A DNA stretch of 64,000 nucleotides from Cupriavidus sp. 2SB (GTDB taxonomy: Bacteria; Pseudomonadota; Gammaproteobacteria; Burkholderiales; Burkholderiaceae). The notes under the pieces are model-generated. The model had not been told where the DNA came from. It saw nothing but the letters and a program-made list of their open reading frames with translations, and did no database searches. Shown here piece after piece: positions 1 through 64,000 of the stretch. The position numbers and the translations under genes were made by a program. Every line of letters starts with the position of its first letter. Position 1 is the first letter of the stretch. The stretch covers positions 1-64,000 of the forward strand of contig NZ_SCMX01000011.1 in NCBI RefSeq assembly GCF_005503625.1, written 5' to 3'.

Positions 1-1060
1 GAAAAGCGTCGTGGAGGACGCCATCGAGGAGGCGTCCGGCCGCTTTCTTGCCGACACGATGCATGTTGGTCACGGGGAAAGCCCCGTGGTCACGCGTCCG
101 CATGAAATCCTCCCCTTTCGTGAGCTGCTGCCCATGCCTGTCGATACAAATGCCACCGGCGATCCAGGTCTGTGCTTTGTTCACCCACTGCTCGAACGTG
201 TCGAAGCTCCGGAAGACGGCCTCACCGGTCGTCGTCAACACGGCGTTTGTGTGCCATTCCCCCCATTGCTTCAGGAGGAAAGGCACGCCGGCGGCTGCGC
301 ACTGGTCGCGCAGGCTGCGGGGCCATGCGGGCAGCATGTATCGAGAACCTGTACCGGATTCGCCGCCAGCGATGATCCAATCGATGGCGCCTGGATCGTA
401 CTCGTTGCCCGAGGTATGCAGTAGCTCTCCCGTGGCGGCGGAGAAGACGTCAACGTGGCCAAGCAGCGGCTCCATCGACAGGAAACGAATCTTCGCCGGC
501 GTGCGGAGCAGCTTCGGGATGTCACGGTCCGCCTCGGCCTGGTTCACAATCGTTGCACCGAGCCAGATATCGGCGGGCGCATTGCCAGCGAGCCAGGTGG
601 CCAGCCACGGCACGAGTGGGTTTTCGGCGAAGTCTTCGCGCGACATCAGAACGTTGAATGCCTCGCTCAGCCGCTTCATAGCGTTGCCGATGCGTTTGGT
701 CAGCACCAGCTTGTCGAGGTTCGGCGTCTGGCGCCAGACATCGAGCAGGTCGATGAACCATTCGATGGGCACCTCGTTGTCGAAGACATCGGCCAGGCTC
801 GCGCAGAAAACGCGCTGGCGGCGCCCGTGAACCGCGGCGAAGGCCGCATGCGCGGCGTTCCACCGGAACATCTTGCGCCAGTTGCCGGCGCTTGTGCGGC
901 GCCGTAGCGCACCTGGGCCCCAGTTATGGGCAACACCCCCGCCAAACCGGGCATTGCGCGTCTCAGCGTAGCAATGGTCGCAGCCGGGGCCGACCTTCTG
1001 GCAGCCTTCCCAAGCGTTAAAAGTGTGGTCGGTCCATTCAATGTTCGTGTTTTCGCTCAT
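1..1060 (-). CDS. DUF5131 (phage Gp37/Gp68) family protein, C-terminus beyond window edge
   Basis: The protein begins MSENTNIEWTDHTFNAWEGC and runs to the left edge without a stop, so its C-terminal end is missing. The N-terminal cysteine cluster (GCQKVGPGCDHCYAE, about residues 19-33), the segment RVFCASLADVFDNE and the late segment VGKKAAGRLLDG are typical of the DUF5131 family, found in phages and mobile elements. The cysteine pattern resembles an iron-sulphur or radical-SAM-like site. The biochemical role of the family is not established. Its ATG overlaps the stop of the upstream gene (ATGA), so it is the last gene visible in a minus-strand operon. Confidence 0.85.
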   Translation of the reverse strand, partial: MSENTNIEWTDHTFNAWEGCQKVGPGCDHCYAETRNARFGGGVAHNWGPGALRRRTSAGNWRKMFRWNAAHAAFAAVHGRRQRVFCASLADVFDNEVPIEWFIDLLDVWRQTPNLDKLVLTKRIGNAMKRLSEAFNVLMSREDFAENPLVPWLATWLAGNAPADIWLGATIVNQAEADRDIPKLLRTPAKIRFLSMEPLLGHVDVFSAATGELLHTSGNEYDPGAIDWIIAGGESGTGSRYMLPAWPRSLRDQCAAAGVPFLLKQWGEWHTNAVLTTTGEAVFRSFDTFEQWVNKAQTWIAGGICIDRHGQQLTKGEDFMRTRDHGAFPVTNMHRVGKKAAGRLLDGVLHDAF

Positions 1061-1542
1061 GAAATGTGGTCCTCGAAGAGATCCCGGGTGCGGGTATCTC
1101 GTTCTGATTCTTTGGTAACAGCCGACCGACCGGAGTCGGCCTGATGGGCTGCAACTGATTGACCGGCACCGGCAACGATTCGTGCACAGTGCGGGCAGCG
1201 CTTGAACCCACGCGGGACACGATCGAGTGGGATCCAACGGGCGCGCGGTCGCATTTGGCGAGCTGTGTCCTTCGGCTTGTGTCCGCACAACGACGTGCCG
1301 GTTACCGGGTCAACGGTGTGCACGAAGAAGCCGCCATTTGCACGGGCGAGAAACGGGGTCGAGTCACTATGGGTCAGTCTTGCGTACTGCGTCGTGAGAG
1401 CCTTGCTGCATTCCCAATGAGCACCAGTGGCCCCGTGGTAGCCTTGAGCGCGCTCCACACGGCCACCACAAAGCCAGCAGGTGCCGATATCCCGGTGCTC
1501 AGCAATGGTCTTGCCGAAGTAGCGATCGTCCTTGGACATCAT
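1057..1542 (-). CDS. Hypothetical zinc-ribbon protein
   Basis: A 161-residue protein with two cysteine clusters: CWLCGG near residue 22 and a later CPHC (about residue 115), a layout usual for zinc-binding treble-clef or ribbon domains. The C-terminal 40 residues are polar and probably disordered. It overlaps its neighbours by 4 nt on both sides, which argues for translational coupling in one operon with the DUF5131 gene downstream and the 411-residue protein upstream. I do not recognise a named family. Confidence 0.65.
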   Translation of the reverse strand: MMSKDDRYFGKTIAEHRDIGTCWLCGGRVERAQGYHGATGAHWECSKALTTQYARLTHSDSTPFLARANGGFFVHTVDPVTGTSLCGHKPKDTARQMRPRARWIPLDRVPRGFKRCPHCARIVAGAGQSVAAHQADSGRSAVTKESERDTRTRDLFEDHIS

Positions 1543-2774
1543 GGGCGCCTGGGTGCGGCGAAGTAAATGCCTGTACCACAGTGCGCGCAGCCAAAATGGT
1601 GGCGCTCCTGTGCTTCGGTCCTATCTGCAGGGGGCGGGCAGCATGGGTGGGCATTCGCGCGCACGAGGAGTTCGACAAGACGCAGGGCAACCAGTTGGCG
1701 ATCTTCTTCCTTGGACTGGCCGAGCAGATCCGCCGCGATTAGCGATGCAATGTGGCTGACCAGATGCAACGGAGGGTGAAAGGGGGCAGCTTTGGCAGCC
1801 GGCACGCAGGGAACACCGGCGTCGGCCGAAGCGTCATGGCCAGCCACAACGCCTGGCCGTTGGGCGGAATTGAGCGTGTCGCACACCCATTGCACGATCA
1901 CGGCTTTAATGTCGCTCGCGGGATTGGTGTCGAAGTTCTCACTGAAAATGCGCAGCGTGCCGCAAGAGATCACCCCATTGCCGCCACGCCAATGCCCGGT
2001 GAACGGTGGCGGTCCACCGGCCGGCGCTGTAAGTTCGGCTGCCAGATCCTCGATCAGGGTCGCGGCCGCTTCGAATGCGTGCGCATCCTGGGTGATACCA
2101 CCAGCGACTTCCTCCGGGGAACCGATTTGGACCGAGGGATCTGCAGTGATGGCGGAGGCCACCGCACGACAGGTGCGCGCTTTGCCGCGGAGTTCATGAA
2201 TCCAATACTCGATGCGGTCCTGTGTGGGCAGAGGTTCTGCGGTGAGACCGTATGCTGGTCGCTCATGCTGCTGGGTCTGCGTCGACCACGCCGTGCACTT
2301 CGTGTCGTGCTCGTCTTCTTCGTCGCAGACTTCATGCTCGCAGCGGTCGTTTGTCCACGCCGACGGTGGCGTGACGGTAAGGGCGGCACGTCGGACCAAG
2401 TTCATCACGGTTTCGACGATCCTGTCCCCACCCATTTCCATGACGTACCCGCCGTCCAGCGTGTGCAGGACGTGCTCAATCTGAAGCCGGGCATCGGCCT
2501 CAGACACTCCTTCGTCTAGTGGGACGAGGGCGGCGCGGATCATGGCCATGTCGCGGACACTGGCTTGTGCAGTTGCAGATTCAGCTGGCACGCTCAACAA
2601 GCCGCAGGCGGGGTCGAGCAGCGCGTCCATCCGATCCAAAGCCTCGCGGAGTTTACCGCACGTTATGTCTTGCCGGGAGAGGAGGGGGGCGAGATTGGTA
2701 TCGATCCAGTTCTGAACTTCGGCGCCGCTCCACATCTTGCGGAGTGCGGCGGGGAAACGGGGAAGCGAAATCAT
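1539..2774 (-). CDS. Hypothetical 411-residue protein with C-terminal CxxC motif
   Basis: Begins MISLPRFPAALRKMWSGAEV and ends with FGCAHCGTGIYFAAPRRP, a small C-terminal zinc-knuckle-like CxxC. The middle contains EYWIHELRGKARTCRAVA, a helical segment of the type seen in phage and plasmid accessory proteins. It is not a family I can name. Its stop overlaps the next start by 4 nt. The ATG has only a weak Shine-Dalgarno sequence, so the start is moderately certain. It is the first long gene of the left minus-strand run. Confidence 0.6.
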   Translation of the reverse strand: MISLPRFPAALRKMWSGAEVQNWIDTNLAPLLSRQDITCGKLREALDRMDALLDPACGLLSVPAESATAQASVRDMAMIRAALVPLDEGVSEADARLQIEHVLHTLDGGYVMEMGGDRIVETVMNLVRRAALTVTPPSAWTNDRCEHEVCDEEDEHDTKCTAWSTQTQQHERPAYGLTAEPLPTQDRIEYWIHELRGKARTCRAVASAITADPSVQIGSPEEVAGGITQDAHAFEAAATLIEDLAAELTAPAGGPPPFTGHWRGGNGVISCGTLRIFSENFDTNPASDIKAVIVQWVCDTLNSAQRPGVVAGHDASADAGVPCVPAAKAAPFHPPLHLVSHIASLIAADLLGQSKEEDRQLVALRLVELLVRANAHPCCPPPADRTEAQERHHFGCAHCGTGIYFAAPRRP

Positions 2775-2857
2775 GGTGTGAGGGAGAGGACGAAATTATG
2801 GTGTCATCAGCCTAGCCGCTGGCGTGCAAAGTCAAGTCGGGGCGACCTACGCGCGCG

Positions 2858-2989
2858 TCAGCCGATGTGGAAACGGGACTGGATCGCATCCAAGGTGCGG
2901 CCGTCGTTGGGTTGGTCGAGCCGCTCCAGTGAATCCAAATCAGCTTTCCAATCGGAGCCGCAGATCAAGGATCTGCTTCGCCATCTCAC
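2858..2989 (-). CDS. Possible 43-residue protein, GTG start
   Basis: A short frame starts at a GTG whose last two bases overlap the TGA of the upstream zinc-ribbon gene (GTGA coupling) and encodes 43 residues ending LDAIQSRFHIG. The composition is protein-like and the coupling matches the rest of this operon. No family was recognised and the evidence is limited to position and composition. Confidence 0.35.
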   Translation of the reverse strand: MRWRSRSLICGSDWKADLDSLERLDQPNDGRTLDAIQSRFHIG

Positions 2990-3219
2990 CCCTCCACGGT
3001 CCGCTGATCGCGCATGGCGGCGTGCTGAATGCGCTGGAACTCACGCTTTGCGCTCGACTTCCTTCCGTCGTTGTTGCTAGGCAACTCGGTCGCATGAACC
3101 ACCATGCATGTCTCGCAGCGCGCCTCATAGGCAGTCGCCTCCCCCGTTCCGCGACCCCCTGAAATTGGGAGTATCCAGACGGTTTTCTCTCCGCCGCATT
3201 TGTGGCAATCGAAATCCAT
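2986..3219 (-). CDS. Small zinc-ribbon protein
   Basis: 77 residues from the ATG at 3219 (a GTG one codon upstream is an alternative). Two CxxC pairs, CHKC at residue 5 and CETC about 30 residues later, form a plausible single zinc ribbon, followed by a basic tail. The ATG shares its A with the TGA of the upstream gene, so translation is probably coupled. Function unknown; such ribbons on mobile elements often bind nucleic acid, but nothing here shows that. Confidence 0.55.
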   Translation of the reverse strand: MDFDCHKCGGEKTVWILPISGGRGTGEATAYEARCETCMVVHATELPSNNDGRKSSAKREFQRIQHAAMRDQRTVEG

Positions 3220-4067
3220 CACGTACCTCCCTTCGCATCCGCCCCCGCCTCGCCGCTCTGGGTGCGTGCCTTCGCGTTGGCGCGGAGAATCAGTGCGGCC
3301 AAGTCGTCAATGGCTTGGTGCCGCGAGCCGAAAGCCTGCGTCAGCATGTCAATCAAGCGCTGGTCGCCCGGCTGCGTGACGTTGATCGTTGTGAGATCCG
3401 CCTGCGCAGCGGGTGCCGGCGCCGCGATCATGGCACAGACTGCCTCGGCAAATGCCACGATGGTTTCCGGCTCCAAGCCAGTGCCGTATGGCGCTATGGA
3501 TGACCATGCCGCGTAAGCCTGCTCAGGCGTCAGCTTCGGCGCTGGTGCGGCGGGCGCAGCGATGGCTTCGAGAGTTGCTGGCACTGTCATTTCTGCATCG
3601 TTGTAGATCGAAGCGCCAGGAATGCGCGTCATCGTGTTATGGGCGTCCCATGCAATTTGCTTGCGTTGCTCCGCCGTCAGCCCTCGCCCCGTCGCTGCGT
3701 TGCTGGCATCCTTGGCAGGATCGGTATTGGGCGCGGGAGGAACCGCTGCGAGCATTACAGCCCAGTCCTTGCGACGGCGGTCCCAGCGCTTCACAGTCTC
3801 GCCAACGCTGGCAGGCACGATTCGCCCGATGTCAACCGCATGAAGCATTTCCTCGGTCGGGTTCACGGGAACTAGCATCCAGCCTTGCGGGATCGCAGCG
3901 TTGCTGACATCCCCAGATTGGGCGGCGAGGATGGCGCGGAGCTCGGTGGCGTGCAGGTCAAGGCCGCGATTGCGCGCGACTTGCGCCGCAATCGTCAGCC
4001 CCGCCTGGCGTGCGTTGCCGTTGGTCGTGCCACCGGCATCAAGCGTGCCGTTTTCCGTGACTGTCAT
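3219..4067 (-). CDS. Hypothetical 282-residue protein, phage-like
   Basis: Begins MTVTENGTLDAGGTTNG. Residues 60-110 (GWMLVPVNPTEEMLHAVDIG) resemble the 'GWKLVPVEPTPEM' segment seen repeatedly in short phage and prophage hypothetical proteins. Alanine/proline-rich linkers separate that segment from a C-terminal helical part. No catalytic motif is visible. It heads the sub-run of coupled genes toward the left edge. Confidence 0.6.
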   Translation of the reverse strand: MTVTENGTLDAGGTTNGNARQAGLTIAAQVARNRGLDLHATELRAILAAQSGDVSNAAIPQGWMLVPVNPTEEMLHAVDIGRIVPASVGETVKRWDRRRKDWAVMLAAVPPAPNTDPAKDASNAATGRGLTAEQRKQIAWDAHNTMTRIPGASIYNDAEMTVPATLEAIAAPAAPAPKLTPEQAYAAWSSIAPYGTGLEPETIVAFAEAVCAMIAAPAPAAQADLTTINVTQPGDQRLIDMLTQAFGSRHQAIDDLAALILRANAKARTQSGEAGADAKGGT

Positions 4068-4200
4068 GCTTGCTCCTTGTATATGGTGAGGATGACAATT
4101 GAAACCTTAATCGCGAGCCGTGCGTTCGCGCTTTGCTCGCACTTTTTGGTGAAGACGCAAAACATGTGCGTTTCGTCACCCTAGCGGGCAACGTTAGAAG

Positions 4201-4563
4201 TCAAGGTGGAAAGCGTCCTTGGAGCGTCAAAGGGAGGGCCTCGCCTTTAGCCAACCCAAAACGGACTGCAGCCGCTCGCAGCAGCTCGGTATCGACGTTG
4301 TCCTCCGCCAGCGCGGTGAGCACGGCGCGTGCGAACCCGTGGAGCGCCGCCAGTTCCTCGCCGATAGGTCCCTGCGTGTAGAGGAACAACCCGTTCTGCA
4401 TGCGCCGCACCGCAGTCGTCTCCGTAGCCATGCGCAGCAGTAACGTTTCTGCCGTGTCGTGGCTGACGCCAAGATGACGCTGCAGGAGCACAACAGACGC
4501 TGCGCGATGCTCGTGGACAAGCGCAATTGTCCTTGCGAACAGGGCTTCGCGATCAGCGTGCAT
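4201..4563 (-). CDS. Winged-helix DNA-binding protein (FtsK-gamma-like)
   Basis: I use the ATG at 4563 (MHADREALFARTIALVHEH), which lies inside the end of the upstream DUF1173 gene and gives 120 residues. Residues about 10-65 (VVLLQRHLGVSHDTAETLLL) have the length and spacing of the FtsK gamma winged helix, which reads double-stranded DNA. The rest is helical. Overlap with the DUF1173 gene indicates co-translation. A DNA-binding accessory role is inferred from the fold only. Confidence 0.55.
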   Translation of the reverse strand: MHADREALFARTIALVHEHRAASVVLLQRHLGVSHDTAETLLLRMATETTAVRRMQNGLFLYTQGPIGEELAALHGFARAVLTALAEDNVDTELLRAAAVRFGLAKGEALPLTLQGRFPP

Positions 4564-5782
4564 CGTGCGACGGTGACTTGGCTTGGGGCAGCGGCACTTG
4601 GGTGAGGGACGTCGACACCGCATCCCATTCGACAAACGGGACACCCTGTGCACGATAGTGCTGGCGCTTGGCCGCCATACGCGCGTCGTACTCCGGGTTT
4701 CCGGTCATGCCCAGCACCTCGATGACGACCTCCGGTTCGACATCAGTCAATACGAAGTCGGGATGGACGACGGCGCGGCCAATGTGGCGCAGGGGCTTGC
4801 GGAACGCACGGCGCTGGGCGACCAGGTGATCGGCCATAGCGACTTCGTACGACGAATCGCACGGCAGGAACTGGCGGTTCGCGAGCATTGCGGCCACGTT
4901 GACCACGGTCAGGTAGCCGGCTTTCGATCGCTCAACCAGCAAGACGGCGACGCAGCGTTGGTCGTCCTTGCCAAGTGCCGCCAGGGCCCCGCCGAAAGAA
5001 GATTGCAGGCGGGCGTAGATCTCGGCCGCCATGAAGAAGCGCTGCGTGCTCTGGCGCAACACCAGCTTGCCGCCATACCGGGTGGCTCCGTGCGACTCGA
5101 CCTCCCCGATTACGATGCCGCGCGGGTTGCCTGTCGAATTGGGGGCGAGGCGGGCCTGCCACGCGTCGAATTCGGCCAGGATTTCTGTCTTGCGCGCCGG
5201 GTCCCATCGTTGCATGACGTGCAGCAATTCAGCGGCGGGCTTGCCGTTGATGTGGCAGTCGGCTAGCTCCGTGGTCAGCTGGGACCAGCACGCGTTCCAG
5301 CCGCGCGAGCCGTTGCCGGACCAGACGTTCAGTCCCGCTTGCTCCCACGCGTACTCGAGAAAGGCGAGCAGGCCTGCGGAGCGCCGCTGGGGCTTGGTGC
5401 TCTGCGCTTGCGGGGTCCGTTGCACGGTCTTCGCCGGCGTTCGCGTGCTTGCAGACAGCGTGGCATCCAGGCGGATGTCATGGCGGCCGTCGCGCACGCG
5501 GAAAGCGTCGAGGCTGTCGACGACATTGGTCTTGGATTGCGCCTGCCGATGGAAGGGGCATGCGCCGCCGTGGTGATGGGCCTGGTCCGGCCAGCGCGCC
5601 AGCAGGAAGATATCGCGGTGGCGTCGGATCACCAGCTTGGGCCGTGGACGGCTGGAGGTGCAGCCGCATTCTGCGAACCCTTGTACGGTCTTCGCGCGTT
5701 CCAGTTGCCGGGCATAGCGGCCCGGGTCTTCCAACACATCGCCCAACGGGAACTCGGTCCCGCCAATCCGCACCGTGATCAT
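4553..5782 (-). CDS. DUF1173 family protein
   Basis: 409 residues. The N-terminal part contains a cysteine cluster (ECGC) and HHHGGACPFHR, where DUF1173 proteins carry conserved cysteines and histidines. The C-terminal part, VVHPDFVLTDVEPEVVIEVL followed by a lysine/histidine helix and VPFVEWDA, looks like a PD-(D/E)xK nuclease-type core (PDF...ViEV). The family is common on plasmids and integrative elements of Proteobacteria, without assigned function. The stop overlaps the winged-helix gene. The family call is good; nuclease activity is inferred. Confidence 0.7.
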   Translation of the reverse strand: MITVRIGGTEFPLGDVLEDPGRYARQLERAKTVQGFAECGCTSSRPRPKLVIRRHRDIFLLARWPDQAHHHGGACPFHRQAQSKTNVVDSLDAFRVRDGRHDIRLDATLSASTRTPAKTVQRTPQAQSTKPQRRSAGLLAFLEYAWEQAGLNVWSGNGSRGWNACWSQLTTELADCHINGKPAAELLHVMQRWDPARKTEILAEFDAWQARLAPNSTGNPRGIVIGEVESHGATRYGGKLVLRQSTQRFFMAAEIYARLQSSFGGALAALGKDDQRCVAVLLVERSKAGYLTVVNVAAMLANRQFLPCDSSYEVAMADHLVAQRRAFRKPLRHIGRAVVHPDFVLTDVEPEVVIEVLGMTGNPEYDARMAAKRQHYRAQGVPFVEWDAVSTSLTQVPLPQAKSPSHDAR

Positions 5783-5794
5783 GATTGATTCTCC

Positions 5795-7252
5795 TCAGAC
5801 GCCTGCATCGCGGAACATGGTGTAGAGATCGCGCCGGATCTCGCTCACGTCCAGGACGTGCTTGGCGCGGGTCATGGCGACATAGAGCAGTCGCATTTCC
5901 TCTGGGGCCATCGTGAGCTGGCCTTCGTCATTCTTGAATTTGAAGTCGCCGGCGAGCTGGACGCGGTTCCATTCGAGGCCTTTGGCGCGGTGGATGGTGG
6001 AAACGATGTAGTCCGCCTCGTCCTCCGGGGCAACGCGCGTGAGGATGAGCCTGAGGTAGTCGACCCCCTCGCTGTCGATCAGCGTGACGAGTGGCTTGAG
6101 GTCCCGGCCTGCGAACGACTCGGCGTACTCCTGCACCTCATCCCACGTCTCGAAGAGGGCGAGGGTCGCTGGAAAACCGACGCGCTGGCCGCGCATGAGC
6201 TGCTCTGCGCCGTCCGCGAAGGCGCGCAGCTCATCGACGTTGGCTCGGACCGCCACACGGTCACCGCGGCCGATGCCTTGCGCGAGGTGGGTCAGCACCG
6301 TGGCGTTCTTCCGACACAGGATGGCGTCGAATCGGTCTTGGCCGGGGGAGGACTCGTGCAGGACGCGTGAAGCGACATGGTCCTGGCCACGTACGGGCGT
6401 TTGCTCGTCCATCAATTGCAGCACGCGGCTGGCGAGCTGGGCGATAGCGGGGCCGAAGCGGAACGATTCAGTCAGTGCGCACTCGGGCGCGCGGATATGC
6501 TCCATGGCGTTCACGGCGCCACGCCATTCGTAGATTTGCTGGTAAGGGTCGCCAACGTAGATGACCTGGCACTGCTGGGCGCGCAGCACGGAGAGCATGA
6601 GGCCATCCGCATCCTGCGCCTCGTCGAACAGGATGAAATCTGCGCCGATGCGGGGCCGGCTGAGTTGCCAGAGTTTTACGTAGCAGTCGTGTGAAATGGC
6701 TGATGGCGCCGCCGGATCGAGGTATTCCGACCAGAGGCGTTTGACGGACGGCAACAGCGATTCGCGCAGATGCTCGGCTTCCTCGTCCTTTACGATCGCC
6801 TCGACCGGGATGTGCCATGCGAGCGGTTCGGACTGGGCGGAGCGGCAGAAGCGGGCGGCACCGTCCATCACCATCCGGGCGACCTTGCTCGGACTGAGTT
6901 CCAGATCCTTGCCAATCGTGGTAGGCAGGCGCAGTTTGCCAAAGCCATAGCGCAACGCCAACTGGTGGGGCGGCTCCACCGGATTTCTCAGCTTGCGGGT
7001 GATCTCGGGCCGCGTGCCGCTGTAGGCCAGCGAGTGCACCGTGCGGCAGCGGGTGTTTTGCGGGAATTTGCGGGCCGCTTCGTTGGCGATCTCTTTGTTG
7101 AAGGCGAGGTACAGACCCCGGGCACGGCCGCGAGCCTCGGCAGCCATGCGCAGCGTTGAGGTCTTGCCAGCGCCGGCATACGCTTTGACCTTGACGGCGC
7201 CGCCGGCGCCGACTGCTTCGACGACCTGATCCTGTTCAGCGGTTGGCTTCAT
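5795..7252 (-). CDS. UvrD/Rep superfamily (FBH1-like) DNA helicase
   Basis: 485 residues with superfamily I helicase motifs in order: Walker A AYAGAGKTST near residue 25, Walker B ILFDEAQDAD near 205, VYVGDPYQQIYEWRGA (motif III) near 230, TIHRAKGLEW (motif V) near 425 and LLYVAMTRAKHVL (motif VI) near 460. It lacks the large insertions of RecB or UvrD, which fits the compact UvrD-like helicases found in phages and plasmids. Predicted to unwind DNA with ATP in recombination or replication restart. Its ATG overlaps the stop of the upstream gene. Confidence 0.88.
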   Translation of the reverse strand: MKPTAEQDQVVEAVGAGGAVKVKAYAGAGKTSTLRMAAEARGRARGLYLAFNKEIANEAARKFPQNTRCRTVHSLAYSGTRPEITRKLRNPVEPPHQLALRYGFGKLRLPTTIGKDLELSPSKVARMVMDGAARFCRSAQSEPLAWHIPVEAIVKDEEAEHLRESLLPSVKRLWSEYLDPAAPSAISHDCYVKLWQLSRPRIGADFILFDEAQDADGLMLSVLRAQQCQVIYVGDPYQQIYEWRGAVNAMEHIRAPECALTESFRFGPAIAQLASRVLQLMDEQTPVRGQDHVASRVLHESSPGQDRFDAILCRKNATVLTHLAQGIGRGDRVAVRANVDELRAFADGAEQLMRGQRVGFPATLALFETWDEVQEYAESFAGRDLKPLVTLIDSEGVDYLRLILTRVAPEDEADYIVSTIHRAKGLEWNRVQLAGDFKFKNDEGQLTMAPEEMRLLYVAMTRAKHVLDVSEIRRDLYTMFRDAGV

Positions 7253-7698
7253 GCAATCTCCAGTGCAGCCTGTTCCGGCATCATGGCCAGGACGCGCCGA
7301 CGGACCGCGAGCATGTTTGCGCGGGAGGCCTCTGCGCGTCGTGCAGCTTCGCCGCTGACCATGTCAACGATGTAGGCGAAGTAGAAGGGGGTTGTAGGAC
7401 CCGTCCACGCCAACCATTTCGTACGGATTTCGGCGCGAAGTTCGGCTGCCAGGGAAAAGTAGACGGCGCGTTTCTCACGCCAGATCCGGGCGTGCAGGCT
7501 GCGCGTCGTGCGCTCCAGGTTGTCTGAGCGACGCTGACGGCGCGCGAACTCCTCGTCCGGCGAGTGCTGCTCGGCCGCGACGTGTTCCGCAAAGAGCGGG
7601 TACCTGTCGCGCTCGCGTTGCTGCTTGCGGGCGAAGGCAGCCTGGCGGCGTGCATTGAAATTGATGGGATCGTGGCGTCCGTGTCGGGTAAATCGCAT
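7249..7698 (-). CDS. Hypothetical basic protein
   Basis: I choose the ATG at 7698 (MRFTRHGRHDPINFNARRQA), giving 149 residues. The frame stays open further upstream, but that extension would run into the promoter of the divergent gene at 7858. The protein is rich in Arg, Lys and Glu and probably mostly helical, with a hydrophobic patch (FYFAYIVDMVSG) near residue 115. The stop overlaps the helicase ATG, suggesting an operon. No family recognised. Confidence 0.55.
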   Translation of the reverse strand: MRFTRHGRHDPINFNARRQAAFARKQQRERDRYPLFAEHVAAEQHSPDEEFARRQRRSDNLERTTRSLHARIWREKRAVYFSLAAELRAEIRTKWLAWTGPTTPFYFAYIVDMVSGEAARRAEASRANMLAVRRRVLAMMPEQAALEIA

Positions 7699-7857
7699 GG
7701 CGGCTAGGTATTTGGTGGTCTGAGACCAAGATACCGGCCCCACGCCGAAGTCAAGGCGGCCGGCGGGCGTAGTTCGCCGCCAACCATTCTCCGGGTGATT
7801 TCCGTCGGGGTTAGGCCCGAAAGCTATAGAATTTGGGGCGCCTTTTACCGGAAAACC

Positions 7858-8376
7858 ATGTCGCACACACCCATCAGCCGAGAGGTATCCCTCGGGAACC
7901 GCCCCCAAAGCGAGCCGCAGTTCATCGCGCCCGGAGAGCCGGAGTACGGCGAGATCGCCAGGCTCGACGCCTTCATCTTCAAACGCTATCTCGACCGTGT
8001 GTTCTGGCACCCTCGCCCTGAGGTGCTGCGCTTCGAGGTGCGCGCTGTGCCGTCGCCTGTCGGTAGCGTGTACGACGTGGTCGCACTCGTGGGCCAGGGA
8101 GAGGGGGAGGTCTGGTTTTCTGAGGCGGCCGTGCCAGCGCGCTGGGACTACGTGGCCATCACCGAGGCGACGGATGGGCTAGGGCGACTGCAGCGCGACA
8201 AGCTGAAGGCGCAAGGCAAGCTTCCTGAGGACTACAGGGCGTTCATTGGCGATGGACCCATGCAGGACTATTCCAATCTGGAGAACCCGGAAGAGGTTGA
8301 GCAGCGGCGCTGGGCCGTAGTGAACCGTCTCCGGGAGGCTAACCGCCTGGCCCGACATGCAACAAAGGGGGAATAG
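7858..8376 (+). CDS. Hypothetical protein, distant paralogue of the gene at 9480
   Basis: 172 residues from the ATG at 7858. The central part (RVFWHPRPEVLRFEVRAVP, then YDVVALV, then WDYVAITEA and LGRLQR) aligns in order and spacing with RVFNFPDATILKFVRRGFP, YHEVVAVM, WDHVARAEL and LRLQQ in the product of the gene at 9480. The two genes are therefore distant duplicates. Function unknown. Divergent from the minus-strand operon to its left. Confidence 0.6.
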   Translation: MSHTPISREVSLGNRPQSEPQFIAPGEPEYGEIARLDAFIFKRYLDRVFWHPRPEVLRFEVRAVPSPVGSVYDVVALVGQGEGEVWFSEAAVPARWDYVAITEATDGLGRLQRDKLKAQGKLPEDYRAFIGDGPMQDYSNLENPEEVEQRRWAVVNRLREANRLARHATKGE

Positions 8377-8379
8377 CCG

Positions 8380-9021
8380 ATGGCCGTCGATATCCTGAGC
8401 CGCTCGGCGGAACTCCACAACGCCGCAGTGACTGGCATGGCCCGCGCCACGCCCGTGGATCATCCGCGGACGATCTGTGCTTACCAATGCGCGTTAATGT
8501 CCGTGGAACATGCAGCAGGCGCCGTTGCATTGCTCACGATGGGCATGCCTAATGCCGCGATGGCACTTTTCCGACCGCAGTTCGAAACCCTGATCCGTGG
8601 CGTTTGGCTGCTGGAAGCGGCAGGCGAGAAGTGGGTGCGGCAGTATCACGAGCCACTTAGCGAAGAGTCGGCGCGGGCAGCGGACAAGGCGCCGGGCCTC
8701 AAGGTCATGTTCGACGAGCTGCTCAAGCTCGATGACCCGCGAGTGAAAGGAATCGTGGGGCATCTGGACGAGTATCGCCAGCAATCCCTGCGCGCCATGA
8801 ACAGTTTCACGCACGGCGGTATGAATCCCATGTCCAGATCCGGTTCCGGTTACCCGATGGGACTGATTGACAATGTGGTCAGGTGCGCAAATGGCCTGGT
8901 CACCTATGCGGCGCAGATGGCTGCGCTGGTCTCGACAGACGCTCAGCCCAACATGGTTCCCGTGCGCGCACTCCACGCCGACTTTGCGGATTGCATGCCG
9001 GCGAAGAAGCCCGATGCATGA
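8380..9021 (+). CDS. Hypothetical helical protein (DUF6988-like)
   Basis: 213 residues, 3 nt after the previous stop, so probably co-transcribed with it. The segment ALFRPQFETLIRGVWLLEAA matches the 'PAFE..VRG.WL' signature of a widespread family of helical proteins of unknown role (DUF6988-like). SFTHGGMNP further on supplies a conserved-looking histidine. No signal peptide or membrane segment. The family name is tentative. Confidence 0.5.
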   Translation: MAVDILSRSAELHNAAVTGMARATPVDHPRTICAYQCALMSVEHAAGAVALLTMGMPNAAMALFRPQFETLIRGVWLLEAAGEKWVRQYHEPLSEESARAADKAPGLKVMFDELLKLDDPRVKGIVGHLDEYRQQSLRAMNSFTHGGMNPMSRSGSGYPMGLIDNVVRCANGLVTYAAQMAALVSTDAQPNMVPVRALHADFADCMPAKKPDA

Positions 9022-9029
9022 CTAGCGTC

Positions 9030-9058
9030 TTGCCCTAGGCGCTGGTGCGCTGTACTAT
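9030..9058 (+). promoter_or_regulatory. Sigma-70-type promoter of leader element 1
   Basis: TTGCCC, 17-nt spacer, TACTAT. Transcription would begin near 9065, at the first bases of the shared 5' element. Confidence 0.6.
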
Positions 9059-9064
9059 CCACTC

Positions 9065-9107
9065 GATTCTCCGCGCTACCGCGCATCGACCTCGCCGGCG
9101 TACCGGC
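9065..9107 (+). promoter_or_regulatory. Shared 5' RNA element, copy 1 (9.07 kb)
   Basis: GCGC-TACC-GCGC hairpin (9073-9084) followed directly by ATCGACC, then a second small hairpin GCCGG-CGTA-CCGGC (9094-9107). This is the GCGC variant of the element found at eight operon heads. It lies about 12 nt after the -10 box, so it should be the 5' end of the mRNA. Confidence 0.65.
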
Positions 9108-9121
9108 CATCTTCTTCTTTC

Positions 9122-9176
9122 ACCCATTGGGGCTATGTCCCCACATGGGTCATGGCTCCCATTACTTTGGAGCCAT
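9122..9176 (+). promoter_or_regulatory. Twin-hairpin leader with Shine-Dalgarno in stem
   Basis: Stem 1: ACCCA..GGGG paired with CCCC..TGGGT (9122-9150). Stem 2: ATGGCTCC (9152-9159) paired with GGAGCCAT (9169-9176). The GGAG ribosome-binding site of the next gene is inside stem 2, two bases before its ATG. Confidence 0.75.
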
Positions 9177-9177
9177 C

Positions 9178-9381
9178 ATGTCTCACATCGACGCCCCTGA
9201 AACTGCCGGTGCCATCGTTGCACTGGTCGTGATTCTTTTCACAGCGCTTTTCTTCATCGTTACGACGGTGAGCATACCGCTGCTGTACCTGCAACTTTCC
9301 ACGCTGACAGTCGCCGTTCTGGTGGTTGCTGTGTTGTGGGTCCTTGCCAGGTTCTCTCATCTGTCGGGCCAGCTGGTCTGA
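9178..9381 (+). CDS. Small membrane protein
   Basis: 67 residues from the ATG right after the twin-hairpin leader. Residues 10-57 are almost entirely hydrophobic (AGAIVALVVILFTALFFIV, then LTVAVLVVAVLWVLA) and predict two transmembrane helices. No family recognised. First gene of the operon headed by the 5' element at 9.07 kb. A strong GC-rich hairpin (9387-9416) follows the stop and may separate it from the next leader. Confidence 0.6.
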   Translation: MSHIDAPETAGAIVALVVILFTALFFIVTTVSIPLLYLQLSTLTVAVLVVAVLWVLARFSHLSGQLV

Positions 9382-9424
9382 CCATCGCCGCGCGCTGCCC
9401 ATCCGGCACGCGCGGCCCTCCACA

Positions 9425-9477
9425 CCCATCCGGGAAGCGTCCCGATGGGGCGTTTCCCGTCTCCCATTTAGGAAACG
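9425..9477 (+). promoter_or_regulatory. Twin-hairpin leader with Shine-Dalgarno in stem
   Basis: Stem 1: CCCAT.CGGGA with TCCCGATGGG (9425-9449). Stem 2: CGTTTCC (9451-9457) with GGAAACG (9471-9477), which masks the AGGAAA ribosome-binding site. Confidence 0.75.
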
Positions 9478-9479
9478 CA

Positions 9480-9959
9480 ATGCTCCGCCCCAAGACAATT
9501 GACATCGAAGTCGGGCCCGTCCCGGCCGAAGAATCGTGTGCGCAGGTTGGCCGCGACGACTACAACGAGCGCTCGCGACGTGAATGCGCTGTGTACATCC
9601 GGCAATTGCAGCGCGTCTTCAATTTCCCGGACGCGACCATCCTGAAGTTTGTTCGTCGCGGCTTCCCGCATGAACTCGGGCGGTACCACGAGGTGGTGGC
9701 AGTCATGACGGCAGAAGGTGCAGAAGTATTTGACGAAGACCGCTTGCCGCACGCTTGGGATCATGTCGCTCGCGCCGAACTGACGTGGTTGCGCCTTCAG
9801 CAGCAGTGGCGCGAGACAGTGCTTGCGCGGCCGTCGGCCATTGCCCTTGTCCCGGAGATATTCCGGGCGCAAGAGATTCCGGAATTCCCGAATCACCCTG
9901 TTGCGCAGTGGTGGGCTATGGGCTTTTCCCCCGCCGTGCCATCGCTCGGCTTGCACTGA
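9480..9959 (+). CDS. Hypothetical protein, distant paralogue of the gene at 7858
   Basis: 159 residues beginning MLRPKTIDIEVGPVP. The start is fixed by the leader immediately upstream. Residues about 45-105 align with the 7858 product in order and spacing (RVF.FP, LKF, EVVAV, AWDHVARAEL). No catalytic motif, signal or membrane segment. Function unknown. Confidence 0.6.
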   Translation: MLRPKTIDIEVGPVPAEESCAQVGRDDYNERSRRECAVYIRQLQRVFNFPDATILKFVRRGFPHELGRYHEVVAVMTAEGAEVFDEDRLPHAWDHVARAELTWLRLQQQWRETVLARPSAIALVPEIFRAQEIPEFPNHPVAQWWAMGFSPAVPSLGLH

Positions 9960-9972
9960 GCATCGCAATTTC

Positions 9973-10023
9973 CCCGCATGGGACCGAGTCCCTGCGGGTC
10001 GGTCCCGATATTCCTTCGAGACC
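9973..10023 (+). promoter_or_regulatory. Twin-hairpin leader (weaker second stem)
   Basis: Stem 1: CCCGCA.GGGA with TCCCTGCGGG (9973-9998). Stem 2 is short: GGTC (10001-10004) with GACC (10020-10023). Same layout as the other leaders. Confidence 0.5.
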
Positions 10024-10025
10024 AT

Positions 10026-10748
10026 ATGTACAACCAGTTGATCGGCCAGTTTCTGGCCGCGGAACACTTCAGCACGACCGATATGGATCGGGTTGCCAAG
10101 CTGGAGGCCACTCTGTTCCCCAATGCGGCGCGCCTCGCCTGCCGGCGTTCGAGTGAATCTCGGCTGCGGTACCGTCGTGCCTTCCTGAAGCGCCTTGCAG
10201 CAAACCTTGTCGACAAGGCGAGTACGCAGATCGGGGAGCGCGTCGACGAAACACGGGTCCAGTTGGATGGTCCCCGTAATGTCTGGCAGGTGATTGACGC
10301 CGGCCAGATTCCCGATCTCGACAAGCTCTGGCATGTCTTGGTTGCCTCAAAAGCTCAGCCGTTGCCTATCGAGCAGGCCGTAAGCGTGCTGCGAAGCGCC
10401 TTCGCGGATAACACGAACCTGAGCATGAGGCTGACGCGGCAACTCGGAATCCTGCGCCTTGCGGCTCCGTCCGAGCCGGCGGCCGGCCATACGCCCGGTA
10501 TGCGGTGGCTTTGTGCCGGCGCTGTCGACCGGGTTAACCTGGTTCTAACTGGGTTGGCCGTCTTCGCCAAACGCTCTGGCGAGCTGGCAATGGCCGCCTG
10601 CCTCAGTGAGTTTCGCGTCGACGCGCCGTTTGTATCTCCCCAGCGGCGCGCCTTCCCTGGTGTCGAGATCCGCCAGTTCAACGAGCAATGGGAGATCAGA
10701 TTGCACCGAGAGCTTGCCGAGCGCCTGGCGCAGTTCGTCGGCACCTGA
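10026..10748 (+). CDS. Hypothetical 240-residue protein
   Basis: Begins MYNQLIGQFLAAEHFSTTDM after its own leader hairpin. Helical composition, no membrane segment and no recognised motif. It sits in a row with the 9178 and 9480 genes and the methylase-like gene, each with its own twin hairpin but only one apparent promoter. Confidence 0.55.
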   Translation: MYNQLIGQFLAAEHFSTTDMDRVAKLEATLFPNAARLACRRSSESRLRYRRAFLKRLAANLVDKASTQIGERVDETRVQLDGPRNVWQVIDAGQIPDLDKLWHVLVASKAQPLPIEQAVSVLRSAFADNTNLSMRLTRQLGILRLAAPSEPAAGHTPGMRWLCAGAVDRVNLVLTGLAVFAKRSGELAMAACLSEFRVDAPFVSPQRRAFPGVEIRQFNEQWEIRLHRELAERLAQFVGT

Positions 10749-10768
10749 ACCCTTTTCTTCCACCCCGT

Positions 10769-10818
10769 CCGGGAACGTTCCCGGCAAGGGGGCGTTTCCG
10801 GATCCATTGATCCCAACG
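10769..10818 (+). promoter_or_regulatory. Twin-hairpin leader before a 24-codon ORF
   Basis: Stem 1: CCGGGAA-CG-TTCCCGG (10769-10784). Stem 2: GGATC-CATT-GATCC (10800-10813) nested in CGTT..AACG (10793-10818). It precedes the short ORF at 10821, not the methylase start itself. Confidence 0.55.
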
Positions 10819-10820
10819 AA

Positions 10821-10895
10821 ATGCCCCCAAATTCCATTCAATTCCGTTGCTGCAGTACTGCCGCGTACCCGTTTCTGCGTAGGCCGGGTCAATGA
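10821..10895 (+). CDS. 24-residue leader peptide, coupled to methylase-like gene
   Basis: A short frame (begins MPPNSIQF, ends RRPGQ) starts where the leader hairpins predict a start codon. Its TGA overlaps the ATG of the methylase-like gene (ATGA). This is the arrangement of a translated leader that controls re-initiation. The peptide contains two adjacent cysteines. No homologue recognised. Confidence 0.45.
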   Translation: MPPNSIQFRCCSTAAYPFLRRPGQ

Positions 10896-11818
10896 GCAAG
10901 GCCGCCAAACGCAAGTTCGAAGGCACGGCCAGCGACCCGCACAAGCAGCTGCTGTCGTTCTTCAAGGCCTTCGGCCACCGGCACTCGATGCACGAGGTCT
11001 TCTCCGACTTCGTCGAGTTGTCGGCGCTGACCATCAGCAATGCCGTCGATCGCCATCAGTTCGATGCGCGGGAGAAGCGTTACCTGGAAATCGTGAAGCG
11101 GTACGAGCGCGAGGATCTGGAGCGCTTCTCGCACATGCTGGGGGCCCTGACGCTGACATTCGAAGACCGGGTGCAGCAACTGGTGCCCCACGGCGACGGC
11201 CTGGCCGATGTGCTTGGCCAGACATACATGATGCTCGAACTCGGGAACGATCGGGCAGGGCAGTTCTTTACCCCGTACAGCGTCTCTCGCCTGATGGCCA
11301 GCATCAATATCGGCGACGGCAATCCGTACGTTGACCGGGACGGGTTCGTCACGATCAGCGAGCCGGCATGCGGTGCCGGTGGGATGGTGATCGCTTGCGC
11401 GGATGCACTTCATGACGCAGGCCGCAACTACCAGCAGACGATGCATGCGACCTGCATCGACATCGATCCAAGGTGCGTCCACATGGCGTACGTTCAATTG
11501 TCGCTCCTGAATATCCCCGCCATCGTCGTACACGGCAACGCGCTCTCCGTCGAGGCTTGGGGCACCTGGTTCACGCCGGCTCACATCCTCGGTGGTTGGG
11601 GCGCGAAGCTGCGGGTAAAGCGGTTCCGTGAGGCTATGGAATCGCTGACTCCGGAGTCCGTTGACACCGACGAATCCGCTGCCCCGTCGTTGCCGACTGG
11701 ATCGACTGACCTTGAGGTTGAATCCATTCTCCACGTGAGTGCAGATCCCGAGCAGGCGCGCTTAACCACACCGGCGATGCGGGTCTTCGTGCCAGATGAC
11801 CAGCTTGCGCTGTTCTGA
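10892..11818 (+). CDS. N-6 DNA methylase-like protein lacking the NPPY/F motif
   Basis: 308 residues. GQFFTPYSVSRLM (about residue 125) and EPACGAGGM (motif I, S-adenosylmethionine pocket, about 163) match HsdM-type N6-adenine methylases. The region where NPPF/Y (motif IV, catalytic) is expected instead reads HGNALSVEAWGTWFTP. I find no NPP(Y/F) or DPPY anywhere. The protein ends with a Ser/Thr/Asp-rich tail. It may bind the cofactor without methylating DNA, or use an unusual catalytic loop. It is coupled to the 24-codon leader ORF. Confidence 0.75.
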   Translation: MSKAAKRKFEGTASDPHKQLLSFFKAFGHRHSMHEVFSDFVELSALTISNAVDRHQFDAREKRYLEIVKRYEREDLERFSHMLGALTLTFEDRVQQLVPHGDGLADVLGQTYMMLELGNDRAGQFFTPYSVSRLMASINIGDGNPYVDRDGFVTISEPACGAGGMVIACADALHDAGRNYQQTMHATCIDIDPRCVHMAYVQLSLLNIPAIVVHGNALSVEAWGTWFTPAHILGGWGAKLRVKRFREAMESLTPESVDTDESAAPSLPTGSTDLEVESILHVSADPEQARLTTPAMRVFVPDDQLALF

Positions 11819-11886
11819 CGGCGAAAAGACGCCGAAATTGCCAACCTTTCGGGGTCATCGACCGGCCCACTAAGCCATAAGATGGT

Positions 11887-11962
11887 TTCCGTAGCGCCCC
11901 GCTACGGAACTCTCTCAAGATGGACCCGTTCTCCCCGCCCTCCTCGTGAGGGCTTTTTTTTT
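11887..11962 (+). terminator. Hairpin plus rho-independent terminator
   Basis: A 9-bp hairpin TTCCGTAGC-GCCCC-GCTACGGAA (11887-11909), then GCCCTC-CTCGT-GAGGGC followed by nine T (11937-11962). A 9-codon ORF (11920-11949) begins after the first hairpin and its stop falls inside the terminator stem. It could be an attenuator remnant. Nothing else was seen up to 12100. Confidence 0.75.
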
Positions 11963-12111
11963 GAAGCCGTGGGCGATTGCCGCAGATGCACCGGCAAGTC
12001 CAGAGGGTTAGGGTAATCCCCCATAAGCGGGGTGCAGGGCACGGCGAATCCGCCGATATTCAGATGCCGCGAATTGAAGGGTAGCGGCCAACGAAACATG
12101 GAGAAATTGTC

Positions 12112-13821
12112 ATGCGCAATCAGCGCACTTTGTCGTTCCCAGGGTCTCTTGCTTTGGCATTGCTGACGTCGGCCGTGCTAGCGGCATGCGGAGGTGGCGG
12201 CGATGGCGGAGAGCCCGCCACGCAATCCACTACAACGGCCGCGACCGCGCCGAGCGGTCCGGCTACCCAGACGCCCGCCGATCCGGCTGCCAAGCCAACC
12301 AGTGTCGTTGCACCGGCCTGCTCGAATTGCGCTGCGGTCGATGCGAATACCTACGCCGGCTCTGGCGTCGGTGTCTGGCAGAGCATGAATGCCACGACGG
12401 CAGCCGTCGACATGCCGATCAGCATCGCCGGCCTGACCGGCCAAGACGTGACCCTGGTGTTCACGAACCAATCCGGCACCGCCCAGACGATGCCGACTGT
12501 CGCGCTGACCGCGTCGCAGTTGCCGACGGTGGCCGCGAGCGCCATCCAGTGGGATGACGGCGTCAGCGCCGCCAAGGGCCGGATCGCCGATTACAACCGC
12601 GATGGCTGGGCCGCCAAGGCAGGCGCCCGGGGCACCGGCGCCAGCCTGTCGACGTTCGGCGCCACGCCGCCGCTGCGTGCCGCCTACACCGTGGGCGACA
12701 CGCGCAACTGGTATCACGAGGACAACAGCTCGCGGGCAACCACGCTGGTCCGTACGGATACGACCGCCGACGGCACGGTCGTCAACTTCTGGGTCGAGGA
12801 TACGGAGAACAACCCGCTCAAGGTCAGCACGGCCATCGTCGCCGCGCTGGAAGCGGGCTTCGTGCCGGCCGGCAAGATCTACGACCTGCTCAAGCAGACC
12901 GGCGGCCCGGTGTGGGGTCCGCACGTGTACACGGACCTGATCTCTGGCGCCGTGGCGCAGCCGATCGACATCGTGATCCTGAACTTCGACAACAACGCCA
13001 CGCCGTTCGGCATGGTCGGCTACTTCTACGGTCGCAATGCGCTCACGGCTGCCGCCGAGCCGCTCAGCAACCAGTCGGTGTCGCTGTACCTCGATGCCGA
13101 GACCCTATACCTGGGTGGCGCGTCGGGCATGAAGTCGATGCTGCTGACGATGGCGCACGAAGGCATGCACATGCAAAACTTCTACCGGCGCGGCGTGGTG
13201 AAGGGTCCGGCCTACGCCTTTGCCACGTGGCTGGAAGAGGGCACGGCGATGATGATGGAGGACTTCGCGAGCCAGTCGATCGACCCGACCTACAACGCGA
13301 TCCGCGATGTGCGCTTCCCGAACTACATCGGCTACAAGGCAGGCTCGTATAACTGCAGCCTGCTGACGTGGGACCCATTCGGCGCGGCCTGCGACAGCTA
13401 TTCGGTGTCCGGCTCGCTGGGCGGCTTCCTGGATCGGCAACTCGGCCTGGGCTTCTACAAGCACCTGCTGACCAATGTCGGCAGCACGGACTCCGTTGCC
13501 GTGCTTGACGCGTCGATCAAGGCGATCGCGCCGACGTCCAGCCTTGGCGAGCAGCTGCGCCGCTTCGCCGCCACGTCTGGCGCGCTGATGAAGGCGCCGA
13601 GCCCGACCGGCTTCGGCTTCCCGGCCCGCGCGGAAGGTGGCTTCACGCTGCCGGTGATCGATCCGCAGGCGCAGCTGGCCAGCCGCACGCTGACGCAGAC
13701 GGTGCCGTCGACGCTCCAGCCCTACGCGAGCCTGCCGGTGGTGCGCAAGGCCGTGAACGGTACGTATAGCGAGACGGTCAAGGTTCCGCCTAACTCGACG
13801 TTGTCGGTCGTGATTCAATAA
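12112..13821 (+). CDS. M30-type zinc metallopeptidase, predicted lipoprotein
   Basis: 569 residues. A signal peptide ends in LTSAVLAAC, a lipobox, followed by a Gly-rich then Thr/Pro/Ala-rich linker, so export and lipid anchoring are expected. The zinc motif HEGMH lies at residues 349-353, with WLEEGTAMMMED about 25 residues later giving the third-ligand glutamate region, as in the M30 (hyicolysin) family. RBS GGAG lies 9 nt before the ATG. It is followed by its own terminator and looks like an independent gene. Substrate unknown. Confidence 0.75.
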   Translation: MRNQRTLSFPGSLALALLTSAVLAACGGGGDGGEPATQSTTTAATAPSGPATQTPADPAAKPTSVVAPACSNCAAVDANTYAGSGVGVWQSMNATTAAVDMPISIAGLTGQDVTLVFTNQSGTAQTMPTVALTASQLPTVAASAIQWDDGVSAAKGRIADYNRDGWAAKAGARGTGASLSTFGATPPLRAAYTVGDTRNWYHEDNSSRATTLVRTDTTADGTVVNFWVEDTENNPLKVSTAIVAALEAGFVPAGKIYDLLKQTGGPVWGPHVYTDLISGAVAQPIDIVILNFDNNATPFGMVGYFYGRNALTAAAEPLSNQSVSLYLDAETLYLGGASGMKSMLLTMAHEGMHMQNFYRRGVVKGPAYAFATWLEEGTAMMMEDFASQSIDPTYNAIRDVRFPNYIGYKAGSYNCSLLTWDPFGAACDSYSVSGSLGGFLDRQLGLGFYKHLLTNVGSTDSVAVLDASIKAIAPTSSLGEQLRRFAATSGALMKAPSPTGFGFPARAEGGFTLPVIDPQAQLASRTLTQTVPSTLQPYASLPVVRKAVNGTYSETVKVPPNSTLSVVIQ

Positions 13822-13828
13822 GACCCCC

Positions 13829-13858
13829 GGGGCGGCAACAGCCGCCCCTTCGTTTTTT
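13829..13858 (+). terminator. Rho-independent terminator
   Basis: GGGGCGGC-AACA-GCCGCCCC followed by TTCGTTTTTT, 7 nt after the peptidase stop. Confidence 0.85.
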
Positions 13859-13867
13859 GGGATTGTC

Positions 13868-14176
13868 ATGCAGAAGATCGTACTGACCGCACTAACGGCA
13901 CTCGGCCTTGCGGCCTGCGCGGGCGCGGCAACGGAGCCTCAGACGCAAACGCTGGTGGGGGAGATTCACATCAAGGGTAACGAGCCATTCCCGACCGTGG
14001 TGTTGGAGACGGCTGCCCATGAGACCTGGGAGCTGGTGGGAATGCCTTTGGACGAGGCTCGCTCGCTCGTTGGCCGCGAAGCGACTGTAGAGGGCACCGT
14101 AGTCAAAGCGCCGGGGCCTGGCGTGTGGCTGCCATCCCTGCGAGTGCGAGGCACTCCGCGGAAATCCGGACGGTGA
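13868..14176 (+). CDS. Small predicted lipoprotein
   Basis: 102 residues. N-terminal LTALTALGLAAC is a signal peptide with lipobox. The rest (QTLVGEIHIKGNEPFPTVVL ... REATVEGTVVK) has the alternating beta pattern of a small OB-fold, as in several short periplasmic lipoproteins. Function unknown. Confidence 0.6.
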   Translation: MQKIVLTALTALGLAACAGAATEPQTQTLVGEIHIKGNEPFPTVVLETAAHETWELVGMPLDEARSLVGREATVEGTVVKAPGPGVWLPSLRVRGTPRKSGR

Positions 14177-14318
14177 CTCGACTGGGAGAGCAATGAAATT
14201 CGAGGCGAAGCATTCCAATGCCTGTCCATCGCCTTTTCCGAGGACGCCAAGCAGGGAGCGCTCCGCGTTTTTCTCTCGTAACAAGTTCGAAATCGAGCAT
14301 ATTCCGAGATGGACAAGG

Positions 14319-14706
14319 ATGAATATCAAGGGCGCCAAGACCCTCAAACCTTCCCAAATCCGCCACCTACTCCGCGTCACCGAGGCTCATCCTGACGCAC
14401 AAGGGCGGGCCCTATGAACTAAGCGTCAAGCGCAGAATCAACGAGGCCGGCGAACGGGTCGATTACCTTGCAGCCGACAGCCTGCAAAGCTATGTGACGG
14501 GGCTCTATCGAGCGGCCGGGCTTGGGAGGGACTACAGCAGCCACTCAAGGCGACGGACGTTCGCCAGTTGGCTTCTGGCGCAGGGGCATTCGCTCGAAAC
14601 CGCGCAACTGCTGTTGGGACATGCCGAGCTGGATCATGTTGCTCCCTATTTGGAAGTGCCGAAGAAAGAATATCGAGAGGCGATAGCCGAGTTGGACGCT
14701 GGCTGA
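14319..14706 (+). pseudogene. Remnant of a tyrosine recombinase, internal deletion
   Basis: The first part (from the ATG at 14319) reads MNIKGAKTLKPSQIRHLL, like the start of plasmid integrases. After about 14390 a different frame encodes the C-terminal domain: LILTHKGGPYELSV, then DSLQSYVTGLYRAAG, SSHSRRRTFASWLLAQGHSL, LLLGHAELDHVAPYLEV. The catalytic H..R, GH and Y of the C-terminal half are kept, but roughly 100 residues of the core, including the first arginine, are missing and the frame is shifted. Not expected to be active. Confidence 0.75.
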
Positions 14707-14767
14707 ATGTAAAGATCTAAGCACAAATGCCGATACCTCAACGAGGTGTTGGTGCGCCACTCCCTGA

Positions 14768-14815
14768 CGCTATCAATGATTGCACTTCATTGTGTGCGTG
14801 CTATCATTGATAGCG
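14768..14815 (+). promoter_or_regulatory. Operator of the FitAB-like toxin-antitoxin operon
   Basis: Perfect 13-bp inverted repeat CGCTATCAATGAT (14768-14780) and ATCATTGATAGCG (14803-14815), separated by 22 nt, 18 nt before the antitoxin start. The arms contain GCTATCA/TGATAGC, similar to the half-sites bound by FitA-type antitoxins. Confidence 0.75.
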
Positions 14816-14833
14816 CGACGACAAGGAGTGGCA

Positions 14834-15070
14834 ATGGCAAATCTTTTGGTTCGAAATGTCGATGAGGGACTCGTGCAACGACTGCGTGAAGTGGCCGCAG
14901 CTCACGGGCGTAGCGCTGAAGCCGAACATCGTGAAATCTTGGCCAAAGCGTTGGGCGGGACGAAGCGCAAGAGTTTTGCGGAAGTCCTTATGAGCATGCC
15001 CAACGTTGGCGAGGATGCCGACTTTGCACGCGTTGATGACGTGGGAGAGGTCGCGCGTGTATTTGGTTGA
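14834..15070 (+). CDS. FitA-like ribbon-helix-helix antitoxin
   Basis: 78 residues: MANLLVRNVDEGLVQRLREV then AAHGRSAEAEHREILAKAL, the classic FitA-type ribbon-helix-helix DNA-binding domain. The C-terminal tail (about 30 residues) would wrap the toxin. RBS AAGGAG lies 8 nt upstream. It overlaps the PIN toxin gene by 14 nt, so antitoxin is made first and translation is coupled. The palindrome upstream is its likely operator. Confidence 0.85.
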   Translation: MANLLVRNVDEGLVQRLREVAAAHGRSAEAEHREILAKALGGTKRKSFAEVLMSMPNVGEDADFARVDDVGEVARVFG

Positions 15071-15473
15071 TACCAATGTCATCAGCGAGGTGCGAAAGCG
15101 CCTGCGTGCTAACAAAGGTGTGCTGGCATTCTTTCGTCAGGCAGTCAAAAAGGATAACGGTCTCTATCTGTCCGTGGTGACTGTGGGCGAGTTGCGGCGA
15201 GGTGTCGAGGTGGTTCGTCACCGTGGCGATGAGCAGCAGGCGGCAATGCTTGACGCATGGCTGGAGACTGTTCTGAGTGATTTCGCGCAGAACATCCTTT
15301 CGGTGGACGAGGAAGTTGGCCAAGTGTGGGGACGCCTTCGGGTTCCGCATCCCGAGCACGCGCTAGACAAGCTGATCGCTGCAACTGCCCTGATACATGA
15401 CCTGACCGTTGTAACGCGCAACGTAGAAGACTTCGGGGGGCTGGGTGTCCGAGTGCTGAACCCATTCGACTAA
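15057..15473 (+). CDS. FitB/VapC-like PIN-domain toxin
   Basis: 138 residues from a GTG at 15057 (VYLVDTNVISEVRK). PIN-domain acidic residues are visible: D in LVDTN, E in ISEVRK, E in TVGELRRG, D in HALDKLIAATAL, with TRNVEDF near the end. This predicts a Mg2+-dependent ribonuclease neutralised by the upstream antitoxin. No ATG is available near the N-terminus, so the GTG start is preferred. Confidence 0.85.
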   Translation: MYLVDTNVISEVRKRLRANKGVLAFFRQAVKKDNGLYLSVVTVGELRRGVEVVRHRGDEQQAAMLDAWLETVLSDFAQNILSVDEEVGQVWGRLRVPHPEHALDKLIAATALIHDLTVVTRNVEDFGGLGVRVLNPFD

Positions 15474-15493
15474 GGAAAAGGAGCGTTTCAAGT

Positions 15494-15686
15494 ATGAGGA
15501 TAGCAACGAACTTTGTCTTGCTCGTAATCGCGCTGGCGATGTTCGCCTACGCCTGGAACATCCTGACGCAAAAGCGCCCGGCCGTTCAAGGTGCGCCTTG
15601 TATCGCGCAGCAAAGGGGTAAAAGCAACTGCCGACGGCACGCCGGTAGTGTGCCACCAAGATATGGGTTGGAAGCCCGCCCAGTAA
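15494..15686 (+). pseudogene. Small membrane or secreted protein gene, frameshifted
   Basis: From the ATG at 15494 (RBS AAGGAG) the frame encodes a hydrophobic helix (RIATNFVLLVIALAMFAYAW) and then loses protein-like character. The +1 frame continues well as KVRLVSRSKGVKATADG to WKPAQ and a stop at 15684. A single-base frameshift around 15575-15590 would explain both. It may also be a sequencing error. Confidence 0.4.
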
Positions 15687-15709
15687 GACAAGGGAAAAGT
15701 GGAAAGACG

Positions 15710-16132
15710 ATGTTCGAGCGAATTGACGCACTAATCACCACGCATGATTTCGCCTTTCAGGCCTGGCAAGACCGCTACGGCAAAGGCGTGTGGGCGGCGC
15801 TCGGGGTGTGGGAGAACATGATCGATACCGTCCGCGACCTATCAAGCGCGGGCGATCTCGACATGATCCCGGCAATGGAGTACGTATTCAGCGTCGATTG
15901 GCTGCCGATGGAAACCGGTCGCACCCTCAATGAGGCAATGGCCGCACTGGAAGCGAAGCTGGCCGCGCTACCGCAAGAGCAACTGACCCGCGGTTCCGAA
16001 TGGACGTCTGCGGTCTCGCGCGCGATCGAGGATCTGCGTGACACATGGAATGCTGTGCGCGGCTATGGTGATCTTGATGGCAAGCTTCCGAAGCTTCCTG
16101 CTGACTTCGCCGAGCTCGGCGCTGCAGGGTAA
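15710..16132 (+). CDS. Hypothetical 140-residue protein
   Basis: Start at 15710 (MFERIDALITTHDFAFQAWQ). The same frame is open further upstream, but that stretch belongs to the frameshifted gene before it. Acidic, soluble and helical. No family recognised. First of a row of small genes up to 17.3 kb. Confidence 0.55.
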   Translation: MFERIDALITTHDFAFQAWQDRYGKGVWAALGVWENMIDTVRDLSSAGDLDMIPAMEYVFSVDWLPMETGRTLNEAMAALEAKLAALPQEQLTRGSEWTSAVSRAIEDLRDTWNAVRGYGDLDGKLPKLPADFAELGAAG

Positions 16133-16159
16133 AAGACAACGGAAAAGACTGACTGAACC

Positions 16160-16564
16160 ATGAAAATTTTGCCCGTTGTGACATTGACGATGGCGGCACT
16201 GGGGGTGTCGGGCTGCTCGGACGCCGGCTGGGAGCTGGCGATGGCCAGCGTCGCGTTCGCGCAGTGCCGGCTGGAGGAAGGCGCAGCTTGCCAGAAGCAG
16301 CCACCGGCAGGGACGACCTTCCAAGCGGCGACGCTCACCCGCAGCGGTGACGCAGTGCGCGTACGCGGGGTCCTAAAGGACCCCGCGGCCTGCGAGAGCT
16401 TCGTGCGCAACGCCCGGCCATTGCGGCCCGATGTCGTGGTGCAGGCCGTGGTGAACAACACCGTTGTCAAGCCGTACGGTGACGCGCCCTTGGAGCGGTC
16501 GATCACGTCCGCGTGTGCCACGGGGCCCTACGACGTATCCGTAACGGTGGGCAAGCCGTCCTAA
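16160..16564 (+). CDS. Small predicted lipoprotein
   Basis: 134 residues. MKILPVVTLTMAALGVSGC is a signal peptide with lipobox (LGVSGC). The mature part has cysteines at CRLEEGAAC, ACESF and SAC, probably disulphide-bonded. The RBS region is weak. Function unknown. Confidence 0.6.
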   Translation: MKILPVVTLTMAALGVSGCSDAGWELAMASVAFAQCRLEEGAACQKQPPAGTTFQAATLTRSGDAVRVRGVLKDPAACESFVRNARPLRPDVVVQAVVNNTVVKPYGDAPLERSITSACATGPYDVSVTVGKPS

Positions 16565-16593
16565 CGCAGTCGCAATAGACAGGAAAAGCAGAA

Positions 16594-16833
16594 ATGGTGG
16601 AAAGTACTGCAATAAAATGCGGCGAGCGCGACGCCGAAGAGGCGAGGTTCTCCTTCTCCGGCCCCTCCCTGGCACTACTGATTCTCAACTGTGTTGTGTT
16701 CGGCAGCTGCGTAGCTGGGATCTTTTTCAATGCTGCTTCGCGCAACCCGGCGGCCATCCTTGCTAGCTTGATCGGCATGGCCGGCAGCGCATTCGTGGTT
16801 ATATTGACTGTTTGGCGAACGCGCGTTCGATAA
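16594..16833 (+). CDS. Small two-helix membrane protein
   Basis: 79 residues. Two hydrophobic stretches (SLALLILNCVVFGSCVAGIF and ILASLIGMAGSAFVVILTV) predict two transmembrane helices, with a short basic C-terminus. Preceded by AGGAAAAG. No family recognised. Confidence 0.5.
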   Translation: MVESTAIKCGERDAEEARFSFSGPSLALLILNCVVFGSCVAGIFFNAASRNPAAILASLIGMAGSAFVVILTVWRTRVR

Positions 16834-16860
16834 CCGCGATATAGGACGACAGAAGCCGGT

Positions 16861-17276
16861 ATGAAGGGAAAGAGTATTTTCTTTCAGGCCGAAGCAGAGC
16901 GAGTCCGCGAACTCCAACGGAAGGTTCGCAGGGCGGATCGTGATGAACAGAAGAAGCTCCGCGACCGCCTGCGAAATGATATCGGCTTCTATATCTCGGG
17001 ATCACCCTCGCGGTGTTTTGCGCGACGCTCTGCGTGGCGTAGTGGCGGCTGGCCTCGCAGCATCTGGCAGAGTACGAGCGATTCGATGACCCTTCTCGGC
17101 TGCCGATTGTCCTGGACGCCATGACGAAGCGAGCGCGGAGGGAAGGCGATTGGCAAACACTGGAGGAAATGCGCGACGAAGTGCGTCTTGCTCTCGCGGC
17201 CTTGGACCGTCTGAGGCACGACACGGCTGAGCGGAAGCTGCGCGAATCGAAAGCAATCGGGCAGCGACAACACTGA
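16861..17276 (+). pseudogene. Decayed small coiled-coil/membrane genes
   Basis: From the ATG at 16861 the frame encodes a charged helix (ERVRELQRKVRRADRDEQKK) and then becomes non-protein-like. The +1 frame supplies a transmembrane-like segment (LYLGITLAVFCATLCVA) ending in TAG near 17050. A further charged helix in that same frame, usable from an ATG at 17121 (MTKRARREGDWQTLEEM), ends at 17276. Best read as a frameshifted small gene followed by a 51-residue ORF. Low certainty. Confidence 0.35.
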
Positions 17277-17337
17277 CAACGGAAAAGGACATGGATCTGC
17301 CTGACTGCGGGATCCCGCACCCTACTATCGCAGGTGC

Positions 17338-17366
17338 TTGATTCCGAAACTGGCCTAGGATATCCT
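17338..17366 (+). promoter_or_regulatory. Promoter of the PRTRC operon
   Basis: TTGATT, 17-nt spacer, TATCCT. The -10 box lies 11 nt before the shared 5' element, as at the other promoter-bearing copies. Confidence 0.5.
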
Positions 17367-17371
17367 CACGG

Positions 17372-17417
17372 CACCTACCGCGTCCTAGACGCATCGACCC
17401 CGCACCTCCTGGTGCCA
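17372..17417 (+). promoter_or_regulatory. Shared 5' RNA element, copy 2 (PRTRC operon)
   Basis: GCGTC-CTA-GACGC (17380-17392) followed by ATCGACCCC, then a small CACC..GGTG hairpin. This is the first transcribed structure of the PRTRC operon. Confidence 0.7.
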
Positions 17418-17474
17418 GCTTCTGCAGTACGGTGGCCGGCCAGCATAGCCTGGTAGTCCAACCTTCTATCCCCT

Positions 17475-17527
17475 CGGGAACCATGTTCCCGGTGCGGCAA
17501 CGGGTTCCCCTATTCTCGCGAGAACCC
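17475..17527 (+). promoter_or_regulatory. Twin-hairpin leader of PRTRC parB
   Basis: Stem 1: CGGGAAC-CAT-GTTCCCG (17475-17491). Stem 2: GGGTTC (17502-17507) with GAACCC (17522-17527), 3 nt before the ATG. It fixes the start at 17531. Confidence 0.7.
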
Positions 17528-17530
17528 ACA

Positions 17531-19204
17531 ATGCAAAATCCTACCGTTGTTATTGGCAGCATCCGTCCTGGCCGCAACCCGCGCAAGTACTTCGATCCTG
17601 CCCAGATGGCCGAGCTGACCGAATCCGTCCGCGTAGACGGGGTCATCCAGCCCATCTTGATCCGTCCCATCGAGGATGATGAGCACGGCCACGAGTATGA
17701 GGTGGTAGCCGGCGAACGCCGGTATCGTGCTGCAATGGCGGCCCACGGCGACAGGTACGAGATGCCTGTCAACATCCAGGTGATGACCGATGCCGAAGCC
17801 GATCGTAAGGCGCTGATCGAGAACATCCAGCGTGCCGACATGGCTCCATCCGAGGAGGCCGTGCAAGCGTCGAAGATTGTCGGTCAACTGAACGGCGACC
17901 GCGACGAAGCGGCCCGCCAGCTTGGCTGGTCGCGCTCAACGCTCGACAAGCGCCTGGCGCTGATGAACTGCAGCGAATCCGTTCTGGAAGCGCTCAACAC
18001 CCGTACGATCCAGCTCGGCCATGCCGAACTGCTGGCCACGCTCGCCAAGGACAAGCAGGACAAGCTCCTGCCGGTCATCGTGAGCGAGAAAAAGCCCGTT
18101 GCGGAACTGAAGAAGACGATCGAGGCCGCCGCGTGCAGTCTCGAAGCCGCCATCTTTGACAAGACTGAGTGCGCGGCGTGCCCGCACAACTCGTCGTTGC
18201 AAACGGAGATGTTCAGCGAAGCCATTGCCACCGGCAACTGCACAAACCGCGCATGCTACGACGGCAAGCTCACCAGCAAGCTCGAAGGCATCGCCTATGG
18301 GCTCAAGGACGAGTATCCCATCGTGCGCATCATCCGGGTGGGTGACAACCACACCCGGATCCAGTTGAAGGTTGAAGGCCCGACTGGCGTGGGCGATGAA
18401 CAGGCGAAAGCCTGCCACGCGTGCCAGAACTTCGGCGCCGCCGTCAGTGGCCTGCCCGACTCGATGGGCAAGGTCTACAGTGGCCAGTGCTTCGATACCG
18501 TTTGCAACCAGAGCAAGGTTGCCGCGCGTATCAAGGCCGAGAAGGATGCCACCAAGGCGCCTGCAGCCAAACCGGCAGCAGGTGGCAAGGCGGCGCCTGC
18601 GAAGAAGGGCGACCAGTCCTCTGCTGCGGCCGAAAAGCCGGTGACGTCGATCAGCGAGAGTGAAAAGGTGAAGGGGTACCGCACCGCGCTCTGGCGCAAG
18701 GCACTGCGCAAGGAAGTTGCGCAGAACGCCGAACAGGCGAACTCGTACCTCCTGGCGGTTGCACTGAACGGGCTGGCGCGCAATATCGCCGGCGACGTGA
18801 TGGGCAAGTTTTTCGAGAAGCTGACCGAGCAGAAGTCGTCATCGTCGCTGCAGGGCTGCCTGACGGCCATCCACGCGCTGGATGACCAGAAGCGCCAGCA
18901 GCTGACGATCGGACTGACCGTTGCCGCTATCGATGGCGTGGAGGTAGGCAATCTCCGCGAACTGTGCCGGTATCACAAGCTGGATCTGCGCAACCACTGG
19001 AATCTCCAGCAAGCACAGGATTTCCTCGAAATGCTCACCAAGTCGGAGATGAAGGTTCTCGCCGACGAACTGGGTATCCGCAAGGCGCTCGGCGATGGTT
19101 TCGCCAAGCTATTCAACAAGTCGAAGCCCGAAGTCATCGCCGGCCTGCTGGCGGTGGAAGGTTTCGACTACACCGGAAAGCTGCCCAAGGTTCTGGGCTA
19201 CTGA
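17531..19204 (+). CDS. PRTRC system ParB family protein
   Basis: 557 residues. The N-terminal ParB/Srx domain contains VAGERRYRAAMA (box II, residues 61-68 GERRYRAA) followed by a helix-turn-helix (ARQLGWSRSTLDKRLAL). The middle carries cysteine pairs (CAACPHNSS, CTNRAC, CHACQNF) suggesting a zinc site, then an Ala/Lys/Pro linker and a helical C-terminal domain. This layout is specific to the ParB-like protein that heads PRTRC (ParB-Related, ThiF-Related) cassettes. No parA is present in the window, so a normal segregation role is uncertain. Confidence 0.9.
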   Translation: MQNPTVVIGSIRPGRNPRKYFDPAQMAELTESVRVDGVIQPILIRPIEDDEHGHEYEVVAGERRYRAAMAAHGDRYEMPVNIQVMTDAEADRKALIENIQRADMAPSEEAVQASKIVGQLNGDRDEAARQLGWSRSTLDKRLALMNCSESVLEALNTRTIQLGHAELLATLAKDKQDKLLPVIVSEKKPVAELKKTIEAAACSLEAAIFDKTECAACPHNSSLQTEMFSEAIATGNCTNRACYDGKLTSKLEGIAYGLKDEYPIVRIIRVGDNHTRIQLKVEGPTGVGDEQAKACHACQNFGAAVSGLPDSMGKVYSGQCFDTVCNQSKVAARIKAEKDATKAPAAKPAAGGKAAPAKKGDQSSAAAEKPVTSISESEKVKGYRTALWRKALRKEVAQNAEQANSYLLAVALNGLARNIAGDVMGKFFEKLTEQKSSSSLQGCLTAIHALDDQKRQQLTIGLTVAAIDGVEVGNLRELCRYHKLDLRNHWNLQQAQDFLEMLTKSEMKVLADELGIRKALGDGFAKLFNKSKPEVIAGLLAVEGFDYTGKLPKVLGY

Positions 19205-19224
19205 TCCACTCAACTCTCCATCTG

Positions 19225-19248
19225 CAGAGGGCGCCCAGGCGCCCTCTG
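19225..19248 (+). promoter_or_regulatory. Intercistronic hairpin between parB and PRTRC E
   Basis: Perfect 11-bp stem CAGAGGGCGCC-CA-GGCGCCCTCTG. No clear T-run follows, so it is more likely an RNA-stability or attenuation structure than a full terminator. Confidence 0.6.
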
Positions 19249-19275
19249 TCATTTCATTTCCCCAAAGGATTCAAC

Positions 19276-19722
19276 ATGTTCACTGAATTGATGCCGCTCG
19301 TTCGCGCGAGCGACAAGGTCGTTCTCACCCTCACAATGCAAGGCGACACGATGTCCGTCGTCGTGATGCCCGTCATCAAGGACGCTGCGGACCCCGCACT
19401 GACAAGGCCCCTGATGCTGTCGGCTACGCCGGCGGAAATGGATGCCGAATTCGCGGCGGCCGTCACCAGCGTGACCGAAGCCCATCGCTCGCTTGCCGAG
19501 CAGGCCGAGGCCACGAGGTCGATTCTCGATGCCGCCAAATCCACGCAATCGTCCAAGGCGACGAAAGCGCTGGCCAAGGCCGCATCGCCGTCGGCGCCCG
19601 ACACCACCAGTGATGGCGGTGATGCTGACGAGTCGGAAACCGGTGACGGCGCGCAAGTCGAGGCGAAAGCTGATACGAGCGCACCGGCGTCCACCGGTAC
19701 CGACCTCGCTTCCCTGTTGTAA
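19276..19722 (+). CDS. PRTRC system protein E
   Basis: 148 residues, beginning MFTELMPLVRASDKVVLTLT. The conserved N-terminal half (about 90 residues, with PLMLSATPAEMDAEFAAAV) is followed by an acidic, low-complexity C-terminal tail. It lies at the fixed PRTRC position between parB and protein C. Its biochemical role is unknown. RBS AAAGGA before the ATG. Confidence 0.85.
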   Translation: MFTELMPLVRASDKVVLTLTMQGDTMSVVVMPVIKDAADPALTRPLMLSATPAEMDAEFAAAVTSVTEAHRSLAEQAEATRSILDAAKSTQSSKATKALAKAASPSAPDTTSDGGDADESETGDGAQVEAKADTSAPASTGTDLASLL

Positions 19723-19734
19723 AGGAGAACCGAC

Positions 19735-19959
19735 ATGGCACTCGAAGTAACGCAACTCACCCGTGAGTTTTCCTACAACGGCATGACGCTTCCTGACGTG
19801 GGCCCGCAGTTCTCGCCCGACCAGGTGCGCGATGTCTATTCCGCTCAATACCCCGAGCTGACCACCGCCGCGGTGGACGGCCCGGAAGTGACGGGTGGTG
19901 TCGCTCGCTACACGTTCGTCCGCGCCGCCGGCGCAAAGGGCGCGCATGCGCAAATCTGA
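19735..19959 (+). CDS. PRTRC system protein C (predicted ubiquitin-like)
   Basis: 74 residues, with RBS AAGGAG 12 nt after the E stop. PRTRC C proteins are predicted to adopt a ubiquitin-like beta-grasp fold. Here EFSYNGMTLPDVGPQFSP and GGVARYTFVRAAGAKG fit that pattern. Family members end close to the GxKG segment. This copy has GAKG at residues 66-69 followed by five extra residues (AHAQI), which would have to be removed if the C-terminal glycine is used for conjugation. The JAB protein encoded downstream (PRTRC A) is the obvious candidate. Confidence 0.85.
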   Translation: MALEVTQLTREFSYNGMTLPDVGPQFSPDQVRDVYSAQYPELTTAAVDGPEVTGGVARYTFVRAAGAKGAHAQI

Positions 19960-20005
19960 CTTGATGAGAGCGCTGGCATCTGCCCAGTTCTCTTCCACTA
20001 CGAAG

Positions 20006-20028
20006 CCGCCCGAGAGGGCGGTTTTTTT
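20006..20028 (+). terminator. Rho-independent terminator within the PRTRC cluster
   Basis: CCGCCC-GAGA-GGGCGG followed by seven T. It would separate parB-E-C from F-B-A-ThiF unless partly read through. No promoter was seen between it and 20050. Confidence 0.8.
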
Positions 20029-20049
20029 ACATTCTGAGGAGACTCAACA

Positions 20050-21189
20050 ATGTTGTTCGACCCTCGGTCGTTTGTTCCAGCGGTCGATGCTGGACAACCC
20101 GCATGGACGCCTGCGCGACAGCATCCCGTTGCCAAACGTCGACCTGCCCATGATTTTCTGACGCTCCCTGCCATCCCGGAGGGAATCCCCAGCCGTGCGC
20201 TTCTGACCTTCGGAGACGAGGTCGAAGCGGTGGATTTGGCACGCGCCCAGTTCGCAACGGGCGTGCTACGTGCCAGTGACGTCGTCAATCCCACTGGAGC
20301 GGGTGATGCGTTCGCGCAGGCCATGTTCGCATGGCTCGCGGCGCGGATGCCAAGCTGCCGGCGGCTGAACTTCAGTTTCTCGCTCCTTGATATCGGCGCA
20401 GCGAGGGATCAACTGATGCAGTTCGGCTGGGATGATGAGGTGGATGCGCCGCTGTATCTGGCCATCGACATGCCTGGCGACGAGGCGTACTTCATCGGTG
20501 AGGCTCGCGCGAACGCGCTGCGGTCCGTGCATCCCCATCTGCTGTACACCGCCATGTCGCTGATCAACCTGGCGGGTGCGAAATCGTTGTTTCTCCGTAC
20601 GCCAGAGGTACTGCTCGACCTGTTCGCGCGGTGGCACTGGGAGTACGACTGCACCCTTGCCAACGACGACGACGCGCGCGAGTTCCTCAAGGAACAGTGC
20701 GGCCTGGATGAGGACGACATCGCGCGGTACCTGCCGTCCGCGGTTCGGCCGGAACTGGCGCCGGATGAGGTGCTCCCATCCTTCTGTCACGCATACCCGG
20801 AGTCGCGCAGACTCAGGGCCTTTGGTAGCCGGAAGCTCTACGAGCTGGCTCGCAGCCATCAAGGCTGGATCAAGGATCTGTGCGTGGCGTTGGCGGAGTT
20901 GAACCTGGCGGTAAAGCGCCAGGGTGACCGATCGGCTGTTTCGGGTTCCCAATGGGCCGAACCGGCCTATGCGGCGGCCACCCTTGCCTATATGCAGTCG
21001 GACTATGTCACGCAGGTGCTGGATGACCTCTATGACGGACTCAACTGCAACGGCGATGCAACGATGTTCCAGTGTTTTATTCCCATCGCGGACGAGCCAA
21101 AGGCGATTCGGCAACAGTTCAAGGATCTGAGCGGCATGCTCAAGATCATTGCGGCGCTGGATCGCGTACTCACACTTATTTCTGACTAG
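20050..21189 (+). CDS. PRTRC system protein F
   Basis: 379 residues. Mostly helical, with conserved-looking blocks CHAYPESRRLRAFGSRKLYE and ALAELNLAVKRQGDRSAVS and a C-terminal DYVTQVLDDLYDGLN. PRTRC F proteins are all-alpha proteins always found next to the ThiF/JAB/E2 genes. The enzymatic role is unknown. RBS GAGGAG before the ATG, 10 nt from protein B downstream. Confidence 0.85.
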   Translation: MLFDPRSFVPAVDAGQPAWTPARQHPVAKRRPAHDFLTLPAIPEGIPSRALLTFGDEVEAVDLARAQFATGVLRASDVVNPTGAGDAFAQAMFAWLAARMPSCRRLNFSFSLLDIGAARDQLMQFGWDDEVDAPLYLAIDMPGDEAYFIGEARANALRSVHPHLLYTAMSLINLAGAKSLFLRTPEVLLDLFARWHWEYDCTLANDDDAREFLKEQCGLDEDDIARYLPSAVRPELAPDEVLPSFCHAYPESRRLRAFGSRKLYELARSHQGWIKDLCVALAELNLAVKRQGDRSAVSGSQWAEPAYAAATLAYMQSDYVTQVLDDLYDGLNCNGDATMFQCFIPIADEPKAIRQQFKDLSGMLKIIAALDRVLTLISD

Positions 21190-21198
21190 GGGGGCCAC

Positions 21199-21918
21199 AT
21201 GGCCGAAATCCTGACCGCCTCGCGGTCGCATGAAGTGGCCCTCCAGGGGGCCATTTTGCTTTATGGGGAAGGGCCGGGGCAGTTTTCCTATGCCACCGCC
21301 CATCGCATCGAATCGGAAGCATCCGGGCGCCCGGTGATTGGCGCCGGTGTGCCACTGAATCGCATGGCATTGATCCACGCAGTCCGCGAGGTAGCAGAGC
21401 ACGCCCTTCCCAAGGGCGAGTTCCTGACACCCAACGTGCTTTCGATCAGCACGAGTGCGGTGACGTGGTGGTGTCCAGCCAAACGCCGTCGGGTGTTCTT
21501 CAAGTGCAAGGAGCTGGGTGAGCGTAGCGCCATCGTTGCGCACCCCGCGCTGGTCTTCCAGGCATCGCAATCCGGTTTCAAGGTCTTCGCCCTGAAAGGG
21601 GAAGAGCGCCCGGTACCGGAGAGCGTGTTGTTCGAACCGCCGTACTTCAACACGTGGGACCACGGCAAGATCTGCATCGGCTCAGCACACGTGCCAAAGC
21701 AGATCGACGTTGCCTCGATTAAGGGCTGGGAAGACGGGTTCTTCAACTCGGCATTCACCCATCCCAATCACGGCGGCAAGCGCGTCAAGTACGAGCGCGG
21801 CGCCTATGCCTTCTGGAAGGACATGCTGGACGGTCAGTTTCCTGACTTTCCCAAGCACGTCCTCGTTTCCATGAAATCCACGCTGGCCGATCTGATCGCC
21901 GGCAAACTGGAGAAGTAA
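21199..21918 (+). CDS. PRTRC system protein B (predicted E2-like conjugating enzyme)
   Basis: 239 residues. PPYFNTWDHGKICIG (about 149-163) mirrors the E2 active-site neighbourhood: a proline/asparagine-rich turn followed by a catalytic cysteine, here Cys159 in KICIG. Upstream, TWWCPAKRRRVFFK and PALVFQASQSGFKVFAL form the beta meander expected of an E2/UBC fold. Located between F and A in the standard PRTRC order and spaced 9 nt from F. A carrier role for the activated C protein is inferred from fold predictions, not demonstrated. Confidence 0.85.
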   Translation: MAEILTASRSHEVALQGAILLYGEGPGQFSYATAHRIESEASGRPVIGAGVPLNRMALIHAVREVAEHALPKGEFLTPNVLSISTSAVTWWCPAKRRRVFFKCKELGERSAIVAHPALVFQASQSGFKVFALKGEERPVPESVLFEPPYFNTWDHGKICIGSAHVPKQIDVASIKGWEDGFFNSAFTHPNHGGKRVKYERGAYAFWKDMLDGQFPDFPKHVLVSMKSTLADLIAGKLEK

Positions 21919-21919
21919 C

Positions 21920-22561
21920 ATGCATCCTGCTGACGCTGCCCTGCAGCAGTCTTTTCCGTCCGTGATGGTCCCGCGCTTCGGTGCGCTGGCCACTATGGAG
22001 CGGCCCGGCGAGCGCTTGCTCATCGCGGCCAACGGTGTTTTTCTGGAAATCGTGCGGCCCTGGCTGCGCGTCGTTCGTCGTCTCGGTGCCTTCCAGTACC
22101 GCACGGCGATCCCCTATGGCGAGGTGGCTGAAGCCACCGAACTGCGCTGTAGTCGAGTTCCCGCCGACCTGATCGGCGAGTTCGCTGCGATGGCGCGTGC
22201 TACGCACCCCAAGGAAACGGGCGCGTGGATTGTCTGGAATGCCGCAACGGCGGCATTCCGACTGGTCCCCGTGCAAATCCTGGAGCATAGTGGCGGGCAC
22301 CTCAAGTATGACCGTCCGTCGCTCCGAACTGGCGAGGTCCTGGTAGTCGACTGCCATTCGCATGGTTGCCATCCGGCGGGGTTTTCCCGAACGGACAACG
22401 CCGATGACCAGCACGACGTGAAGTTCGCGTTCGTGATGGGAAATTGCCAGGCCGCGGTGCCATCGCTGGCACTGCGTCTCTGCGCCAAAGGGATCTTTGA
22501 GAACGTGGAGAAGGTACCGGCTGAATGGTACGAGGCCGCGCGCGAGGAGGTCTTGGCATGA
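21920..22561 (+). CDS. PRTRC system protein A (JAB/MPN metalloprotease-like)
   Basis: 213 residues. A complete JAMM motif is visible: H146-S-H148, seven residues, S156, two residues, D159 (HSHGCHPAGFSRTD), preceded by the strand VLVVDC. This is the zinc site of JAB1/MPN+ isopeptidases, so the protein should cleave ubiquitin-like tails or conjugates. It starts 2 nt after the B stop and its own stop overlaps the ThiF ATG, indicating tight translational coupling. Confidence 0.88.
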   Translation: MHPADAALQQSFPSVMVPRFGALATMERPGERLLIAANGVFLEIVRPWLRVVRRLGAFQYRTAIPYGEVAEATELRCSRVPADLIGEFAAMARATHPKETGAWIVWNAATAAFRLVPVQILEHSGGHLKYDRPSLRTGEVLVVDCHSHGCHPAGFSRTDNADDQHDVKFAFVMGNCQAAVPSLALRLCAKGIFENVEKVPAEWYEAAREEVLA

Positions 22562-23361
22562 CCTTCGCACATCGCATTCCGCAGGAGATGACCACTCGCG
22601 CATGGGAAGTAGCGGTTGTGGGCGCTGGCGGTACCGGAAGCGCTTTGCTGCCAAACCTTGCGCGGCTGCATCACGCCATGCTGGAGCTTGGCCATCCTGG
22701 GGGTATTGACTGTACGGTCTACGATGACGATACCGTCAGCGAGACCAACGTCGGCCGCCAGGGGTTCTACCCGGTTGATGTGGGACAGCCCAAAGCGACG
22801 CTGATCGTGAACCGCCTGAACAACCTGATGGGTACGCGCTGGCAAGCGCAGACCCGCCGGATTGGAAGCGGCGACCGCTTCGCGTGCGACATGGTGATTG
22901 GTTGCGTCGACACACGGGGCGCTCGCAAGGCGATCCTCGGCGCGATGCAACGGGGTACCGGTGGCTACTATATCGACTGCGGCAACGAGTCTGATCGCGG
23001 CCAGGTGATTCTTGGGCAGGTGCGTGGCAAGGCAAAGGAACGGCTGCCCCACGTGGGCGACCTGTTTCCGGAGCTGCTGGACCCGAAAGGGGACAAGGCC
23101 GACACCGCGCCATCGTGCTCGATGGCGGAGGCGCTGCAGAAGCAGTCGCTGGTGATCAACTCGGTGATTGCAGTACAGGCGTACAACCTGTTGTGGACGT
23201 TGTTCCGCACGGGGACGCTCCAGTACTGCGGTGCGTTTGTAAATCTGGCGACGGGGCGTACAAGCCCGCTGCCGCTGGATCCGGGTGCATGGGAACGCTT
23301 CGGCTATAAGCTGGGTGAGACTAAGGCTCGTGCCAAACGCAAGACGCGCCAATCCGTTTGA
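22558..23361 (+). CDS. PRTRC system ThiF family protein (E1-like)
   Basis: Start at 22558 (ATGA overlap with protein A, RBS GAGGAGG), 267 residues. The nucleotide-binding loop VVGAGGTGSALL begins near residue 19. YDDDTVSETNVGRQGF carries the Asp and the N..RQ pair that contact ATP in E1/ThiF/MoeB enzymes. Cys187 in PSCSMAEALQ is at the place of the E1 catalytic cysteine. Expected to adenylate the C-terminus of protein C and pass it to protein B. Last gene before a strong terminator. Confidence 0.9.
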   Translation: MTFAHRIPQEMTTRAWEVAVVGAGGTGSALLPNLARLHHAMLELGHPGGIDCTVYDDDTVSETNVGRQGFYPVDVGQPKATLIVNRLNNLMGTRWQAQTRRIGSGDRFACDMVIGCVDTRGARKAILGAMQRGTGGYYIDCGNESDRGQVILGQVRGKAKERLPHVGDLFPELLDPKGDKADTAPSCSMAEALQKQSLVINSVIAVQAYNLLWTLFRTGTLQYCGAFVNLATGRTSPLPLDPGAWERFGYKLGETKARAKRKTRQSV

Positions 23362-23364
23362 ACA

Positions 23365-23399
23365 GCCACTCCCATTGCGGGAGTGGCTTTTTTCTTTTG
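23365..23399 (+). terminator. Rho-independent terminator of the PRTRC operon
   Basis: GCCACTCCC-ATTGC-GGGAGTGGC followed by TTTTTTCTTTT. Confidence 0.9.
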
Positions 23400-23407
23400 T
23401 GCGCTCG

Positions 23408-23437
23408 TTGCAGGACGGCAGGCCTGGCTGCTACTAT
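23408..23437 (+). promoter_or_regulatory. Promoter of leader element 3
   Basis: TTGCAG, 18-nt spacer, TACTAT, just after the PRTRC terminator. Confidence 0.55.
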
Positions 23438-23443
23438 TGCGCC

Positions 23444-23486
23444 ACACCTCGCGCTTCCGGCGCATCGACCCGTGGCACTAGGCCAC
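23444..23486 (+). promoter_or_regulatory. Shared 5' RNA element, copy 3 (23.45 kb)
   Basis: GCGC-TTCCG-GCGC (23451-23463) followed by ATCGACC, then hairpin GTGGC-ACTAG-GCCAC (23472-23486). About 12 nt after the -10 box. Confidence 0.65.
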
Positions 23487-23501
23487 ACATTTCATTATCC
23501 C

Positions 23502-23548
23502 GTTGGGGCACTTGCCCTGGCGGAGTGCTCCATCCTCTTCGGAGCACT
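23502..23548 (+). promoter_or_regulatory. Twin-hairpin leader with Shine-Dalgarno in stem
   Basis: Stem 1: GTTGGGG with CCCTGGC, using G-T pairs (23502-23521). Stem 2: AGTGCTCC (23524-23531) with GGAGCACT (23541-23548), hiding GGAG. Confidence 0.75.
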
Positions 23549-23550
23549 AC

Positions 23551-24273
23551 ATGAGCATTTCCACCCCTCAAGTCCCGGCCCAGTCGGCCTTTCGTCGCAT
23601 TTTCGTGACGGGCCCCTGGCTGTCTGCTGGCGTTATCGCTACTGGTTATTGGAACGGCAAGCCGTGGCACACGCTGACATATCCCATGTTTAGTCGTGCG
23701 GATGTGCAGCGGCTTTGCGAGCTGTTGCCGGATCTAACCTTCAGTGAGTCGCGCAATGCGGTGCGGCACGTCGAAGGAAGCCGTACCGAATGGTTTGACG
23801 CCGAACCCCACATCGTCGACGGAAAGCTGATGGATCTCTACGCCGTCGGTTTCGGTTGGGGATGGCAGTTGGCGCGTCACGATACCGTCCCTGCCATTCA
23901 CGGGCAGTCGTTGCACGTGATGGTCCGAACGGCGGCACTCGAATGGATGCAAGCTCTGGCAGACGAGGATCACGTTGCGCTGTGTGCGTATGCGTCCTTC
24001 CGGTTGTCCGGCTATATCGAACAGCGCCTGGACTGCCGTCGTCGGCTGGACCTGTCTCGGTTCGATGCCGTGCTGGCCATTGCAAGCCAGCGGCTTCCGT
24101 TGCCGGGAGCGGTTCGGATTGCTGTGCAGTCCAGCGAATGGATTGCCGTTGTCGACGCGCTCACGTATCTCGCCGATGGCGAGGGATTCAATGCGTTGCC
24201 GCAGCAAGCGCGGCGCGAGCGAATCATCGAAGCGATGCTGGACCAACTGGCCCGCGAAGTCGGCGGCGTCTGA
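23551..24273 (+). CDS. Hypothetical 240-residue protein
   Basis: Begins MSISTPQVPAQSAFRRIFV directly after its leader. Aromatic-rich N-terminal half (VIATGYWNGKPWHTLTYPMF; YAVGFGWGWQLA) and helical C-terminal half. No named family, no signal or membrane segment. First gene of the unit headed by the element at 23.45 kb. Confidence 0.55.
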   Translation: MSISTPQVPAQSAFRRIFVTGPWLSAGVIATGYWNGKPWHTLTYPMFSRADVQRLCELLPDLTFSESRNAVRHVEGSRTEWFDAEPHIVDGKLMDLYAVGFGWGWQLARHDTVPAIHGQSLHVMVRTAALEWMQALADEDHVALCAYASFRLSGYIEQRLDCRRRLDLSRFDAVLAIASQRLPLPGAVRIAVQSSEWIAVVDALTYLADGEGFNALPQQARRERIIEAMLDQLAREVGGV

Positions 24274-24293
24274 GTTTCTAACCTTCTCTTTCA

Positions 24294-24347
24294 CCCATCG
24301 CGGGCACATCCCGCTGGGGGAGTGCTCCGCCCATCTCTAGGAGCACT
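24294..24347 (+). promoter_or_regulatory. Twin-hairpin leader with Shine-Dalgarno in stem
   Basis: Stem 1: CCCA..GCGGG with CCCGCTGGG (24294-24318). Stem 2: AGTGCTCC (24321-24328) with GGAGCACT (24340-24347), the same stem-2 sequence as the preceding gene. Confidence 0.75.
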
Positions 24348-24350
24348 TTC

Positions 24351-24689
24351 ATGCCTCAGATCACTCTTTCCCGCACGCAGGTCGCATCGCTCGTCGCCTT
24401 CTGCGATGCGGCTGGTTCGGACCAGTTTTTCATCGCGAAGGACCACGGTGCGTATGTCGGCTACAGCACGGGTGCCACGCCCGATAAGCAGTGCCTGTTC
24501 TATTTCAAGGGCTGCAATCCTGCGAAGGACGCCGATTTCTATGAAAACGCGCGCCGCAGTTTCGGTGGCGATGACTTTGGTGAGCACTTGCCGCTGGTCG
24601 ACTTGCGCAAGGCGCTGGAAATCCCTGCGACTCAGAAGGTCCGCATCACCGTGAACGCAACGTCAATCCGCCTGGACTCGTTCGCCTGA
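24351..24689 (+). CDS. DUF3085-like protein
   Basis: 112 residues. The segment FYFKGCNPAKDADFYENAR followed by SFGGDDFGEHLPL matches the DUF3085 pattern (..GCNP...D.W/Y.....FGGDDG.E). The family is small, mostly on plasmids and integrative elements, and of unknown function. A conserved upstream RNA structure has been named after DUF3085 in comparative surveys. Whether it is the leader seen here needs a covariance-model search. Confidence 0.6.
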   Translation: MPQITLSRTQVASLVAFCDAAGSDQFFIAKDHGAYVGYSTGATPDKQCLFYFKGCNPAKDADFYENARRSFGGDDFGEHLPLVDLRKALEIPATQKVRITVNATSIRLDSFA

Positions 24690-24702
24690 CCCGCAATGCG
24701 AA

Positions 24703-24733
24703 ACGTGCCGCCTGGCCTTGTGAGGCGGCGCGT
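24703..24733 (+). promoter_or_regulatory. Intercistronic hairpin
   Basis: ACG.GCCGCC (24703-24712) pairs with GGCGGC.CGT (24724-24733). It lies 22 nt before the next ATG and could control translation of the membrane protein. Confidence 0.5.
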
Positions 24734-24755
24734 CTCCTTCCTCTTCTCTCCAACG

Positions 24756-25529
24756 ATGAACGCTAGAAAGTTTCTTCTCACAAATATTCGTCTCGCCGTT
24801 GGATTCTGCGGCGTTGCTTTGGCGTCGCGCGCCTTCCGATACTTCGAATACAAGGGCTACTACGCGGCGGATTGGCTAGCCATTCCACGGGAGCTCATGG
24901 CCTGCGGCGAGCATTTCCTTGCCGCCATCGGGTTTCCGGCCATGCTGGTAGCAATCAGCTGGTTTTTCTGGGGTGTTGTCCGCTCGCGCACAGTCGCTGT
25001 TGATTCTCAGGCGATGAGGCGTGTCGACGACTATGCGGCCGCCGCCTTGATTTTTGTGCAAGTCTTCGTGTACATGGGCTACGCGGCGTATTGGGAATTT
25101 GCCTCGCATGGGGCGGTCGGCGCGGTAACGGGCAAGCTGGCCAACCAGTTCGTCTTCGACGTCTACGGGTTGGCACAATACCTTGCCATCATGACTGCCA
25201 AGCGCGCATTTGCATTGACGCGGCAGCTCGGTCGCGAGGTTTCCGTTCCGGGCTTCCGGTTCTTCGGCGCTGATGCTGGAAGCTTGCGCGGTGCGACGGT
25301 CGCTGACCTCGCACGGTACCACGGTCGCTATCCGCGGCTCGGGCTGTACATCACCATGCATGACGATGAAAGTGGAGAACCGCTTCCGCGACTGGTATTC
25401 GTCTCGGGGGGCGAAGAGATTTTCAACCCCCTATGCGGTTCCCCGCTCTGGCTCCATGCAGACCCCGCTGCGGAGTACGGCATCTCACTCGTGGATGCCC
25501 TGGCAATCGCGCGCATCAATCGTTGCTGA
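24756..25529 (+). CDS. Hypothetical inner-membrane protein with C-terminal soluble domain
   Basis: I choose the ATG at 24756 (MNARKFLLTNIRLAVGFC), which follows the hairpin, giving 257 residues. Hydrophobic segments around residues 10-28, 50-75, 95-115 and 135-150 predict about four transmembrane helices. The last 80 residues (RYPRLGLYITMHDDESG, LPRLVFVSGGEE) look soluble. No family recognised. Confidence 0.5.
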   Translation: MNARKFLLTNIRLAVGFCGVALASRAFRYFEYKGYYAADWLAIPRELMACGEHFLAAIGFPAMLVAISWFFWGVVRSRTVAVDSQAMRRVDDYAAAALIFVQVFVYMGYAAYWEFASHGAVGAVTGKLANQFVFDVYGLAQYLAIMTAKRAFALTRQLGREVSVPGFRFFGADAGSLRGATVADLARYHGRYPRLGLYITMHDDESGEPLPRLVFVSGGEEIFNPLCGSPLWLHADPAAEYGISLVDALAIARINRC

Positions 25530-25551
25530 TTCCTGTAACGGCTGCTAAGAT
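25523..25551 (+). promoter_or_regulatory. Promoter of leader element 4
   Basis: TTGCTG, 17-nt spacer, TAAGAT, overlapping the end of the previous gene. Confidence 0.6.
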
Positions 25552-25557
25552 TCGTGC

Positions 25558-25604
25558 ACCTACCGCGTCTCAGACGCATCGACACTTCCGGTTGTATAGC
25601 CGGA
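25558..25604 (+). promoter_or_regulatory. Shared 5' RNA element, copy 4 (25.56 kb)
   Basis: GCGTC-TCA-GACGC (25565-25577) followed by ATCGACA, then hairpin TCCGG..CCGGA (25587-25604). It starts about 11 nt after the -10 box. Confidence 0.7.
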
Positions 25605-25619
25605 CAGCTTTTTTCTTCT

Positions 25620-25677
25620 CCCACCTACGGGCCTTCCTGCCCGTGGGCATGTTGGCCCTTTTTTCATTTGAGGCCAT
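25620..25677 (+). promoter_or_regulatory. Twin-hairpin leader
   Basis: Stem 1: CCCA..ACGGG with CCCGTGGG (25620-25647). Stem 2: TGGCC (25653-25657) with GGCCA (25672-25676), covering the GAGG ribosome-binding site. Confidence 0.7.
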
Positions 25678-25678
25678 C

Positions 25679-26152
25679 ATGTTCAAGCGCATCGTTTCGC
25701 TTTTCCTTTGCTCGGTCATCTTCACCGGCTGCGCTGTCCAGCAGACGTCTCCGAATGCCTATCGCAGTTCGGAAGCTCTGCGCACTGGCGCCGTTGAAGT
25801 TGTCACTGTCGTCCGTGTCCGCCAGGTCACGATCGTCGACAGCGATGGCTACACGTCGGCCAATAGCGGCGTCCCCGGTATCGTTGGGGCGGTCGTGGGT
25901 GGCCTGCTCGGTGCCCGTGTCATTGGCGGCGGCAATGGACGTTACATTGCCGGCGCGATGTCCGGCACGGTGTCGGCTGTTGCAGCGCAAGCTGTGGCTA
26001 GCCGCATGAACCGCCGCGAAGGCCTGGAAGTCATTGTCCGCAAGGAGAATGGCAGCCAGATCGCCGTCACGCAGGATGCCGACCAACAGTTCGTCACGGG
26101 GCAGCAGCTCTACCTCGTGGCGTCCGGTGGCGGTTACCGTCTGACGCGCTAA
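25679..26152 (+). CDS. Predicted outer-membrane lipoprotein with glycine zipper
   Basis: 157 residues. FLCSVIFTGC is a lipobox. Residues about 60-100 (VPGIVGAVVGGLLGARVIGG followed by GNGRYIAGAMSG) form a glycine-zipper hairpin as in SlyB/Pcp-type lipoproteins, and the C-terminal part (EGLEVIVRKENGSQIAV) matches their beta domain. Expected in the outer membrane. Chromosomal SlyB proteins respond to envelope stress; a plasmid-borne copy could modify the envelope. Confidence 0.75.
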   Translation: MFKRIVSLFLCSVIFTGCAVQQTSPNAYRSSEALRTGAVEVVTVVRVRQVTIVDSDGYTSANSGVPGIVGAVVGGLLGARVIGGGNGRYIAGAMSGTVSAVAAQAVASRMNRREGLEVIVRKENGSQIAVTQDADQQFVTGQQLYLVASGGGYRLTR

Positions 26153-26193
26153 TTCAATCGGGTTCCAGTCGGATCCCCAAATTCTTTCACCTT

Positions 26194-26238
26194 CCCCGCA
26201 CGGAGTCCCCGTGCGGGGCTCCGTGCGTCCATCGGAGC
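26194..26238 (+). promoter_or_regulatory. Twin-hairpin leader with Shine-Dalgarno in stem
   Basis: Stem 1: CCCCGCAC with GTGCGGGG (26194-26218), extended inward by GG/CC. Stem 2: GCTCC (26218-26222) with GGAGC (26234-26238). Confidence 0.75.
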
Positions 26239-26243
26239 TATTT

Positions 26244-26645
26244 ATGCCACCCGTGGCAGACGCACCCCCGAAATTCTCGCCCGTCCTCACCGATGGCAAA
26301 TCGATTGCAGAGGTCTTGGACCAGATCACAGCGGCCCTCCGGGGTACCGAGCTGGAGCCGGAATGGCTGGATTCCGCCAACTTTCCGGGCGATGGCAACG
26401 AAGCCCTGTATGGTCCTAAGCCGGATCGGCCGTGGCCGAAACTCGGCGCACGCGATCGTCTCGCCGTTTCTCTTTACAGAGGGACGTCGGAAGGCTGGAT
26501 TGTCTATGTTGACCACATCGGCTATGCCGGTGAGGCTCCAAAGCGCACGACAGCCCTGCAAAAGCTCCTGATCGGCAAGACGTTGTCCCAACAGCATGGC
26601 TGGGATCTCGTTCGTGCGATCAGTAAATTGCTCGACGTCACCTGA
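26244..26645 (+). CDS. Hypothetical 133-residue protein
   Basis: Begins MPPVADAPPKFSPVLTDG, with Pro-rich N-terminus and an alpha/beta body (DRLAVSLYRGTSEGWIVYVD). Soluble. No family recognised. Last gene of the unit headed at 25.56 kb. Confidence 0.5.
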   Translation: MPPVADAPPKFSPVLTDGKSIAEVLDQITAALRGTELEPEWLDSANFPGDGNEALYGPKPDRPWPKLGARDRLAVSLYRGTSEGWIVYVDHIGYAGEAPKRTTALQKLLIGKTLSQQHGWDLVRAISKLLDVT

Positions 26646-26671
26646 CATCGCAGCGTGCATGCCCGAGAGGG

Positions 26672-26706
26672 CTTGCCCAAGCCCTGAGGCTTCGGCAAGT
26701 CGTTTT
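26672..26706 (+). terminator. Terminator-like double stem abutting leader element 5
   Basis: Outer stem CTTGCC..GGCAAG (26672-26699) and inner stem AAGCC-CTGA-GGCTT, followed by TCGTTTTC, which runs directly into the next 5' element. Confidence 0.6.
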
Positions 26707-26752
26707 CACCCGCGTCACTGACGCATCGACCCATGTCCGGCATCGTCCGGAC
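26707..26752 (+). promoter_or_regulatory. Shared 5' RNA element, copy 5 (26.71 kb)
   Basis: GCGTC-ACT-GACGC (26712-26724), ATCGACCC, then hairpin GTCCGG-CATCGT-CCGGAC (26735-26752). No clear -10 box is visible; the element directly follows a terminator-like hairpin and a TTTT run. Confidence 0.65.
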
Positions 26753-26764
26753 CACCAACCCAGC

Positions 26765-26815
26765 TGGGACACTCGTCCCATGGGGAAGGGATGTCCCGTC
26801 TATATCGAGGCTCCC
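26765..26815 (+). promoter_or_regulatory. Twin-hairpin leader (weak second stem)
   Basis: Stem 1: TGGGAC-ACTC-GTCCCA (26765-26780). Stem 2 is weak: GGGA (26788-26791) with TCCC (26812-26815), enclosing the GAGG ribosome-binding site. Confidence 0.5.
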
Positions 26816-27199
26816 ATGAAAGTCCCCAAGTCCTTTACCCGTCGGCACCAACCGACCAATTCCACAGCCTGCCAGGCAATTCGTCGGGATGCTTGCCGTG
26901 TTCTCCGTCGTTTCGCCGGCGACATGGCGCTCAGCCCGCGCGAATACACCATCCGCGAGCATCGCCAGCGTCGTCGCGATGTCAACGTGTTCGCGTTGCA
27001 TACCGACTCGCTGCTCATCGAGATCCAGCATCCCGCTGGTGCCGAAGGTGGCGTGCTTATGTCCTACCGGACATGCCGCGGTCGCCATGACCTCACCGGC
27101 GGCCGAGATAACGCGGTCAGCGTTGATTCGCTGGCCAGCGAGCAAGGCTACGCCAATCTGGTCGCTACGCTGCGCGTGGTGGCCGGCCGGCGCGGCTGA
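26816..27199 (+). CDS. Hypothetical basic protein
   Basis: 127 residues from the ATG at 26816 (MKVPKSFTRRHQPTNSTACQ). The N-terminal 60 residues are strongly basic (REYTIREHRQRRRDVNV), compatible with nucleic-acid binding. The rest is alpha/beta. The start is set by the leader. No family recognised. Confidence 0.5.
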   Translation: MKVPKSFTRRHQPTNSTACQAIRRDACRVLRRFAGDMALSPREYTIREHRQRRRDVNVFALHTDSLLIEIQHPAGAEGGVLMSYRTCRGRHDLTGGRDNAVSVDSLASEQGYANLVATLRVVAGRRG

Positions 27200-27209
27200 G
27201 GAGCTGCTC

Positions 27210-27683
27210 ATGTCGCGCATTGCAAAGGTGGTTTTTCGCGCCACGAACGGGGTCGAAGTCTCCTGTTCGGTCCGGTATGAAGGTTCACAGAATCTCGTCG
27301 CCGTGCCGGCGCGTATCACATCGTTGGTCGAGCAGATCGGCGCCAGCGGTGACGAGCATGTGCTTCTGCTTGTCGAGCGCGGCTTCGAATACCCGCTCGT
27401 TCGTGACGAAACGGGGGCGTACCGCGTCGACCGCTCGCATGCCACGCGTCCCGGGTTCCTGGACGAGCTCAAATCCTCGGTCATTGCACCGACGAAGGAC
27501 CAGCGCCTGCAGCATGGCCGCTATTGCCACACGCTGTCGATATCGGCGGTAGTTGGTGCTGTTGGCTACGGAGCAGGCTTGCCTGGTTGGACCGCAACAT
27601 CCGTCGTGAACTGCGCAAGCCTTCTGGCGTTCGGTGTTGTACTATTCGCCGTAGGCGCTGTCCTCTCTAAAGGAGAAAAGTGA
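27210..27683 (+). CDS. Hypothetical protein with C-terminal membrane segments
   Basis: 157 residues. The soluble N-terminal part (RIAKVVFRATNGVEVSCSV; EHVLLLVERGFEYPLVRD) is followed by two hydrophobic stretches (ISAVVGAVGYGAGL and LLAFGVVLFAVGAVL). RBS GAGGAG. The stop overlaps the next ATG (TGATG), so the two are coupled. No family recognised. Confidence 0.5.
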   Translation: MSRIAKVVFRATNGVEVSCSVRYEGSQNLVAVPARITSLVEQIGASGDEHVLLLVERGFEYPLVRDETGAYRVDRSHATRPGFLDELKSSVIAPTKDQRLQHGRYCHTLSISAVVGAVGYGAGLPGWTATSVVNCASLLAFGVVLFAVGAVLSKGEK

Positions 27684-27775
27684 TGTTTGGACCATTTGTT
27701 CTGTTGCTGGGCCTGCTGATCGCGGCATACATGCTGTGGGCTGACCGCAACGGCCGCCGCATCCACAAGGACTAG
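27683..27775 (+). CDS. 30-residue single-pass membrane peptide
   Basis: A short frame beginning MFGPFVLLLGLLIAAYML, with a basic tail (NGRRIHKD). RBS AAAGGAG lies 9 nt upstream and the ATG is coupled to the previous stop. A real small membrane protein is likely from the good RBS, coupling and following terminator. Confidence 0.6.
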   Translation: MFGPFVLLLGLLIAAYMLWADRNGRRIHKD

Positions 27776-27818
27776 CCAATCCCTTCTCAGGAGCCGATTC
27801 GTCGGCTCACCGCTTGAA

Positions 27819-27846
27819 CGCACCCCTCGGGGTGCGTTTTTTGTTT
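27819..27846 (+). terminator. Rho-independent terminator
   Basis: CGCACCCC-TC-GGGGTGCG followed by TTTTTTGTTTT. Confidence 0.88.
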
Positions 27847-27852
27847 TCTACA

Positions 27853-27897
27853 CCCACACGGGCGCCGTCCCGTCGGGACGTCTCCCATCCAAGGATG
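27853..27897 (+). promoter_or_regulatory. Twin-hairpin leader with Shine-Dalgarno in stem
   Basis: Stem 1: CCC..ACGGG with CCCGT.GGG (27853-27877). Stem 2: CATCC (27886-27890) with GGATG (27893-27897), including the AAGGA site. No promoter was seen between the terminator and this leader. Confidence 0.7.
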
Positions 27898-27904
27898 CAT
27901 CCCG

Positions 27905-28297
27905 ATGAACAGTACCGTCTATGGCGCAGGCCTGGCCAGCTACCCGGCTGGCGTCCTGCTGCGCGCCAGCGTCTATTCGACCAACCTTCGCGCAGCCATT
28001 TCGTTTGTCTGCGCTGATGACGACATGCCCTACGGCGTGCTGTCGGTGAATCTGCCTGATGCCACGCTTGCCGACGACGAGATCCTCGTCACGGACGATT
28101 GGATCCTGCCCCTCGACCTCAAGGCTGCCTTGCTTGAAACCGGCAAGTTCGTGCAAACCGGCCGTTGGAACCAGGTCGGCTTTGACCGGGGCGAAGTCTG
28201 GCGCATTGTCGATGCCGAAATCCTTACGGAAGTCGCGGCGGCACGTGTTGTGGCCAGTCGTGGCAAAGCCGCGCGGCGCTCGGCCGTCGTCGCCTGA
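27905..28297 (+). CDS. DUF4313-like protein, first of a tandem pair
   Basis: 130 residues. YGVLSVNLPDATLADDEILV, then WILPLDLKAALLETG, then TGRWNQVGFDRGEVWRI follow the layout of DUF4313-type phage/plasmid proteins (YGtLTvNL...deafvdt...L...G...tGr...gF). The next gene encodes a diverged copy. Function unknown. Confidence 0.55.
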   Translation: MNSTVYGAGLASYPAGVLLRASVYSTNLRAAISFVCADDDMPYGVLSVNLPDATLADDEILVTDDWILPLDLKAALLETGKFVQTGRWNQVGFDRGEVWRIVDAEILTEVAAARVVASRGKAARRSAVVA

Positions 28298-28311
28298 CCG
28301 ATCCCTTCAAC

Positions 28312-28359
28312 CCTTGCGGGCCCATCCCGCAAGGCGGTGGGCCTATGGGAGATTCCCAT
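28312..28359 (+). promoter_or_regulatory. Twin-hairpin leader enclosing the start codon
   Basis: Stem 1: CCTTGCGGG-CCCAT-CCCGCAAGG (28312-28334), a perfect 9-bp stem. Stem 2: ATGGGA (28345-28350) with TCCCAT (28354-28359). The right arm contains the first bases of the start codon at 28358. Confidence 0.7.
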
Positions 28360-28711
28360 GCCCATCACCATCGACGGAACCGGTCTGGCCGGATCGCCCG
28401 GTCCATTGCACATCGCAGCGGAGGTCTATGCAGTCAACGACCGCCCTGCGTTGTCGCTGGTCGAAATGACGACCGGCGATATCTACGAGACCTTCACCGC
28501 TAACGTCCCCAGCGAAACGCTTGCGGACGATGAGGTGATCGTCGGCATCTGGCGCCTGCCTATGTCGACCGTGGTTGCGCTGCTCGACTCAGACTGCCTC
28601 CAGCCGACTCGCACGATTGCCGTCGGCAACCTCCGGGGTGCCATCTGGCGCATCACTTCCCCCGAACTGCTACAGGCGATCCACGTCGCGAGAGCGGCAG
28701 AGCCTGCATAA
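28358..28711 (+). CDS. DUF4313-like protein, second of a tandem pair
   Basis: 117 residues. FTANVPSETLADDEVIVGIW, LPMSTVVALL and GNLRGAIWRI align with the product of the gene at 27905, so the pair arose by duplication and then diverged strongly. Each copy kept its own twin-hairpin leader with different stem sequence. Function unknown. Confidence 0.55.
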   Translation: MPITIDGTGLAGSPGPLHIAAEVYAVNDRPALSLVEMTTGDIYETFTANVPSETLADDEVIVGIWRLPMSTVVALLDSDCLQPTRTIAVGNLRGAIWRITSPELLQAIHVARAAEPA

Positions 28712-28730
28712 GCCATCCCTTCCAACCCTA

Positions 28731-28770
28731 TCGGGGCATGTCCCCGAAGGGGCATGCTCCGTCCTGGAGC
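28731..28770 (+). promoter_or_regulatory. Twin-hairpin leader with Shine-Dalgarno in stem
   Basis: Stem 1: TCGGGG-CATGT-CCCCGA (28731-28747). Stem 2: GCTCC-GTCCT-GGAGC (28756-28770), with GGAG in the stem and the ATG 4 nt later. Confidence 0.78.
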
Positions 28771-28774
28771 CACT

Positions 28775-30325
28775 ATGTACGTCATTCACATCGGCCAGCG
28801 CGCCGAACATCGCACGACGCTCGCTGGCGTGCTGCAGTATCTGAACGATGACCGCGACGGCAAGGCTGCGCCGCGTGTCGAAGATATCGCAGTGCGCCAC
28901 GTTGAACGCGGTGCGATCCCTGTCGAACGACTCGCCAGCGGCAATTTTGCCGTTCGGCCGGCCGGTACCCGCCGTGCCATCCTTTCCCTGATCCTCGACG
29001 AGGTTGATCGCTTCATTGTTCGTGTCGGCGGCAAGATCTTGCGCCCCCACGAGATGAGCCGCGCCGCCTGGGGCGCCGTGGTGGCCGCCGGCCGCCTGGC
29101 GTACTTTCCGGCAGAAGCCATCGATATGTCCCAAGCCGACGCCGGGCCGCTGTTCCAGACAGTGGACCTCTTCGAAGACCAGGGGGATTTCGACATTACC
29201 GACTTCATTTGCGGCGAGTTTTTCCGCCGCTTTGGCTATGGCACGAACGGGCCGTTGTATCACCCGACCGCGCCTCCCAACTGCCGTCACGAAGTCCATG
29301 TTGCTTATGCGCTGATGCGTGGCGAAAAGGTGCGCGAATGCATCATCAACACCTATCGCGACAACCCGCATCACGCCCGCTCCGAGTTGTGGATGCGTCC
29401 GTTGATCGAGGTGCCGGCGCTGCGCGGGGCATTGTCGCCCAGCGTTCTGCAAGCGCTCTGCCAAACCATGCGCAGCGAGAAGCTGGAAATCACGACACAC
29501 AACGTCGGCAAGCTGATCGCTGCGCTGCGAGACGTGCCGCGCGACGGGAACTATGTGCACGTCGACGACGCGCTGTACGCGGCCGGCATCCTGCCACCGC
29601 GGACCATGCCCACACCCAAGCCTCTGGAGGGAGCGAACGCTCAGCCGGCAACGAAGCTGGCGGCGCGAATTCGCACCCTGATTTGCCAGCGGCGATATCA
29701 GGAAGCTGTGGACAGGGCCGGTGCAGAGCGCGAAGCGTTCAACATCAGCCAGCGCGAACTGGATCGACGATTGCGGGCGGCAGTGATCGAGCGTGACGGG
29801 TATGGCTACGAGTGGCCCAATCGGGTCGCGCTGGCCGTCATGGAGCGCAATATCGCGGTGGTGCTGGACATCTTCGACGGGCCCAAAGACTGGAACACCG
29901 AGTCGAAGCGCGCACTGCGCGATGAGTATGGTGTCGATGTCCTGCAATGCACTTCTGCCGAGCGGCGACGGCGCCTGTTCGACCTGTGCGGATTCTCGCT
30001 CGCCGAGCAAGCGGAGTGGGAAGCCCAGGCTGCCATATCAAAAGCGCGCAAGCGGGCTGATAGGGTGGTCGCAGACGCGAAGTCGCGCGCCGAGGGCACG
30101 ACCTACCGACTCGAAACCGGTCAGGCCATGAACGGGCGCGAGTATGTTGACTTCTGCATCGCTGCGGGCTTCTCGCGGCTCCTCGACGAGCGGCGGGGAA
30201 GCGTCACACGCTACTGGATTCACGATCCGGTGAAGCGGATCTCGCGGCCGTTGCGCGCCAAGGACGGTACGCTGGACTACGCGCGCGCGCGCCTCGAGCA
30301 AAACGCATCTGAGGCGATTGCATGA
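28775..30325 (+). CDS. Hypothetical 516-residue protein
   Basis: Begins MYVIHIGQRAEHRTTLAGVL. Residues 1-150 look like an alpha/beta domain (FAVRPAGTRRAILSLILDEV). Residues 270-430 are helical and charged, with ERDGYGYEWPNRVALAVMER and a coiled region (AQAAISKARKRADRVVADAK). The C-terminal 60 residues (EYVDFCIAAGFSRLLDERRG) may be a small binding domain. No signal, membrane segment or catalytic motif. I do not recognise the family. Confidence 0.55.
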   Translation: MYVIHIGQRAEHRTTLAGVLQYLNDDRDGKAAPRVEDIAVRHVERGAIPVERLASGNFAVRPAGTRRAILSLILDEVDRFIVRVGGKILRPHEMSRAAWGAVVAAGRLAYFPAEAIDMSQADAGPLFQTVDLFEDQGDFDITDFICGEFFRRFGYGTNGPLYHPTAPPNCRHEVHVAYALMRGEKVRECIINTYRDNPHHARSELWMRPLIEVPALRGALSPSVLQALCQTMRSEKLEITTHNVGKLIAALRDVPRDGNYVHVDDALYAAGILPPRTMPTPKPLEGANAQPATKLAARIRTLICQRRYQEAVDRAGAEREAFNISQRELDRRLRAAVIERDGYGYEWPNRVALAVMERNIAVVLDIFDGPKDWNTESKRALRDEYGVDVLQCTSAERRRRLFDLCGFSLAEQAEWEAQAAISKARKRADRVVADAKSRAEGTTYRLETGQAMNGREYVDFCIAAGFSRLLDERRGSVTRYWIHDPVKRISRPLRAKDGTLDYARARLEQNASEAIA

Positions 30326-30333
30326 TTATTACC

Positions 30334-30362
30334 CCCCCGGCCGTCTTGGCTGGGGGTTTTTT
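30334..30362 (+). terminator. Rho-independent terminator
   Basis: CCCCC.GCC with GGC.GGGGG, followed by six T and TC. Confidence 0.85.
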
Positions 30363-30483
30363 CTCAAATCAGCTACCCAAATGCCGAGCTTTCGACGGGT
30401 GCGCGACACCGCTTTCGCGATAGCCTTAGCGATACCGACAGAGCTCTGTTTGCACTGAAAACCGTTCAGTCCAAACCGAGTTT

Positions 30484-30516
30484 TACCCGCGTCTCCGACG
30501 CATCGACCCAAACGCC
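30484..30516 (+). promoter_or_regulatory. Shared 5' RNA element, copy 6 (30.49 kb)
   Basis: GCGTC-TCC-GACGC (30489-30501), ATCGACCC, then a CCGGC..GCCGG-type hairpin. It is preceded by hairpin ACTGAA-ACCG-TTCAGT and a TTTT run, with no clear -10 box. The 30363-30480 stretch holds no gene I can support. Confidence 0.65.
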
Positions 30517-30542
30517 GGCACGCCGGTTATCTCTTGAAACCG

Positions 30543-30617
30543 CCCACAGGGACCGCTCCCTGATGGGACGGCTCCGTGGGCATCTCCACGATTCCGATGT
30601 ACCTCACCTTGCTGTAG
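30543..30617 (+). other. Twin-hairpin leader followed by a six-codon ORF
   Basis: Stem 1: CAGGGA-CCGC-TCCCTG within CCC..GGG (30543-30567). Stem 2: CGTGG-GCATCT-CCACG (30575-30590). The expected start codon (30597) opens a frame of only six codons ending at 30617. This may be a leader peptide, or a leader whose gene has been deleted. The rest up to 30786 shows no convincing gene. Confidence 0.5.
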
Positions 30618-30786
30618 CCACGCGGCGCGTTGTCACTCATCGCTGCCGGCGGTGATGGCGAGCGTCTCCCAGGCGACCGCGCTTCCGGCCCGGCCGTCTT
30701 TCTCTTCTTTTTTCATTCCCTTTATTTCATTTGCGATCGAAAGCACTGGCTCTCGCTCGCGCTATTCCATTTCTAGGAGCAATCCC

Positions 30787-33700
30787 ATGTCCCATCTCGT
30801 TCAAACGATGGCTTACGCTGGCGCAACCCCCTGGCACGGCCTGGGTAACCGGTTGGCCGAGCATCAGCCGCTCGAAGTCTGGGCCGAAGCCGCAGGCATG
30901 AACTGGCGCATCGAGGAGACCGACGTGATGTTCCGCGTTGGCACGCATGACCTCGATCCGATCAAGTCGTTCCCTGAGCAGAAGGTGCTGTACCGATCCG
31001 ACAACGGCAAGCCGCTGTCGACGGTATCGCAGCGGTACCAGGTTGTCCAACCCGCCGAGATCCTAGAATTTGTGCGACGTGAAGTCGCTTGAGTAATTGT
31101 CCCAACGGGGAAACCTGTTGAGGGACCTGATGTTCCGTCATCAGTAGCCTACCGGCACATGCAGAACCGGTAACGGTCCTGTTTGAAGCTGCCGGGACAA
31201 TGTAGTTGGGCCTTCGGGCCGCATCGACGCCGCGAGGCGAGGTGTCACCTGCGAGCATCAATGCGGGTGCAACGCTAGGCTGGGTGGTACGACCAACGCA
31301 AGTGAACTGCCAATAAACGTCGTTAGGATCAACAAGCCAAAGATGCTGACAGGCTTGAACCAAAAGGTGTGCGGTCGGTTATCTCCCTAAATTCTGGGGG
31401 TACACGGACATAAAGGCCGCCGGCGGAAAGGCAGGGTCTAACCCATCTCGTTACTCACGCGAAACACGGTAAGCCCGTATCACCGCCTCTCGGGGCAGGC
31501 GGACCGCAAGGAATGCTGTTGGTGGTGCGGGTATAGGAGTGTGGAAAAAGCGAATGCCGTCCGGTAATAGGGCGGATAGGGGTTGAGCCGCGAGGCAACA
31601 TTACCTCACGCGAAAGCGGGCAGACTTCCACATGGTCTTTCTCTACGAGAAAACTTGTCTAACCTTCTTCAGGAGGGAATTGCAGATGACTACGCAAGAA
31701 GCTACTTGCGCGGGTGCGCCCTCTCGCGAACCGGTACCATGGCACAGCATCGACTGGGCCAGGTGTCACCGTGAAGTGCGAAGGCTCCAAGCGCGTATCG
31801 TAAAGGCAGCACGGGAAGGAAAGCACGGCAGGGTGAAAGCCTTGCAATGGATTCTTACCCACTCGTTTAGCGGCAAGGCATTGGCCGTTAGACGCGTTAC
31901 CGAAAACCAAGGCAAAAAGACTCCGGGCGTGGACGGTCTCACGTGGTCTACTCCGGAGGCCAAGTCTCAAGCGATGTTGTCACTGAAGCGGAGCGGGTAT
32001 CGTCCCAAACCGCTGAGGCGTGTTTATATTGCCAAAGCTAATGGGAAGATGCGACCGCTGGGTATCCCGACCATGAAAGACAGGGCGATGCAGGCGCTTT
32101 ACCTGCTTGCTCTTGAACCCGTGGCTGAGACTACAGCGGATCGGCGCTCATTTGGGTTCCGACCTGGGAGAGCCACTGCTGATGCAATCGAACAGTGCTT
32201 TACGGCACTATCGAGGAAGGCTGCAGCACAGTGGGTACTCGAAGGCGACATCAAGGGCTGCTTCGACAACATCAGCCATGACTGGCTGTTGGGCAACGTC
32301 CCCACGGATCGAAAGGTCCTCAAGAGGTGGCTCAGCGCTGGTTATATGGAAGATCGACAACTTTTCCCATCGGAAGCTGGTACCCCGCAAGGGGGCATCA
32401 TTTCGCCAACCCTGGCGAACCTCGTCTTGGACGGGCTGGAAGCCAAACTGGATAGCGCTTTCGGAAGAAAGCGGTACGCCAACGGTGTACAGACTCGCCT
32501 GATGGTCAACTACGTGCGATATGCGGACGACTTTATCGTGACGGGACGCTCCAAGGAGCTACTGGAACAAGAGGTCATGCCGATCATTGAGGAATTCATG
32601 CGGGAACGGGGGCTCACACTCTCGCCCGAGAAGACCAAAATCACGCACATCAGCGAGGGCTTTGATTTTCTAGGTCAAAACATCCGCAAGTACAACGGCA
32701 AGTTGTTAATCATGCCGTCGAAAGCAAATGTTGAGACCTTCTTGGGAAAGGTGCGCTCTGCGGTCAAAAGGAGCAAGGCTCTGGAACAGGAACGTCTGAT
32801 CCGGATTCTCAACCCGATGATTCAAGGCTGGGCGAACTATCACCAGCATGTCGTTGCGAAAGCGACGTTCGCTCGTGTCGATCATGAGATTTGGCGTGTG
32901 TTGTGGCAGTGGGCCGTCCGTCGGCATCCGCAGAAAGGTAGTGGTTGGATCAAGGACCGCTATTTTCGCTCTGTGGACACCCGAAGCTGGGTGTTCGCGG
33001 CGGCAACAGGTGAAAGATTCCCTGACGGGAAGCCGATCCTGAAGTCGTTGCGAAAAGCAGCCGACACGCCCATTCGGCGACACCTGCCGATCAAGTTGGA
33101 AGCAAATCCGTTCGATCCGAAGTGGGAGACGTACTTTGAGGACCGAGTGAGCCTCAAGATGCAGAACTCATTGAGGGGCAGGAAGAAGCTGATCAACCTC
33201 TGGTTGGAGCAGGATCGTCATTGTCCAATCTGTCGCGAATCGATTACGCAGGAGTCACGGTGGCACGTTCACCACATCGTTCGGCGGGTCGACGGCGGAA
33301 AGGATGGACGTACCAATCTCATCATGGTGCATCCGAACTGCCATAGCCAGATTCACGTTCTTGGTCTGACGGTAGTGAAGCCGGTTCGCGAAAGCGGGCT
33401 TTGAAAGGCTTGAGCCGTATGAGGGGAAACTCTCACGTACGGTTCTTAGGGGGGGATGGGACCAGCAATGGCCTGTCTCTACCCGACTATAGGGACCTTG
33501 TTCAGGTAGGCGGATACCAGTTGGAAACGGCTGGTGTGCTGAAGGAGGGCCGCAAGCTCTGGGCGCTCGCGCGCACAGGACAATCGGCCACGCTCAAGGG
33601 CGGTGACGAGGTGCGCGGCTACCTGCTGCTGGCCACGGCCTGCGACGGTACGCTGGCCACCACTGCTCAGTTCACCTCGGTTCGCGTGGTGTGCAACAAC

Positions 33701-34174
33701 ACGCTGCAGATCGCGTTGGGCCGCAACCGTGGCGCCGTGAAGGTGCCGCACCGTAGCCAGTTCGATCCGCGCGCCGTGAAGGAAGAGCTTGGCATTGCCA
33801 TTTCGTCGTGGGATGGCTTCATGGCCAACATGCACGAACTGGCCGACCGCAAGGTCAGCCAGGCCGAGACGGAGCGGTTCTTCCAGCGACTCTTCACCTA
33901 CTCGACTGCCAAGCCCTCGGACAATCCCAAGATGAATGAGCGCGGCCTGAAGGCAGTGCTCAGTCTCTTCGAAGGTAATGGCCGCGGTGCAACGCTGCAA
34001 TCGGCTGCAGGCACCGCCTGGGGTCTCGTGAACAGCGTGACCGAGTATGTCGATCACCAGCAGCGTGCACGCAACCCTGGCAACCGTCTGGATTCGGCGT
34101 GGTTCGGCCCCGGCGCAATTCTCAAGCAGCGCGCTTGGGACGCAGCCCTCGAACTCGCAGCTGACGCGGCCTAA
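30787..34174 (+). CDS. DUF932 family protein, split by a group II intron
   Basis: Exon 1 is 30787-31071 (95 codons, MSHLVQTMAYAGATPWHGLG ... AEILEF) and exon 2 is 33488-34174 (YRDLVQVGGYQLETAGVLKE ... to the end). Joining them in frame gives a continuous 323-residue DUF932 protein with the family pattern PWHGLG..L, QRYQVVQPAEILEF, ETAGVLKEGRKLWALA and VCNNTLQ. Without splicing, reading stops after 7 intron-encoded codons. DUF932 proteins occur on plasmids and phages and have no established function. RBS AGGAGC before the ATG. Confidence 0.88.
31072..33487 (+). mobile_element. Group II intron with encoded reverse transcriptase
   Basis: The 5' end reads GTGCGACG, matching the group II GUGYG consensus. 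Domain V is a canonical 34-nt hairpin at 33412-33445 (GAGCCGTATG...CGTACGGTTC), followed by a domain VI hairpin and a 3' end in AC at 33486-33487. Length 2416 nt. Insertion lies between the codons for Phe and Tyr in the DUF932 gene, sense orientation, so splicing restores the host frame. The catalytic RNA, boundaries and intron protein all appear intact. Confidence 0.92.
31686..33404 (+). CDS. ltrA: Group II intron-encoded reverse transcriptase/maturase with HNH domain
   Basis: 572 residues. Reverse transcriptase motifs are present: KKTPGVDGLTW (RT1), RPLGIPTMKDRAMQ (RT2), FRPGRATADAI, WVLEGDIKGCFDNISHDWL (RT3), AGTPQGGIISPTLANLVLDG (RT4) and YADD at residues 279-282 (RT5). The maturase domain X follows. 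A C-terminal HNH endonuclease zinc finger (CPICRES ... HVHHIVRRVDGG ... NLIMVHPNCH) completes an En-containing protein that aids splicing and retrohoming. RBS GGAGG lies upstream of the ATG. Confidence 0.93.
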   Translation: MTTQEATCAGAPSREPVPWHSIDWARCHREVRRLQARIVKAAREGKHGRVKALQWILTHSFSGKALAVRRVTENQGKKTPGVDGLTWSTPEAKSQAMLSLKRSGYRPKPLRRVYIAKANGKMRPLGIPTMKDRAMQALYLLALEPVAETTADRRSFGFRPGRATADAIEQCFTALSRKAAAQWVLEGDIKGCFDNISHDWLLGNVPTDRKVLKRWLSAGYMEDRQLFPSEAGTPQGGIISPTLANLVLDGLEAKLDSAFGRKRYANGVQTRLMVNYVRYADDFIVTGRSKELLEQEVMPIIEEFMRERGLTLSPEKTKITHISEGFDFLGQNIRKYNGKLLIMPSKANVETFLGKVRSAVKRSKALEQERLIRILNPMIQGWANYHQHVVAKATFARVDHEIWRVLWQWAVRRHPQKGSGWIKDRYFRSVDTRSWVFAAATGERFPDGKPILKSLRKAADTPIRRHLPIKLEANPFDPKWETYFEDRVSLKMQNSLRGRKKLINLWLEQDRHCPICRESITQESRWHVHHIVRRVDGGKDGRTNLIMVHPNCHSQIHVLGLTVVKPVRESGL

Positions 34175-34267
34175 GACCTTCGGGTCTGGAGCCCTTCTAC
34201 TAAACCCGACCTCAAGCGATCTGCTCCGATGCCGTAGTCTGGTATTGGAGTGGTCGTTTCAGGTATG

Positions 34268-34299
34268 AAGCCCCGGCTGACCCCGGGGCTTTTTTCTTT
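34268..34299 (+). terminator. Rho-independent terminator after DUF932
   Basis: AGCCCCGG-CTGACC-CCGGGGCT followed by TTTTTTCTTTTT. Confidence 0.85.
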
Positions 34300-34341
34300 T
34301 TGGGAACTCCATCGTCTATTACTTACGCCGCATTGAAGCTC

Positions 34342-34833
34342 ATGAGCCGGATTGTTCCATTTGCCAAGATAATCGCGTTGCGCGACGACCTTGCATATGG
34401 CAATAGGATTCGACGTGGCTGCGTACGACGGGGAGGGACCAGGGAGCATGCCTTGGAATCCCATCCACTACATATCAAAGTCGACAGGCTGCCGCGACAC
34501 GGACTTGCCGTTCGCGTTGAAGAGTGGCTATCAAATGTACGACTTCAAGAACAATTCGATTCATTCGATGCTTGGCTCAGAGTTGCTGCGACGCCCGCAA
34601 ACGGCGCTATCGCAGGGATCTGCATCGAGCAGGACTTGTTGGAGTTTGAACTGCGCCACGGAAAGCGTTACCTCATAGAGGACTACGTGAGGGGTGCACG
34701 AAAATTTGATTGCATCATCGACAGCCGCGTACCGCTTGTCGCCTTTCTTGATGCAGCAGACCATCCAGGACCCTGGATCACAGTCAAAAGGCTCTTCACA
34801 GTCGAAGAGATCGTCAGCATGAAGCAACTGTAG
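34342..34833 (+). CDS. Hypothetical 163-residue protein
   Basis: Best start is the ATG at 34342 (MSRIVPFAKIIALRDDLAYG). The frame is also open from 34300. The C-terminal half (LEFELRHGKRYLIEDYVRGA, WITVKRLFTVEEI) is convincingly protein-like. The N-terminal part is less so, and a second frame (34391-34678) overlaps it. Followed by a bidirectional terminator. No family recognised. Confidence 0.5.
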   Translation: MSRIVPFAKIIALRDDLAYGNRIRRGCVRRGGTREHALESHPLHIKVDRLPRHGLAVRVEEWLSNVRLQEQFDSFDAWLRVAATPANGAIAGICIEQDLLEFELRHGKRYLIEDYVRGARKFDCIIDSRVPLVAFLDAADHPGPWITVKRLFTVEEIVSMKQL

Positions 34834-34845
34834 CGGGAATAAAAA

Positions 34846-34879
34846 GGGGCCGACACACTCGTGTGTTGGCCCCCTATTT
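34846..34879. terminator. Bidirectional terminator
   Basis: GGGGCC.ACACAC-TC-GTGTGT.GGCCCC, with an A-run on the left and a T-run on the right, between convergent genes. Confidence 0.88.
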
Positions 34880-34944
34880 TTGCTTGCTACCTTAGAAAGA
34901 CGTTGCTTTTGTGCTGCCTTTTCGGGATTTTACGATGAGCACGC

Positions 34945-35352
34945 TCAGACTTTGGCCTCGATGGTCTCGCTTTCCATCGCTGTCGACGAAGCGATCGTCG
35001 CTTCGGTCGCATCCGTGCAAAGCGTCGATGAGACGCGGCTAATTGTGCCATCGAGAGACGCGGAGACGCCTAGGCGTATCGTGCCAGCGTACATGATGCG
35101 GCCTTTTACCTTGCCGTTGATATGAAGCGATGTTCTTGCTGCGACGTCGCCCTCAACAGTGCCGTCAATAACGACGTGCTCGCCTTGCACCATACCTCGG
35201 ACCAGTCCCTCCGCTCCGATGTGTACCAACCCCCGCGATGCGCGTAGGTCTCCATCAATGAGCCCGAAACAACTGATGCCGTGATCTGCAACGATATCTC
35301 CGTGGATGCTGAGACCTGGTCGGATGAGGCTGAAATTTGCTGGTTGTGTCAT
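34945..35352 (-). CDS. Bactofilin family protein
   Basis: 135 residues of short beta repeats: IHGDIVADHGISCFGLIDGD, GLVRGMVQGEHVVIDG, GDVAARTSLHINGKVKGRI, the right-handed beta-helix signature of bactofilins, which polymerise into cytoskeletal filaments. Short unstructured tails at both ends, as is usual. It lies 12 nt after the single-pass membrane protein gene on the same strand, so the two may work together at the membrane. Confidence 0.85.
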   Translation of the reverse strand: MTQPANFSLIRPGLSIHGDIVADHGISCFGLIDGDLRASRGLVHIGAEGLVRGMVQGEHVVIDGTVEGDVAARTSLHINGKVKGRIMYAGTIRLGVSASLDGTISRVSSTLCTDATEATIASSTAMESETIEAKV

Positions 35353-35364
35353 TGGCCAATGCTC

Positions 35365-35964
35365 TCAGAAAAGGGTGATCTCATTGCCTTGCTGCTTGGT
35401 CGGCAATACCGCTTTCACAGGCTGATGAGACGGCGCAGTTTGCTGGACGGGGTGGGGCGCATTCGTGACCTGCGGCTTCTTCGGCGGTAGCTTTACCTCA
35501 GGCCGCTGCTCGGCGGGCTGCTCCTGAGTTGTTGTTGCTCGGACGTTCGTGGCTTGGCTCTGCGGCTCGATGACGACCGGTGCGGAGGCTGGATCCGCTG
35601 GCTTGCCAGGCACAGCTGCGGAAGCTGCCGGCCACTCGTGGTCCGATGCTGTTACGCCAGTACGGTTTTGTAGCGCAGCTGCCTGCTCGCGCTCTTCCAC
35701 CGGTTTGCGCTTCTGTGAAGATCCCATCCAGCTCCCAATGCCATAAGCAGCGGCCGCCATAACGAGGACAAGCCCGACCAACAGGGCTTTACGTTGCAAC
35801 GCGCCGAGGTTCCCCTGACTTTCGCTGGATGTGTTCGGTTGATCCGGGCCGGGGAGAGCGTGAACCCCAGGGGCCATGGAGATGGCGTCGGAAGACTGAA
35901 CGTCGATGGTAAGGGGCGGCTGAGCGTATTGACTATGAAGCTTCTGCAGTTCTTGAATGTCCAT
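35365..35964 (-). CDS. Single-pass membrane protein with Pro/Gln-rich periplasmic part
   Basis: 199 residues. A cytoplasmic N-terminal stretch of about 55 residues, one transmembrane helix (ALLVGLVLVMAAAAYGIGSW), then a disordered Pro/Ala/Gln/Lys-rich region to the C-terminus (PEVKLPPKKPQVTNAPHPVQ). This resembles the anchor part of TonB- or TrbI-like proteins without their folded domain. Between the bactofilin gene and the 200-residue gene in one minus-strand operon. Confidence 0.55.
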   Translation of the reverse strand: MDIQELQKLHSQYAQPPLTIDVQSSDAISMAPGVHALPGPDQPNTSSESQGNLGALQRKALLVGLVLVMAAAAYGIGSWMGSSQKRKPVEEREQAAALQNRTGVTASDHEWPAASAAVPGKPADPASAPVVIEPQSQATNVRATTTQEQPAEQRPEVKLPPKKPQVTNAPHPVQQTAPSHQPVKAVLPTKQQGNEITLF

Positions 35965-35989
35965 TATTCATGCCTATTCGTTGATCGCC

Positions 35990-36592
35990 TTATGCTCCGT
36001 CAGACAGCTTGCCATCCGGGGAGAATCTGTCGTTATCGGGGATGCAGAGCCGATGAATGGCTCGAATGTGCCGAGCCGCGCCAAGAATGGCGTCGTCTTT
36101 TTCTTTGTCGTTGATGGTTTGGGCGACGTAGGCGCCGAGGGCTCGATGTACTAAGCGATCATGCTGGTTCAGCAATCGGATTAGCCGGCCGGCAAGCGGG
36201 TGGGTCACAACGATTTGCCGATCACTGAACTTCATGCTGATGTACCGGCGAGGCTTGTCCTCGATCCAGCTTAGCTTTTTGTCCATCCATTGCTGAGCTT
36301 CACGGAATGCCTCGTCCAGTGCGAGCGTTTTTGACTTACTAGCAACAGAAAACTTGGCTGCACAAAAGTTGTAGTCGCTGCGAAGGAAGTTCCGTACGAA
36401 GTCTGTGCAATAGGCGATTTCTGTGCCGCTATCCGTTTGAGGAACGATCTTCGAGACGCGCGTCTCGCTAAGCATTCGCCGGATCGGCTTCGGGCCCGAG
36501 CTGGAGGCAGGGGAAGGTGGCACGTCACCGGATGAAACGACGGGTACCGGGCGCGGTTCACCATCTGGCAGGTGGTGGGAGGGTTCGGCCAT
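35990..36592 (-). CDS. Hypothetical protein, possibly DUF1845/AcaB-like
   Basis: 200 residues. After a Pro/Ser-rich N-terminus, the segments KTLALDEAFREAQQWMDKKL, FSDRQIVVTHPLAGRLIRLL and HDRLVHRALGAYVAQTIND resemble the DUF1845 (TIGR03761/AcaB-type) proteins of integrative and conjugative elements. The family call is tentative. First gene of the bactofilin operon. Confidence 0.45.
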   Translation of the reverse strand: MAEPSHHLPDGEPRPVPVVSSGDVPPSPASSSGPKPIRRMLSETRVSKIVPQTDSGTEIAYCTDFVRNFLRSDYNFCAAKFSVASKSKTLALDEAFREAQQWMDKKLSWIEDKPRRYISMKFSDRQIVVTHPLAGRLIRLLNQHDRLVHRALGAYVAQTINDKEKDDAILGAARHIRAIHRLCIPDNDRFSPDGKLSDGA

Positions 36593-36724
36593 GTTCCATG
36601 TGTTATAGGATCTCTCTCAGTAACAAATTGTGAGCGAGAATTGGCCGAGACCGCCCCGAGAAAGCTATACGAAATTCGCGAGCTTTTTGACTTTTTTTAG
36701 GAGGCCTCTGTGTCAGAATTCAAT

Positions 36725-36769
36725 CACACCTCGCGTCTCTGACGCATCGACCCCGACTCCTCGTGAGTC
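36725..36769 (+). promoter_or_regulatory. Shared 5' RNA element, copy 7 (36.73 kb)
   Basis: GCGTC-TCT-GACGC (36733-36745), ATCGACCCC, then hairpin GACTC-CTCGT-GAGTC (36755-36769). A weak -10 (CAGAAT) lies 11 nt upstream. Confidence 0.7.
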
Positions 36770-37208
36770 CATCTGTTGAATCAAGTCGTGCTTCTGTGCA
36801 CGCGCCGACTGGTTGGCTACCAGTGTGGATACTTCTTGTGCTAAGTGTTTTCGCCGAACACTTCCCCCTCATCAGCTCGTAATACGCGTTCCTTGCTGTG
36901 CCTCTTCATGAGCGCACGCAGGACACCGTTCGAGCCTGGGACCATGTGGAGCTCTCTCAAAGGCCCCTCCTAGGCAGAACGGCAGACGTCGAGCCGATCC
37001 GTGAACCTGCGGCCGAACCTGTGGGTTCGCGAAAAGGGTTGTTGTGCAGCGTGACCATGCTGCACGAGGGCGACTTTACGTCCTCAACATAGAGCAGCGC
37101 GCATTCGTGCGCCGCTCCCTCGATGCCACGCCCCCGGAAGGGGCGTGGCGTTGCAGGTTCCTGTCTAACAAAGCTCGCTGCCGGCGCAAACCGGGGCGGG
37201 CTTTTTTT
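36725..37208 (+). ncRNA. Candidate structured non-coding transcript or long leader
   Basis: About 480 nt without a convincing coding frame, starting at the shared 5' element and ending at a T-tailed 11-bp hairpin (37173-37208). Inside are clean hairpins: AAGTGTT..AACACTT (36843-36863), CGAACC..GGTTCG (37014-37029), GTGCAGC..GCTGCAC (37044-37065) and CCACGCCCC-CGGAA-GGGGCGTGG (37126-37148). It could be a regulatory RNA, or a terminator-controlled leader for the genes from 37246 on. A 64-codon frame (36898-37092) exists but looks non-coding. Confidence 0.5.
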
Positions 37209-37245
37209 GTTTCTGGATGAGAGACCTCGATTCCAGGAGCACCCG

Positions 37246-37557
37246 ATGCACCACCAGAACGCCGAGATTTCCGCCGCCATCGCGGCAACGCTGAACCTGC
37301 GCCGTCCCGAATATAAGGACATGCCGCAGGCGTGGCGGGCACTTTGTGAGGCGGCTCACGTCGCCGGTCTACCGGAAGCCGCGAGAGCGAACTTCCTCAA
37401 TCTAGTAACGACCCAGCGCGGGGCAGACACAGCCTTGCGCCTTCGGGAGCATGCTGCGTCCATCCGGGCGAATGTCGTTCGTTTCCTTGATAGGAGAAAG
37501 AGCGAATGCATGCACCCATCACCTACAGCGAGCCCGGCGGACGCCGAAGCCTGCTAG
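37246..37557 (+). CDS. Hypothetical 103-residue protein
   Basis: Start at the ATG at 37246 (MHHQNAEISAAIAATLNLRR), RBS AGGAG 7 nt upstream. Helical and soluble. It overlaps the RDF-like gene by about 50 nt, which favours co-translation. No family recognised. Confidence 0.55.
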   Translation: MHHQNAEISAAIAATLNLRRPEYKDMPQAWRALCEAAHVAGLPEAARANFLNLVTTQRGADTALRLREHAASIRANVVRFLDRRKSECMHPSPTASPADAEAC

Positions 37558-38822
37558 AAGAGCGGCCCATGCGGCCGCCTGTCATTGGCAAGATCCGGCC
37601 CGGCATCAAGGTCCTGACCAGAGCTGCGCGCGACAAGCCCGAAGCCGTGAGGATTCACGATGCCGGACTGGCCAGAGGCGAGAGCTTCGAGCGCATTTCG
37701 GCCGACATCACCAGGGCGACTGGCATCAAGACGCCGATGGTTCCAAAAAACGTCCCGTGGTTCACCTGCCGGGGTTCTGACTTCGCCAACCCGGCGCTGG
37801 CGCAAGACATCGTGCAGCGCTACGGCGAGGACCGAAATGATGGTCACGGACGGCGACTCTGGCGCTTTCCGTTGGTCTTTGCGTTCGACGATTGGCTGAG
37901 CAACATGCCCAACCAACTCGTTGCATGGACGAAGAGCGGCAGGCAGTACTTCTCGGAGTACGGCCCTGACGGCAGGCGCTACTGCAAGATGTACGCTGCG
38001 CCCGTCCGCGATGCGCGGGCCGACCGTGCAAAGCGCACGTGGAACGGCCGCACCGTCATCCTGCGTCAGGACGAACACATCCAGGATGGCATTTGCGATC
38101 CGCAGGAGTGCCCACAGTACCAAGCCGGTAACTGTAACCTCTCGGCCAGTTTCTTTTTTGCCGTGCCCTCCGCTATTGGCCTCGGTCTGATCGAAATGCC
38201 CACGACCTCGATTTACGTTCTGCAAAAGGCTCACGCCGCCATGCAGACCGTTTTCATGGCTCGCGGCAAGCTGGTCGGCATCAAGTTCTGGATGTCGAAA
38301 CAGGAGATCGAGATCAGCCGCATCGATGACTCCGGTCAGCCAGTGCGCCAGATGCAATGGCTCATCACGCTCGACGCGGAGATCGACATCGCTGCGTTGC
38401 TTGATGGTTCGGACAGGCGCCCGCCGGCATTGGAGATGGCAGAACAGGCCGCCTCGATGCTCGAAGGCGACCGGGAAGATCCTCTGCCAGATGACGGCCA
38501 GGCCGATGACGCCACCATTACGCCGCAGGCCGGCGCAACGGAGATTGGCGTAGATCAGGCCGCTAGCTCGGCACCCGCGTCCGATACGGCGGGTACCGAG
38601 AACCTGGAGAGCGAATACCTCGATCTCGTGAAGCGCCTTGGGCTCAACAGCGAGGATGGCACCCGCCAGCTGAAAGCCTTTGCAGCGGCGACCTTCGGAC
38701 GTGGCTGGTCCAAGCGGGATCAGGATGTGCGGCGGTTCTTGGCTGAACTTCGCACTGCGCTGGCCAATCCGATGGCATTCCGTGAGCAGGTGGCGGCCAT
38801 CGCCGCCGACGTCGCTACGTAA
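37506..38822 (+). CDS. Recombination directionality factor-like (Gp3-type) protein
   Basis: 438 residues. GKIRPGIKVLTRAARDKPEA, NVPWFTCRGSDFANPALAQD, RLWRFPLVFAFDDW and SGRQYFSEYGPDGRRYC match the phage/plasmid family annotated as recombination directionality factor or 'hydrolase or metal-binding protein'. A cysteine cluster (CDPQECPQYQAGNC) probably binds zinc. Residues 300-380 form an acidic linker, then a small helical domain ends the protein. If it is an RDF its partner integrase is not obvious in this window. Confidence 0.6.
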   Translation: MHAPITYSEPGGRRSLLEERPMRPPVIGKIRPGIKVLTRAARDKPEAVRIHDAGLARGESFERISADITRATGIKTPMVPKNVPWFTCRGSDFANPALAQDIVQRYGEDRNDGHGRRLWRFPLVFAFDDWLSNMPNQLVAWTKSGRQYFSEYGPDGRRYCKMYAAPVRDARADRAKRTWNGRTVILRQDEHIQDGICDPQECPQYQAGNCNLSASFFFAVPSAIGLGLIEMPTTSIYVLQKAHAAMQTVFMARGKLVGIKFWMSKQEIEISRIDDSGQPVRQMQWLITLDAEIDIAALLDGSDRRPPALEMAEQAASMLEGDREDPLPDDGQADDATITPQAGATEIGVDQAASSAPASDTAGTENLESEYLDLVKRLGLNSEDGTRQLKAFAAATFGRGWSKRDQDVRRFLAELRTALANPMAFREQVAAIAADVAT

Positions 38823-38849
38823 CTATCGCCAGCCTTGTGCCGGCAGTTG

Positions 38850-38880
38850 AGGGAAGCCCACGGGCTTCCCTTTCTTCTTT
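38850..38880 (+). terminator. Terminator-like hairpin
   Basis: AGGGAAGCC-CACG-GGCTTCCCT followed by TTCTTCTTTC, between the RDF-like gene and the SbcD-like gene. A second hairpin TGCCG..CGGCA (38883-38897) follows before the next start. Confidence 0.75.
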
Positions 38881-38918
38881 CTTGCCGCATGCCGGCACAT
38901 TCCCTTGGAGGTTCCACA

Positions 38919-40376
38919 ATGCTCAACGATGGCGAAAGCCTGTTGGCTGCGCATTTCTCTGATTTGCACTACTCCCCTGGTCATCTGGCCGAGGCGGATC
39001 GTTGTTTTGGCTTCGCTGTAGAGGACGCGATCGCAAGTCGCTGCCAGGTGGCTGTGGTGTCGGGCGATTCGACCGACCACCGGCTCGATGCCCACACGCC
39101 GGCACTCTCGGCGCTGGCGCGGCGCATCCATCAGTTGTCGGCCCACTTGCCGGTCATCATGCTGCAAGGGACCTTTAGCCACGAACCGCCCGGCACGCTG
39201 GATCTGTTTCGACTGATCGGCGCAAGTTATCCCGTGTACGTTGCGGATCGGATTCACCAGGTCGCGCTCGTTGGCGGGGCTTTCTTTCCAAGCGATGGAG
39301 CGATTTTCAGCCAGGTTGAAATGGACCGGCTGCTGACACAGCACGGTCTGCCGGACGTTGTGTTCACCTGCGTGCCAACGGTCAACAAGGCTGTGTTGGC
39401 GGCCGCGGCTGGCGTGGCAAACGCTGCGACGGCGGTGGGTAATCACCTGGCTGACTATCTGGCGGCTGCGGGTGCTGTGAATCGTCAATGGCGGTCGCAG
39501 GGCGTTCGCACGATTGGTGTTTCACACGGTACCGTCAACGGTTGCCAGACGGAGCACGGCGTGCCGATGGCCGGACTCGACCACGAGTTCACTATCGGGG
39601 CACTGTTCGAGGCCAGCTGCGACGCGTTCATGCTTGGCCACATTCACCGGGCCCAGCAGTGGGAACGTGAGGGCAGGGTGGTTGCCTACCCGGGCTCAAT
39701 CGGACGGTTCCACTACGGCGAGATCGGAGCGAAGGGGTATCTGCAGTGGCAGGTTTCACCGGGAGAGGCGGTAGCCACCCAGGTGAAGACGCCGGCGAGC
39801 GAGGCCGTCTGCATCGACTTCGACGGGCCGCCTGACATGGCAAAGCTTGCCGAGATTGCTGCCGATGCTGCCCACAAGTACGTGCGCGTGCGGTGGACAG
39901 TCAACGAGGAGCATCGTCAACTGGTGGATCGTGAGGCCATCGAAGCGGTCTTCGCTGCCAGTGCGGAAGTCAAGCTGGAAGCACGTGTGCTGCCGGCTGT
40001 CCGCAGTCGCGCCGAAGGTATCAGTCGGGCCGCAACATTGTCCGAGAAGGTTGGACGATGGTGCGAACTGACGGGCGTCGACGCGAATCCGTTGCTGGAC
40101 AATCTTTCGATGCTGGAAAACCTCGACGCACAGGCGATTGCCGATCAAGTGCTTGCTGGTCTTGCGGAGACGTCCATCCCTGTAACGCAGGAGGTCCGCG
40201 TTGTGGAAGCTGCCGCGCTGCCCTTCATTGCGAAACTGAGCGAGTTGGACCTGGATGAAACCGCCGTCGCACCCGAGGCGACGTCTGCCTTGTTGGAATC
40301 GCTAGCGGAGCCGGTAGCACCCATTGCCACCGCGGCGGCGCCAATGAACTGGTTGACCGACGATCTTTTTGCGTAG
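38919..40376 (+). CDS. sbcD: SbcD/Mre11-like metallophosphoesterase
   Basis: 485 residues, start at 38919 after RBS TTGGAGG. Mre11-type phosphoesterase motifs: FSDLHYS (I), VVSGDSTDHRLDAH (II), LQGTFSHEPPG (III, with the usual GNH changed), GVSHGTVNG (IV) and LGHIHRAQQW (V). The C-terminal 200 residues are helical and would cap the nuclease and contact the SbcC partner. The matching ATPase is encoded at 41058. Expected to process DNA ends and hairpins in plasmid maintenance or repair. Confidence 0.82.
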   Translation: MLNDGESLLAAHFSDLHYSPGHLAEADRCFGFAVEDAIASRCQVAVVSGDSTDHRLDAHTPALSALARRIHQLSAHLPVIMLQGTFSHEPPGTLDLFRLIGASYPVYVADRIHQVALVGGAFFPSDGAIFSQVEMDRLLTQHGLPDVVFTCVPTVNKAVLAAAAGVANAATAVGNHLADYLAAAGAVNRQWRSQGVRTIGVSHGTVNGCQTEHGVPMAGLDHEFTIGALFEASCDAFMLGHIHRAQQWEREGRVVAYPGSIGRFHYGEIGAKGYLQWQVSPGEAVATQVKTPASEAVCIDFDGPPDMAKLAEIAADAAHKYVRVRWTVNEEHRQLVDREAIEAVFAASAEVKLEARVLPAVRSRAEGISRAATLSEKVGRWCELTGVDANPLLDNLSMLENLDAQAIADQVLAGLAETSIPVTQEVRVVEAAALPFIAKLSELDLDETAVAPEATSALLESLAEPVAPIATAAAPMNWLTDDLFA

Positions 40377-40415
40377 CGATACGCCAATCCCTAGAACATT
40401 GCGAAAGCCATGTTC

Positions 40416-40450
40416 CGACAGCCTTTGAGGTTGTCGAAAACTGGTTTTAC
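40416..40450 (+). terminator. Terminator-like hairpin abutting leader element 8
   Basis: CGACA.CCT-TTG-AGG.TGTCG followed by AAAACTGGTTTT, directly before the 5' element, as at the 26.7-kb and 30.5-kb copies. Confidence 0.55.
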
Positions 40451-40474
40451 CCGCGTCCCTGACGCATCGACCCC
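40448..40474 (+). promoter_or_regulatory. Shared 5' RNA element, copy 8 (40.45 kb)
   Basis: GCGTC-CCT-GACGC (40453-40465) followed by ATCGACCCC. No second small hairpin is obvious in this copy. Confidence 0.65.
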
Positions 40475-40503
40475 GCAGTATCCATTTCTTTTCTATCTAC
40501 CCA

Positions 40504-40549
40504 GACGGGTGCTTCCCGTCCGGGCGCACTCCGTCCGACTCTGGAGTGC
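40504..40549 (+). promoter_or_regulatory. Twin-hairpin leader with Shine-Dalgarno in stem
   Basis: Stem 1: GACGGG-TGCTT-CCCGTC (40504-40520). Stem 2: GCACTCC (40526-40532) with GGAGTGC (40543-40549), hiding GGAG. Confidence 0.78.
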
Positions 40550-40554
40550 TCAAC

Positions 40555-41070
40555 ATGATTCTCTACCCGGCTGGTCCCCAATGGCTCTTCATTGAAGAGA
40601 CCTTTATCAACCGCTCGGACATGGCCAAGCGCCTTTGCGAGCAGCACGGCTTTACGCAGTGCATGATGTATGAGCCGTTCGGCCCAGGCCGCGGCGCTGT
40701 GATCGCCAAGCGCGACCACATGCTGGTGATGGCCTTGGGTGAGGCGGGTGGCAACACCTTCTTTGCCGTGGCGCCGTCCAAGGAACTGCAGGAATTGATC
40801 TGGTCGTTCTCCAACGGCCTGGCATCACAGTGGAGCGAGCTGGAACTGCGAGCCCTCACCGGCCATCAGGACTGGGACGCCGTGATGAAGCTCGCAGGCA
40901 AGCAATTTTCAACAGCGCGTCGCTCCGTCGAACGTGCGGTCGCCGGTAAGCCTGAGCAAGATGCACCTTCGCTGCCCGATGTGCCGCAATGGGACGAGAG
41001 CGCGATGGAAGTACCGTCCGACTATCTCCATTCTTTCAACGGCTCGGAGGTGTCCGAATGCGCCCACTGA
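40555..41070 (+). CDS. Hypothetical protein coupled to the SbcC-like gene
   Basis: 171 residues beginning MILYPAGPQWLFIEETFINR. The N-terminal 80 residues form an alpha/beta domain and the C-terminal part is helical and acidic. It overlaps the SbcC-like start by 13 nt, so production of the two is linked. It lies between the SbcD-like and SbcC-like genes, where an adaptor would be plausible. No family recognised. Confidence 0.55.
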   Translation: MILYPAGPQWLFIEETFINRSDMAKRLCEQHGFTQCMMYEPFGPGRGAVIAKRDHMLVMALGEAGGNTFFAVAPSKELQELIWSFSNGLASQWSELELRALTGHQDWDAVMKLAGKQFSTARRSVERAVAGKPEQDAPSLPDVPQWDESAMEVPSDYLHSFNGSEVSECAH

Positions 41071-43382
41071 AGCTGACGCTTGCCGGATTCCACGGGATCC
41101 GCGATGGTATGCATCGTGATAGCGTCACCGTCGACCTGTCGACGCTGCCCGGCGGCCTGATCGCCCTTGTCGGCCCCAACGGGGCAGGGAAGACGACGAT
41201 CATGGATAACCTGCATCCGTTTCCTATCATGCCGAGCCACGCGAGCAAGATGTCGGCCGACGCGTTCTCGTACTGGGACCATCTCTGCGCCCCGCGCGCA
41301 GAGAAGGACCTGGAATGGGAGCATGGCGGCAAGACGTACCGCTCCGCGTTCGCTTTTCGTAACCCTGGCAAGAGCCGGAAGGCCGAGTATTACCTGTTTG
41401 AGAAGCACGCCGATGGCGATTGGAAGCCGGTGCAACTGGCCGACGGCACGCTGTCGGACGGCAAGGCGGACACCTACAACCGGTGTCTCGAAACCGTCTT
41501 GGGGTCTCTCGAGGCGTTCTTCACCAGCGTTTTTTCTGCTCAAAACAGGCGGCCGCTCGCCAGCTATCAACCTAGCGAGATCAAGAAGCTGCTCGCCGAG
41601 CTGCTCGGGATCGATCACTTGCGCGACTTGTCGGCGAAGGCAGGCGAGGTCGCCAAGCTGCTTACCCGCTCGCTCGACACCCTGCAGCGCGACGTGCTGA
41701 CCCTCACGGGCAAGCGCGATCGGGCAGTGGTCGTGGCGCGCGAGATCCGGCAGATGGGTGAAGGCCTGGACGCCGAGCGAAATGCACGTGACAGCGAAAC
41801 AGCGAAGGGTGCGAAGCTGCTGCAGGAGCGCGCGACGCTGGCGGCGAAGCAGGCCGCCAATGCCGGTACCGAAGCGCGGTTGCGGGAACTGAACCAGCGC
41901 AAGGGCGAGTTGGACCAGCGTGCAACATCGCTGACCAACGATGAACAGGTCGCCGCCGGACGTGTTACGACACGCCGGCGCGATTTGGATCGGCAAGTGG
42001 CAGGCCATCGTGCGGTATTGGCGGAGGCCGCAGACATTGAGGCGGCATCCGGCGAACGAGACGTTCTGCAACTGGCTATTGGCCGGAGGCAGGACGAAAT
42101 TGCCAGCCAGCGCGCGATCGTGGAGAAGCTCGACGCCGTTCAGGTCGAGCACGCGGCGCTGAGTACAGAGCTCAAGGGCCTGGAGCAGCAAGGCGTTGCA
42201 GGTGCGAAGTTGGCCGATTCGTTGAAGCTGCAAGCCGAGGTCATCGAAGCGGTCCCATGCCGTGATGATCCCATGCACGCCACGTGTCCGTTACTGGCAC
42301 ACGCTCGTAATGCCAAGGTGAAGCTCGGAGAGCAGGTGGTGTCGGTGAAAGCACTGCGCGAAAGCTATCGAAAGAAGCTGGAGCAGGTGCAATCGATGCA
42401 AGGTTCGCTATCTGAGCGTGCCACGGCACGCGCTGCACTGTCGGCATTGGAGGCTCACCTGGTTCGTGATCAGCAACTGCTGCAGCGACTCACGGCAATG
42501 GCTGCCAAGAAGCCGTTGCTGGACGCCGCGCGTGAAGGACTGGCGCAGGCCGAACGCGATCTGACGGCATTGAGCGAGGAGGATGCGTCACGCATTGAGC
42601 GCCACAAGCGCGATATCGCGGACGTGCAATCCCAAGTCGAAGCGGTGCGTCGGGAACTGGCGACGCTGGCCACGGAGGACGTGACCGGCATACTGGCCCA
42701 CATGGACCGCCAGATTGCCGCCAGCCGGGAGGCTGTCGCTGCGATTGCCGGCCGGATTGAAGCGTTGATTCGGCAGGAGAGCATGCTCGTGTCCGAGCGC
42801 GAGCGTCTGGATGTTGAGCTTGTCGGCATGCCGAACCTCGAAGCCAAGGCGCAGGCGCTGTCCGACCAGATTGCGCAGTGGAAGCTGCTCGCGAAGGGCC
42901 TGGGCAACGATGGCGTGATCGCGCTGTCTATCGATGACGCGGGCCCGGCGATCACTCAGATCGTCAATGACTTGCTCCTGGCCTGCTACGGACCGCGATT
43001 CACCATCGCGATCCAGACACAGACAGCGCTGGCCAGCGGCGAACTGCGCGAGGGCTTCTCTATCAACGTGATCGACGCTGACAACGACACCACGAAGGAG
43101 TTTGGCGTGATGTCGGGTGGGCAAAAGGTCTGGATCAACGAGTGCCTGACGCGCGGAATCGCCCTGTATCGGGCGCAGGATGCGCAGCAGCCTTTCCAGA
43201 CGTTGTTCACCGATGAAGCGGATGGCCCATTGGATCCGGAGCGCAAGCGCGCCTTCATGAAGATGAAGCGCGAGGTGCTGCGGGTCGGCGGTTATGAGCG
43301 GGAGTACTTTATCTCGCAGACGCCAGACCTGGTGGACGACGCCGATGGCGTCATCGATGTCGTTGCGCTGGCGCTGCAGTAG
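41058..43382 (+). CDS. sbcC: SbcC/Rad50-like AAA+ ATPase
   Basis: 774 residues from the ATG at 41058 (MRPLKLTLAGFHGI). Walker A ALVGPNGAGKTTIMDN lies near residue 37. A long coiled coil occupies about residues 180-600 (rich in Glu, Arg, Ala, Leu). Near its middle CRDDPMHATCPLL takes the place of the zinc hook, but the spacing is C-x8-C instead of CxxC. The signature FGVMSGGQKVWINE and Walker B TLFTDEADGPLDPER close the ATPase. Works with the SbcD-like nuclease on DNA ends. Confidence 0.85.
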   Translation: MRPLKLTLAGFHGIRDGMHRDSVTVDLSTLPGGLIALVGPNGAGKTTIMDNLHPFPIMPSHASKMSADAFSYWDHLCAPRAEKDLEWEHGGKTYRSAFAFRNPGKSRKAEYYLFEKHADGDWKPVQLADGTLSDGKADTYNRCLETVLGSLEAFFTSVFSAQNRRPLASYQPSEIKKLLAELLGIDHLRDLSAKAGEVAKLLTRSLDTLQRDVLTLTGKRDRAVVVAREIRQMGEGLDAERNARDSETAKGAKLLQERATLAAKQAANAGTEARLRELNQRKGELDQRATSLTNDEQVAAGRVTTRRRDLDRQVAGHRAVLAEAADIEAASGERDVLQLAIGRRQDEIASQRAIVEKLDAVQVEHAALSTELKGLEQQGVAGAKLADSLKLQAEVIEAVPCRDDPMHATCPLLAHARNAKVKLGEQVVSVKALRESYRKKLEQVQSMQGSLSERATARAALSALEAHLVRDQQLLQRLTAMAAKKPLLDAAREGLAQAERDLTALSEEDASRIERHKRDIADVQSQVEAVRRELATLATEDVTGILAHMDRQIAASREAVAAIAGRIEALIRQESMLVSERERLDVELVGMPNLEAKAQALSDQIAQWKLLAKGLGNDGVIALSIDDAGPAITQIVNDLLLACYGPRFTIAIQTQTALASGELREGFSINVIDADNDTTKEFGVMSGGQKVWINECLTRGIALYRAQDAQQPFQTLFTDEADGPLDPERKRAFMKMKREVLRVGGYEREYFISQTPDLVDDADGVIDVVALALQ

Positions 43383-43405
43383 GTCCGGCGCCATTCGTTA
43401 ACCAC

Positions 43406-43441
43406 ATGCCCGCTTCCCGAAAGGGAGCGGGCATTTCTTTT
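43406..43441 (+). terminator. Rho-independent terminator
   Basis: GCCCGCT.CCC-GAAA-GGG.AGCGGGC followed by ATTTCTTTTG. Confidence 0.85.
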
Positions 43442-43448
43442 GTCTCCA

Positions 43449-43661
43449 ATGTCTAAGGAATGTCTTGAAGATGTCTTCGCCCAACTCCGGGCCGAGGGCA
43501 TCGAGAGCTACTGCCAACAGATCTGCGGCGGCGGCTACTGCGGCACTGGACCAGTTTGCCAGTACGGCATCGATGCCAAGACTGAAATGCCGGTTGGCTT
43601 TTATCCCCCTTCCGAAGGGCTGCTCTTGAGCGCCCTCGATCCGTTAATCATTCAGGCATAG
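43449..43661 (+). CDS. Small cysteine-rich protein
   Basis: 70 residues from the ATG at 43449. Cysteine spacing C-x3-C-x4-C-x5-C (CQQICGGGYCGTGPVC) suggests a metal or disulphide knot. No signal peptide. Only a weak RBS lies in front and the ATG follows the terminator closely. No family recognised. Confidence 0.5.
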   Translation: MSKECLEDVFAQLRAEGIESYCQQICGGGYCGTGPVCQYGIDAKTEMPVGFYPPSEGLLLSALDPLIIQA

Positions 43662-43679
43662 CCCAGTTACACCGAAAAC

Positions 43680-43964
43680 ATGTCTAAGGTATTCGTCACG
43701 GCCGAAGAGGCTGAAAAGTTGCTGCCGCGGCGCCGGAAGATCCACACGTTTATCCGCATCTTTGGATGGCAGGGTGACAACATGGATCGCGAGGCGCTGC
43801 TAAAAGTGTTCCAGTCTGCCAAGAACGTTGAGGTCTCCCAAGACGCCGCCTGCTTCGATCACTACCTTGCGGTAAAGATCGACGGCATGGTGACGTACAT
43901 CGAGACCAACCTGAAGGCGCTGGCCAAGTTCGGTCTGCTGCCTCCCGGCCGCAAAGCCGCCTGA
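43680..43964 (+). CDS. Hypothetical 94-residue protein
   Basis: Begins MSKVFVTAEEAEKLLPRRRK. Alpha/beta, soluble, with KIHTFIRIFGWQGDNMDREA in the first half. It lies 18 nt after the small cysteine-rich protein gene and is probably co-transcribed with it. No family recognised. Confidence 0.5.
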   Translation: MSKVFVTAEEAEKLLPRRRKIHTFIRIFGWQGDNMDREALLKVFQSAKNVEVSQDAACFDHYLAVKIDGMVTYIETNLKALAKFGLLPPGRKAA

Positions 43965-44001
43965 CGGACTTGGCGGAATCCAAGTTCGTTGCAATACCTA
44001 C

Positions 44002-44044
44002 ATGCCTATGCATCCCATCCGGGGCGCATAGGCATTTTCCTTTT
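44002..44044 (+). terminator. Rho-independent terminator
   Basis: ATGCCTATGC (44002-44011) with GCATAGGCAT (44026-44035), then TTTCCTTTT. Confidence 0.85.
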
Positions 44045-44099
44045 CGCTTCCGCGATGTTCTGTGACGACGAGACGCCGTCGGTCGACACGCTATTTCAA

Positions 44100-44146
44100 C
44101 CCAACGGGACCAGTGCCCGTTGGGTGCTGGTCCTTATCGAGGACCA
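44100..44146 (+). promoter_or_regulatory. Twin-hairpin leader with Shine-Dalgarno in stem
   Basis: Stem 1: CCCAACGGG-ACCAGTG-CCCGTTGGG (44100-44124), perfect 9 bp. Stem 2: TGGTCCT-TATCG-AGGACCA (44128-44146), with AGGA in the stem and the ATG 2 nt later. This is one of the clearest examples. Confidence 0.82.
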
Positions 44147-44147
44147 T

Positions 44148-45920
44148 ATGGAAACCATTTCTCTATTTCCGCAGGGCGCATGCGACCCGGTGGACCGTAA
44201 GGCCGACAAGGCGATCGCAGCCATCGTCGCCTTGTTCGCCGCCCGTCATCCTGTCGTCGTTGCGTACAGCGGTGGCAAGGACAGTAGCGTCGTCGCAGCC
44301 CTTGTATTGCATGCTGCGCTATTGCATCACAGCGCCGGCGGCAAGCCGATGGTTGTCGTGACCACGGGAGACACCCTCGTGGAGTCCCCGGAAGTCGCGC
44401 AACACTATCGCGCGGAGCTGCGCCGTATGCGCGCATTCGGGAAGGCGCATGGCATCACTGTATCGGCGCATATCGTCACGCCGTCGCTGGCGTCGACATT
44501 TCAGGTGAAGGTGCTCTCTGGTCGTGCGTTGCCAAGCTTTCCTGGCGCGCAGGGCGACTGTTCGACCGACCTCAAAATCGGGCCGCAGCGGAGCTTTCGG
44601 CGGAGGCTATTTCGTGAGCTTGAACAGCAGGGGCTCGCGGAACCGGTGACCTGCCTCGGCAGCCGATACGATGAAAGCACGCGACGTGCGGCCGGAATGC
44701 GGTTGCGGGGAGACACTGACATCACGGCTTCACGCAACAAGGATGGTGACCTGGTCATCAGTCCGGTGGCCCATTGGAGTGATGACGACATTTGGGAAGC
44801 CGTGGGGCTGTATGCAGGCGATGCGCGACCTGGGTACTCGGATTTCGAAGAAATGCGGCGGATCTATGCCCATTCCGTCGGGACTTCGTGTGCTGTCGTG
44901 GCTGATGCGATACTGGACGGTAGCGGTACCCGGCGGCAAGGCAAATGTGGTGCGCGCCTGGGCTGTCACGTCTGCCAGATGGCCGAGGACAAGAGCCTCG
45001 CAAACATGGTGGCGTACGACGACCGGTACGCGTATGCCGCAGGCCTGCAAAAGCTGAATCGCTTCATCCGGGCGACTCGGTACGATTGGTCGCGGCGCCA
45101 CTGGATCGGTCGCACCATTCGAGGTGGCTACATCCGGGTGATGCCCGATACGTACCATCCCTCGATGTTGCGGGCGCTGACTCGCTACATGCTGCAGTTG
45201 GATTTCGACGAGCAGCGACGGGCTGCAGGCGTTGGCGAGCGACCAAAGTTTCAGTTGCTGCCCCTCGACATGATGATCGCAGTCGACGCAATGCAGTCGC
45301 TGAACGGAGTTGCGAGGCCTTTCGCAGCCTGGGCCGACCTTCGGGACATTCAGGTTCGCGGAGTCCGGTACGACGTGCCGGAAGTGCCCGACGCTCCGCA
45401 GTCTGCGATGCCGATCGCACGATACTTGCACGTCGGCAGCGAATGGGACGACACGGCTCCCGATGCCGATTGGACCGGATTGCGCGATCCTATGCGTGAG
45501 GCCTTGACGGAGGGGAGTGCTTGCCAGTCGAATCTGACAATTGCGGCGGACGGGCGGGCAGTGCTGGACTTTCAGACGGCCCAGCAGTTTGACGTCGACG
45601 CCGAAGCTGCGCACCTCATTGCGGAGTTCGAGACTGATCGGCTGCTTGATATGCACGACGCAGACGGCGGGCCAGGCTCAGTGACGGCGGGGTATCGCTG
45701 GTACGCGAACTACGGCTGTTTGACGCTTTCTCACGCGCAGAAGGTCGAGCACGACGATATCGCTCGACGAACTGCGTTTAAGGACCGCCTGGGTCTGACA
45801 CTGAGCTACGACGTCAAGAACGTCGTGGCCAGGTCTGTCTCGCTTGAGGAGCTCCCACCTACGGCGAGTGCCCATTGGGGACGCTATGGTAGTGAACAGG
45901 CGCAACTTGCCCTTTGCTAA
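44148..45920 (+). CDS. DndC/PAPS-reductase-like adenosine-phosphosulfate family protein
   Basis: 590 residues. The PP-loop VVAYSGGKDSSVVAALVL (about 37-54) binds ATP. Cysteines CSTDLKIGPQ and GCHVCQMAEDKS lie where DndC and PAPS reductases hold catalytic or iron-sulphur cysteines. CLGSRYDESTRRA is the usual second motif. The C-terminal 250 residues are not typical of PAPS reductase and resemble the long DndC-like plasmid proteins. No dndB, dndD or dndE genes are in the window, so phosphorothioation is not established. It could modify sulphur in a nucleotide or RNA. Confidence 0.8.
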   Translation: METISLFPQGACDPVDRKADKAIAAIVALFAARHPVVVAYSGGKDSSVVAALVLHAALLHHSAGGKPMVVVTTGDTLVESPEVAQHYRAELRRMRAFGKAHGITVSAHIVTPSLASTFQVKVLSGRALPSFPGAQGDCSTDLKIGPQRSFRRRLFRELEQQGLAEPVTCLGSRYDESTRRAAGMRLRGDTDITASRNKDGDLVISPVAHWSDDDIWEAVGLYAGDARPGYSDFEEMRRIYAHSVGTSCAVVADAILDGSGTRRQGKCGARLGCHVCQMAEDKSLANMVAYDDRYAYAAGLQKLNRFIRATRYDWSRRHWIGRTIRGGYIRVMPDTYHPSMLRALTRYMLQLDFDEQRRAAGVGERPKFQLLPLDMMIAVDAMQSLNGVARPFAAWADLRDIQVRGVRYDVPEVPDAPQSAMPIARYLHVGSEWDDTAPDADWTGLRDPMREALTEGSACQSNLTIAADGRAVLDFQTAQQFDVDAEAAHLIAEFETDRLLDMHDADGGPGSVTAGYRWYANYGCLTLSHAQKVEHDDIARRTAFKDRLGLTLSYDVKNVVARSVSLEELPPTASAHWGRYGSEQAQLALC

Positions 45921-45930
45921 GTCCCTTCAA

Positions 45931-45967
45931 AAAGCCCCGGCGTCCTTGCGACGTTCGGGGCTTTTTC
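45931..45967 (+). terminator. Rho-independent terminator
   Basis: AAAGCCCCG..CGGGGCTTT with an inner GCGTC..GACGT stem, then TTTCC. The stretch 45968-46240 holds no gene I can support. Confidence 0.85.
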
Positions 45968-46244
45968 CTTGTGAGGCTAGGCCGGATATCGCCCCCGCCC
46001 ATGTATCTGTTACGGGGAGGCAGCTAACAGCCGACAAGTGTCCGACATCCGTGAGCTCCGGTTCCGGCCCCTGGTGGCTGGACGTCCCTTTTCAGTCGGG
46101 CAATTGGCCCGCCGCCGATCGCGCAATTCCGACCCAATGCGGTTTCGAACCTGTTTCATGGCTGTGCTCAGCGGAGGCTGGCATACAGTCCGGGTAAATC
46201 AGCGGTAGACTTCTGCGTCATGCACAAAGGACGAGCGATTAACA

Positions 46245-46688
46245 ATGATTACAAAAGCTAAGAATCTTAGTTTCCAGTTACTGTCCGGGCTGGTGGTTGT
46301 CTTAGCCGTTGCCGGCTGCGCCTCGACGAACGTCATAACCGACACTGCAGCACCTGTTCCAGCCGACCGTATCTACGCTACAGCTCTGAGCGAAGCCACG
46401 CCGGGAACCGTCCCAGTTGTTTTCAAGCGGGACACGTTTCCCGGTCACTATTATCTGATGAGTGTCTTTGTGGACGGAAAGCAAGTCGCACGAATTGGCA
46501 GCGGAGAGAAGCTGGTCGTCAATCTTGCGCCTGGTCGATACGTATTTGGCGTGGCGGCAACCTCTGTAGACAAGGCGCCAGATCGCGAGATTGCTGTGAC
46601 AGTGACTGAACAGTACCACCCGATTTTGCGACTGTCGCTCGTAGCAGTGGGTTGGGGCGGCTGGAAAATAACGGAGGCGAGTCAATAG
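46245..46688 (+). CDS. Predicted lipoprotein
   Basis: 147 residues. LLSGLVVVLAVAGCASTN contains a lipobox (LAVAGC). The mature part (YYLMSVFVDGKQVARIGSGE, LVVNLAPGRYVFGVAA) has the beta pattern of DUF2846-like lipoproteins that bind or present a ligand at the envelope. Function unknown. Confidence 0.6.
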   Translation: MITKAKNLSFQLLSGLVVVLAVAGCASTNVITDTAAPVPADRIYATALSEATPGTVPVVFKRDTFPGHYYLMSVFVDGKQVARIGSGEKLVVNLAPGRYVFGVAATSVDKAPDREIAVTVTEQYHPILRLSLVAVGWGGWKITEASQ

Positions 46689-46777
46689 GGCAACCTTGCG
46701 GATCGCCAACCCATGCCGGCATTTGGCCGGACCGAAATAGCTTAGCGAGAAGCCCGCGCTTCGTGCAATAGGAATTG

Positions 46778-47836
46778 CTAGTCTGCGGCCTTTGCTGCGA
46801 CCTCGTAGCGCTGGCGTTTGTGATAATTCTTTGGCGCGATGGTGTTGAGAATCGCGCAGGACGGGCACCAGTGGCCGGCCTTTACCCCTGACGGCGTCGC
46901 GTCCCATACGTGGCCGCGATGGCATTCCCACTTGAGCTTCGCTTTGCCGGTGTGGTAGGTGCTGGAGAGACAATTCCCGCCGCGCTCCCGCGCCAAGGCA
47001 CGCATCGCTTCGATGCCCAGCCTCTGTCCCTCGTTGCGGCAAAGGCGGCACCCACCTCCCTGGAGGACGTTATTGCCGAGTGCCTTCCATTCGTGGCCGG
47101 CCTTGCATCGGAAGCGGTAGGTTGCGGCCGTTCCATGATAAGTGGCGCTCAAACATTGGCCGCCGTGGTCGCGCGCGGCGCCTCGTATACGTGTCAGGCC
47201 GTCAGTATCAGTACGCTGCGCGCCAAGTCTGGTATCGGTACAGGCTCGGCACCAGTTCCCCTGCTTGAGAACCTTATAGCCCATCCCCTCCCACCTGTGG
47301 CCAGCCGCGCATTCGAACGGGTAATGATCGCGCCCGGTCTTCCACTCGGCCGCGAGGCACTTGCCACCGTGCTCGGCGGCCTTTGCGTGCAGGTCTGCCA
47401 ACCCGTACTTTGACGGCTTCCTTTGGGGGATTGAGACCGCGGGCTTGCCAGCGCAACGGGGGCACCAATAGCCCGCCAATATGCTTCGGCCCTCCGGCGA
47501 CCATTCATGTCCGTTCTCACAGCGTATCCGGTGGATCGCTGCGCCACCAAGAAATCCGCCTTCGTTCAGGCACTGGCCGCCGTAAGCTGCCACGAGCCCG
47601 TCGAACTTTTCTGCGACGCTGGCGCGGCTGCATTCTGGGCAACCTGATTCCTTGTATAGGACACCGTAGGCAGCTCGCTCAAAACGATGCCCATTGGCAC
47701 ATTCCAGAGGAATCTTGGCGCTGACGCCAGGCCAATCCGTCGCGTGACAGGTGAAGCCCTGTTGAATGGCGGTGGCGTGGAGCCGGGCGAGTGCCGCCGC
47801 CGCGCGTTGCGACGTTTTGGGACTGGCTTGTTTCAC
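46778..47836 (-). CDS. Protein of tandem zinc-ribbon repeats
   Basis: 352 residues built from about five copies of a 60-residue unit. Each has the pattern GG.CLS..Y, then C..GH.W, a short loop and G.WC..C, for example GGQCLSATYHGTAATYRFRC followed by GHEWKALGNNV and GCRLC. Every unit supplies four Cys/His ligands, so about five zinc ribbons in a row are expected. Similar repeats occur in nucleic-acid binding and homing-type proteins, but no catalytic domain is present. Monocistronic, convergent with the lipoprotein gene. Confidence 0.7.
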   Translation of the reverse strand: MKQASPKTSQRAAAALARLHATAIQQGFTCHATDWPGVSAKIPLECANGHRFERAAYGVLYKESGCPECSRASVAEKFDGLVAAYGGQCLNEGGFLGGAAIHRIRCENGHEWSPEGRSILAGYWCPRCAGKPAVSIPQRKPSKYGLADLHAKAAEHGGKCLAAEWKTGRDHYPFECAAGHRWEGMGYKVLKQGNWCRACTDTRLGAQRTDTDGLTRIRGAARDHGGQCLSATYHGTAATYRFRCKAGHEWKALGNNVLQGGGCRLCRNEGQRLGIEAMRALARERGGNCLSSTYHTGKAKLKWECHRGHVWDATPSGVKAGHWCPSCAILNTIAPKNYHKRQRYEVAAKAAD

Positions 47837-47873
47837 TGTGCGACGGACTATCGATTCTCAGACTGAGAGAATC

Positions 47874-48311
47874 CTAGCATCCCATCCGGTACTGTTGGTC
47901 GCGGATTCCGCGGTGCTGCTGACGCAAGTTGTCTAGCCAGGACACGGAGTTGGGGCGCCGCATCGCAGCCTCAACGGCCCTGGCCTGATCGGCTAGCGCA
48001 TCGCATGCTGCTGCCTGGGGCTGGTTCTGCACCGACGTGGTCATTGCGATGGCGTTCGGTGGCGCTGATCGAGCCGTGCTGGCGCGGGCATCGAGAAACT
48101 CCTGCTCCTGCCGGCGGACGCCTTCACTTTTGCCGATAGTCGAGACCGTGCCAACGGCGGGACTTGCGACCGGTGTAAAACCGGTCGGACAGTACAGGTC
48201 CTGCGTGTACAACACTCGGCTGGCGCGCTGGCATTTCGTAAATGCATGGGCTGTGCCCACCGAGGCGCCGATCAAGGCAAGGGCAGCCAAGCGGCTAATT
48301 ACTCGGCCCAT
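47874..48311 (-). CDS. Hypothetical secreted protein
   Basis: I choose the ATG at 48311 (MGRVISRLAALALIGASVGT), which gives a signal peptide cleaved after AHA and 145 residues. The mature part begins with a Cys-containing segment (CQRASRVLYTQDLYCPTGF) followed by a charged helical region. It overlaps the small membrane protein upstream by 13 nt. Likely periplasmic. Family unknown. Confidence 0.55.
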   Translation of the reverse strand: MGRVISRLAALALIGASVGTAHAFTKCQRASRVLYTQDLYCPTGFTPVASPAVGTVSTIGKSEGVRRQEQEFLDARASTARSAPPNAIAMTTSVQNQPQAAACDALADQARAVEAAMRRPNSVSWLDNLRQQHRGIRDQQYRMGC

Positions 48312-48409
48312 GCGTAGCTCGGGTCGTTGGTGATAATCCAGCGCAGGCCCGCAAAAAGCGCGGCCAAGAGGGTGAGGGCGTAGAGAGCCCATGCGAGGGT
48401 TGTGACCAT
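48299..48409 (-). CDS. 36-residue single-pass membrane protein
   Basis: From the ATG at 48409: MVTTLAWALYALTLLAALFA, then a short hydrophilic tail. Coupled by overlap to the secreted protein gene. A longer N-terminal extension is open but not membrane-like, so the shorter form is preferred. Confidence 0.45.
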   Translation of the reverse strand: MVTTLAWALYALTLLAALFAGLRWIITNDPSYAWAE

Positions 48410-48495
48410 GCTGCGTCTCCCGGTGTTGTTCAATTCGTTTGATCCGGAAATTCGAGCTGCGAGTATGGCGTAGCAAGCCTGAGACGGCCTCCCGG

Positions 48496-49425
48496 CTAAA
48501 GAGGGGGGCAATCCTGGCTAACGGGTACGTCGATTGTTGCGGCGATTCGTTCAACCGTTCGGTTGCTGGCCAGACCAAGCCGCTCCGTGACTGTGTCGGG
48601 CGCAACGCCACGAATCAACAACCGCCGGCAGTAGGTGTTTCGCAGAATGCGCGGGCCCATGTCGTCAGCCTCGTGGCCAATGGTGGCGAACGCCTCACGC
48701 ACGATCTTGCCAAGGCTCATGTCGGTGATCGGTGTGCCCGTGCGTTTGAGGGAGAAGAGGAGGTCGCCATCGGCTGGCCAGCTTCGGCGAGCATAGAGCC
48801 AGGCGCTCAGAGCTGCCACCGCAAATGGATCCAGATGGATGGTGCGGGATACTTTCGGCGGCCGCGCCGGCACGTGGAGATACGGAGGTGATGCGTGCGG
48901 ATTCAGATCCTGAATACAGGCAGCACGGCCCTCGCTGGCCGTCACGCCGGTGCCGAGATACAGCGCGACGATCGCCCGCTTCTGCAGCGTGGCCGGATCG
49001 TCGTGCGGCTGTGGCCGTACGAAGTCCTGCATATCCCGGTCGACGTGTTGGGGAAGGAACAGAACATCGGGGTCTTCGCCGGGCCAGTACTGACCGAGGA
49101 CGAGGTCACTGGCAGGGTTGGCATCTCGAACACCGATGGCCACCAAATGCCTGCAAAGGCGATCGATGAGCTTGAGATAGCGCATGCGCGTCGCCGGCGA
49201 GTAGTTTGCGGCATCGCCATCGAGCCAGAATCCGTCGAGAACATCGGCGCCGAAGCCGGCCAGCGTGGCACCGCGGCCGACCAGGTATCGGTGGAACCTG
49301 TCGAACATCGCCCGGTGCTGAACGATGGATTGCTGGGAGAACGGTCGCCGGTCAGCGCCAGCGGCTTCGCGCGTCTGCCAGTCGGCGTAAGCGCGCGCAG
49401 GGTCAAGGTGCCAAAGGGTATCCAT
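48496..49425 (-). CDS. Tyrosine recombinase-like protein with altered catalytic residues
   Basis: 309 residues with SAM-like N-terminal core-binding region (SQQSIVQHRAMFDRFHRYLV) and a catalytic-domain-like C-terminal half. The box I arginine is replaced (GTGVTASEGR where LR is expected). In box II, RILRNTYCRRLL keeps the arginine but lacks both histidines. The final LGH..Y motif reads LGLASNRTVERI, without histidine or nucleophilic tyrosine. It is probably a DNA-binding protein derived from an integrase, or uses another mechanism. Divergent-type relatives are widespread on Burkholderiales plasmids. Confidence 0.72.
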   Translation of the reverse strand: MDTLWHLDPARAYADWQTREAAGADRRPFSQQSIVQHRAMFDRFHRYLVGRGATLAGFGADVLDGFWLDGDAANYSPATRMRYLKLIDRLCRHLVAIGVRDANPASDLVLGQYWPGEDPDVLFLPQHVDRDMQDFVRPQPHDDPATLQKRAIVALYLGTGVTASEGRAACIQDLNPHASPPYLHVPARPPKVSRTIHLDPFAVAALSAWLYARRSWPADGDLLFSLKRTGTPITDMSLGKIVREAFATIGHEADDMGPRILRNTYCRRLLIRGVAPDTVTERLGLASNRTVERIAATIDVPVSQDCPPL

Positions 49426-49467
49426 AGGCCGAATTTATATACTGAAAGTTGCGTTTCCCGACAATCT

Positions 49468-50268
49468 TCACCGCATCTTTGATGCGGCCATCGCTTCCAA
49501 AAGTGGGGGGCGGTCTGCCAGGGCCTCGGCGCGGCATCGAATTCCGGCGAGCGAGATCCACCTGGAAACGACGCGCGGACGGCCGGCAACCGTGTCGTCG
49601 ACGTCGGCACATGCAGTGGGGCCCGCCGGGCCATCGAACAACTCACGCAGTACTGCGCGTTTCAGCGCCAGCCGCCCCGGGCCAGGGTCGTTGAAAAGCA
49701 CGCTGTCTCCGACCGCATAGACCCCGTATCTCCTGTACAGCGGCTGGCCATTCGGATGGGAACCGATCTGGTCGGCAAGGGCAGGGCGGCCTTGCTCGGC
49801 GAGAAAGTTCGCAAGCTGGGAGCGCTGGTAGCCGATGCCTCCGCAGACCTCCTCGATCGGCAGGTGCGGCGCACCGACCAGCCCGATCGCAGCGCGCATC
49901 ACGCGCCGGTAGGTTTGACCCCCAGCGAGGAGGACTCTGCTGGCCCGACGTGGCCAGGCCACCTGCGTGATGGACTGGTCCAACCTTGCCAAGAGCTCGT
50001 CTGCGCGGGCAGTTGTCATTCGCAAGTCGTACGGGTCAAGCGTGTCGTCGGGCGCCACGAAACCGTGCTTGGCAGAGAGGATCACCATCGCCAGGGCGGC
50101 GCCGCGTCGAGTATGCGCACGGTAGGTCTGGTACATCACGCCCCGGTAGAGCTGCAAAGCAGGCGCGCGAACAGTCGCCTTTTTCCCAGAGCAGGCCAGG
50201 AGGAGGAGGGCAGGCGCCGATGGATCAAACTGGATCTCGGTATTTCGCTGGAATAGGGCGAGTTGCAT
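49468..50268 (-). CDS. DUF6884-family protein
   Basis: Start at the ATG at 50268 (MQLALFQRNTEIQFDPSAPA), 266 residues. LLLLACSGKKATVRAPALQL, YRGVMYQTYRAH, MVILSAKHGFVAPDDTLDPY are the conserved blocks of DUF6884 (a C.GKK motif, then S.KHG...P....PYD). The family is related to nucleotide- or tRNA-modifying-like proteins of phages and plasmids. The exact reaction is unknown. Transcribed divergently from the kfrA-like gene. Confidence 0.65.
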   Translation of the reverse strand: MQLALFQRNTEIQFDPSAPALLLLACSGKKATVRAPALQLYRGVMYQTYRAHTRRGAALAMVILSAKHGFVAPDDTLDPYDLRMTTARADELLARLDQSITQVAWPRRASRVLLAGGQTYRRVMRAAIGLVGAPHLPIEEVCGGIGYQRSQLANFLAEQGRPALADQIGSHPNGQPLYRRYGVYAVGDSVLFNDPGPGRLALKRAVLRELFDGPAGPTACADVDDTVAGRPRVVSRWISLAGIRCRAEALADRPPLLEAMAASKMR

Positions 50269-50350
50269 TGCGGGCACTGGGGCGATGTGGCGAAATTGCC
50301 CTTTTAGCGTACGCACCAAATGGCCATGTCAAGGTTCACGCCTTGCGCCA

Positions 50351-50389
50351 ATTCGTGCCATAACATAACATTCGTAACATAACATAACG
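50351..50389 (+). promoter_or_regulatory. Tandem 19-bp direct repeat upstream of kfrA
   Basis: Two direct copies of a 19-bp unit: ATTCGTGCCATAACATAAC (50351-50369) and ATTCGTAACATAACATAAC (50370-50388), differing at two positions, each containing TAACATAAC. They lie just upstream of the KfrA start and are a likely binding site for KfrA itself. Confidence 0.65.
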
Positions 50390-50406
50390 AAATAGATGGA
50401 GTTGTT

Positions 50407-51291
50407 ATGGTACGCGAAGCGTCGATTACCCAAGAACAGGTAAATGCTGCGGCGAACGCGCTGCGTGCCGCCGGCAGCAAGAAGCCATCGGTTCGCGCAG
50501 TGCGAAAAGAACTGGGGGACGTTGGCTCTCACGCCACCGTGGGACGCATGCTGGATGTGTGGAGAGCAGGCCAGGTACAAATTCCTGAAGCTCCCATAAC
50601 GTTGCCCGCGCCGCTCCAACGCGTCCTCGCCGACTATCTCGCCCAGCTCGTTGCTGAAGGCAAGGTGGAGCTCTCCGCTGACTTGGCGGAGCAGCAACAG
50701 GTCAATACGGACCTCAGCATGGAGAACGAACGGCTCATCAGCCAAATCGACGCTTTGCAGGCCGAACTTACTGCCTGCCAGTCCGAGCGTGACTCGTTGG
50801 CGGGCCGTGCACAGCAGCAGAATTCTGATTTGCAGCTTGCCCGTAGTGACGCCGAGCAGGAGCGCATGGCCGCCGCCGGCGTTCGAACGGATCTGGCCAA
50901 GGCACTGTTGCGGCTGGAAGCACTGCCGCGCCTGGAGGAAGAATTGACAACCGCTCGCGCCGAGGCTGCGAAAGAACGCGCCGATCGCGTTGCTGCCGAG
51001 CAGGCTGCTGCAGTTGCGACCGCCCGGCTTGAGGGCGAGGAGAAGGCACGCCAGCACATCGAGACGGAGCTCCGCACCGTGTCCACGCGCGAAGAACAAG
51101 CGAACGGTCAGATAAAGGAGCTCACGGCGCAGCTGGTCGACGGTCGCCTTGTGCGAGCGCGTAGTGAACGCGAACTGCGCAGGCCGGTGGATTTGCGGCG
51201 CGGGGCAGGGCCAGTGTCGGCGGAGCGAAAAATGCCCGCTGGCCAGCAAAAGGGGGCGCGCGACAAGCAGCCTCCTCCTGACAAAGGCTGA
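50407..51291 (+). CDS. kfrA: KfrA-like DNA-binding protein with long coiled coil
   Basis: 294 residues. N-terminal helix-turn-helix (ITQEQVNAAANALRAAG, KKPSVRAVRKELGDVGSHAT) matches the KfrA_N domain of plasmid proteins. Residues 85-260 form a continuous coiled coil (QQQVNTDLSMENERLISQID). The C-terminus is basic and Pro/Gln-rich. KfrA proteins repress their own promoter and act as filament-forming nucleoid-like proteins on plasmids. The tandem repeat upstream is a plausible operator. Confidence 0.82.
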   Translation: MVREASITQEQVNAAANALRAAGSKKPSVRAVRKELGDVGSHATVGRMLDVWRAGQVQIPEAPITLPAPLQRVLADYLAQLVAEGKVELSADLAEQQQVNTDLSMENERLISQIDALQAELTACQSERDSLAGRAQQQNSDLQLARSDAEQERMAAAGVRTDLAKALLRLEALPRLEEELTTARAEAAKERADRVAAEQAAAVATARLEGEEKARQHIETELRTVSTREEQANGQIKELTAQLVDGRLVRARSERELRRPVDLRRGAGPVSAERKMPAGQQKGARDKQPPPDKG

Positions 51292-51358
51292 GATATTGGG
51301 TGCGCTGACAAGCGGCCTATAGCGGTAACATAGCGACGCGTCCTGATGGAGGCCCATT

Positions 51359-51643
51359 GTGCAACGATCGAATGAAGCCGCGCCGTGCGCGGTATGCCAT
51401 ATGCCGGCCTGGCGCCAGCCGGAGCGTCAGAGTACCGACGGCTATCTTTATGACTGCCCCGCTTGTGGAGGTCGCTACAGCATCGGTAAGACGGCCGCGA
51501 CACGTGCCTCCAATGGCGAGGCGCCAAGCAGTTTGCTCGCAGAGCTTCGCCGCCTGATTGCCAATGGCGATTTTCCCCGCGTTGAGTACACGGCAGGTGA
51601 ATGGCAACCCTTAGCCGTAGTAGGGCGTCAGCCTGAAGAATAG
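51359..51643 (+). CDS. Small zinc-ribbon protein
   Basis: 94 residues from a GTG at 51359 with RBS TGGAGG. Two CxxC pairs, CAVCHM and CPACGG (about 20 residues apart), predict a zinc ribbon at the N-terminus, followed by a helical half. No family recognised. Confidence 0.55.
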   Translation: MQRSNEAAPCAVCHMPAWRQPERQSTDGYLYDCPACGGRYSIGKTAATRASNGEAPSSLLAELRRLIANGDFPRVEYTAGEWQPLAVVGRQPEE

Positions 51644-51670
51644 GAAACTACTTTTCTGGAGGGTCAGACG

Positions 51671-51961
51671 ATGGGCCGCAACTACATCCTCGAACGAACC
51701 ATCGCCGACCCTCGGACACGTGCCGTCCATAAGACTGCACGCAAGCGTGCCAAGGTTAAACGCCTCCAGTCCGAGCGGGCGGCCACGGCTGCCTACCTGG
51801 ACCGCGCCCGCTGGTGCGCTAACGGTTGTGGCAAGCCTGTCGCCACAGGCGAAAACGGCTGGACTCCATGTTGTTCGGAAGCTTGTCACGGCCAGTGGGT
51901 GGCCGTCGTCGCGGCGCATTTCGACTCGCAGCAGGCGCGACGCGCCCGGCGCACGGTTTGA
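51671..51961 (+). CDS. Small zinc-ribbon protein
   Basis: 96 residues. CANGCGKPVATG followed by CCSEACHGQW provides a four-cysteine knuckle at residues 49-72. The N-terminal 40 residues are basic (HKTARKRAKVKRLQSERAAT), suggesting nucleic-acid contact. RBS TGGAGG. No family recognised. Confidence 0.55.
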   Translation: MGRNYILERTIADPRTRAVHKTARKRAKVKRLQSERAATAAYLDRARWCANGCGKPVATGENGWTPCCSEACHGQWVAVVAAHFDSQQARRARRTV

Positions 51962-52123
51962 GACTTATCTTAGAAAGCCTATGGATAGTTTCTGGGCCGA
52001 TGGGTAGCTTTGGATTACATGTAGCCGAAAGCTACCCACCTAGCTGTGGACATTCGCAAATAGCGTTGTGCGTTCTCAATTAGGCGGTGAAACCTACACC
52101 GGTGAGCTCGTGGAGTCCCAGTG

Positions 52124-52375
52124 ATGCAAAGGTTTTTCATCGACGCGCAAGCTGCGCGCCGTTTCATGCGGAAGGAATGCGGCTGACCGGATCGGGATAT
52201 CGATGCGCTGGCCAGCGTGCGGCCCTTGGATGGCTGCGAGTGCGAGCCGTACTTAGGCGCCTGGATTGTTTGGCAGGCTTGCGCTGGCTGCGGCAAAAAG
52301 CTGCCGTGCGCGCCGGATGCCGTGGCCGACTATGCCTGCGACGCCTGCGGCAACGACACGGACCAGGCTCTTTGA
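52124..52375 (+). pseudogene. Small zinc-ribbon gene interrupted by in-frame TGA
   Basis: From the ATG at 52124 the frame encodes MQRFFIDAQAARRFMRKECG, then a TGA at 52184-52186, then continues in the same frame with a well-formed zinc ribbon (CECEPYLGAWIVWQACAGC, then CACDACGND type) to a stop at 52373. Total 84 codons including the internal stop. A nonsense mutation is the simplest explanation. Selenocysteine is unlikely: I see no nearby insertion-element hairpin. Confidence 0.5.
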
Positions 52376-52469
52376 CAGAAAACGCCCCCCTTTGTGGTAT
52401 TCGCGCCCATAGCGTAGTCCCGCCCCATGTGCGACAGTAGGCTCCCAACTTCACATCAGGGCGCAAATA

Positions 52470-52679
52470 ATGGCGAGTAAGCAAGACGCAATCGATGCAA
52501 TGGTCGACCTACTTCATAACGGGAAAAACGGCACTGACCGTGCTGGCGCCGCAGCGGGACTCGGCGTGGTTGGAGGCGAGGCAGCGAGAACGGAATTGAT
52601 CGCCGCGCTGAAGAAAGCTAAGTCTTCCGAAGAACGGGGGGCTATCGCAACGGCCCTTGGGCACGCGACTCTGCGTTAG
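52470..52679 (+). CDS. Small HEAT-repeat-like protein
   Basis: 69 residues: DAIDAMVDLLHNGKNGTDRA, then GAAAGLGVVGGEAARTELIA, then ALKKAKSSEERGAIATALG, the alternating helix pattern of one to two HEAT repeats. Clean monocistronic gene followed by a terminator. Function unknown. Confidence 0.6.
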   Translation: MASKQDAIDAMVDLLHNGKNGTDRAGAAAGLGVVGGEAARTELIAALKKAKSSEERGAIATALGHATLR

Positions 52680-52694
52680 ACGTCTGTTCCCCCG

Positions 52695-52717
52695 AGCCGC
52701 CCGCGAGGCGGCTTTTT
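52695..52717 (+). terminator. Rho-independent terminator
   Basis: AGCCGCC-CGCGA-GGCGGCT followed by TTTT. Beyond it a 9-bp inverted repeat ATGCCGATA..TATCGGCAT (52732-52757) separates it from the convergent imuA gene. Confidence 0.82.
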
Positions 52718-52773
52718 CACGACAGCCCCCCATGCCGATAACTGAAATTATCGGCATGGCGTTTGCCCGCAAC

Positions 52774-53670
52774 TCAGGTGCCAGCGCCGGTCACTTCGGC
52801 GATTCCCGCGACCTTCTTGCTATCTCTGTCCTTGTCCTGACTCGTCTCTGGACTAGGTTGAACTTGTCTGCGATTACCGCCGCTGACGCCCAACAAGTGT
52901 GCAAGGCTTCCAAGCGGCAACAGCAGAGTATTGGAAGCTGCCGGACCCCGCCGCTTCAGTATTTGCGCGCGTACGAAACCTCCTGGCGCTGGCTCAAGCG
53001 CAATACGAAGCGGGGATGCGGATGCGTCGTTCGCAGCCGATGCCGAACGAATGGCGAACACCAATGCGTCCGTCGCCGCGGTCAGGCCCTGCAAGCGCCG
53101 GATACCTACTGGCCGCACCCGGGGCAACCATGCCACAAGCGCGCCGAGGGCATTCGACCGCAAGATGGTCTCGCACGCCCACTGTGCGTCGGCCGGAGAT
53201 TCCGCCTTTACCCATCGAACGTGCTTGCCCACGCCAATGCGCGCAAGCTCGGGCCCGTTTGGAGCAAATGGACACCCTACCAACCATATCGGGCGATTGC
53301 GTTGTGCCGCTGCGTCCAGCGCTCCTCGAAGCATTGATAGTTCGCCAATGCCCGAATGCTTGACGATTAGTTCGGCCACTGATCCTTCTGCCCAGCCGCC
53401 GCCAGGCAACTCCCCATCCAGAACATCGATGCCGCTCGGCACAACTTTGCCAATGGGACGGGCGAGTTGGCTGGCTCGCCATAGAGAAGGGTGGATCGCG
53501 CCTGGATCTGTTAGGGGGTTCAACCTGCCGGAGCATCTGCTTGGTTCTGTTGGTTCCGGTGGCTGCAGGGCAAGGTTCGTGGCGATGGGGCGAACAGGCT
53601 CCACGTCACCCAACAGCGACATCTGCTGGGTAGGTACATCAGGCGGATGGTGCGCGCGAACTCTCTGCAT
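52774..53670 (-). CDS. imuA: ImuA-like translesion-synthesis accessory protein
   Basis: 298 residues. IHPSLWRASQLARPIGKVVP, LPGGGWAEGSVAELIVKHSG, GALVAWLPRVRPVGIRRLQG and QILKRRGPAASNTLLLPL match the ImuA/SulA-like (RecA-core related) family. ImuA normally works with ImuB and DnaE2 in SOS mutagenesis, but neither gene follows here. A LexA box touches the ATG. A start at the internal Met (residue 17) would leave a normal leader. Confidence 0.8.
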   Translation of the reverse strand: MQRVRAHHPPDVPTQQMSLLGDVEPVRPIATNLALQPPEPTEPSRCSGRLNPLTDPGAIHPSLWRASQLARPIGKVVPSGIDVLDGELPGGGWAEGSVAELIVKHSGIGELSMLRGALDAAAQRNRPIWLVGCPFAPNGPELARIGVGKHVRWVKAESPADAQWACETILRSNALGALVAWLPRVRPVGIRRLQGLTAATDALVFAIRSASAANDASASPLRIALEPAPGGFVRAQILKRRGPAASNTLLLPLGSLAHLLGVSGGNRRQVQPSPETSQDKDRDSKKVAGIAEVTGAGT

Positions 53671-53688
53671 ACTGTACGTATATACAGT
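53671..53688 (-). promoter_or_regulatory. LexA (SOS) box of imuA
   Basis: ACTGTACGTATATACAGT, with the CTGT-N8-ACAG consensus, directly adjacent to the imuA start codon at 53668-53670. Confidence 0.8.
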
Positions 53689-53714
53689 ATTCGAAGACCC
53701 CTTGCAATTTAATT

Positions 53715-53780
53715 GATAGATATCTAGTAGCTACTAGATATCTATCGTCGCGCTTGTGTCGCGCCATTTAGCCGGCTAAA
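53715..53780. repeat. Perfect 32-bp palindrome and a second 14-bp palindrome
   Basis: GATAGATATCTAGTAG (53715-53730) is followed directly by its exact reverse complement CTACTAGATATCTATC (53731-53746), a loop-less 32-bp palindrome. Twenty nt later TTTAGCCGGCTAAA (53767-53780) is another perfect palindrome. The flanking region to 53860 is AT-rich. Possible roles: dimeric-protein binding site, resolution or partition site, or replication-associated site. Confidence 0.8.
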
Positions 53781-53956
53781 CGGCTTTGTTTACATTGAAC
53801 ATAAGGTTAATTATGCTTTATAAATCACATTCGGTAGCTTTTGCGCCACACGCCTTTAAATTTGTGCTCCGCCGCCCACACGTCGAGAACCTGCCGCTAC
53901 ACTAGCTCCCCGCCGGGAAATCATTCTCGCTGCGGTTTTGGCGAAGGAGTGCCTAT

Positions 53957-54121
53957 ATGTCTTCGTACAAAGACGAAGAGCTCGATAACTATGCGCCCAG
54001 CGTAGAAGAGCAGAACGAGCAGGATGCGATGCGTGCGCTCGGGTTCGACGGGCTCTCGGACGACGAGATTACCGACGAAGTCCGCGCGACCGTTCATGAT
54101 CTTGCCAAGCAGACTCGATGA
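53957..54121 (+). CDS. 54-residue acidic protein
   Basis: MSSYKDEELDNYAPSVEEQN ... ends LAKQTR. RBS AAGGAG lies 8 nt before the ATG, and a strong terminator follows. Very acidic (many Glu, Asp) and likely soluble. No family recognised. The upstream region contains the palindromes and an AT-rich promoter-like stretch. Confidence 0.7.
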   Translation: MSSYKDEELDNYAPSVEEQNEQDAMRALGFDGLSDDEITDEVRATVHDLAKQTR

Positions 54122-54130
54122 GTCAAAAGA

Positions 54131-54161
54131 AGAGCCCGCCGAGTGCGGGCTCTTTCTTTTT
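54131..54161 (+). terminator. Rho-independent terminator
   Basis: AGAGCCCGC-CGAGT-GCGGGCTCT followed by TTCTTTTT. Confidence 0.88.
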
Positions 54162-54172
54162 AGGTCCACCAA

Positions 54173-54598
54173 ATGATCGACCTACTAGCCATCGAAAACA
54201 TCGCGCAGGCGTGCCGAACCGGCCTTTTAGCGCTTAGACAAAGCTCCCGCTTCCGCGATTTCCCCCGCGGAAATTGTGGCGAAGCGGCGGAGTTAGTTGG
54301 CAGAATTCTGAAAGAAAGGTTGGATTGCGACGGCCATTACGTTTGCGGGTCTTACCACCCTCTTCTGAAGCGAACGCAAAGTCACGCGTGGTTCGAAACC
54401 AGTGGCGTCATTGTCGACATCACTTATGACCAATTTGGCGCCATCGGCCTTGCCGGTTGGGTATTTCCGGCTGGTTCAGACTGGCATGCTGCCTTCACTG
54501 AGATCGACAAGCAGGACGTGTGCATGCCCGAGCACTGGCTAATGTATCCGCATGAAGGGTATCGGTCGATGCTCCAAGAGCTCGCAGAACGTCCGTAG
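54173..54598 (+). CDS. Papain-fold/transglutaminase-like protein
   Basis: 141 residues. RGNCGEAAELVGRILKERLD supplies a candidate catalytic cysteine at a helix start. TQSHAWFETSGVIVDITYDQ supplies the following His and Asp. This Cys-His-Asp order and spacing is typical of papain-like cysteine peptidase or transglutaminase folds. It begins 11 nt after the terminator, so it likely needs its own promoter or read-through. Substrate unknown. Confidence 0.55.
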   Translation: MIDLLAIENIAQACRTGLLALRQSSRFRDFPRGNCGEAAELVGRILKERLDCDGHYVCGSYHPLLKRTQSHAWFETSGVIVDITYDQFGAIGLAGWVFPAGSDWHAAFTEIDKQDVCMPEHWLMYPHEGYRSMLQELAERP

Positions 54599-54666
54599 GA
54601 CCCTACCTGATACCCCAATGTTGCCCCGAGGAGAACACTAGAAGAGGGTCAACAATGGAGACCATC

Positions 54667-54885
54667 ATGGCCAACGATATTCACGTGGTTCCGGCTGGCG
54701 AGGGCTGGGCGGTTGAGGCGGCTGGAGGGGGCAAGCGGACGATGTTCGCCACTCAGGAAGAAGCCATATTGGCTGGCACCGAGCGCGCCAAGCAAGACAA
54801 GGTCGAGCTGCTGATTCACGGCCGCGACGGCCAGATCCGCGAGCGAAACTCGTTCGGCCATGACCCGCGAGACGTTAAGGGCTAA
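54667..54885 (+). CDS. DUF2188 family protein
   Basis: 72 residues starting at the ATG at 54667 (RBS GGAG). IHVVPAGEGWAVEAAGGGKR, ATQEEAILAGTERAKQ and LLIHGRDGQIRERNSFGHDP are the complete DUF2188 signature. The family is small and common next to DNA repair or mobile-element genes. Function unknown. Its stop is 5 nt before the ligase ATG, so they form an operon. Confidence 0.9.
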   Translation: MANDIHVVPAGEGWAVEAAGGGKRTMFATQEEAILAGTERAKQDKVELLIHGRDGQIRERNSFGHDPRDVKG

Positions 54886-54890
54886 GTCCC

Positions 54891-55523
54891 ATGCCGCGCG
54901 CTATGGCGCAGTTGGATCTTGCCGCGTTCGCGCCCATGCTTCCAAGCCTGCGTAAGTCGCTGCCACGCGGCGAAGGCTGGTGGGCCGAGGTCAAGTACGA
55001 CGGTTATCGAGCCTTGGCCTTAACAGGCTCGGTCCCTTCTGTGCGAACGAAGAACGGTGCGGACTGCACCCCCTGGTTCCCAGAACTGCTTCAAAGCCTC
55101 AGGGCCCTTCCCGCCAGCACCGTGCTCGATGGTGAGGTATGCGTGTTGGATGCCGTCGGCCGCGCCGACTTTGAGCGGCTGCATCGGCGGGCCAGGCGCA
55201 AGTGCTGGTATGAAGGCGCTGATCCGATTGTCTACTGCGTCTTCGACATCCTTGCGTTCAGGGGTCGGGACGTGCGAGTGCTGCCGATCGAGGAGCGTAA
55301 GGCCATGCTGCGCCCGCTACTCGCTTCCCTGCCCGGCCTTCTCTACGTCCAGGCTGTCCTTGATCAGTCCGATTGGCTCTTCGCGAACGCGCTGGCGCTC
55401 AATCTAGAAGGCATCGTCTGCAAGCGTGCCAGCAGCCCCTATCGAGCCGGGCCTTCGGTGGACTGGATCAAGGTAAGGCGTCGTGGAGTGCATGAGCACG
55501 GCGCGTTCAGGCGTGGACCCTGA
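54891..55523 (+). CDS. Minimal ATP-dependent DNA ligase (LigD-type catalytic domain)
   Basis: 210 residues. The adenylation motif EVKYDGYRA (nucleophilic Lys near 32), LDGEVCVLDAVG (motif III), VYCVFDILAFRGRDV (IIIa), NLEGIVCKRASSPY (IV) and DWIKVRRR (V) are all present. The OB-fold domain (motif VI) is missing and the protein ends soon after motif V, so it is either a natural minimal ligase or truncated. Members act in repair or non-homologous end joining. It is not linked to a ku gene in this window. Confidence 0.82.
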   Translation: MPRAMAQLDLAAFAPMLPSLRKSLPRGEGWWAEVKYDGYRALALTGSVPSVRTKNGADCTPWFPELLQSLRALPASTVLDGEVCVLDAVGRADFERLHRRARRKCWYEGADPIVYCVFDILAFRGRDVRVLPIEERKAMLRPLLASLPGLLYVQAVLDQSDWLFANALALNLEGIVCKRASSPYRAGPSVDWIKVRRRGVHEHGAFRRGP

Positions 55524-55538
55524 TCTCGCGAAAAACAG

Positions 55539-55757
55539 TCACGCAGTCTCGATGGCCACGCGCAAGTTGTTGAACCACGCCGAAAATTCATCGGCCTCAG
55601 TAAATACTCGCACCGGCGCTTCGGCATTGCCAAGTCCAACCGAGTAGCCGCCATTGAGCAAGCTGACAATGCTGTCCTCAAAAATCGATGGATTTCCCTG
55701 TTTTGTCAGCGAATCGCTGATTGTCTCCTGGGAAATATAGACCGCAGGCTTGTCCAT
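55539..55757 (-). CDS. Hypothetical 72-residue protein
   Basis: Start at the ATG at 55757 (MDKPAVYISQETISDSLTKQ), preceded by GAGAAAAA. Alpha/beta, acidic, with a C-terminal helix (EADEFSAWFNNLRVAIETA). Convergent with the ligase gene. No family recognised. Confidence 0.55.
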   Translation of the reverse strand: MDKPAVYISQETISDSLTKQGNPSIFEDSIVSLLNGGYSVGLGNAEAPVRVFTEADEFSAWFNNLRVAIETA

Positions 55758-55848
55758 AGTTTTTCTCTCGTTGTTTGCGTCAGGCTCCGAGCCCGTGCGG
55801 CCCACAGATACCTCCGCCATTGTTGGTTACCCGGGCATGTCGATGAGC

Positions 55849-55878
55849 CAAAAAAATGACCCGCAGTTGATTGCGGGC
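55849..55878 (-). terminator. Minus-strand rho-independent terminator
   Basis: CCCGCA-ATCAAC-TGCGGG followed by TCATTTTTTT on the minus strand. No long gene lies to its right on that strand, so it may end a short SOS-driven transcript starting near 56010. Confidence 0.6.
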
Positions 55879-56013
55879 CGTCATAGTCCTCGTGGGGTCA
55901 AGTCACGAACACGGGATTGTGAGTCCGAGGTGCTTCATTGTCACCCCGACACTTGGGGGATACAGCTCTCGCACCACTTACCGTGCATGTGCCTTGCCGC
56001 AAGATCGATGAGC

Positions 56014-56031
56014 ACTGTATATTTATACAGT
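56014..56031. promoter_or_regulatory. LexA (SOS) box
   Basis: ACTGTATATTTATACAGT, with the CTGT-N8-ACAG consensus. It abuts an ATG at 56032 on the plus strand and could also control the minus strand. Confidence 0.82.
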
Positions 56032-56046
56032 ATGCTGTTTGAAGTC

Positions 56047-56412
56047 ATGAAACTCTGCCTGGAAGGACGCCGGCTACACCGAGGATGGTGGGGCGGGCAG
56101 CTGCTTTGGCGTGGCCAAGTGGTAATCGAGGACCGGATGGATACGCGCGCCCACCGCGTCATACCGCATGCGATCATGACCCACAGCAAGCACCAAGACA
56201 CAGCCGAACTTGGCATCTTGTATGACGCGCGGATCGTGAGAATGTCCGGAGACGATTTGGTCCTTACGGGATTCGAGCGCGCCGACTTCGAACTGAAGGA
56301 ATATCGGCAAGCGTGGCTAATGCGGCCGATCACGCGCGAGGAGATGGAAACGCCCATCCCTGCCGACGTGGTACGCGGCCGGGGGAAGTCCGGCAAATTG
56401 AATGGAGGGTGA
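56047..56412 (+). CDS. SOS-controlled hypothetical protein upstream of yedK
   Basis: 121 residues from the ATG at 56047 (MKLCLEGRRLHRGWWGGQLL). An ATG at 56032 is in frame but touches the LexA box and would need leaderless translation. The protein is basic and aromatic-rich, with VVIEDRMDTRAHRVIPHAIM and YDARIVRMSGDDLVLTGFER. Proteins of this type commonly precede SRAP/YedK genes in Burkholderiales. The stop overlaps the next ATG. Confidence 0.6.
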   Translation: MKLCLEGRRLHRGWWGGQLLWRGQVVIEDRMDTRAHRVIPHAIMTHSKHQDTAELGILYDARIVRMSGDDLVLTGFERADFELKEYRQAWLMRPITREEMETPIPADVVRGRGKSGKLNGG

Positions 56413-56414
56413 TG

Positions 56415-56717
56415 ATGTGCGTCAACTACGCGCCGGTCCAACGGCAAATGCTCCGGAACGTGTTTGGCGTCGAACCGCCTGTCGGAGAATGGCGATCGGA
56501 AGCCTGGCCTGACTACTCTGCCCCGATCATCCGCGCAACTGAGAGTGGTGAGCGTGAAGCCGTGCTCGCATCTTTCAGTATGGTGCCCAAGGGGAAGATT
56601 CCACCCGGCGTACGCTACTACCCCACAGCCAACGCTCGCGCCGAAACCATCGGAAAGCTCAGCTCGTTTGCAAAACACTGGAAGGCTGGTCAGCTATGCC
56701 TGATAGGAGCAACATGA
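56415..56717 (+). pseudogene. yedK: SRAP/YedK (HMCES-like) protein, 3' end lost
   Basis: MCVNYAPVQRQML starts at 56415 so that the catalytic cysteine is residue 2, exposed after Met removal. SRAP proteins use it to trap abasic sites in single-stranded DNA. RSEAWPDYSAPIIRATESGE, ASFSMVPKGKIPPGV and TANARAETIG match the family. The protein ends after KAGQLCLIGAT, about 100 residues instead of about 220, losing the second half including the catalytic histidine region. The break coincides with the left edge of the arsenic island. Confidence 0.82.
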
Positions 56718-56776
56718 GTCGCCCATGTGGCGCATACTCCTTTGTATTACTCCTCTCTTTCGCATAGCTTGGAAAT

Positions 56777-57100
56777 ATGGAAGAGCAAGACATTGTCCGC
56801 TCCCTCGCGGCGCTAGCCCACAACATCCGCCTGCAAGTCTTTCGGATGCTGGTAGTCGCTGGCCCGGGAGGTTTGACCCCGGGGGCCATCGCCGAGGAGC
56901 TTGACGTGCCGAGCGCCACGCTGTCGTTCCACTTGAAGGAACTGATGCACGCGCGCCTGGTGACGCAGCAGCGTGAGGGTCGCAATCTGATCTATCGGGC
57001 AGAGTTCGCCCATATGAACGAGCTGCTCGGCTTCCTGACGGCCAACTGCTGCCAGGGGCATCCCTGCCTGGAAGCCAGCGCTACCTCATGCCAATGCTGA
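56777..57100 (+). CDS. arsR: ArsR-type arsenic-responsive repressor
   Basis: 107 residues. Winged helix (LTPGAIAEELDVPSATLSFH, LKELMHARLVTQQREGRNLI). Arsenite is probably bound by C-terminal cysteines NCCQGHPC, the C95/C96/C102-type site known from Acidithiobacillus ArsR, not by the helix-3 site of plasmid R773. First gene of the arsenic island. It probably represses its own promoter and arsN2. Confidence 0.9.
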   Translation: MEEQDIVRSLAALAHNIRLQVFRMLVVAGPGGLTPGAIAEELDVPSATLSFHLKELMHARLVTQQREGRNLIYRAEFAHMNELLGFLTANCCQGHPCLEASATSCQC

Positions 57101-57201
57101 CGGAAATTCCGCAACAAGAGCCACGGCAAGCGCGCGGCGGCTGCGCCAATTTCATTGAGTCTTCCGATCAGCATCGGGCGGGTCGGTACTGAAGGCAACC
57201 T

Positions 57202-57645
57202 ATGTCGACTCCGACCTTTCGACTTGCTCGCCCCGACGACTTCGCGTCCATCCGTGCGCTGCTGGCCGAAGAAGACCTCCTTGTCGAGGACGTAGCTGCA
57301 GAAAACTCCAGCCGCTTCTTCGTGGCTGTACAGGACGGAAGCCTCTTGGCCTGTGCTGGGTTAGAGCCCTATGGGACGGATGGACTGCTCCGATCAGTCG
57401 CCGTTGCGAAGGATGCCCGCCACAATCAGTTCGGCCGCGTCCTGGTGGACCTCATAGAACGAGATGCCGGGACGATCGGTGTACGACGACTCTACCTGTT
57501 GACGACCTCCGCAGCGGACTACTTTCTCAATCTTGGGTACAGGATCGTCGAGAGAAACGCTGCGCCCGCAGCACTGCAATCCAGCGCGCAGTTCGCCGCT
57601 CTATGTCCAGCATCTGCGACTTGCATGACGAAGGCCACCGCCTGA
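57202..57645 (+). CDS. arsN2: ArsN2-type GNAT acetyltransferase
   Basis: 147 residues. RLARPDDFASIRALLAEEDL, RSVAVAKDARHNQFGRVLVD (acetyl-CoA loop) and RLYLLTTSAADYFLNLGYRI are typical of the GNAT family branch found in ars operons. ArsN members acetylate organic arsenicals such as phosphinothricin-like compounds. The in vivo substrate of ArsN2 is not certain. Located between arsR and the convergent aioA gene. Confidence 0.85.
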   Translation: MSTPTFRLARPDDFASIRALLAEEDLLVEDVAAENSSRFFVAVQDGSLLACAGLEPYGTDGLLRSVAVAKDARHNQFGRVLVDLIERDAGTIGVRRLYLLTTSAADYFLNLGYRIVERNAAPAALQSSAQFAALCPASATCMTKATA

Positions 57646-57699
57646 GGCTGGTGGCCCGTCGACGCCGGCGCGAACGCCGGCGTGCAGTGTGATGCGCGC

Positions 57700-60186
57700 C
57701 TAGGCCGACTCAAAGCGACGTCTCTTGAAGCTGACAGTCTCCTTGAAATCTTCGCTGCTGCCGATTCGGCGAAGATCTGCCCAAGTACCCTTGTAGTAAG
57801 GCACGACATTGCGATCCGTCCACGGTGTGGTCACGTTGCCCATGACACCGTTGTAGTGGCCGAACTGCATGAAGGTCTGATTTCGCTTGATGTCTGGCTC
57901 GAGATAGGCCAGCGCGTAGGTCGAGCCATAATCGTTGTAGACCTCGACCACGTCGCCGGAGCTGATGCCGAGCGCACGTGCATCCTCGGGGTTGATTTCG
58001 AGATAGGCCATCGGCACCCTGGCGCGCACGAATTCGTTGAACTGGTCGTGGTACATCGTTTGCCAGACTTCGTTGACGCGGCCGTTGTTGATCCAGAAAT
58101 GGTACTTGGCCTTCTGGTCTGCTACGGGCTTCGGCAGGCCGGGCCAGGTTGCTGGCTTGAACTCTGCCTTGCCGTCGGCGGTATCGAACTTGCCGTCGGT
58201 GTAGAGCATCTCGGTGCCGACTAGCTTGCCATCGCGATACGCCTGAACCGGCAGTTGAACGCCGTTGTTGCCCATGGCGCGCAGGCGCTCAAAGGTAACG
58301 AGGTTGCCCGTCTTGCCACCCTGGCTATCAATCGGTGCTGCGCCGGGCTGCCCAGCCTGGCGGAATCCGTCATTGAAAGCATCCTCCTCAGTCTTCCAGT
58401 CGAAGCCGCTGAAGCGTGCCGCCATGTCCTGCTTGCCTTCCGCCTCGTACGTGCGCTTGAGGGTATTGGCGATGGCTGCGGCGATCAGGCAATCCGGCCG
58501 CGCCGTGCCCGGCGGATCCATGAACCGATCGGACAGCCGCATCCGGCGCTCACCATTCATTGACGTGAGGTTCATTTCGCCGGGGTGGGCAGCGGGCAGC
58601 ATCAGGTGAGCCCCGTCCGCCAGGGTGGTCGGGTAGAGGTTGATGTTGACAAGGAAGAGGCCGCCCTTGCTTTTCACGGCGTCGTAGATGGCATCCACCA
58701 TCTGTTGCATCGACGCACCGCGTTGGCGGGACATGGCCTCCCGGACGATTCCCGACCGATGAAGAATGACGGCACGATGCTCTTGAGCGTTGAGCGTAGT
58801 CTGGAACGGATTCGCGCCCCATGCCGTGTACATCAAGCCCTTGCCGTGAATGATCTCCTGATCGACATAGATCTTGGTGTTGCCGGGGTATGGCGGCCTG
58901 GCGTAACCCTCCTGGTGCCCACCCATGCGTACGACGCCCGTGCCACGTCGGCCAACATTGTGCGTGGCCAGCACCAGGTCCACGAGTGCGGACTGAATCA
59001 GGTAGTTGTCATTGCCCCAGATAATGCCTTTCTCATAGGCATGCATCGTATGAGGGCGATGGCCAGAGGCCTTCGGCTTGTACGCCCACTCTGCCACGCG
59101 GCGCAGCTTGTCGGCAGGCACGCCAGTGATGCGACTGCATTCATCCAGCGGCAGCTTGTTGGCGCGCAGCGCGGCGTCGAACCCCTTGGTGTAGGTGGCA
59201 ATAAACTCCTTGTCGTGCCAGCCCTGATCCACCACATAGGTAAGCAGCCCATTGAATAGCGCGATATCGGTACCGGGCTCGATATCCAGGTGCAAGACGT
59301 TTTCCTTGCCGGCGGCCTGCTCCGCTACCGCGATCGTTGTCGTGCGGCGCGGGTCGACGAATATCACCTTGGCGGCGGCCATGGTCTCGCCGGGGAAGCG
59401 CTGCTTGCGCTTGTCCATCGTCTGGCCCTGCAGGTTCGGCAGCCAGTGGGCGAGGAAATAGTTGGTCTGCGTCTCGTATGAGTTGCAGCCAATCGCCATG
59501 ATCACATCGGCTAGTTCCGCGTCCTCGTAACTGTTGTTCAGCTCCCCAATTCCCATCTCGCGCGTGGCGTGGCATTCGGAGTTGTAGGCCGGGCGGTTAT
59601 GGATGCGCACCAGCGGCGTTTTCAGCGCCGTGAACATCAGCTTGCCTGTGCCCCAGGTGTTCTCGAAGCCACCGCCAGCGCCACCGTGATCGAAGCAGTC
59701 AAACGCCAGTGCGGCGGGGCCGTCCCGATCGAGGATCTTCTTGGTCAGGCCGGCATAGAGTGCAAGGGCATCGTCCCAACTGGTGTCCACCCACTGGTCG
59801 GAAACATAGACGCGCGGGCTGCGCAGTCGCGCACGGCCCACGCCATCCGGCGTGAACATTACCTTGGCCAGTTGACCACCGCGCGTGGACGAGAGCCCCT
59901 TGTTCACCGAGCACTGCTTGTCAGGCACGATCATGATGTTCTGGCGCCGGCCATCGCGATCGACGATCGTGTTCTGCATGGCAGGTGTCATGATCACAGT
60001 CAGCGGTGGAAGCTGCTTGCGAAAATCCAGGCCGAGTGCGTTCTCGCCCGGCGCTCGGCCGCCTTCGCTATTTTCCGGCCACTTGTAGACGTGATACCCA
60101 CATCCGACAATGCAGAAGTGGCATGTCAGGTTGGTCCGCTGCGCGCTCACGGGCGGCAATGTCACCCGATCCTTGTTCGTTGCCAT
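57700..60186 (-). CDS. aioA: Arsenite oxidase large (molybdopterin) subunit
   Basis: 828 residues. [15 protein letters not shown] carries the [3Fe-4S] ligands C22, C25 and C29 (C-x2-C-x3-C), characteristic of AioA within the DMSO reductase superfamily. [56 protein letters not shown] and [19 protein letters not shown] match AioA throughout. Length is normal. Oxidises As(III) to As(V) in the periplasm with AioB. It carries no Tat signal itself and would be exported with AioB, whose gene lies 12 nt upstream. Confidence 0.96.
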
Positions 60187-60198
60187 GGCAGTGCCCCC

Positions 60199-60717
60199 TT
60201 ACAGCAGGTTGGCTTGACGGCCGTAGATCAACCCGTCGACGCCAATGGCTTTCACGCTGCCATCTGCGGCGCTGTACTCGAGCTGGATTCTCGGAAGATT
60301 CTCGGTGGCCTGGCCGGATACCATCTGCCCGGACTTCTCGGGGTCAAAGATGCTGAAATGACAGGGGCATCGGAATGTGCGCGCCGTGGAGTCATAGGCG
60401 ACCGGGCAACCCATGTGCGTACAGAGCGTGCTGTAGGCAACAATGTCACGGTCGGGGCCAACGCCACCTGGAACCGGCGCACCCGTCTTGATTACCGCGC
60501 ATGGCGATGAGGCATCAGGGTACGTAAAGGTGACCGGTGTGTTGGGCCGAAGCTGGCCAGCCCGTGCGATCACCTTAGGCTTGAATGGCAAGGTCGTGCG
60601 ACCTACGTCCGCTGGTGGCGCGGCAGCACCGGCCGGACTCACCACCGTACCCGAGATGCTTACGCCGGCCGCGGAACCGCCAGCAGCCTTCAGAAACTGC
60701 CTGCGCGAAATTGACAT
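60199..60717 (-). CDS. aioB: Arsenite oxidase small (Rieske) subunit
   Basis: 172 residues from the ATG at 60717 (RBS GGAGGG). Twin-arginine signal [15 protein letters not shown] at the N-terminus. Rieske [2Fe-2S] ligands CTHMGC and CPCHFSIFD, with both extra cysteines for the disulphide. Transfers electrons from AioA to cytochrome or azurin. First gene of aioBA, on the strand opposite to arsR and arsD. aioX, aioS and aioR regulators are not in the window. Confidence 0.95.
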
Positions 60718-61147
60718 GTCGCCCTCCTTCCAAATGCGATCTCGGACCGAGCTGGGTGGCCTGAGGTACATCGTGGTCGCGGGGCTTTAGAGGGCGATTT
60801 GCCGGGCGGCCGCGCTCCCCGAGGGATCACGCGACTAGATCTTGATAATTCTGGAATTGTGTAACTAATTTCTAGGGCAATGACAGCCCCACTGCAAGTT
60901 GCATAGCAAAATAAAGCGGCGCCGATGGTCACGATGTTTGTACGCCATAGAGCACATCAAACAAACAGTGGGTAGTCTGATCTAGCGCAAGGAAAACAGC
61001 GCATGCAATCTCTTTATTTTGATAATATTGGAAACATGGAATTATGGGAACGCCGGAGCGATTCCTTCCCGTCTCCCTGAACACCGCACACCGTTCACCG
61101 ATTGCTGTCAGCGAGCCCGAGGGCCGACTTTTTGAAAGGAAGTCATC
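60718..61147. promoter_or_regulatory. Divergent aioB/arsD promoter region
   Basis: About 430 nt without a gene. The AT-rich stretch near 61010-61045 (TTTATTTTGATAATATTGGAAA) is the best promoter/operator candidate for arsDA. No clear sigma-54 -24/-12 motif was identified for aioBA. AAAGGAAG lies before the arsD ATG. Confidence 0.4.
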
Positions 61148-61513
61148 ATGAAAAAGCTGGAAGTGTTTGACCCTGCCATGTGTTGCTCGACGGGGGTCTG
61201 TGGCGTGGATATAGATCCGATCCTGGCGCAATTCGCGGCCGACCTCAAATGGGTCGAAGAACAAGGTGTCACTGTGACCCGGTACAACCTGGGGCAGGAG
61301 CCTCAAGCATTCGTGGCCAACCCCTCTGTGGTCAAGGAAATGGAGGGTGGCATGGATCGTCTGCCCATCATTGCAATCGATGGCCATATTGTATCCACCG
61401 GCATGTACCCCTCGCGCCAACACCTGGCGCAGAAGCTCAATCTTGCGCCGGCAACGGCCGAGAAGCCGCGGGTCAAGGCGGGTAGCTGCACACCCGGCTC
61501 CGGCTGCTGTTGA
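61148..61513 (+). CDS. arsD: ArsD arsenic metallochaperone
   Basis: 121 residues. VFDPAMCCSTGVCG puts C12, C13 and C18 at the exact positions that bind As(III) and hand it to ArsA. A C-terminal vicinal pair (GSCTPGSGCC) is also present, as in longer ArsD proteins. RBS AAAGGA. Co-transcribed with arsA, 13 nt downstream. Confidence 0.95.
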   Translation: MKKLEVFDPAMCCSTGVCGVDIDPILAQFAADLKWVEEQGVTVTRYNLGQEPQAFVANPSVVKEMEGGMDRLPIIAIDGHIVSTGMYPSRQHLAQKLNLAPATAEKPRVKAGSCTPGSGCC

Positions 61514-61525
61514 AGCGGGGACGCC

Positions 61526-63313
61526 ATGACCTTGCCTTCTACACGTACCCGCTATCTGTTCTTCACCGGGAAAGGCGGGGTCGGTAAGACCTCGCTATCC
61601 TGTGCCACCGGGCTGGCCTTGGCCGAAGCCGGGCGTTCGGTGCTCATCGTTAGCACGGACCCTGCGTCTAACCTGGACGAGGTGCTGGGCGTAGGCCTGA
61701 GTCAACTGCCAACGGCGATCCCCGGGGCGCCTGGCCTGCACGCGCTGAACATCGACCCGGAAGCGGCGGCACACGCCTACCGGGAGCGGATGGTGGCCCC
61801 TTACCGAGGCATATTGCCGGCTGCTGCAATCCAAAGCATGGAGGAGCAGTTCTCCGGCGCGTGCACCGTCGAGATTGCTGCGTTCGACGAGTTCTCGAAA
61901 CTCCTTGGCGACTCGTCCGGTACGGCCGACTTTGACCATGTCATCTTCGACACGGCTCCCACCGGACACACCCTGCGTCTGCTGACAATGCCCTCGGCAT
62001 GGGACGAGTTCATTTCCTCATCCACTGGCGGCGCCTCCTGCCTCGGTCCGCTGGCCGGGCTGGAAAAACAGAAGGCGCTATACGCGGCAACCGTCGATCG
62101 TCTTTCCAATGCAGACGAGACCACGGTCATCCTGGTTGCCCGTGCCGATACCGCATCCTTGAGGGAAGCCAATCGCACGGGTGCCGAACTGGCGGATCTT
62201 GGGATACGTAACCAGGCCCTGGTCATCAATGGCCTGTTCACGGACGCCGGCTCCGGCGACCCAACGGCGACGGCCATGGCGCAGTTGGCGGACGAAGCAT
62301 TGGCAAACATCCCGGCCGAATTGGCCGGGTTGCCGCAGGCGCGTATCCCCTTCCTGCCGCGTGGCACCGTCGGATTGGACGCGCTACGCGAAATGGCCCA
62401 TCCCGAGACTGTGGCATTGCCGACCAGTCACGAGATGCCCGAAACCAGCTTGCCACCTGGCTTGAGCGGTCTGGTCGAGCGCATGGCGTCGGCCGGCCAT
62501 GGCGTCATCATGACGATGGGCAAAGGCGGCGTGGGCAAGACCACTGTCGCTGCAGCAGTTGCCGTGGCACTTGCGAAGAAGGGCCATCGGGTCGTGCTTT
62601 CAACGACTGACCCGGCTGCGCATATTGCCGCCACCATTGAAGGCGAGCTTCCTGGCCTGACGATCGCCCGAATCGACCCAGCGGAGGAAGTGCGACGGTA
62701 CACGGAGGAGGTGCTCTCCAAGGCTGGCCAGCAACTCGACGCCGCTGGGCGCGCGATGCTGGAAGAGGACCTGCGTTCGCCATGCACCGAGGAAATTGCC
62801 GTATTCCGAGCCTTTGCCCGCACCGTCGACGAAGGCAAGGACGGATTCGTGGTGTTGGACACGGCCCCCACAGGCCACACGATCCTGTTGCTCGATGCGG
62901 CGGAGGCCTACCACCGGGAAGTGATGCGCACGCAAGGGGATATGCCTGAGGCTGTGCGGCAGTTGTTGCCCAGGCTGCGCGACCCTGGCTATACGCGAGT
63001 GCTTATTGTTACCTTGCCGGAGGCCACGCCCGTTCACGAGGCGGAGCGTCTTGCCAAGGACCTGGCCCGAGCTGGTATCAAGCCTTACGCGTGGGTCATC
63101 AACCAATCGCTCCTGGCGAGTGGGACGACGCACCCCGTGCTGTGCCAGCGCGGCGCTTACGAGGTGCCTTTCATTCGCCGCGTCGTCGACGAGCTGGCGC
63201 AAAGCTGCGCCCTAATACCGTGGCTCTCCGAGTCCCCAGTCGGAGTCAAGGGCCTGGAGCATCTGGTCGCTCGCGAGCCAAACCGCGAGCCCGATCCATC
63301 TTCTGTGAGGTAA
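61526..63313 (+). CDS. arsA: ArsA arsenite/antimonite-translocating ATPase
   Basis: 595 residues, two homologous halves. Walker A KGGVGKTS in half 1 (near 11-22) and KGGVGKTT in half 2 (near 333), each followed by the ArsA signature DTAPTGHT (about 142 and 446). Receives As(III) from ArsD and drives an ArsB-type efflux pump. No arsB or acr3 is in the window, so the pump may lie beyond the right edge. Its stop is 5 nt before the DUF2703 gene. Confidence 0.95.
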   Translation: MTLPSTRTRYLFFTGKGGVGKTSLSCATGLALAEAGRSVLIVSTDPASNLDEVLGVGLSQLPTAIPGAPGLHALNIDPEAAAHAYRERMVAPYRGILPAAAIQSMEEQFSGACTVEIAAFDEFSKLLGDSSGTADFDHVIFDTAPTGHTLRLLTMPSAWDEFISSSTGGASCLGPLAGLEKQKALYAATVDRLSNADETTVILVARADTASLREANRTGAELADLGIRNQALVINGLFTDAGSGDPTATAMAQLADEALANIPAELAGLPQARIPFLPRGTVGLDALREMAHPETVALPTSHEMPETSLPPGLSGLVERMASAGHGVIMTMGKGGVGKTTVAAAVAVALAKKGHRVVLSTTDPAAHIAATIEGELPGLTIARIDPAEEVRRYTEEVLSKAGQQLDAAGRAMLEEDLRSPCTEEIAVFRAFARTVDEGKDGFVVLDTAPTGHTILLLDAAEAYHREVMRTQGDMPEAVRQLLPRLRDPGYTRVLIVTLPEATPVHEAERLAKDLARAGIKPYAWVINQSLLASGTTHPVLCQRGAYEVPFIRRVVDELAQSCALIPWLSESPVGVKGLEHLVAREPNREPDPSSVR

Positions 63314-63317
63314 CACC

Positions 63318-63710
63318 GTGAAGACACTTCCTATCGTTTGGCAGCGCCTCGTTTCCGGTGGGGAAACTTGCCCACGATGCGCTGGCACCGGAGATGAGGT
63401 TGAGCGGGCCTACCGGCAACTGCGCGAGCAGTTGATGCCGCTGGGCATCGAGCCAGTATTGGAGACTCGAGAGATTGATGACGCCACCTTCAAGGCCAAT
63501 CCGTCTGAATCCAATCGGATCTGGATTGCGGGAAAACCGATGGAGGAATGGGTCAATGCCTCGGTAGGCAGCAGCCCCTGCTGTTCGGTTTGCGGCGACT
63601 CCGAATGTCGCACCGTCGACGTTGGTGGGACCGCCTACGAGGTAGTGCCAGAGGACTTGCTGGTCAAGGCCGGGCTCATTGCCGCGCTGACGATGAATGC
63701 GGAAAAGTAG
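63318..63710 (+). CDS. DUF2703 family protein in the arsenic operon
   Basis: 130 residues from a GTG at 63318. GETCPRCAGTGDEVERAYRQ, PVLETREIDDATFKANPSES, SNRIWIAGKPMEEWVNASVG and CCSVCGDSECRTVDVGG define DUF2703, which often sits beside arsD/arsA and mercury or arsenic genes. Cysteine pairs CPRC and CCSVC suggest metalloid or metal binding. Function not established. Confidence 0.85.
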   Translation: MKTLPIVWQRLVSGGETCPRCAGTGDEVERAYRQLREQLMPLGIEPVLETREIDDATFKANPSESNRIWIAGKPMEEWVNASVGSSPCCSVCGDSECRTVDVGGTAYEVVPEDLLVKAGLIAALTMNAEK

Positions 63711-63716
63711 GAACGG

Positions 63717-63887
63717 ATGTGCCATCTGCAACTAGACGTCACGTTGGGACCGAGCGACATATTTGCCGTGTTGAGCTACGAGCGAGCGACAGGTCAAGCA
63801 CGAAGTTCTCGCGCGGAACCCGGCCGCCCGGCCGGCGAGATGCATAAGCCGCTTGACCTTCCCCCTGTAGCAAGGTCGATAGTGTGA
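63717..63887 (+). CDS. Possible 56-residue protein
   Basis: A short frame beginning MCHLQLDVTLGPSD, with weak RBS, ending across the MerR-type promoter. Composition is only weakly protein-like. It could be the remnant of a gene broken at the island edge. Confidence 0.25.
   Translation: MCHLQLDVTLGPSDIFAVLSYERATGQARSSRAEPGRPAGEMHKPLDLPPVARSIV
63853..63883 (+). promoter_or_regulatory. MerR-type metal-responsive promoter
   Basis: TTGACC, a long 19-nt spacer containing a dyad GACCTT..AAGGTC, then GATAGT. The extended 19-bp spacer with central dyad is the hallmark of MerR-family operators (CueR/PbrR/CadR type). No merR gene was found next to it in the window. Confidence 0.6.
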
Positions 63888-63943
63888 ATAGGACCACCCT
63901 GATTGGGCGCCAATACATCATCGCCCGGCACTGGAAGTGCACA

Positions 63944-64000
63944 ATGACTGACTTGTCTTCCCTTCCATTGGCGGAAGCCGTCTATGCCGCGTACGCACTG
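63944..64000 (+). CDS. Partial CDS at right edge, MerR-controlled
   Basis: Starts MTDLSSLPLAEAVYAAYAL and runs off the window. An upstream in-frame GTG at 63884 is possible but would overlap the promoter. It lies 60 nt after the MerR-type promoter, so it is probably a metal-resistance gene. Too short to identify. Confidence 0.4.
   Translation, partial: MTDLSSLPLAEAVYAAYAL

Follow-up and report, generated by a model that had tools for sequence, protein, structure and literature searches.

The window analysed here is a 64,000-nt stretch of Cupriavidus sp. 2SB DNA (GCF_005503625.1, contig NZ_SCMX01000011.1, positions 1-64,000, + strand). Sixteen start codons in it, among them those of a PRTRC ParB gene, a DUF3085 gene and a PAPS-reductase-like gene, are preceded by a leader in which a nested C/G hairpin (hairpin 1) is followed by a Shine-Dalgarno (SD) arm, termed E, that adjoins the start. 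A first-pass annotation had described twin hairpins at twelve of these ATGs and "weaker" versions at the other four, and both the layout and its placement were borne out at all 16. It had missed the key feature: the G-run and loop of hairpin 1 (segment B) form a complement to segment D, the left arm of hairpin 2, so that D is able to pair with either B or the SD arm. In the leader of 23551, for example, B is GGGGCACU, D is AGUGCUCC and E is GGAGCACU. The leaders are as follows; the energy filter mentioned in some entries is defined further below.

9123..9176, + strand: leader of ATG 9178 (67 aa ORF); hairpin 1 9123-9149, B 9129-9138, D 9152-9160, E (SD arm) 9169-9176
9425..9478, + strand: leader of ATG 9480; hairpin 1 9425-9449, B 9431-9440, D 9450-9459, E 9470-9478
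9973..10025, + strand: leader of ATG 10026 ("weaker"); hairpin 1 9973-9998, B 9980-9989, D 9999-10008, E 10016-10025; passes filter
10763..10820, + strand: leader of ATG 10821 ("weaker"); B:D good, D:E poor; fails filter
17470..17528, + strand: leader of ATG 17531 (PRTRC ParB); hairpin 1 17470-17497, B 17475-17487, D 17500-17510, E 17518-17528
23499..23548, + strand: leader of ATG 23551; hairpin 1 23499-23523, B 23505-23514, D 23524-23534, E 23540-23548
24294..24350, + strand: leader of ATG 24351 (DUF3085); hairpin 1 24294-24319, B 24300-24309, D 24320-24330, E 24339-24350
25624..25678, + strand: leader of ATG 25679 (glycine-zipper protein); hairpin 1 25624-25647, B 25628-25639, D 25650-25660, E 25670-25678
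26194..26243, + strand: leader of ATG 26244; hairpin 1 26194-26218, B 26199-26207, D 26217-26227, E 26233-26243; fails filter
26759..26815, + strand: leader of ATG 26816 ("weaker"); hairpin 1 26759-26785, B 26765-26776, D 26788-26798, E 26807-26815; passes filter
27853..27903, + strand: leader of ATG 27905; hairpin 1 27853-27877; B:D and D:E both weak; fails filter
28311..28357, + strand: leader of ATG 28358; hairpin 1 28311-28334, B 28317-28325, D 28335-28345, E 28346-28357; D:E at filter limit
28726..28774, + strand: leader of ATG 28775 (516 aa protein); hairpin 1 28726-28752, B 28732-28741, D 28751-28761, E 28765-28774
30543..30596, + strand: leader of ATG 30597 ("weaker"), a 6-codon mini-ORF, MYLTLL; fails filter
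40500..40549, + strand: leader of ATG 40555; hairpin 1 40500-40524, B 40505-40514, D 40525-40535, E 40542-40549
44100..44147, + strand: leader of ATG 44148 (PAPS-reductase-like); hairpin 1 44100-44124, B 44105-44115, D 44125-44135, E 44139-44147

When segments are cut by hand, the end of E lies 0-5 nt upstream of the ATG in 16/16, in keeping with the 0-7 nt annotated for hairpin 2. The nested form CCC..GGG..CCC..GGG is exact in some leaders but only approximate in others: hairpin 1 of 17531 and 23551 closes with GCGG or GGCGG, that of 25679 opens with CCT, and GGA replaces the first GGG in 26244. A strict descriptor finds 8 twin hairpins on the + strand, 8/8 at ATGs named in the annotation, and 12 on the - strand, mostly the complement of the same first hairpins. 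Unconstrained folding does not always return two clean hairpins: the B-D helix is preferred at 9480, 26244 and 28775 and another fold takes the place of hairpin 2 at 27905 and 28358. All four "weaker" sites have the layout. Two of them stand before short ORFs, of 24 codons at 10821 and 6 codons at 30597, the former being a uORF that overlaps the start of an N6-methylase gene at 10892.

Permutation shows that the pairing is gene-specific. Among the 16 window leaders (hand-cut segments, 200,000 permutations) cognate B:D pairs average -13.4 kcal/mol versus -7.9 for non-cognate pairs, and no permutation was as strong. The same holds for D:E, whose letters had been reported to differ from gene to gene with the partner arm complementary each time: 0/200,000 permutations in the window and 0/5,000 in relative loci were as strong. 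The B:E control gave 11,440/200,000. Individual leaders vary; cognate B:D is weak at 27905 (rank 14 of 16) and 30597 (rank 9), and cognate D:E ranks 15th at 10821, 12th at 27905 and 28358, 7th at 30597 and 6th at 28775. The figure for relatives comes from 17 plasmid loci with automatically cut segments (148 candidates, false ones included), where B:D likewise gave 0/5,000; the 43 Burkholderia/Paraburkholderia candidates alone gave 0/5,000 for each pairing, and in the Comamonadaceae locus L023 the D:E signal is absent (8,355/20,000).

Orthologous leaders can be compared in the same way, with statistics that ignore shared descent. B, D and E change together in the ortholog groups of 28775 and 25679 (B:D and D:E 0/20,000 each). 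Other groups gave values, out of 20,000, that are not or hardly significant: B:D 13,918 for ParB and 12,047 for 23551, in both of which B and D are nearly invariant; B:D 1,307 and D:E 5,499 for 26816; and D:E 1,781 for 40555.

Since B and D do not stay in register throughout when the window leaders or three ortholog groups are aligned with MAFFT, covariation was assessed by permutation and on 18 chosen leaders, which were hand-picked for similar geometry rather than drawn at random from the 112 described below, several rows being mutually orthologous. RNAalifold returned the B:D helix alone for these 18. B:D cells are paired in 89.5% versus 74.6% in shuffles, 18 cells have double-sided changes versus 5.4, and covariation is 0.468 versus 0.216 (0/500 shuffles in each case); all three values exceed those of all six slid versions. 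The number of B:D pairs with a double-sided change (4 versus 2.7) and of further pair types (12 versus 10.3) is not special, at 82/500 each. The D:E counts are weak, with 74.2% paired versus 70.3% (5/500), covariation at 8/500, double-sided pairs at 194/500, and a higher covariation in the version slid by +1. Two mutually exclusive helices that share strand D, with covariation, are thus what the permutations and the B:D counts show. They bear out the surmise that stems 1 and 2 rearrange, in that B, a strand of hairpin 1, is complementary to D.

The ParB/PRTRC plasmid context could also suit palindromes acting as DNA, either as protein sites or as single-stranded-DNA promoters in conjugation. 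We find this barely credible: G.U pairs are common, one B:D position being G.U in 12/18 leaders, which favours RNA over a DNA palindrome; the position is tied to start codons; and the letters differ from gene to gene, unlike a protein site. It is improbable, too, that the hairpins mainly shield the ends of mRNAs, insulate starts or mark sites of processing, with a likeness of B to E left over from duplication of hairpins 1 and 2. The presence of leaders at internal operon genes as well as first genes would agree with such roles, but the likeness from an old duplication should decay, whereas the B-D match is kept with different letters across genes and plasmids, and hairpin 2 reaches to the start codon and preserves the SD spacing.

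An energy filter (hairpin 1 <= -11, B:D <= -9, D:E <= -7.5 kcal/mol) was applied to 516 starts, comprising the + strand CDS of each of 18 loci from annotation tables plus hand-picked window starts. Three match starts were added to the 516 where the annotation begins later, and the listed 30788 is one base off (the ATG is at 30787). The filter passes 112/516 listed starts versus 0/2,580 dinucleotide shuffles, and 27/17,448 other ATGs, 5 of those 27 sitting 3-33 nt downstream of listed starts. In the window 12/27 listed starts pass, namely 10 of the 12 strong sites and 2 of the 4 weaker ones (10026 and 26816); the named sites that fail are 26244, where the automatic B segment is cut short, 27905, 10821 and 30597, the last of which is outside the list and covered by the scan of all ATG/GTG codons. 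That scan, on both strands, passes 16/3,934 in the window, 4 of them away from named sites, 5/3,481 elsewhere on the contig and 50/22,885 on the genome's other contigs.

The annotation had spoken of a whole gene set, and 3 to 12 genes pass per locus in 17/18 loci, with 1 in L023. No listed start passes on the PRTRC plasmids of Pelobacter, Sphingobium and Rhodanobacter, and 1/22 (5539) does in Methylomonas; over all ATG/GTG codons of these four, 4/4,842 pass. A model, R1, of the D:E pairs only, built on 18 rows including 5 window leaders, has 13 matches at E <= 1 in the whole contig plus 21 others, 13/13 of them in the window and two on the - strand; it misses 17531, 25679, 26244, 10821 and 30597. 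At E <= 0.001 it has 6 matches in its own genome, all in the window, and matches in 20/35 other genomes of the genus and 1/24 others of the order. A search with the 28775 protein in 369 genomes of the class found its own genome and one weak match. Our best reading is that the leaders are probable translational switches of the pMOL28/pHG1/Burkholderia PRTRC plasmids, a family of large replicons from soil bacteria, and would be off at the predicted equilibrium and open for as long as B:D lasts.

Across the 112 leaders the loop of hairpin 1 is variable, in length (3-8 nt) as in letters, and the common features seen are the C/G frame and a pyrimidine-rich tract upstream of hairpin 1 (74% pyrimidine at -16 to -3). 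In a search restricted to the final 14 nt, the SD core was located at a distance of 5-9 nt from the start codon in 101/104 leaders, and sequestration of the SD, as annotated, is supported by 89/104 filter-passing leaders with a recognisable core, in which at least 3 of 4 core bases are paired in the D:E duplex.

We propose, with a probability of roughly 0.7, that the leaders are cis-acting translational switches in which the SD takes part in alternative pairings; the complementarity is shown statistically, and the effect on translation is inferred from it. Each leader would consist of five successive strands, A-B-C-D-E. When it is OFF, hairpin 1 would be formed by A and B paired to C, and D would pair with the SD-bearing E; in the ON fold pairing of B with D would break hairpin 1 and leave the SD arm largely single-stranded. 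As B and E both pair with D, B imitates E.

Energies suggest an order for the two folds. At equilibrium the folds without B:D are predicted to win: they are favoured by the full leader in 98/112, so that genes shut by default, as the annotation put it, hold as a predicted equilibrium, translation itself being predicted only. Unconstrained, the full leader has a median probability of 0.00 for B:D and of 0.25 for an unpaired SD core (104 leaders). When D has been made and E has not, the folds would be nearly balanced with B:D slightly favoured in most leaders; against all other folds B:D is preferred in 74/112, by a small margin (median -1.3 kcal/mol, within energy-model error). An earlier comparison with hairpin 1 alone, where B:D is lower in 98/104, was unfair to other folds and is superseded by this count. 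Both the nascent preference for B:D and its loss in the full leader, as expected of a kinetic leader, occur in 60/112 versus 59/746 non-cognate chimeras, as judged from energies. B:D is never preferred in 38/112 leaders and also wins in the full leader in 14. For 155 looser candidates the median difference ON minus OFF is 4.1 kcal/mol, with 78 within 5 and ON lower in 46.

The SD is predicted to be mostly paired at equilibrium, as it would be in an RNA thermometer or ion sensor whose SD hairpin melts with temperature, hairpin 1 merely tuning its stability. We consider this quite improbable, because such a device does not need gene-specific B:D complementarity, and Rfam, searched with 8500-46500 of the window, gave 11 matches at E up to 10, none of them to a thermometer family.

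Given a switch, what would trigger it? The energetics allow one that works without any factor: a new mRNA would be open briefly and close as E emerges and hairpin 1 re-forms. Such a co-transcriptional timer seems to us the most likely trigger, at somewhat under even odds, with a factor opening hairpin 1 close behind. A bolder version, which we think doubtful, is a plasmid-wide translational programme of up to a dozen or more genes, every one with its own self-coded three-strand RNA timer, the SD mimic in hairpin 1 holding the anti-SD strand on the nascent mRNA, so that the mRNA would be translatable only while young and would shut itself without a regulator.

The first-pass annotation had instead supposed one common factor. 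In that case the same two folds would be set by an RNA-binding protein or small RNA of plasmid or host acting on the pyrimidine tract, segment A (the conserved 5' part) and the stem of hairpin 1. Such a factor would suit a single layout before many genes and the pyrimidine-rich tract before hairpin 1, and a small RNA that co-occurs with the leaders is at hand.

37006..37160, + strand: sbcD RNA (RF01757, 150.7 bits)

It is present once each in 12/12 replicons or genomes searched (11 plasmid records and the genome of the window, L018-L023 not included), and seemed, by its conserved GGGUUG, able to pair with CAACCC. It was the sole candidate tested and did no better than random plasmid segments: 78, 46, 46, 52, 83 and 32 of 150 were equally complementary to segment A in six plasmids (12-nt windows, conserved 5' part only, leaders with hairpin 1 <= -12). 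No RNA-binding family was found in 14 leader-gene products (Pfam) or 10 proteins (NCBIfam), a scan limited to those proteins. Complementarity to the SD accounts for the G-run of B and the C-run of C; a separate reason is needed only for the outer stem and the tract. We regard the common factor as somewhat unlikely, and lean slightly to co-transcriptional timing.

A wider search for other RNAs with a stretch complementary to the leader consensus (GGGTTGAAAG, one mismatch) gave no convincing candidate in the window. There are 5 matches versus 3.1 expected, a number reached in 25/100 shuffles; three are complements of leaders (28304, 28719 and 44093) and the other two lie at 15665 (+) and 25420 (-).

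At gathering thresholds Rfam 15 matched no leader in the window, L006, L007, L022 or L012, and looser searches (8500-46500; 24150-24450) gave, besides sbcD RNA and a group II intron, only weak sub-threshold matches, of which Streptomyces-metH (E 2.9, 14.5 bits versus a threshold of 50) overlaps the 24351 leader. Translational riboswitch expression platforms similarly set a sequestor against an anti-sequestor around the SD, but no aptamer-sized conserved domain, as in a metabolite riboswitch, was found in the 112 leaders with their variable hairpin 1 loop. In erm and cat translational attenuators SD pairing likewise depends on which of two alternative hairpins forms, and this is determined by ribosome stalling on a leader peptide; here no common leader peptide was noticed on inspection by eye, and the layout recurs before many unrelated genes with different letters. 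The phage MS2 maturation gene and hok mRNA have kinetic leaders, each serving a single gene, where the fold that closes the SD is delayed by a helix formed transiently on the nascent RNA; the present leaders differ in serving many genes per locus, with kinetics that the energies alone suggest. The IncB/IncI-alpha RepZ leader, of a replication gene with a leader peptide and an antisense RNA, is also plasmid-borne, and in its pseudoknot a hairpin-loop strand pairs beside the SD-sequestering structure and frees the SD; pairing there involves only the loop, whereas B:D would break hairpin 1. A 2017 list of 224 candidate RNAs reportedly includes a DUF3085 RNA motif, whose name suggests a place upstream of DUF3085 genes, like that of the 24351 leader. 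That leader has no credible Rfam match up to E 10; compared by name only, the motif may overlap part of the present leaders.

Titles and abstract openings on PRTRC plasmids, sbcD RNA, DUF3085 and SD switches contain no account of these leaders. To our knowledge, alternative SD-hiding folds have been known one gene at a time. In Cupriavidus, Burkholderia and Paraburkholderia the same fold logic is repeated, with private letters, before many genes of one plasmid region. A working switch would constitute a translational programme on such plasmids, linking a gene set mostly without known function, and its more than 100 natural variants, orthologs among them, could serve to test models of RNA folding order; the timer, if true, would make expression self-limiting across the PRTRC backbone of Burkholderiales megaplasmids. 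Plasmids of this kind carry metal resistance, hydrogen oxidation or symbiosis, according to one account (PMC2864759).

The window also contains eight hpA elements, all but one in 5'-UTRs:

9070..9091, + strand: hpA 5'-UTR element, GCGC/GCGC stem, then GCATCGACC
17378..17400, + strand: hpA 5'-UTR element, GCGTCnnnGACGCATCGACCC
23449..23471, + strand: hpA 5'-UTR element, GCGC/GCGC stem
25563..25584, + strand: hpA 5'-UTR element, GCATCGACA variant
26710..26732, + strand: hpA 5'-UTR element
30487..30509, + strand: hpA 5'-UTR element, upstream of the leader of the mini-ORF (30597)
36731..36753, + strand: hpA element without a leader behind it, ~250 nt upstream of sbcD RNA
40451..40473, + strand: hpA 5'-UTR element

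The element at 9070..9091 is preceded by a promoter-like TTGCCC/TACTAT, read by eye.

The contig that holds the window has 119,110 bases in a genome of 6.98 Mb, and the window is its first 64,000 bases. It encodes a PRTRC plasmid backbone (ParB, alpha-helical, E2-like, JAB and ThiF proteins), a DUF3085 protein, a recombination-directionality-factor-like protein, a PAPS-reductase-like protein and weak matches to SbcD/SbcC. According to PMC2864759, pMOL28, pHG1 and pRALTA have a backbone in common. The 516 aa product of gene 28775 (genes and leaders are named by ATG coordinate) was found by tblastn in 48 plasmid records: Cupriavidus 19, Burkholderia 13, Paraburkholderia 9, Caballeronia 4 and others 3. 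Seventeen of these, including pMOL28 and pHG1, formed our comparison set.

Leaders can be divided into successive strands A–E: A and B (the G-run and loop) pair with C as hairpin 1, and D, the left arm of hairpin 2, pairs with E, the Shine-Dalgarno (SD) arm. At the 16 starts named in the first-pass annotation hairpin 1 has the form CCC..GGG..CCC..GGG or nearly so, and the SD arm ends 0–5 nt before the ATG. The annotation's two successive hairpins stand as a layout, but at 9480, 26244 and 28775 free folding gave another helix, B with D. In relatives' leaders that were inspected, the same B/D pairing is spelled in other letters. The search for the SD core covered the final 14 nt: 101 of the 104 leaders have the core 5–9 nt before the start codon, and in 89 of the 104 most of it pairs within D:E. 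Hairpin 1 follows a pyrimidine tract, with 74% pyrimidines between −16 and −3.

Both complementarities, B:D and D:E, are gene-specific and conserved. For hand-cut segments of 16 window leaders, mean B:D energy was −13.4 kcal/mol for cognate and −7.9 for non-cognate pairs, and mean D:E energy −10.3 and −6.2; none of 200,000 re-pairings was as strong as the cognate set in either case. The B:E control was not gene-specific in the same way (11,440/200,000). Because the hand segments had been cut after the pattern was seen, the permutation test was repeated with automatic segments from 18 loci, whose 163 candidates include some that are clearly false. The 148 candidates outside the window gave 0/5,000 for B:D and for D:E, as did the 43 from Burkholderia and Paraburkholderia. 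Single plasmid loci were uneven: B:D gave 827/20,000 in L014 (4 candidates) and 310/20,000 in L023; D:E gave, of 20,000, 1,633 in L014, 877 in L021, 497 in L019 and 423 in L013, with no gene-specific signal in L023 (8,355/20,000).

Swapping B/D or D/E between plasmids never equalled the cognate set for gene 28775 (17 loci) or gene 25679 (15 of 16 loci, one overlooked by the finder), with 0/20,000 throughout; such ortholog permutations ignore shared descent, which affects the automatic-segment permutations, among different genes of one plasmid, less. In the window, B/D of the 28775 leader reads GGGGCAUGU/GCAUGCUCCG; its counterpart in C. necator NH9 has GGGGCACGU/CGUGCUCCG and that in B. ambifaria GGGGCAACUG/UGGUUGCCCCU. 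Also significant (of 20,000) were D:E of ParB (17531; 9) and 23551 (268) and B:D of 40555 (326). Not or hardly significant were B:D of ParB (13,918), 23551 (12,047) and 26816 (1,307) and D:E of 26816 (5,499) and 40555 (1,781).

On an alignment of 18 leaders picked for similar geometry, RNAalifold predicted a single helix, B:D. Its paired cells (89.5% versus 74.6% in shuffles) and covariation (0.468 versus 0.216) were each reached in 0/500 shuffles, and both exceed every slid version; pairs with double-sided changes and the number of pair types were not special (82/500 each). D:E was weak here (74.2% paired versus 70.3%, 5/500), at least partly because its two sides are out of register. Twelve of 18 leaders have G.U at one B:D position, where the U in D fits the SD's A and B supplies G, so that B:D often reproduces D:E with a wobble pair.

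A filter (hairpin 1 ≤ −11, B:D ≤ −9, D:E ≤ −7.5 kcal/mol) passed 112 of 516 listed starts at 18 loci. None of 2,580 dinucleotide shuffles passed it, and among 17,448 other ATGs it accepted 27. Loci have 3 to 12 passing starts, L023 one. On the other contigs of this genome 50 of 22,885 ATG/GTG starts passed; R1, a model of the D:E pairs only, had no matches there at E ≤ 1. At E ≤ 0.001 R1 had matches in 20 of 35 further genomes from the same genus and in one of 24 from the rest of the order, a distribution that fits a mobile, plasmid-borne feature. A lone leader of this type lies at 5539 of a Methylomonas (gammaproteobacterial) PRTRC plasmid locus.

By computed energies, 98 of 112 full leaders prefer folds without B:D (median 6.2 kcal/mol), and 74 of 112 prefer B:D when the RNA ends just after D (median −1.3). 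The two preferences coincide in 60 of 112 leaders versus 59 of 746 non-cognate chimeras. With B:D forced, 6.1 of 10 nucleotides of the SD region are predicted to be unpaired, up from 3.5 (155 candidates). Hairpin 1 with D:E would block translation and B:D would permit it, being populated chiefly while the RNA is nascent. A trans factor setting the fold is a close rival; the sbcD RNA (RF01757, window 37006–37160) found no support in that role in the one way tested. That RNA is single-copy in the genome and in each of 11 plasmid records searched, and lies ~21–23 kb from the 28775 ortholog on two Burkholderia/Paraburkholderia plasmids, versus 8 kb here.

At threshold the leaders fall under no Rfam family, below it no match is credible, and a search of titles and abstract beginnings found no description of them. 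A 'DUF3085 RNA motif', reportedly in a 2017 list of 224 candidate RNAs, may overlap with them. That an SD can be paired in alternative ways is established; a plasmid-wide set of leaders, each with its private three-strand code, is as far as we know a new form of this principle.

The 5′ element, which reads GCGTCnnnGACGCATCGACC or takes a GCGC-stem form, has eight copies: seven precede the ATG of a leader by 89–140 nt, and the eighth lies upstream of the sbcD RNA.

Copies of the 5′ element in the window
9083, 5′ element
17391, 5′ element
23462, 5′ element
25576, 5′ element
26723, 5′ element
30500, 5′ element
36744, 5′ element
40464, 5′ element

With ≤1 mismatch allowed, the window holds 21 occurrences of GCATCGACCC, coding sites included, versus 8.3 expected. 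The stem has two forms, GCGTC/GACGC and GCGC/GCGC, and by eye several copies have another small hairpin after them, whose letters vary. The element may be the first hairpin of the mRNA, since a promoter-like TTGnnn/TAnnnT pair, also seen by eye, directly precedes several copies.

Small ORFs accompany some leaders. Upstream of the DUF932 gene, in 7/7 loci examined, a mini-ORF of 6–7 codons (MYLTLL, MQSTLL, MHLQFLL and others) comes after the 5′ element and a leader of the hairpin-1 type; the window copy's leader (30597) fails the energy filter. In 4/4 loci examined, a uORF of 24–25 codons ending ..AYPFLR.. plus a few residues has a stop overlapping the N6-methylase start (ATGA or TTGA), which suggests translational coupling.

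Small ORFs near leaders
Window 30597–30617, mini-ORF
L004 21821, mini-ORF
L005 21826, mini-ORF
L007 21819, mini-ORF
L008 17828, mini-ORF
L009 17837, mini-ORF
L010 17833, mini-ORF
Window 10821–10895, uORF
L004 before 7893, uORF
L007 before 3683, uORF
L018 before 1442, uORF

A group II intron with reverse transcriptase (window 31126–33487) lies after the start of the gene at ATG 30787, called DUF932 by gene order in relatives, and seems to interrupt it.
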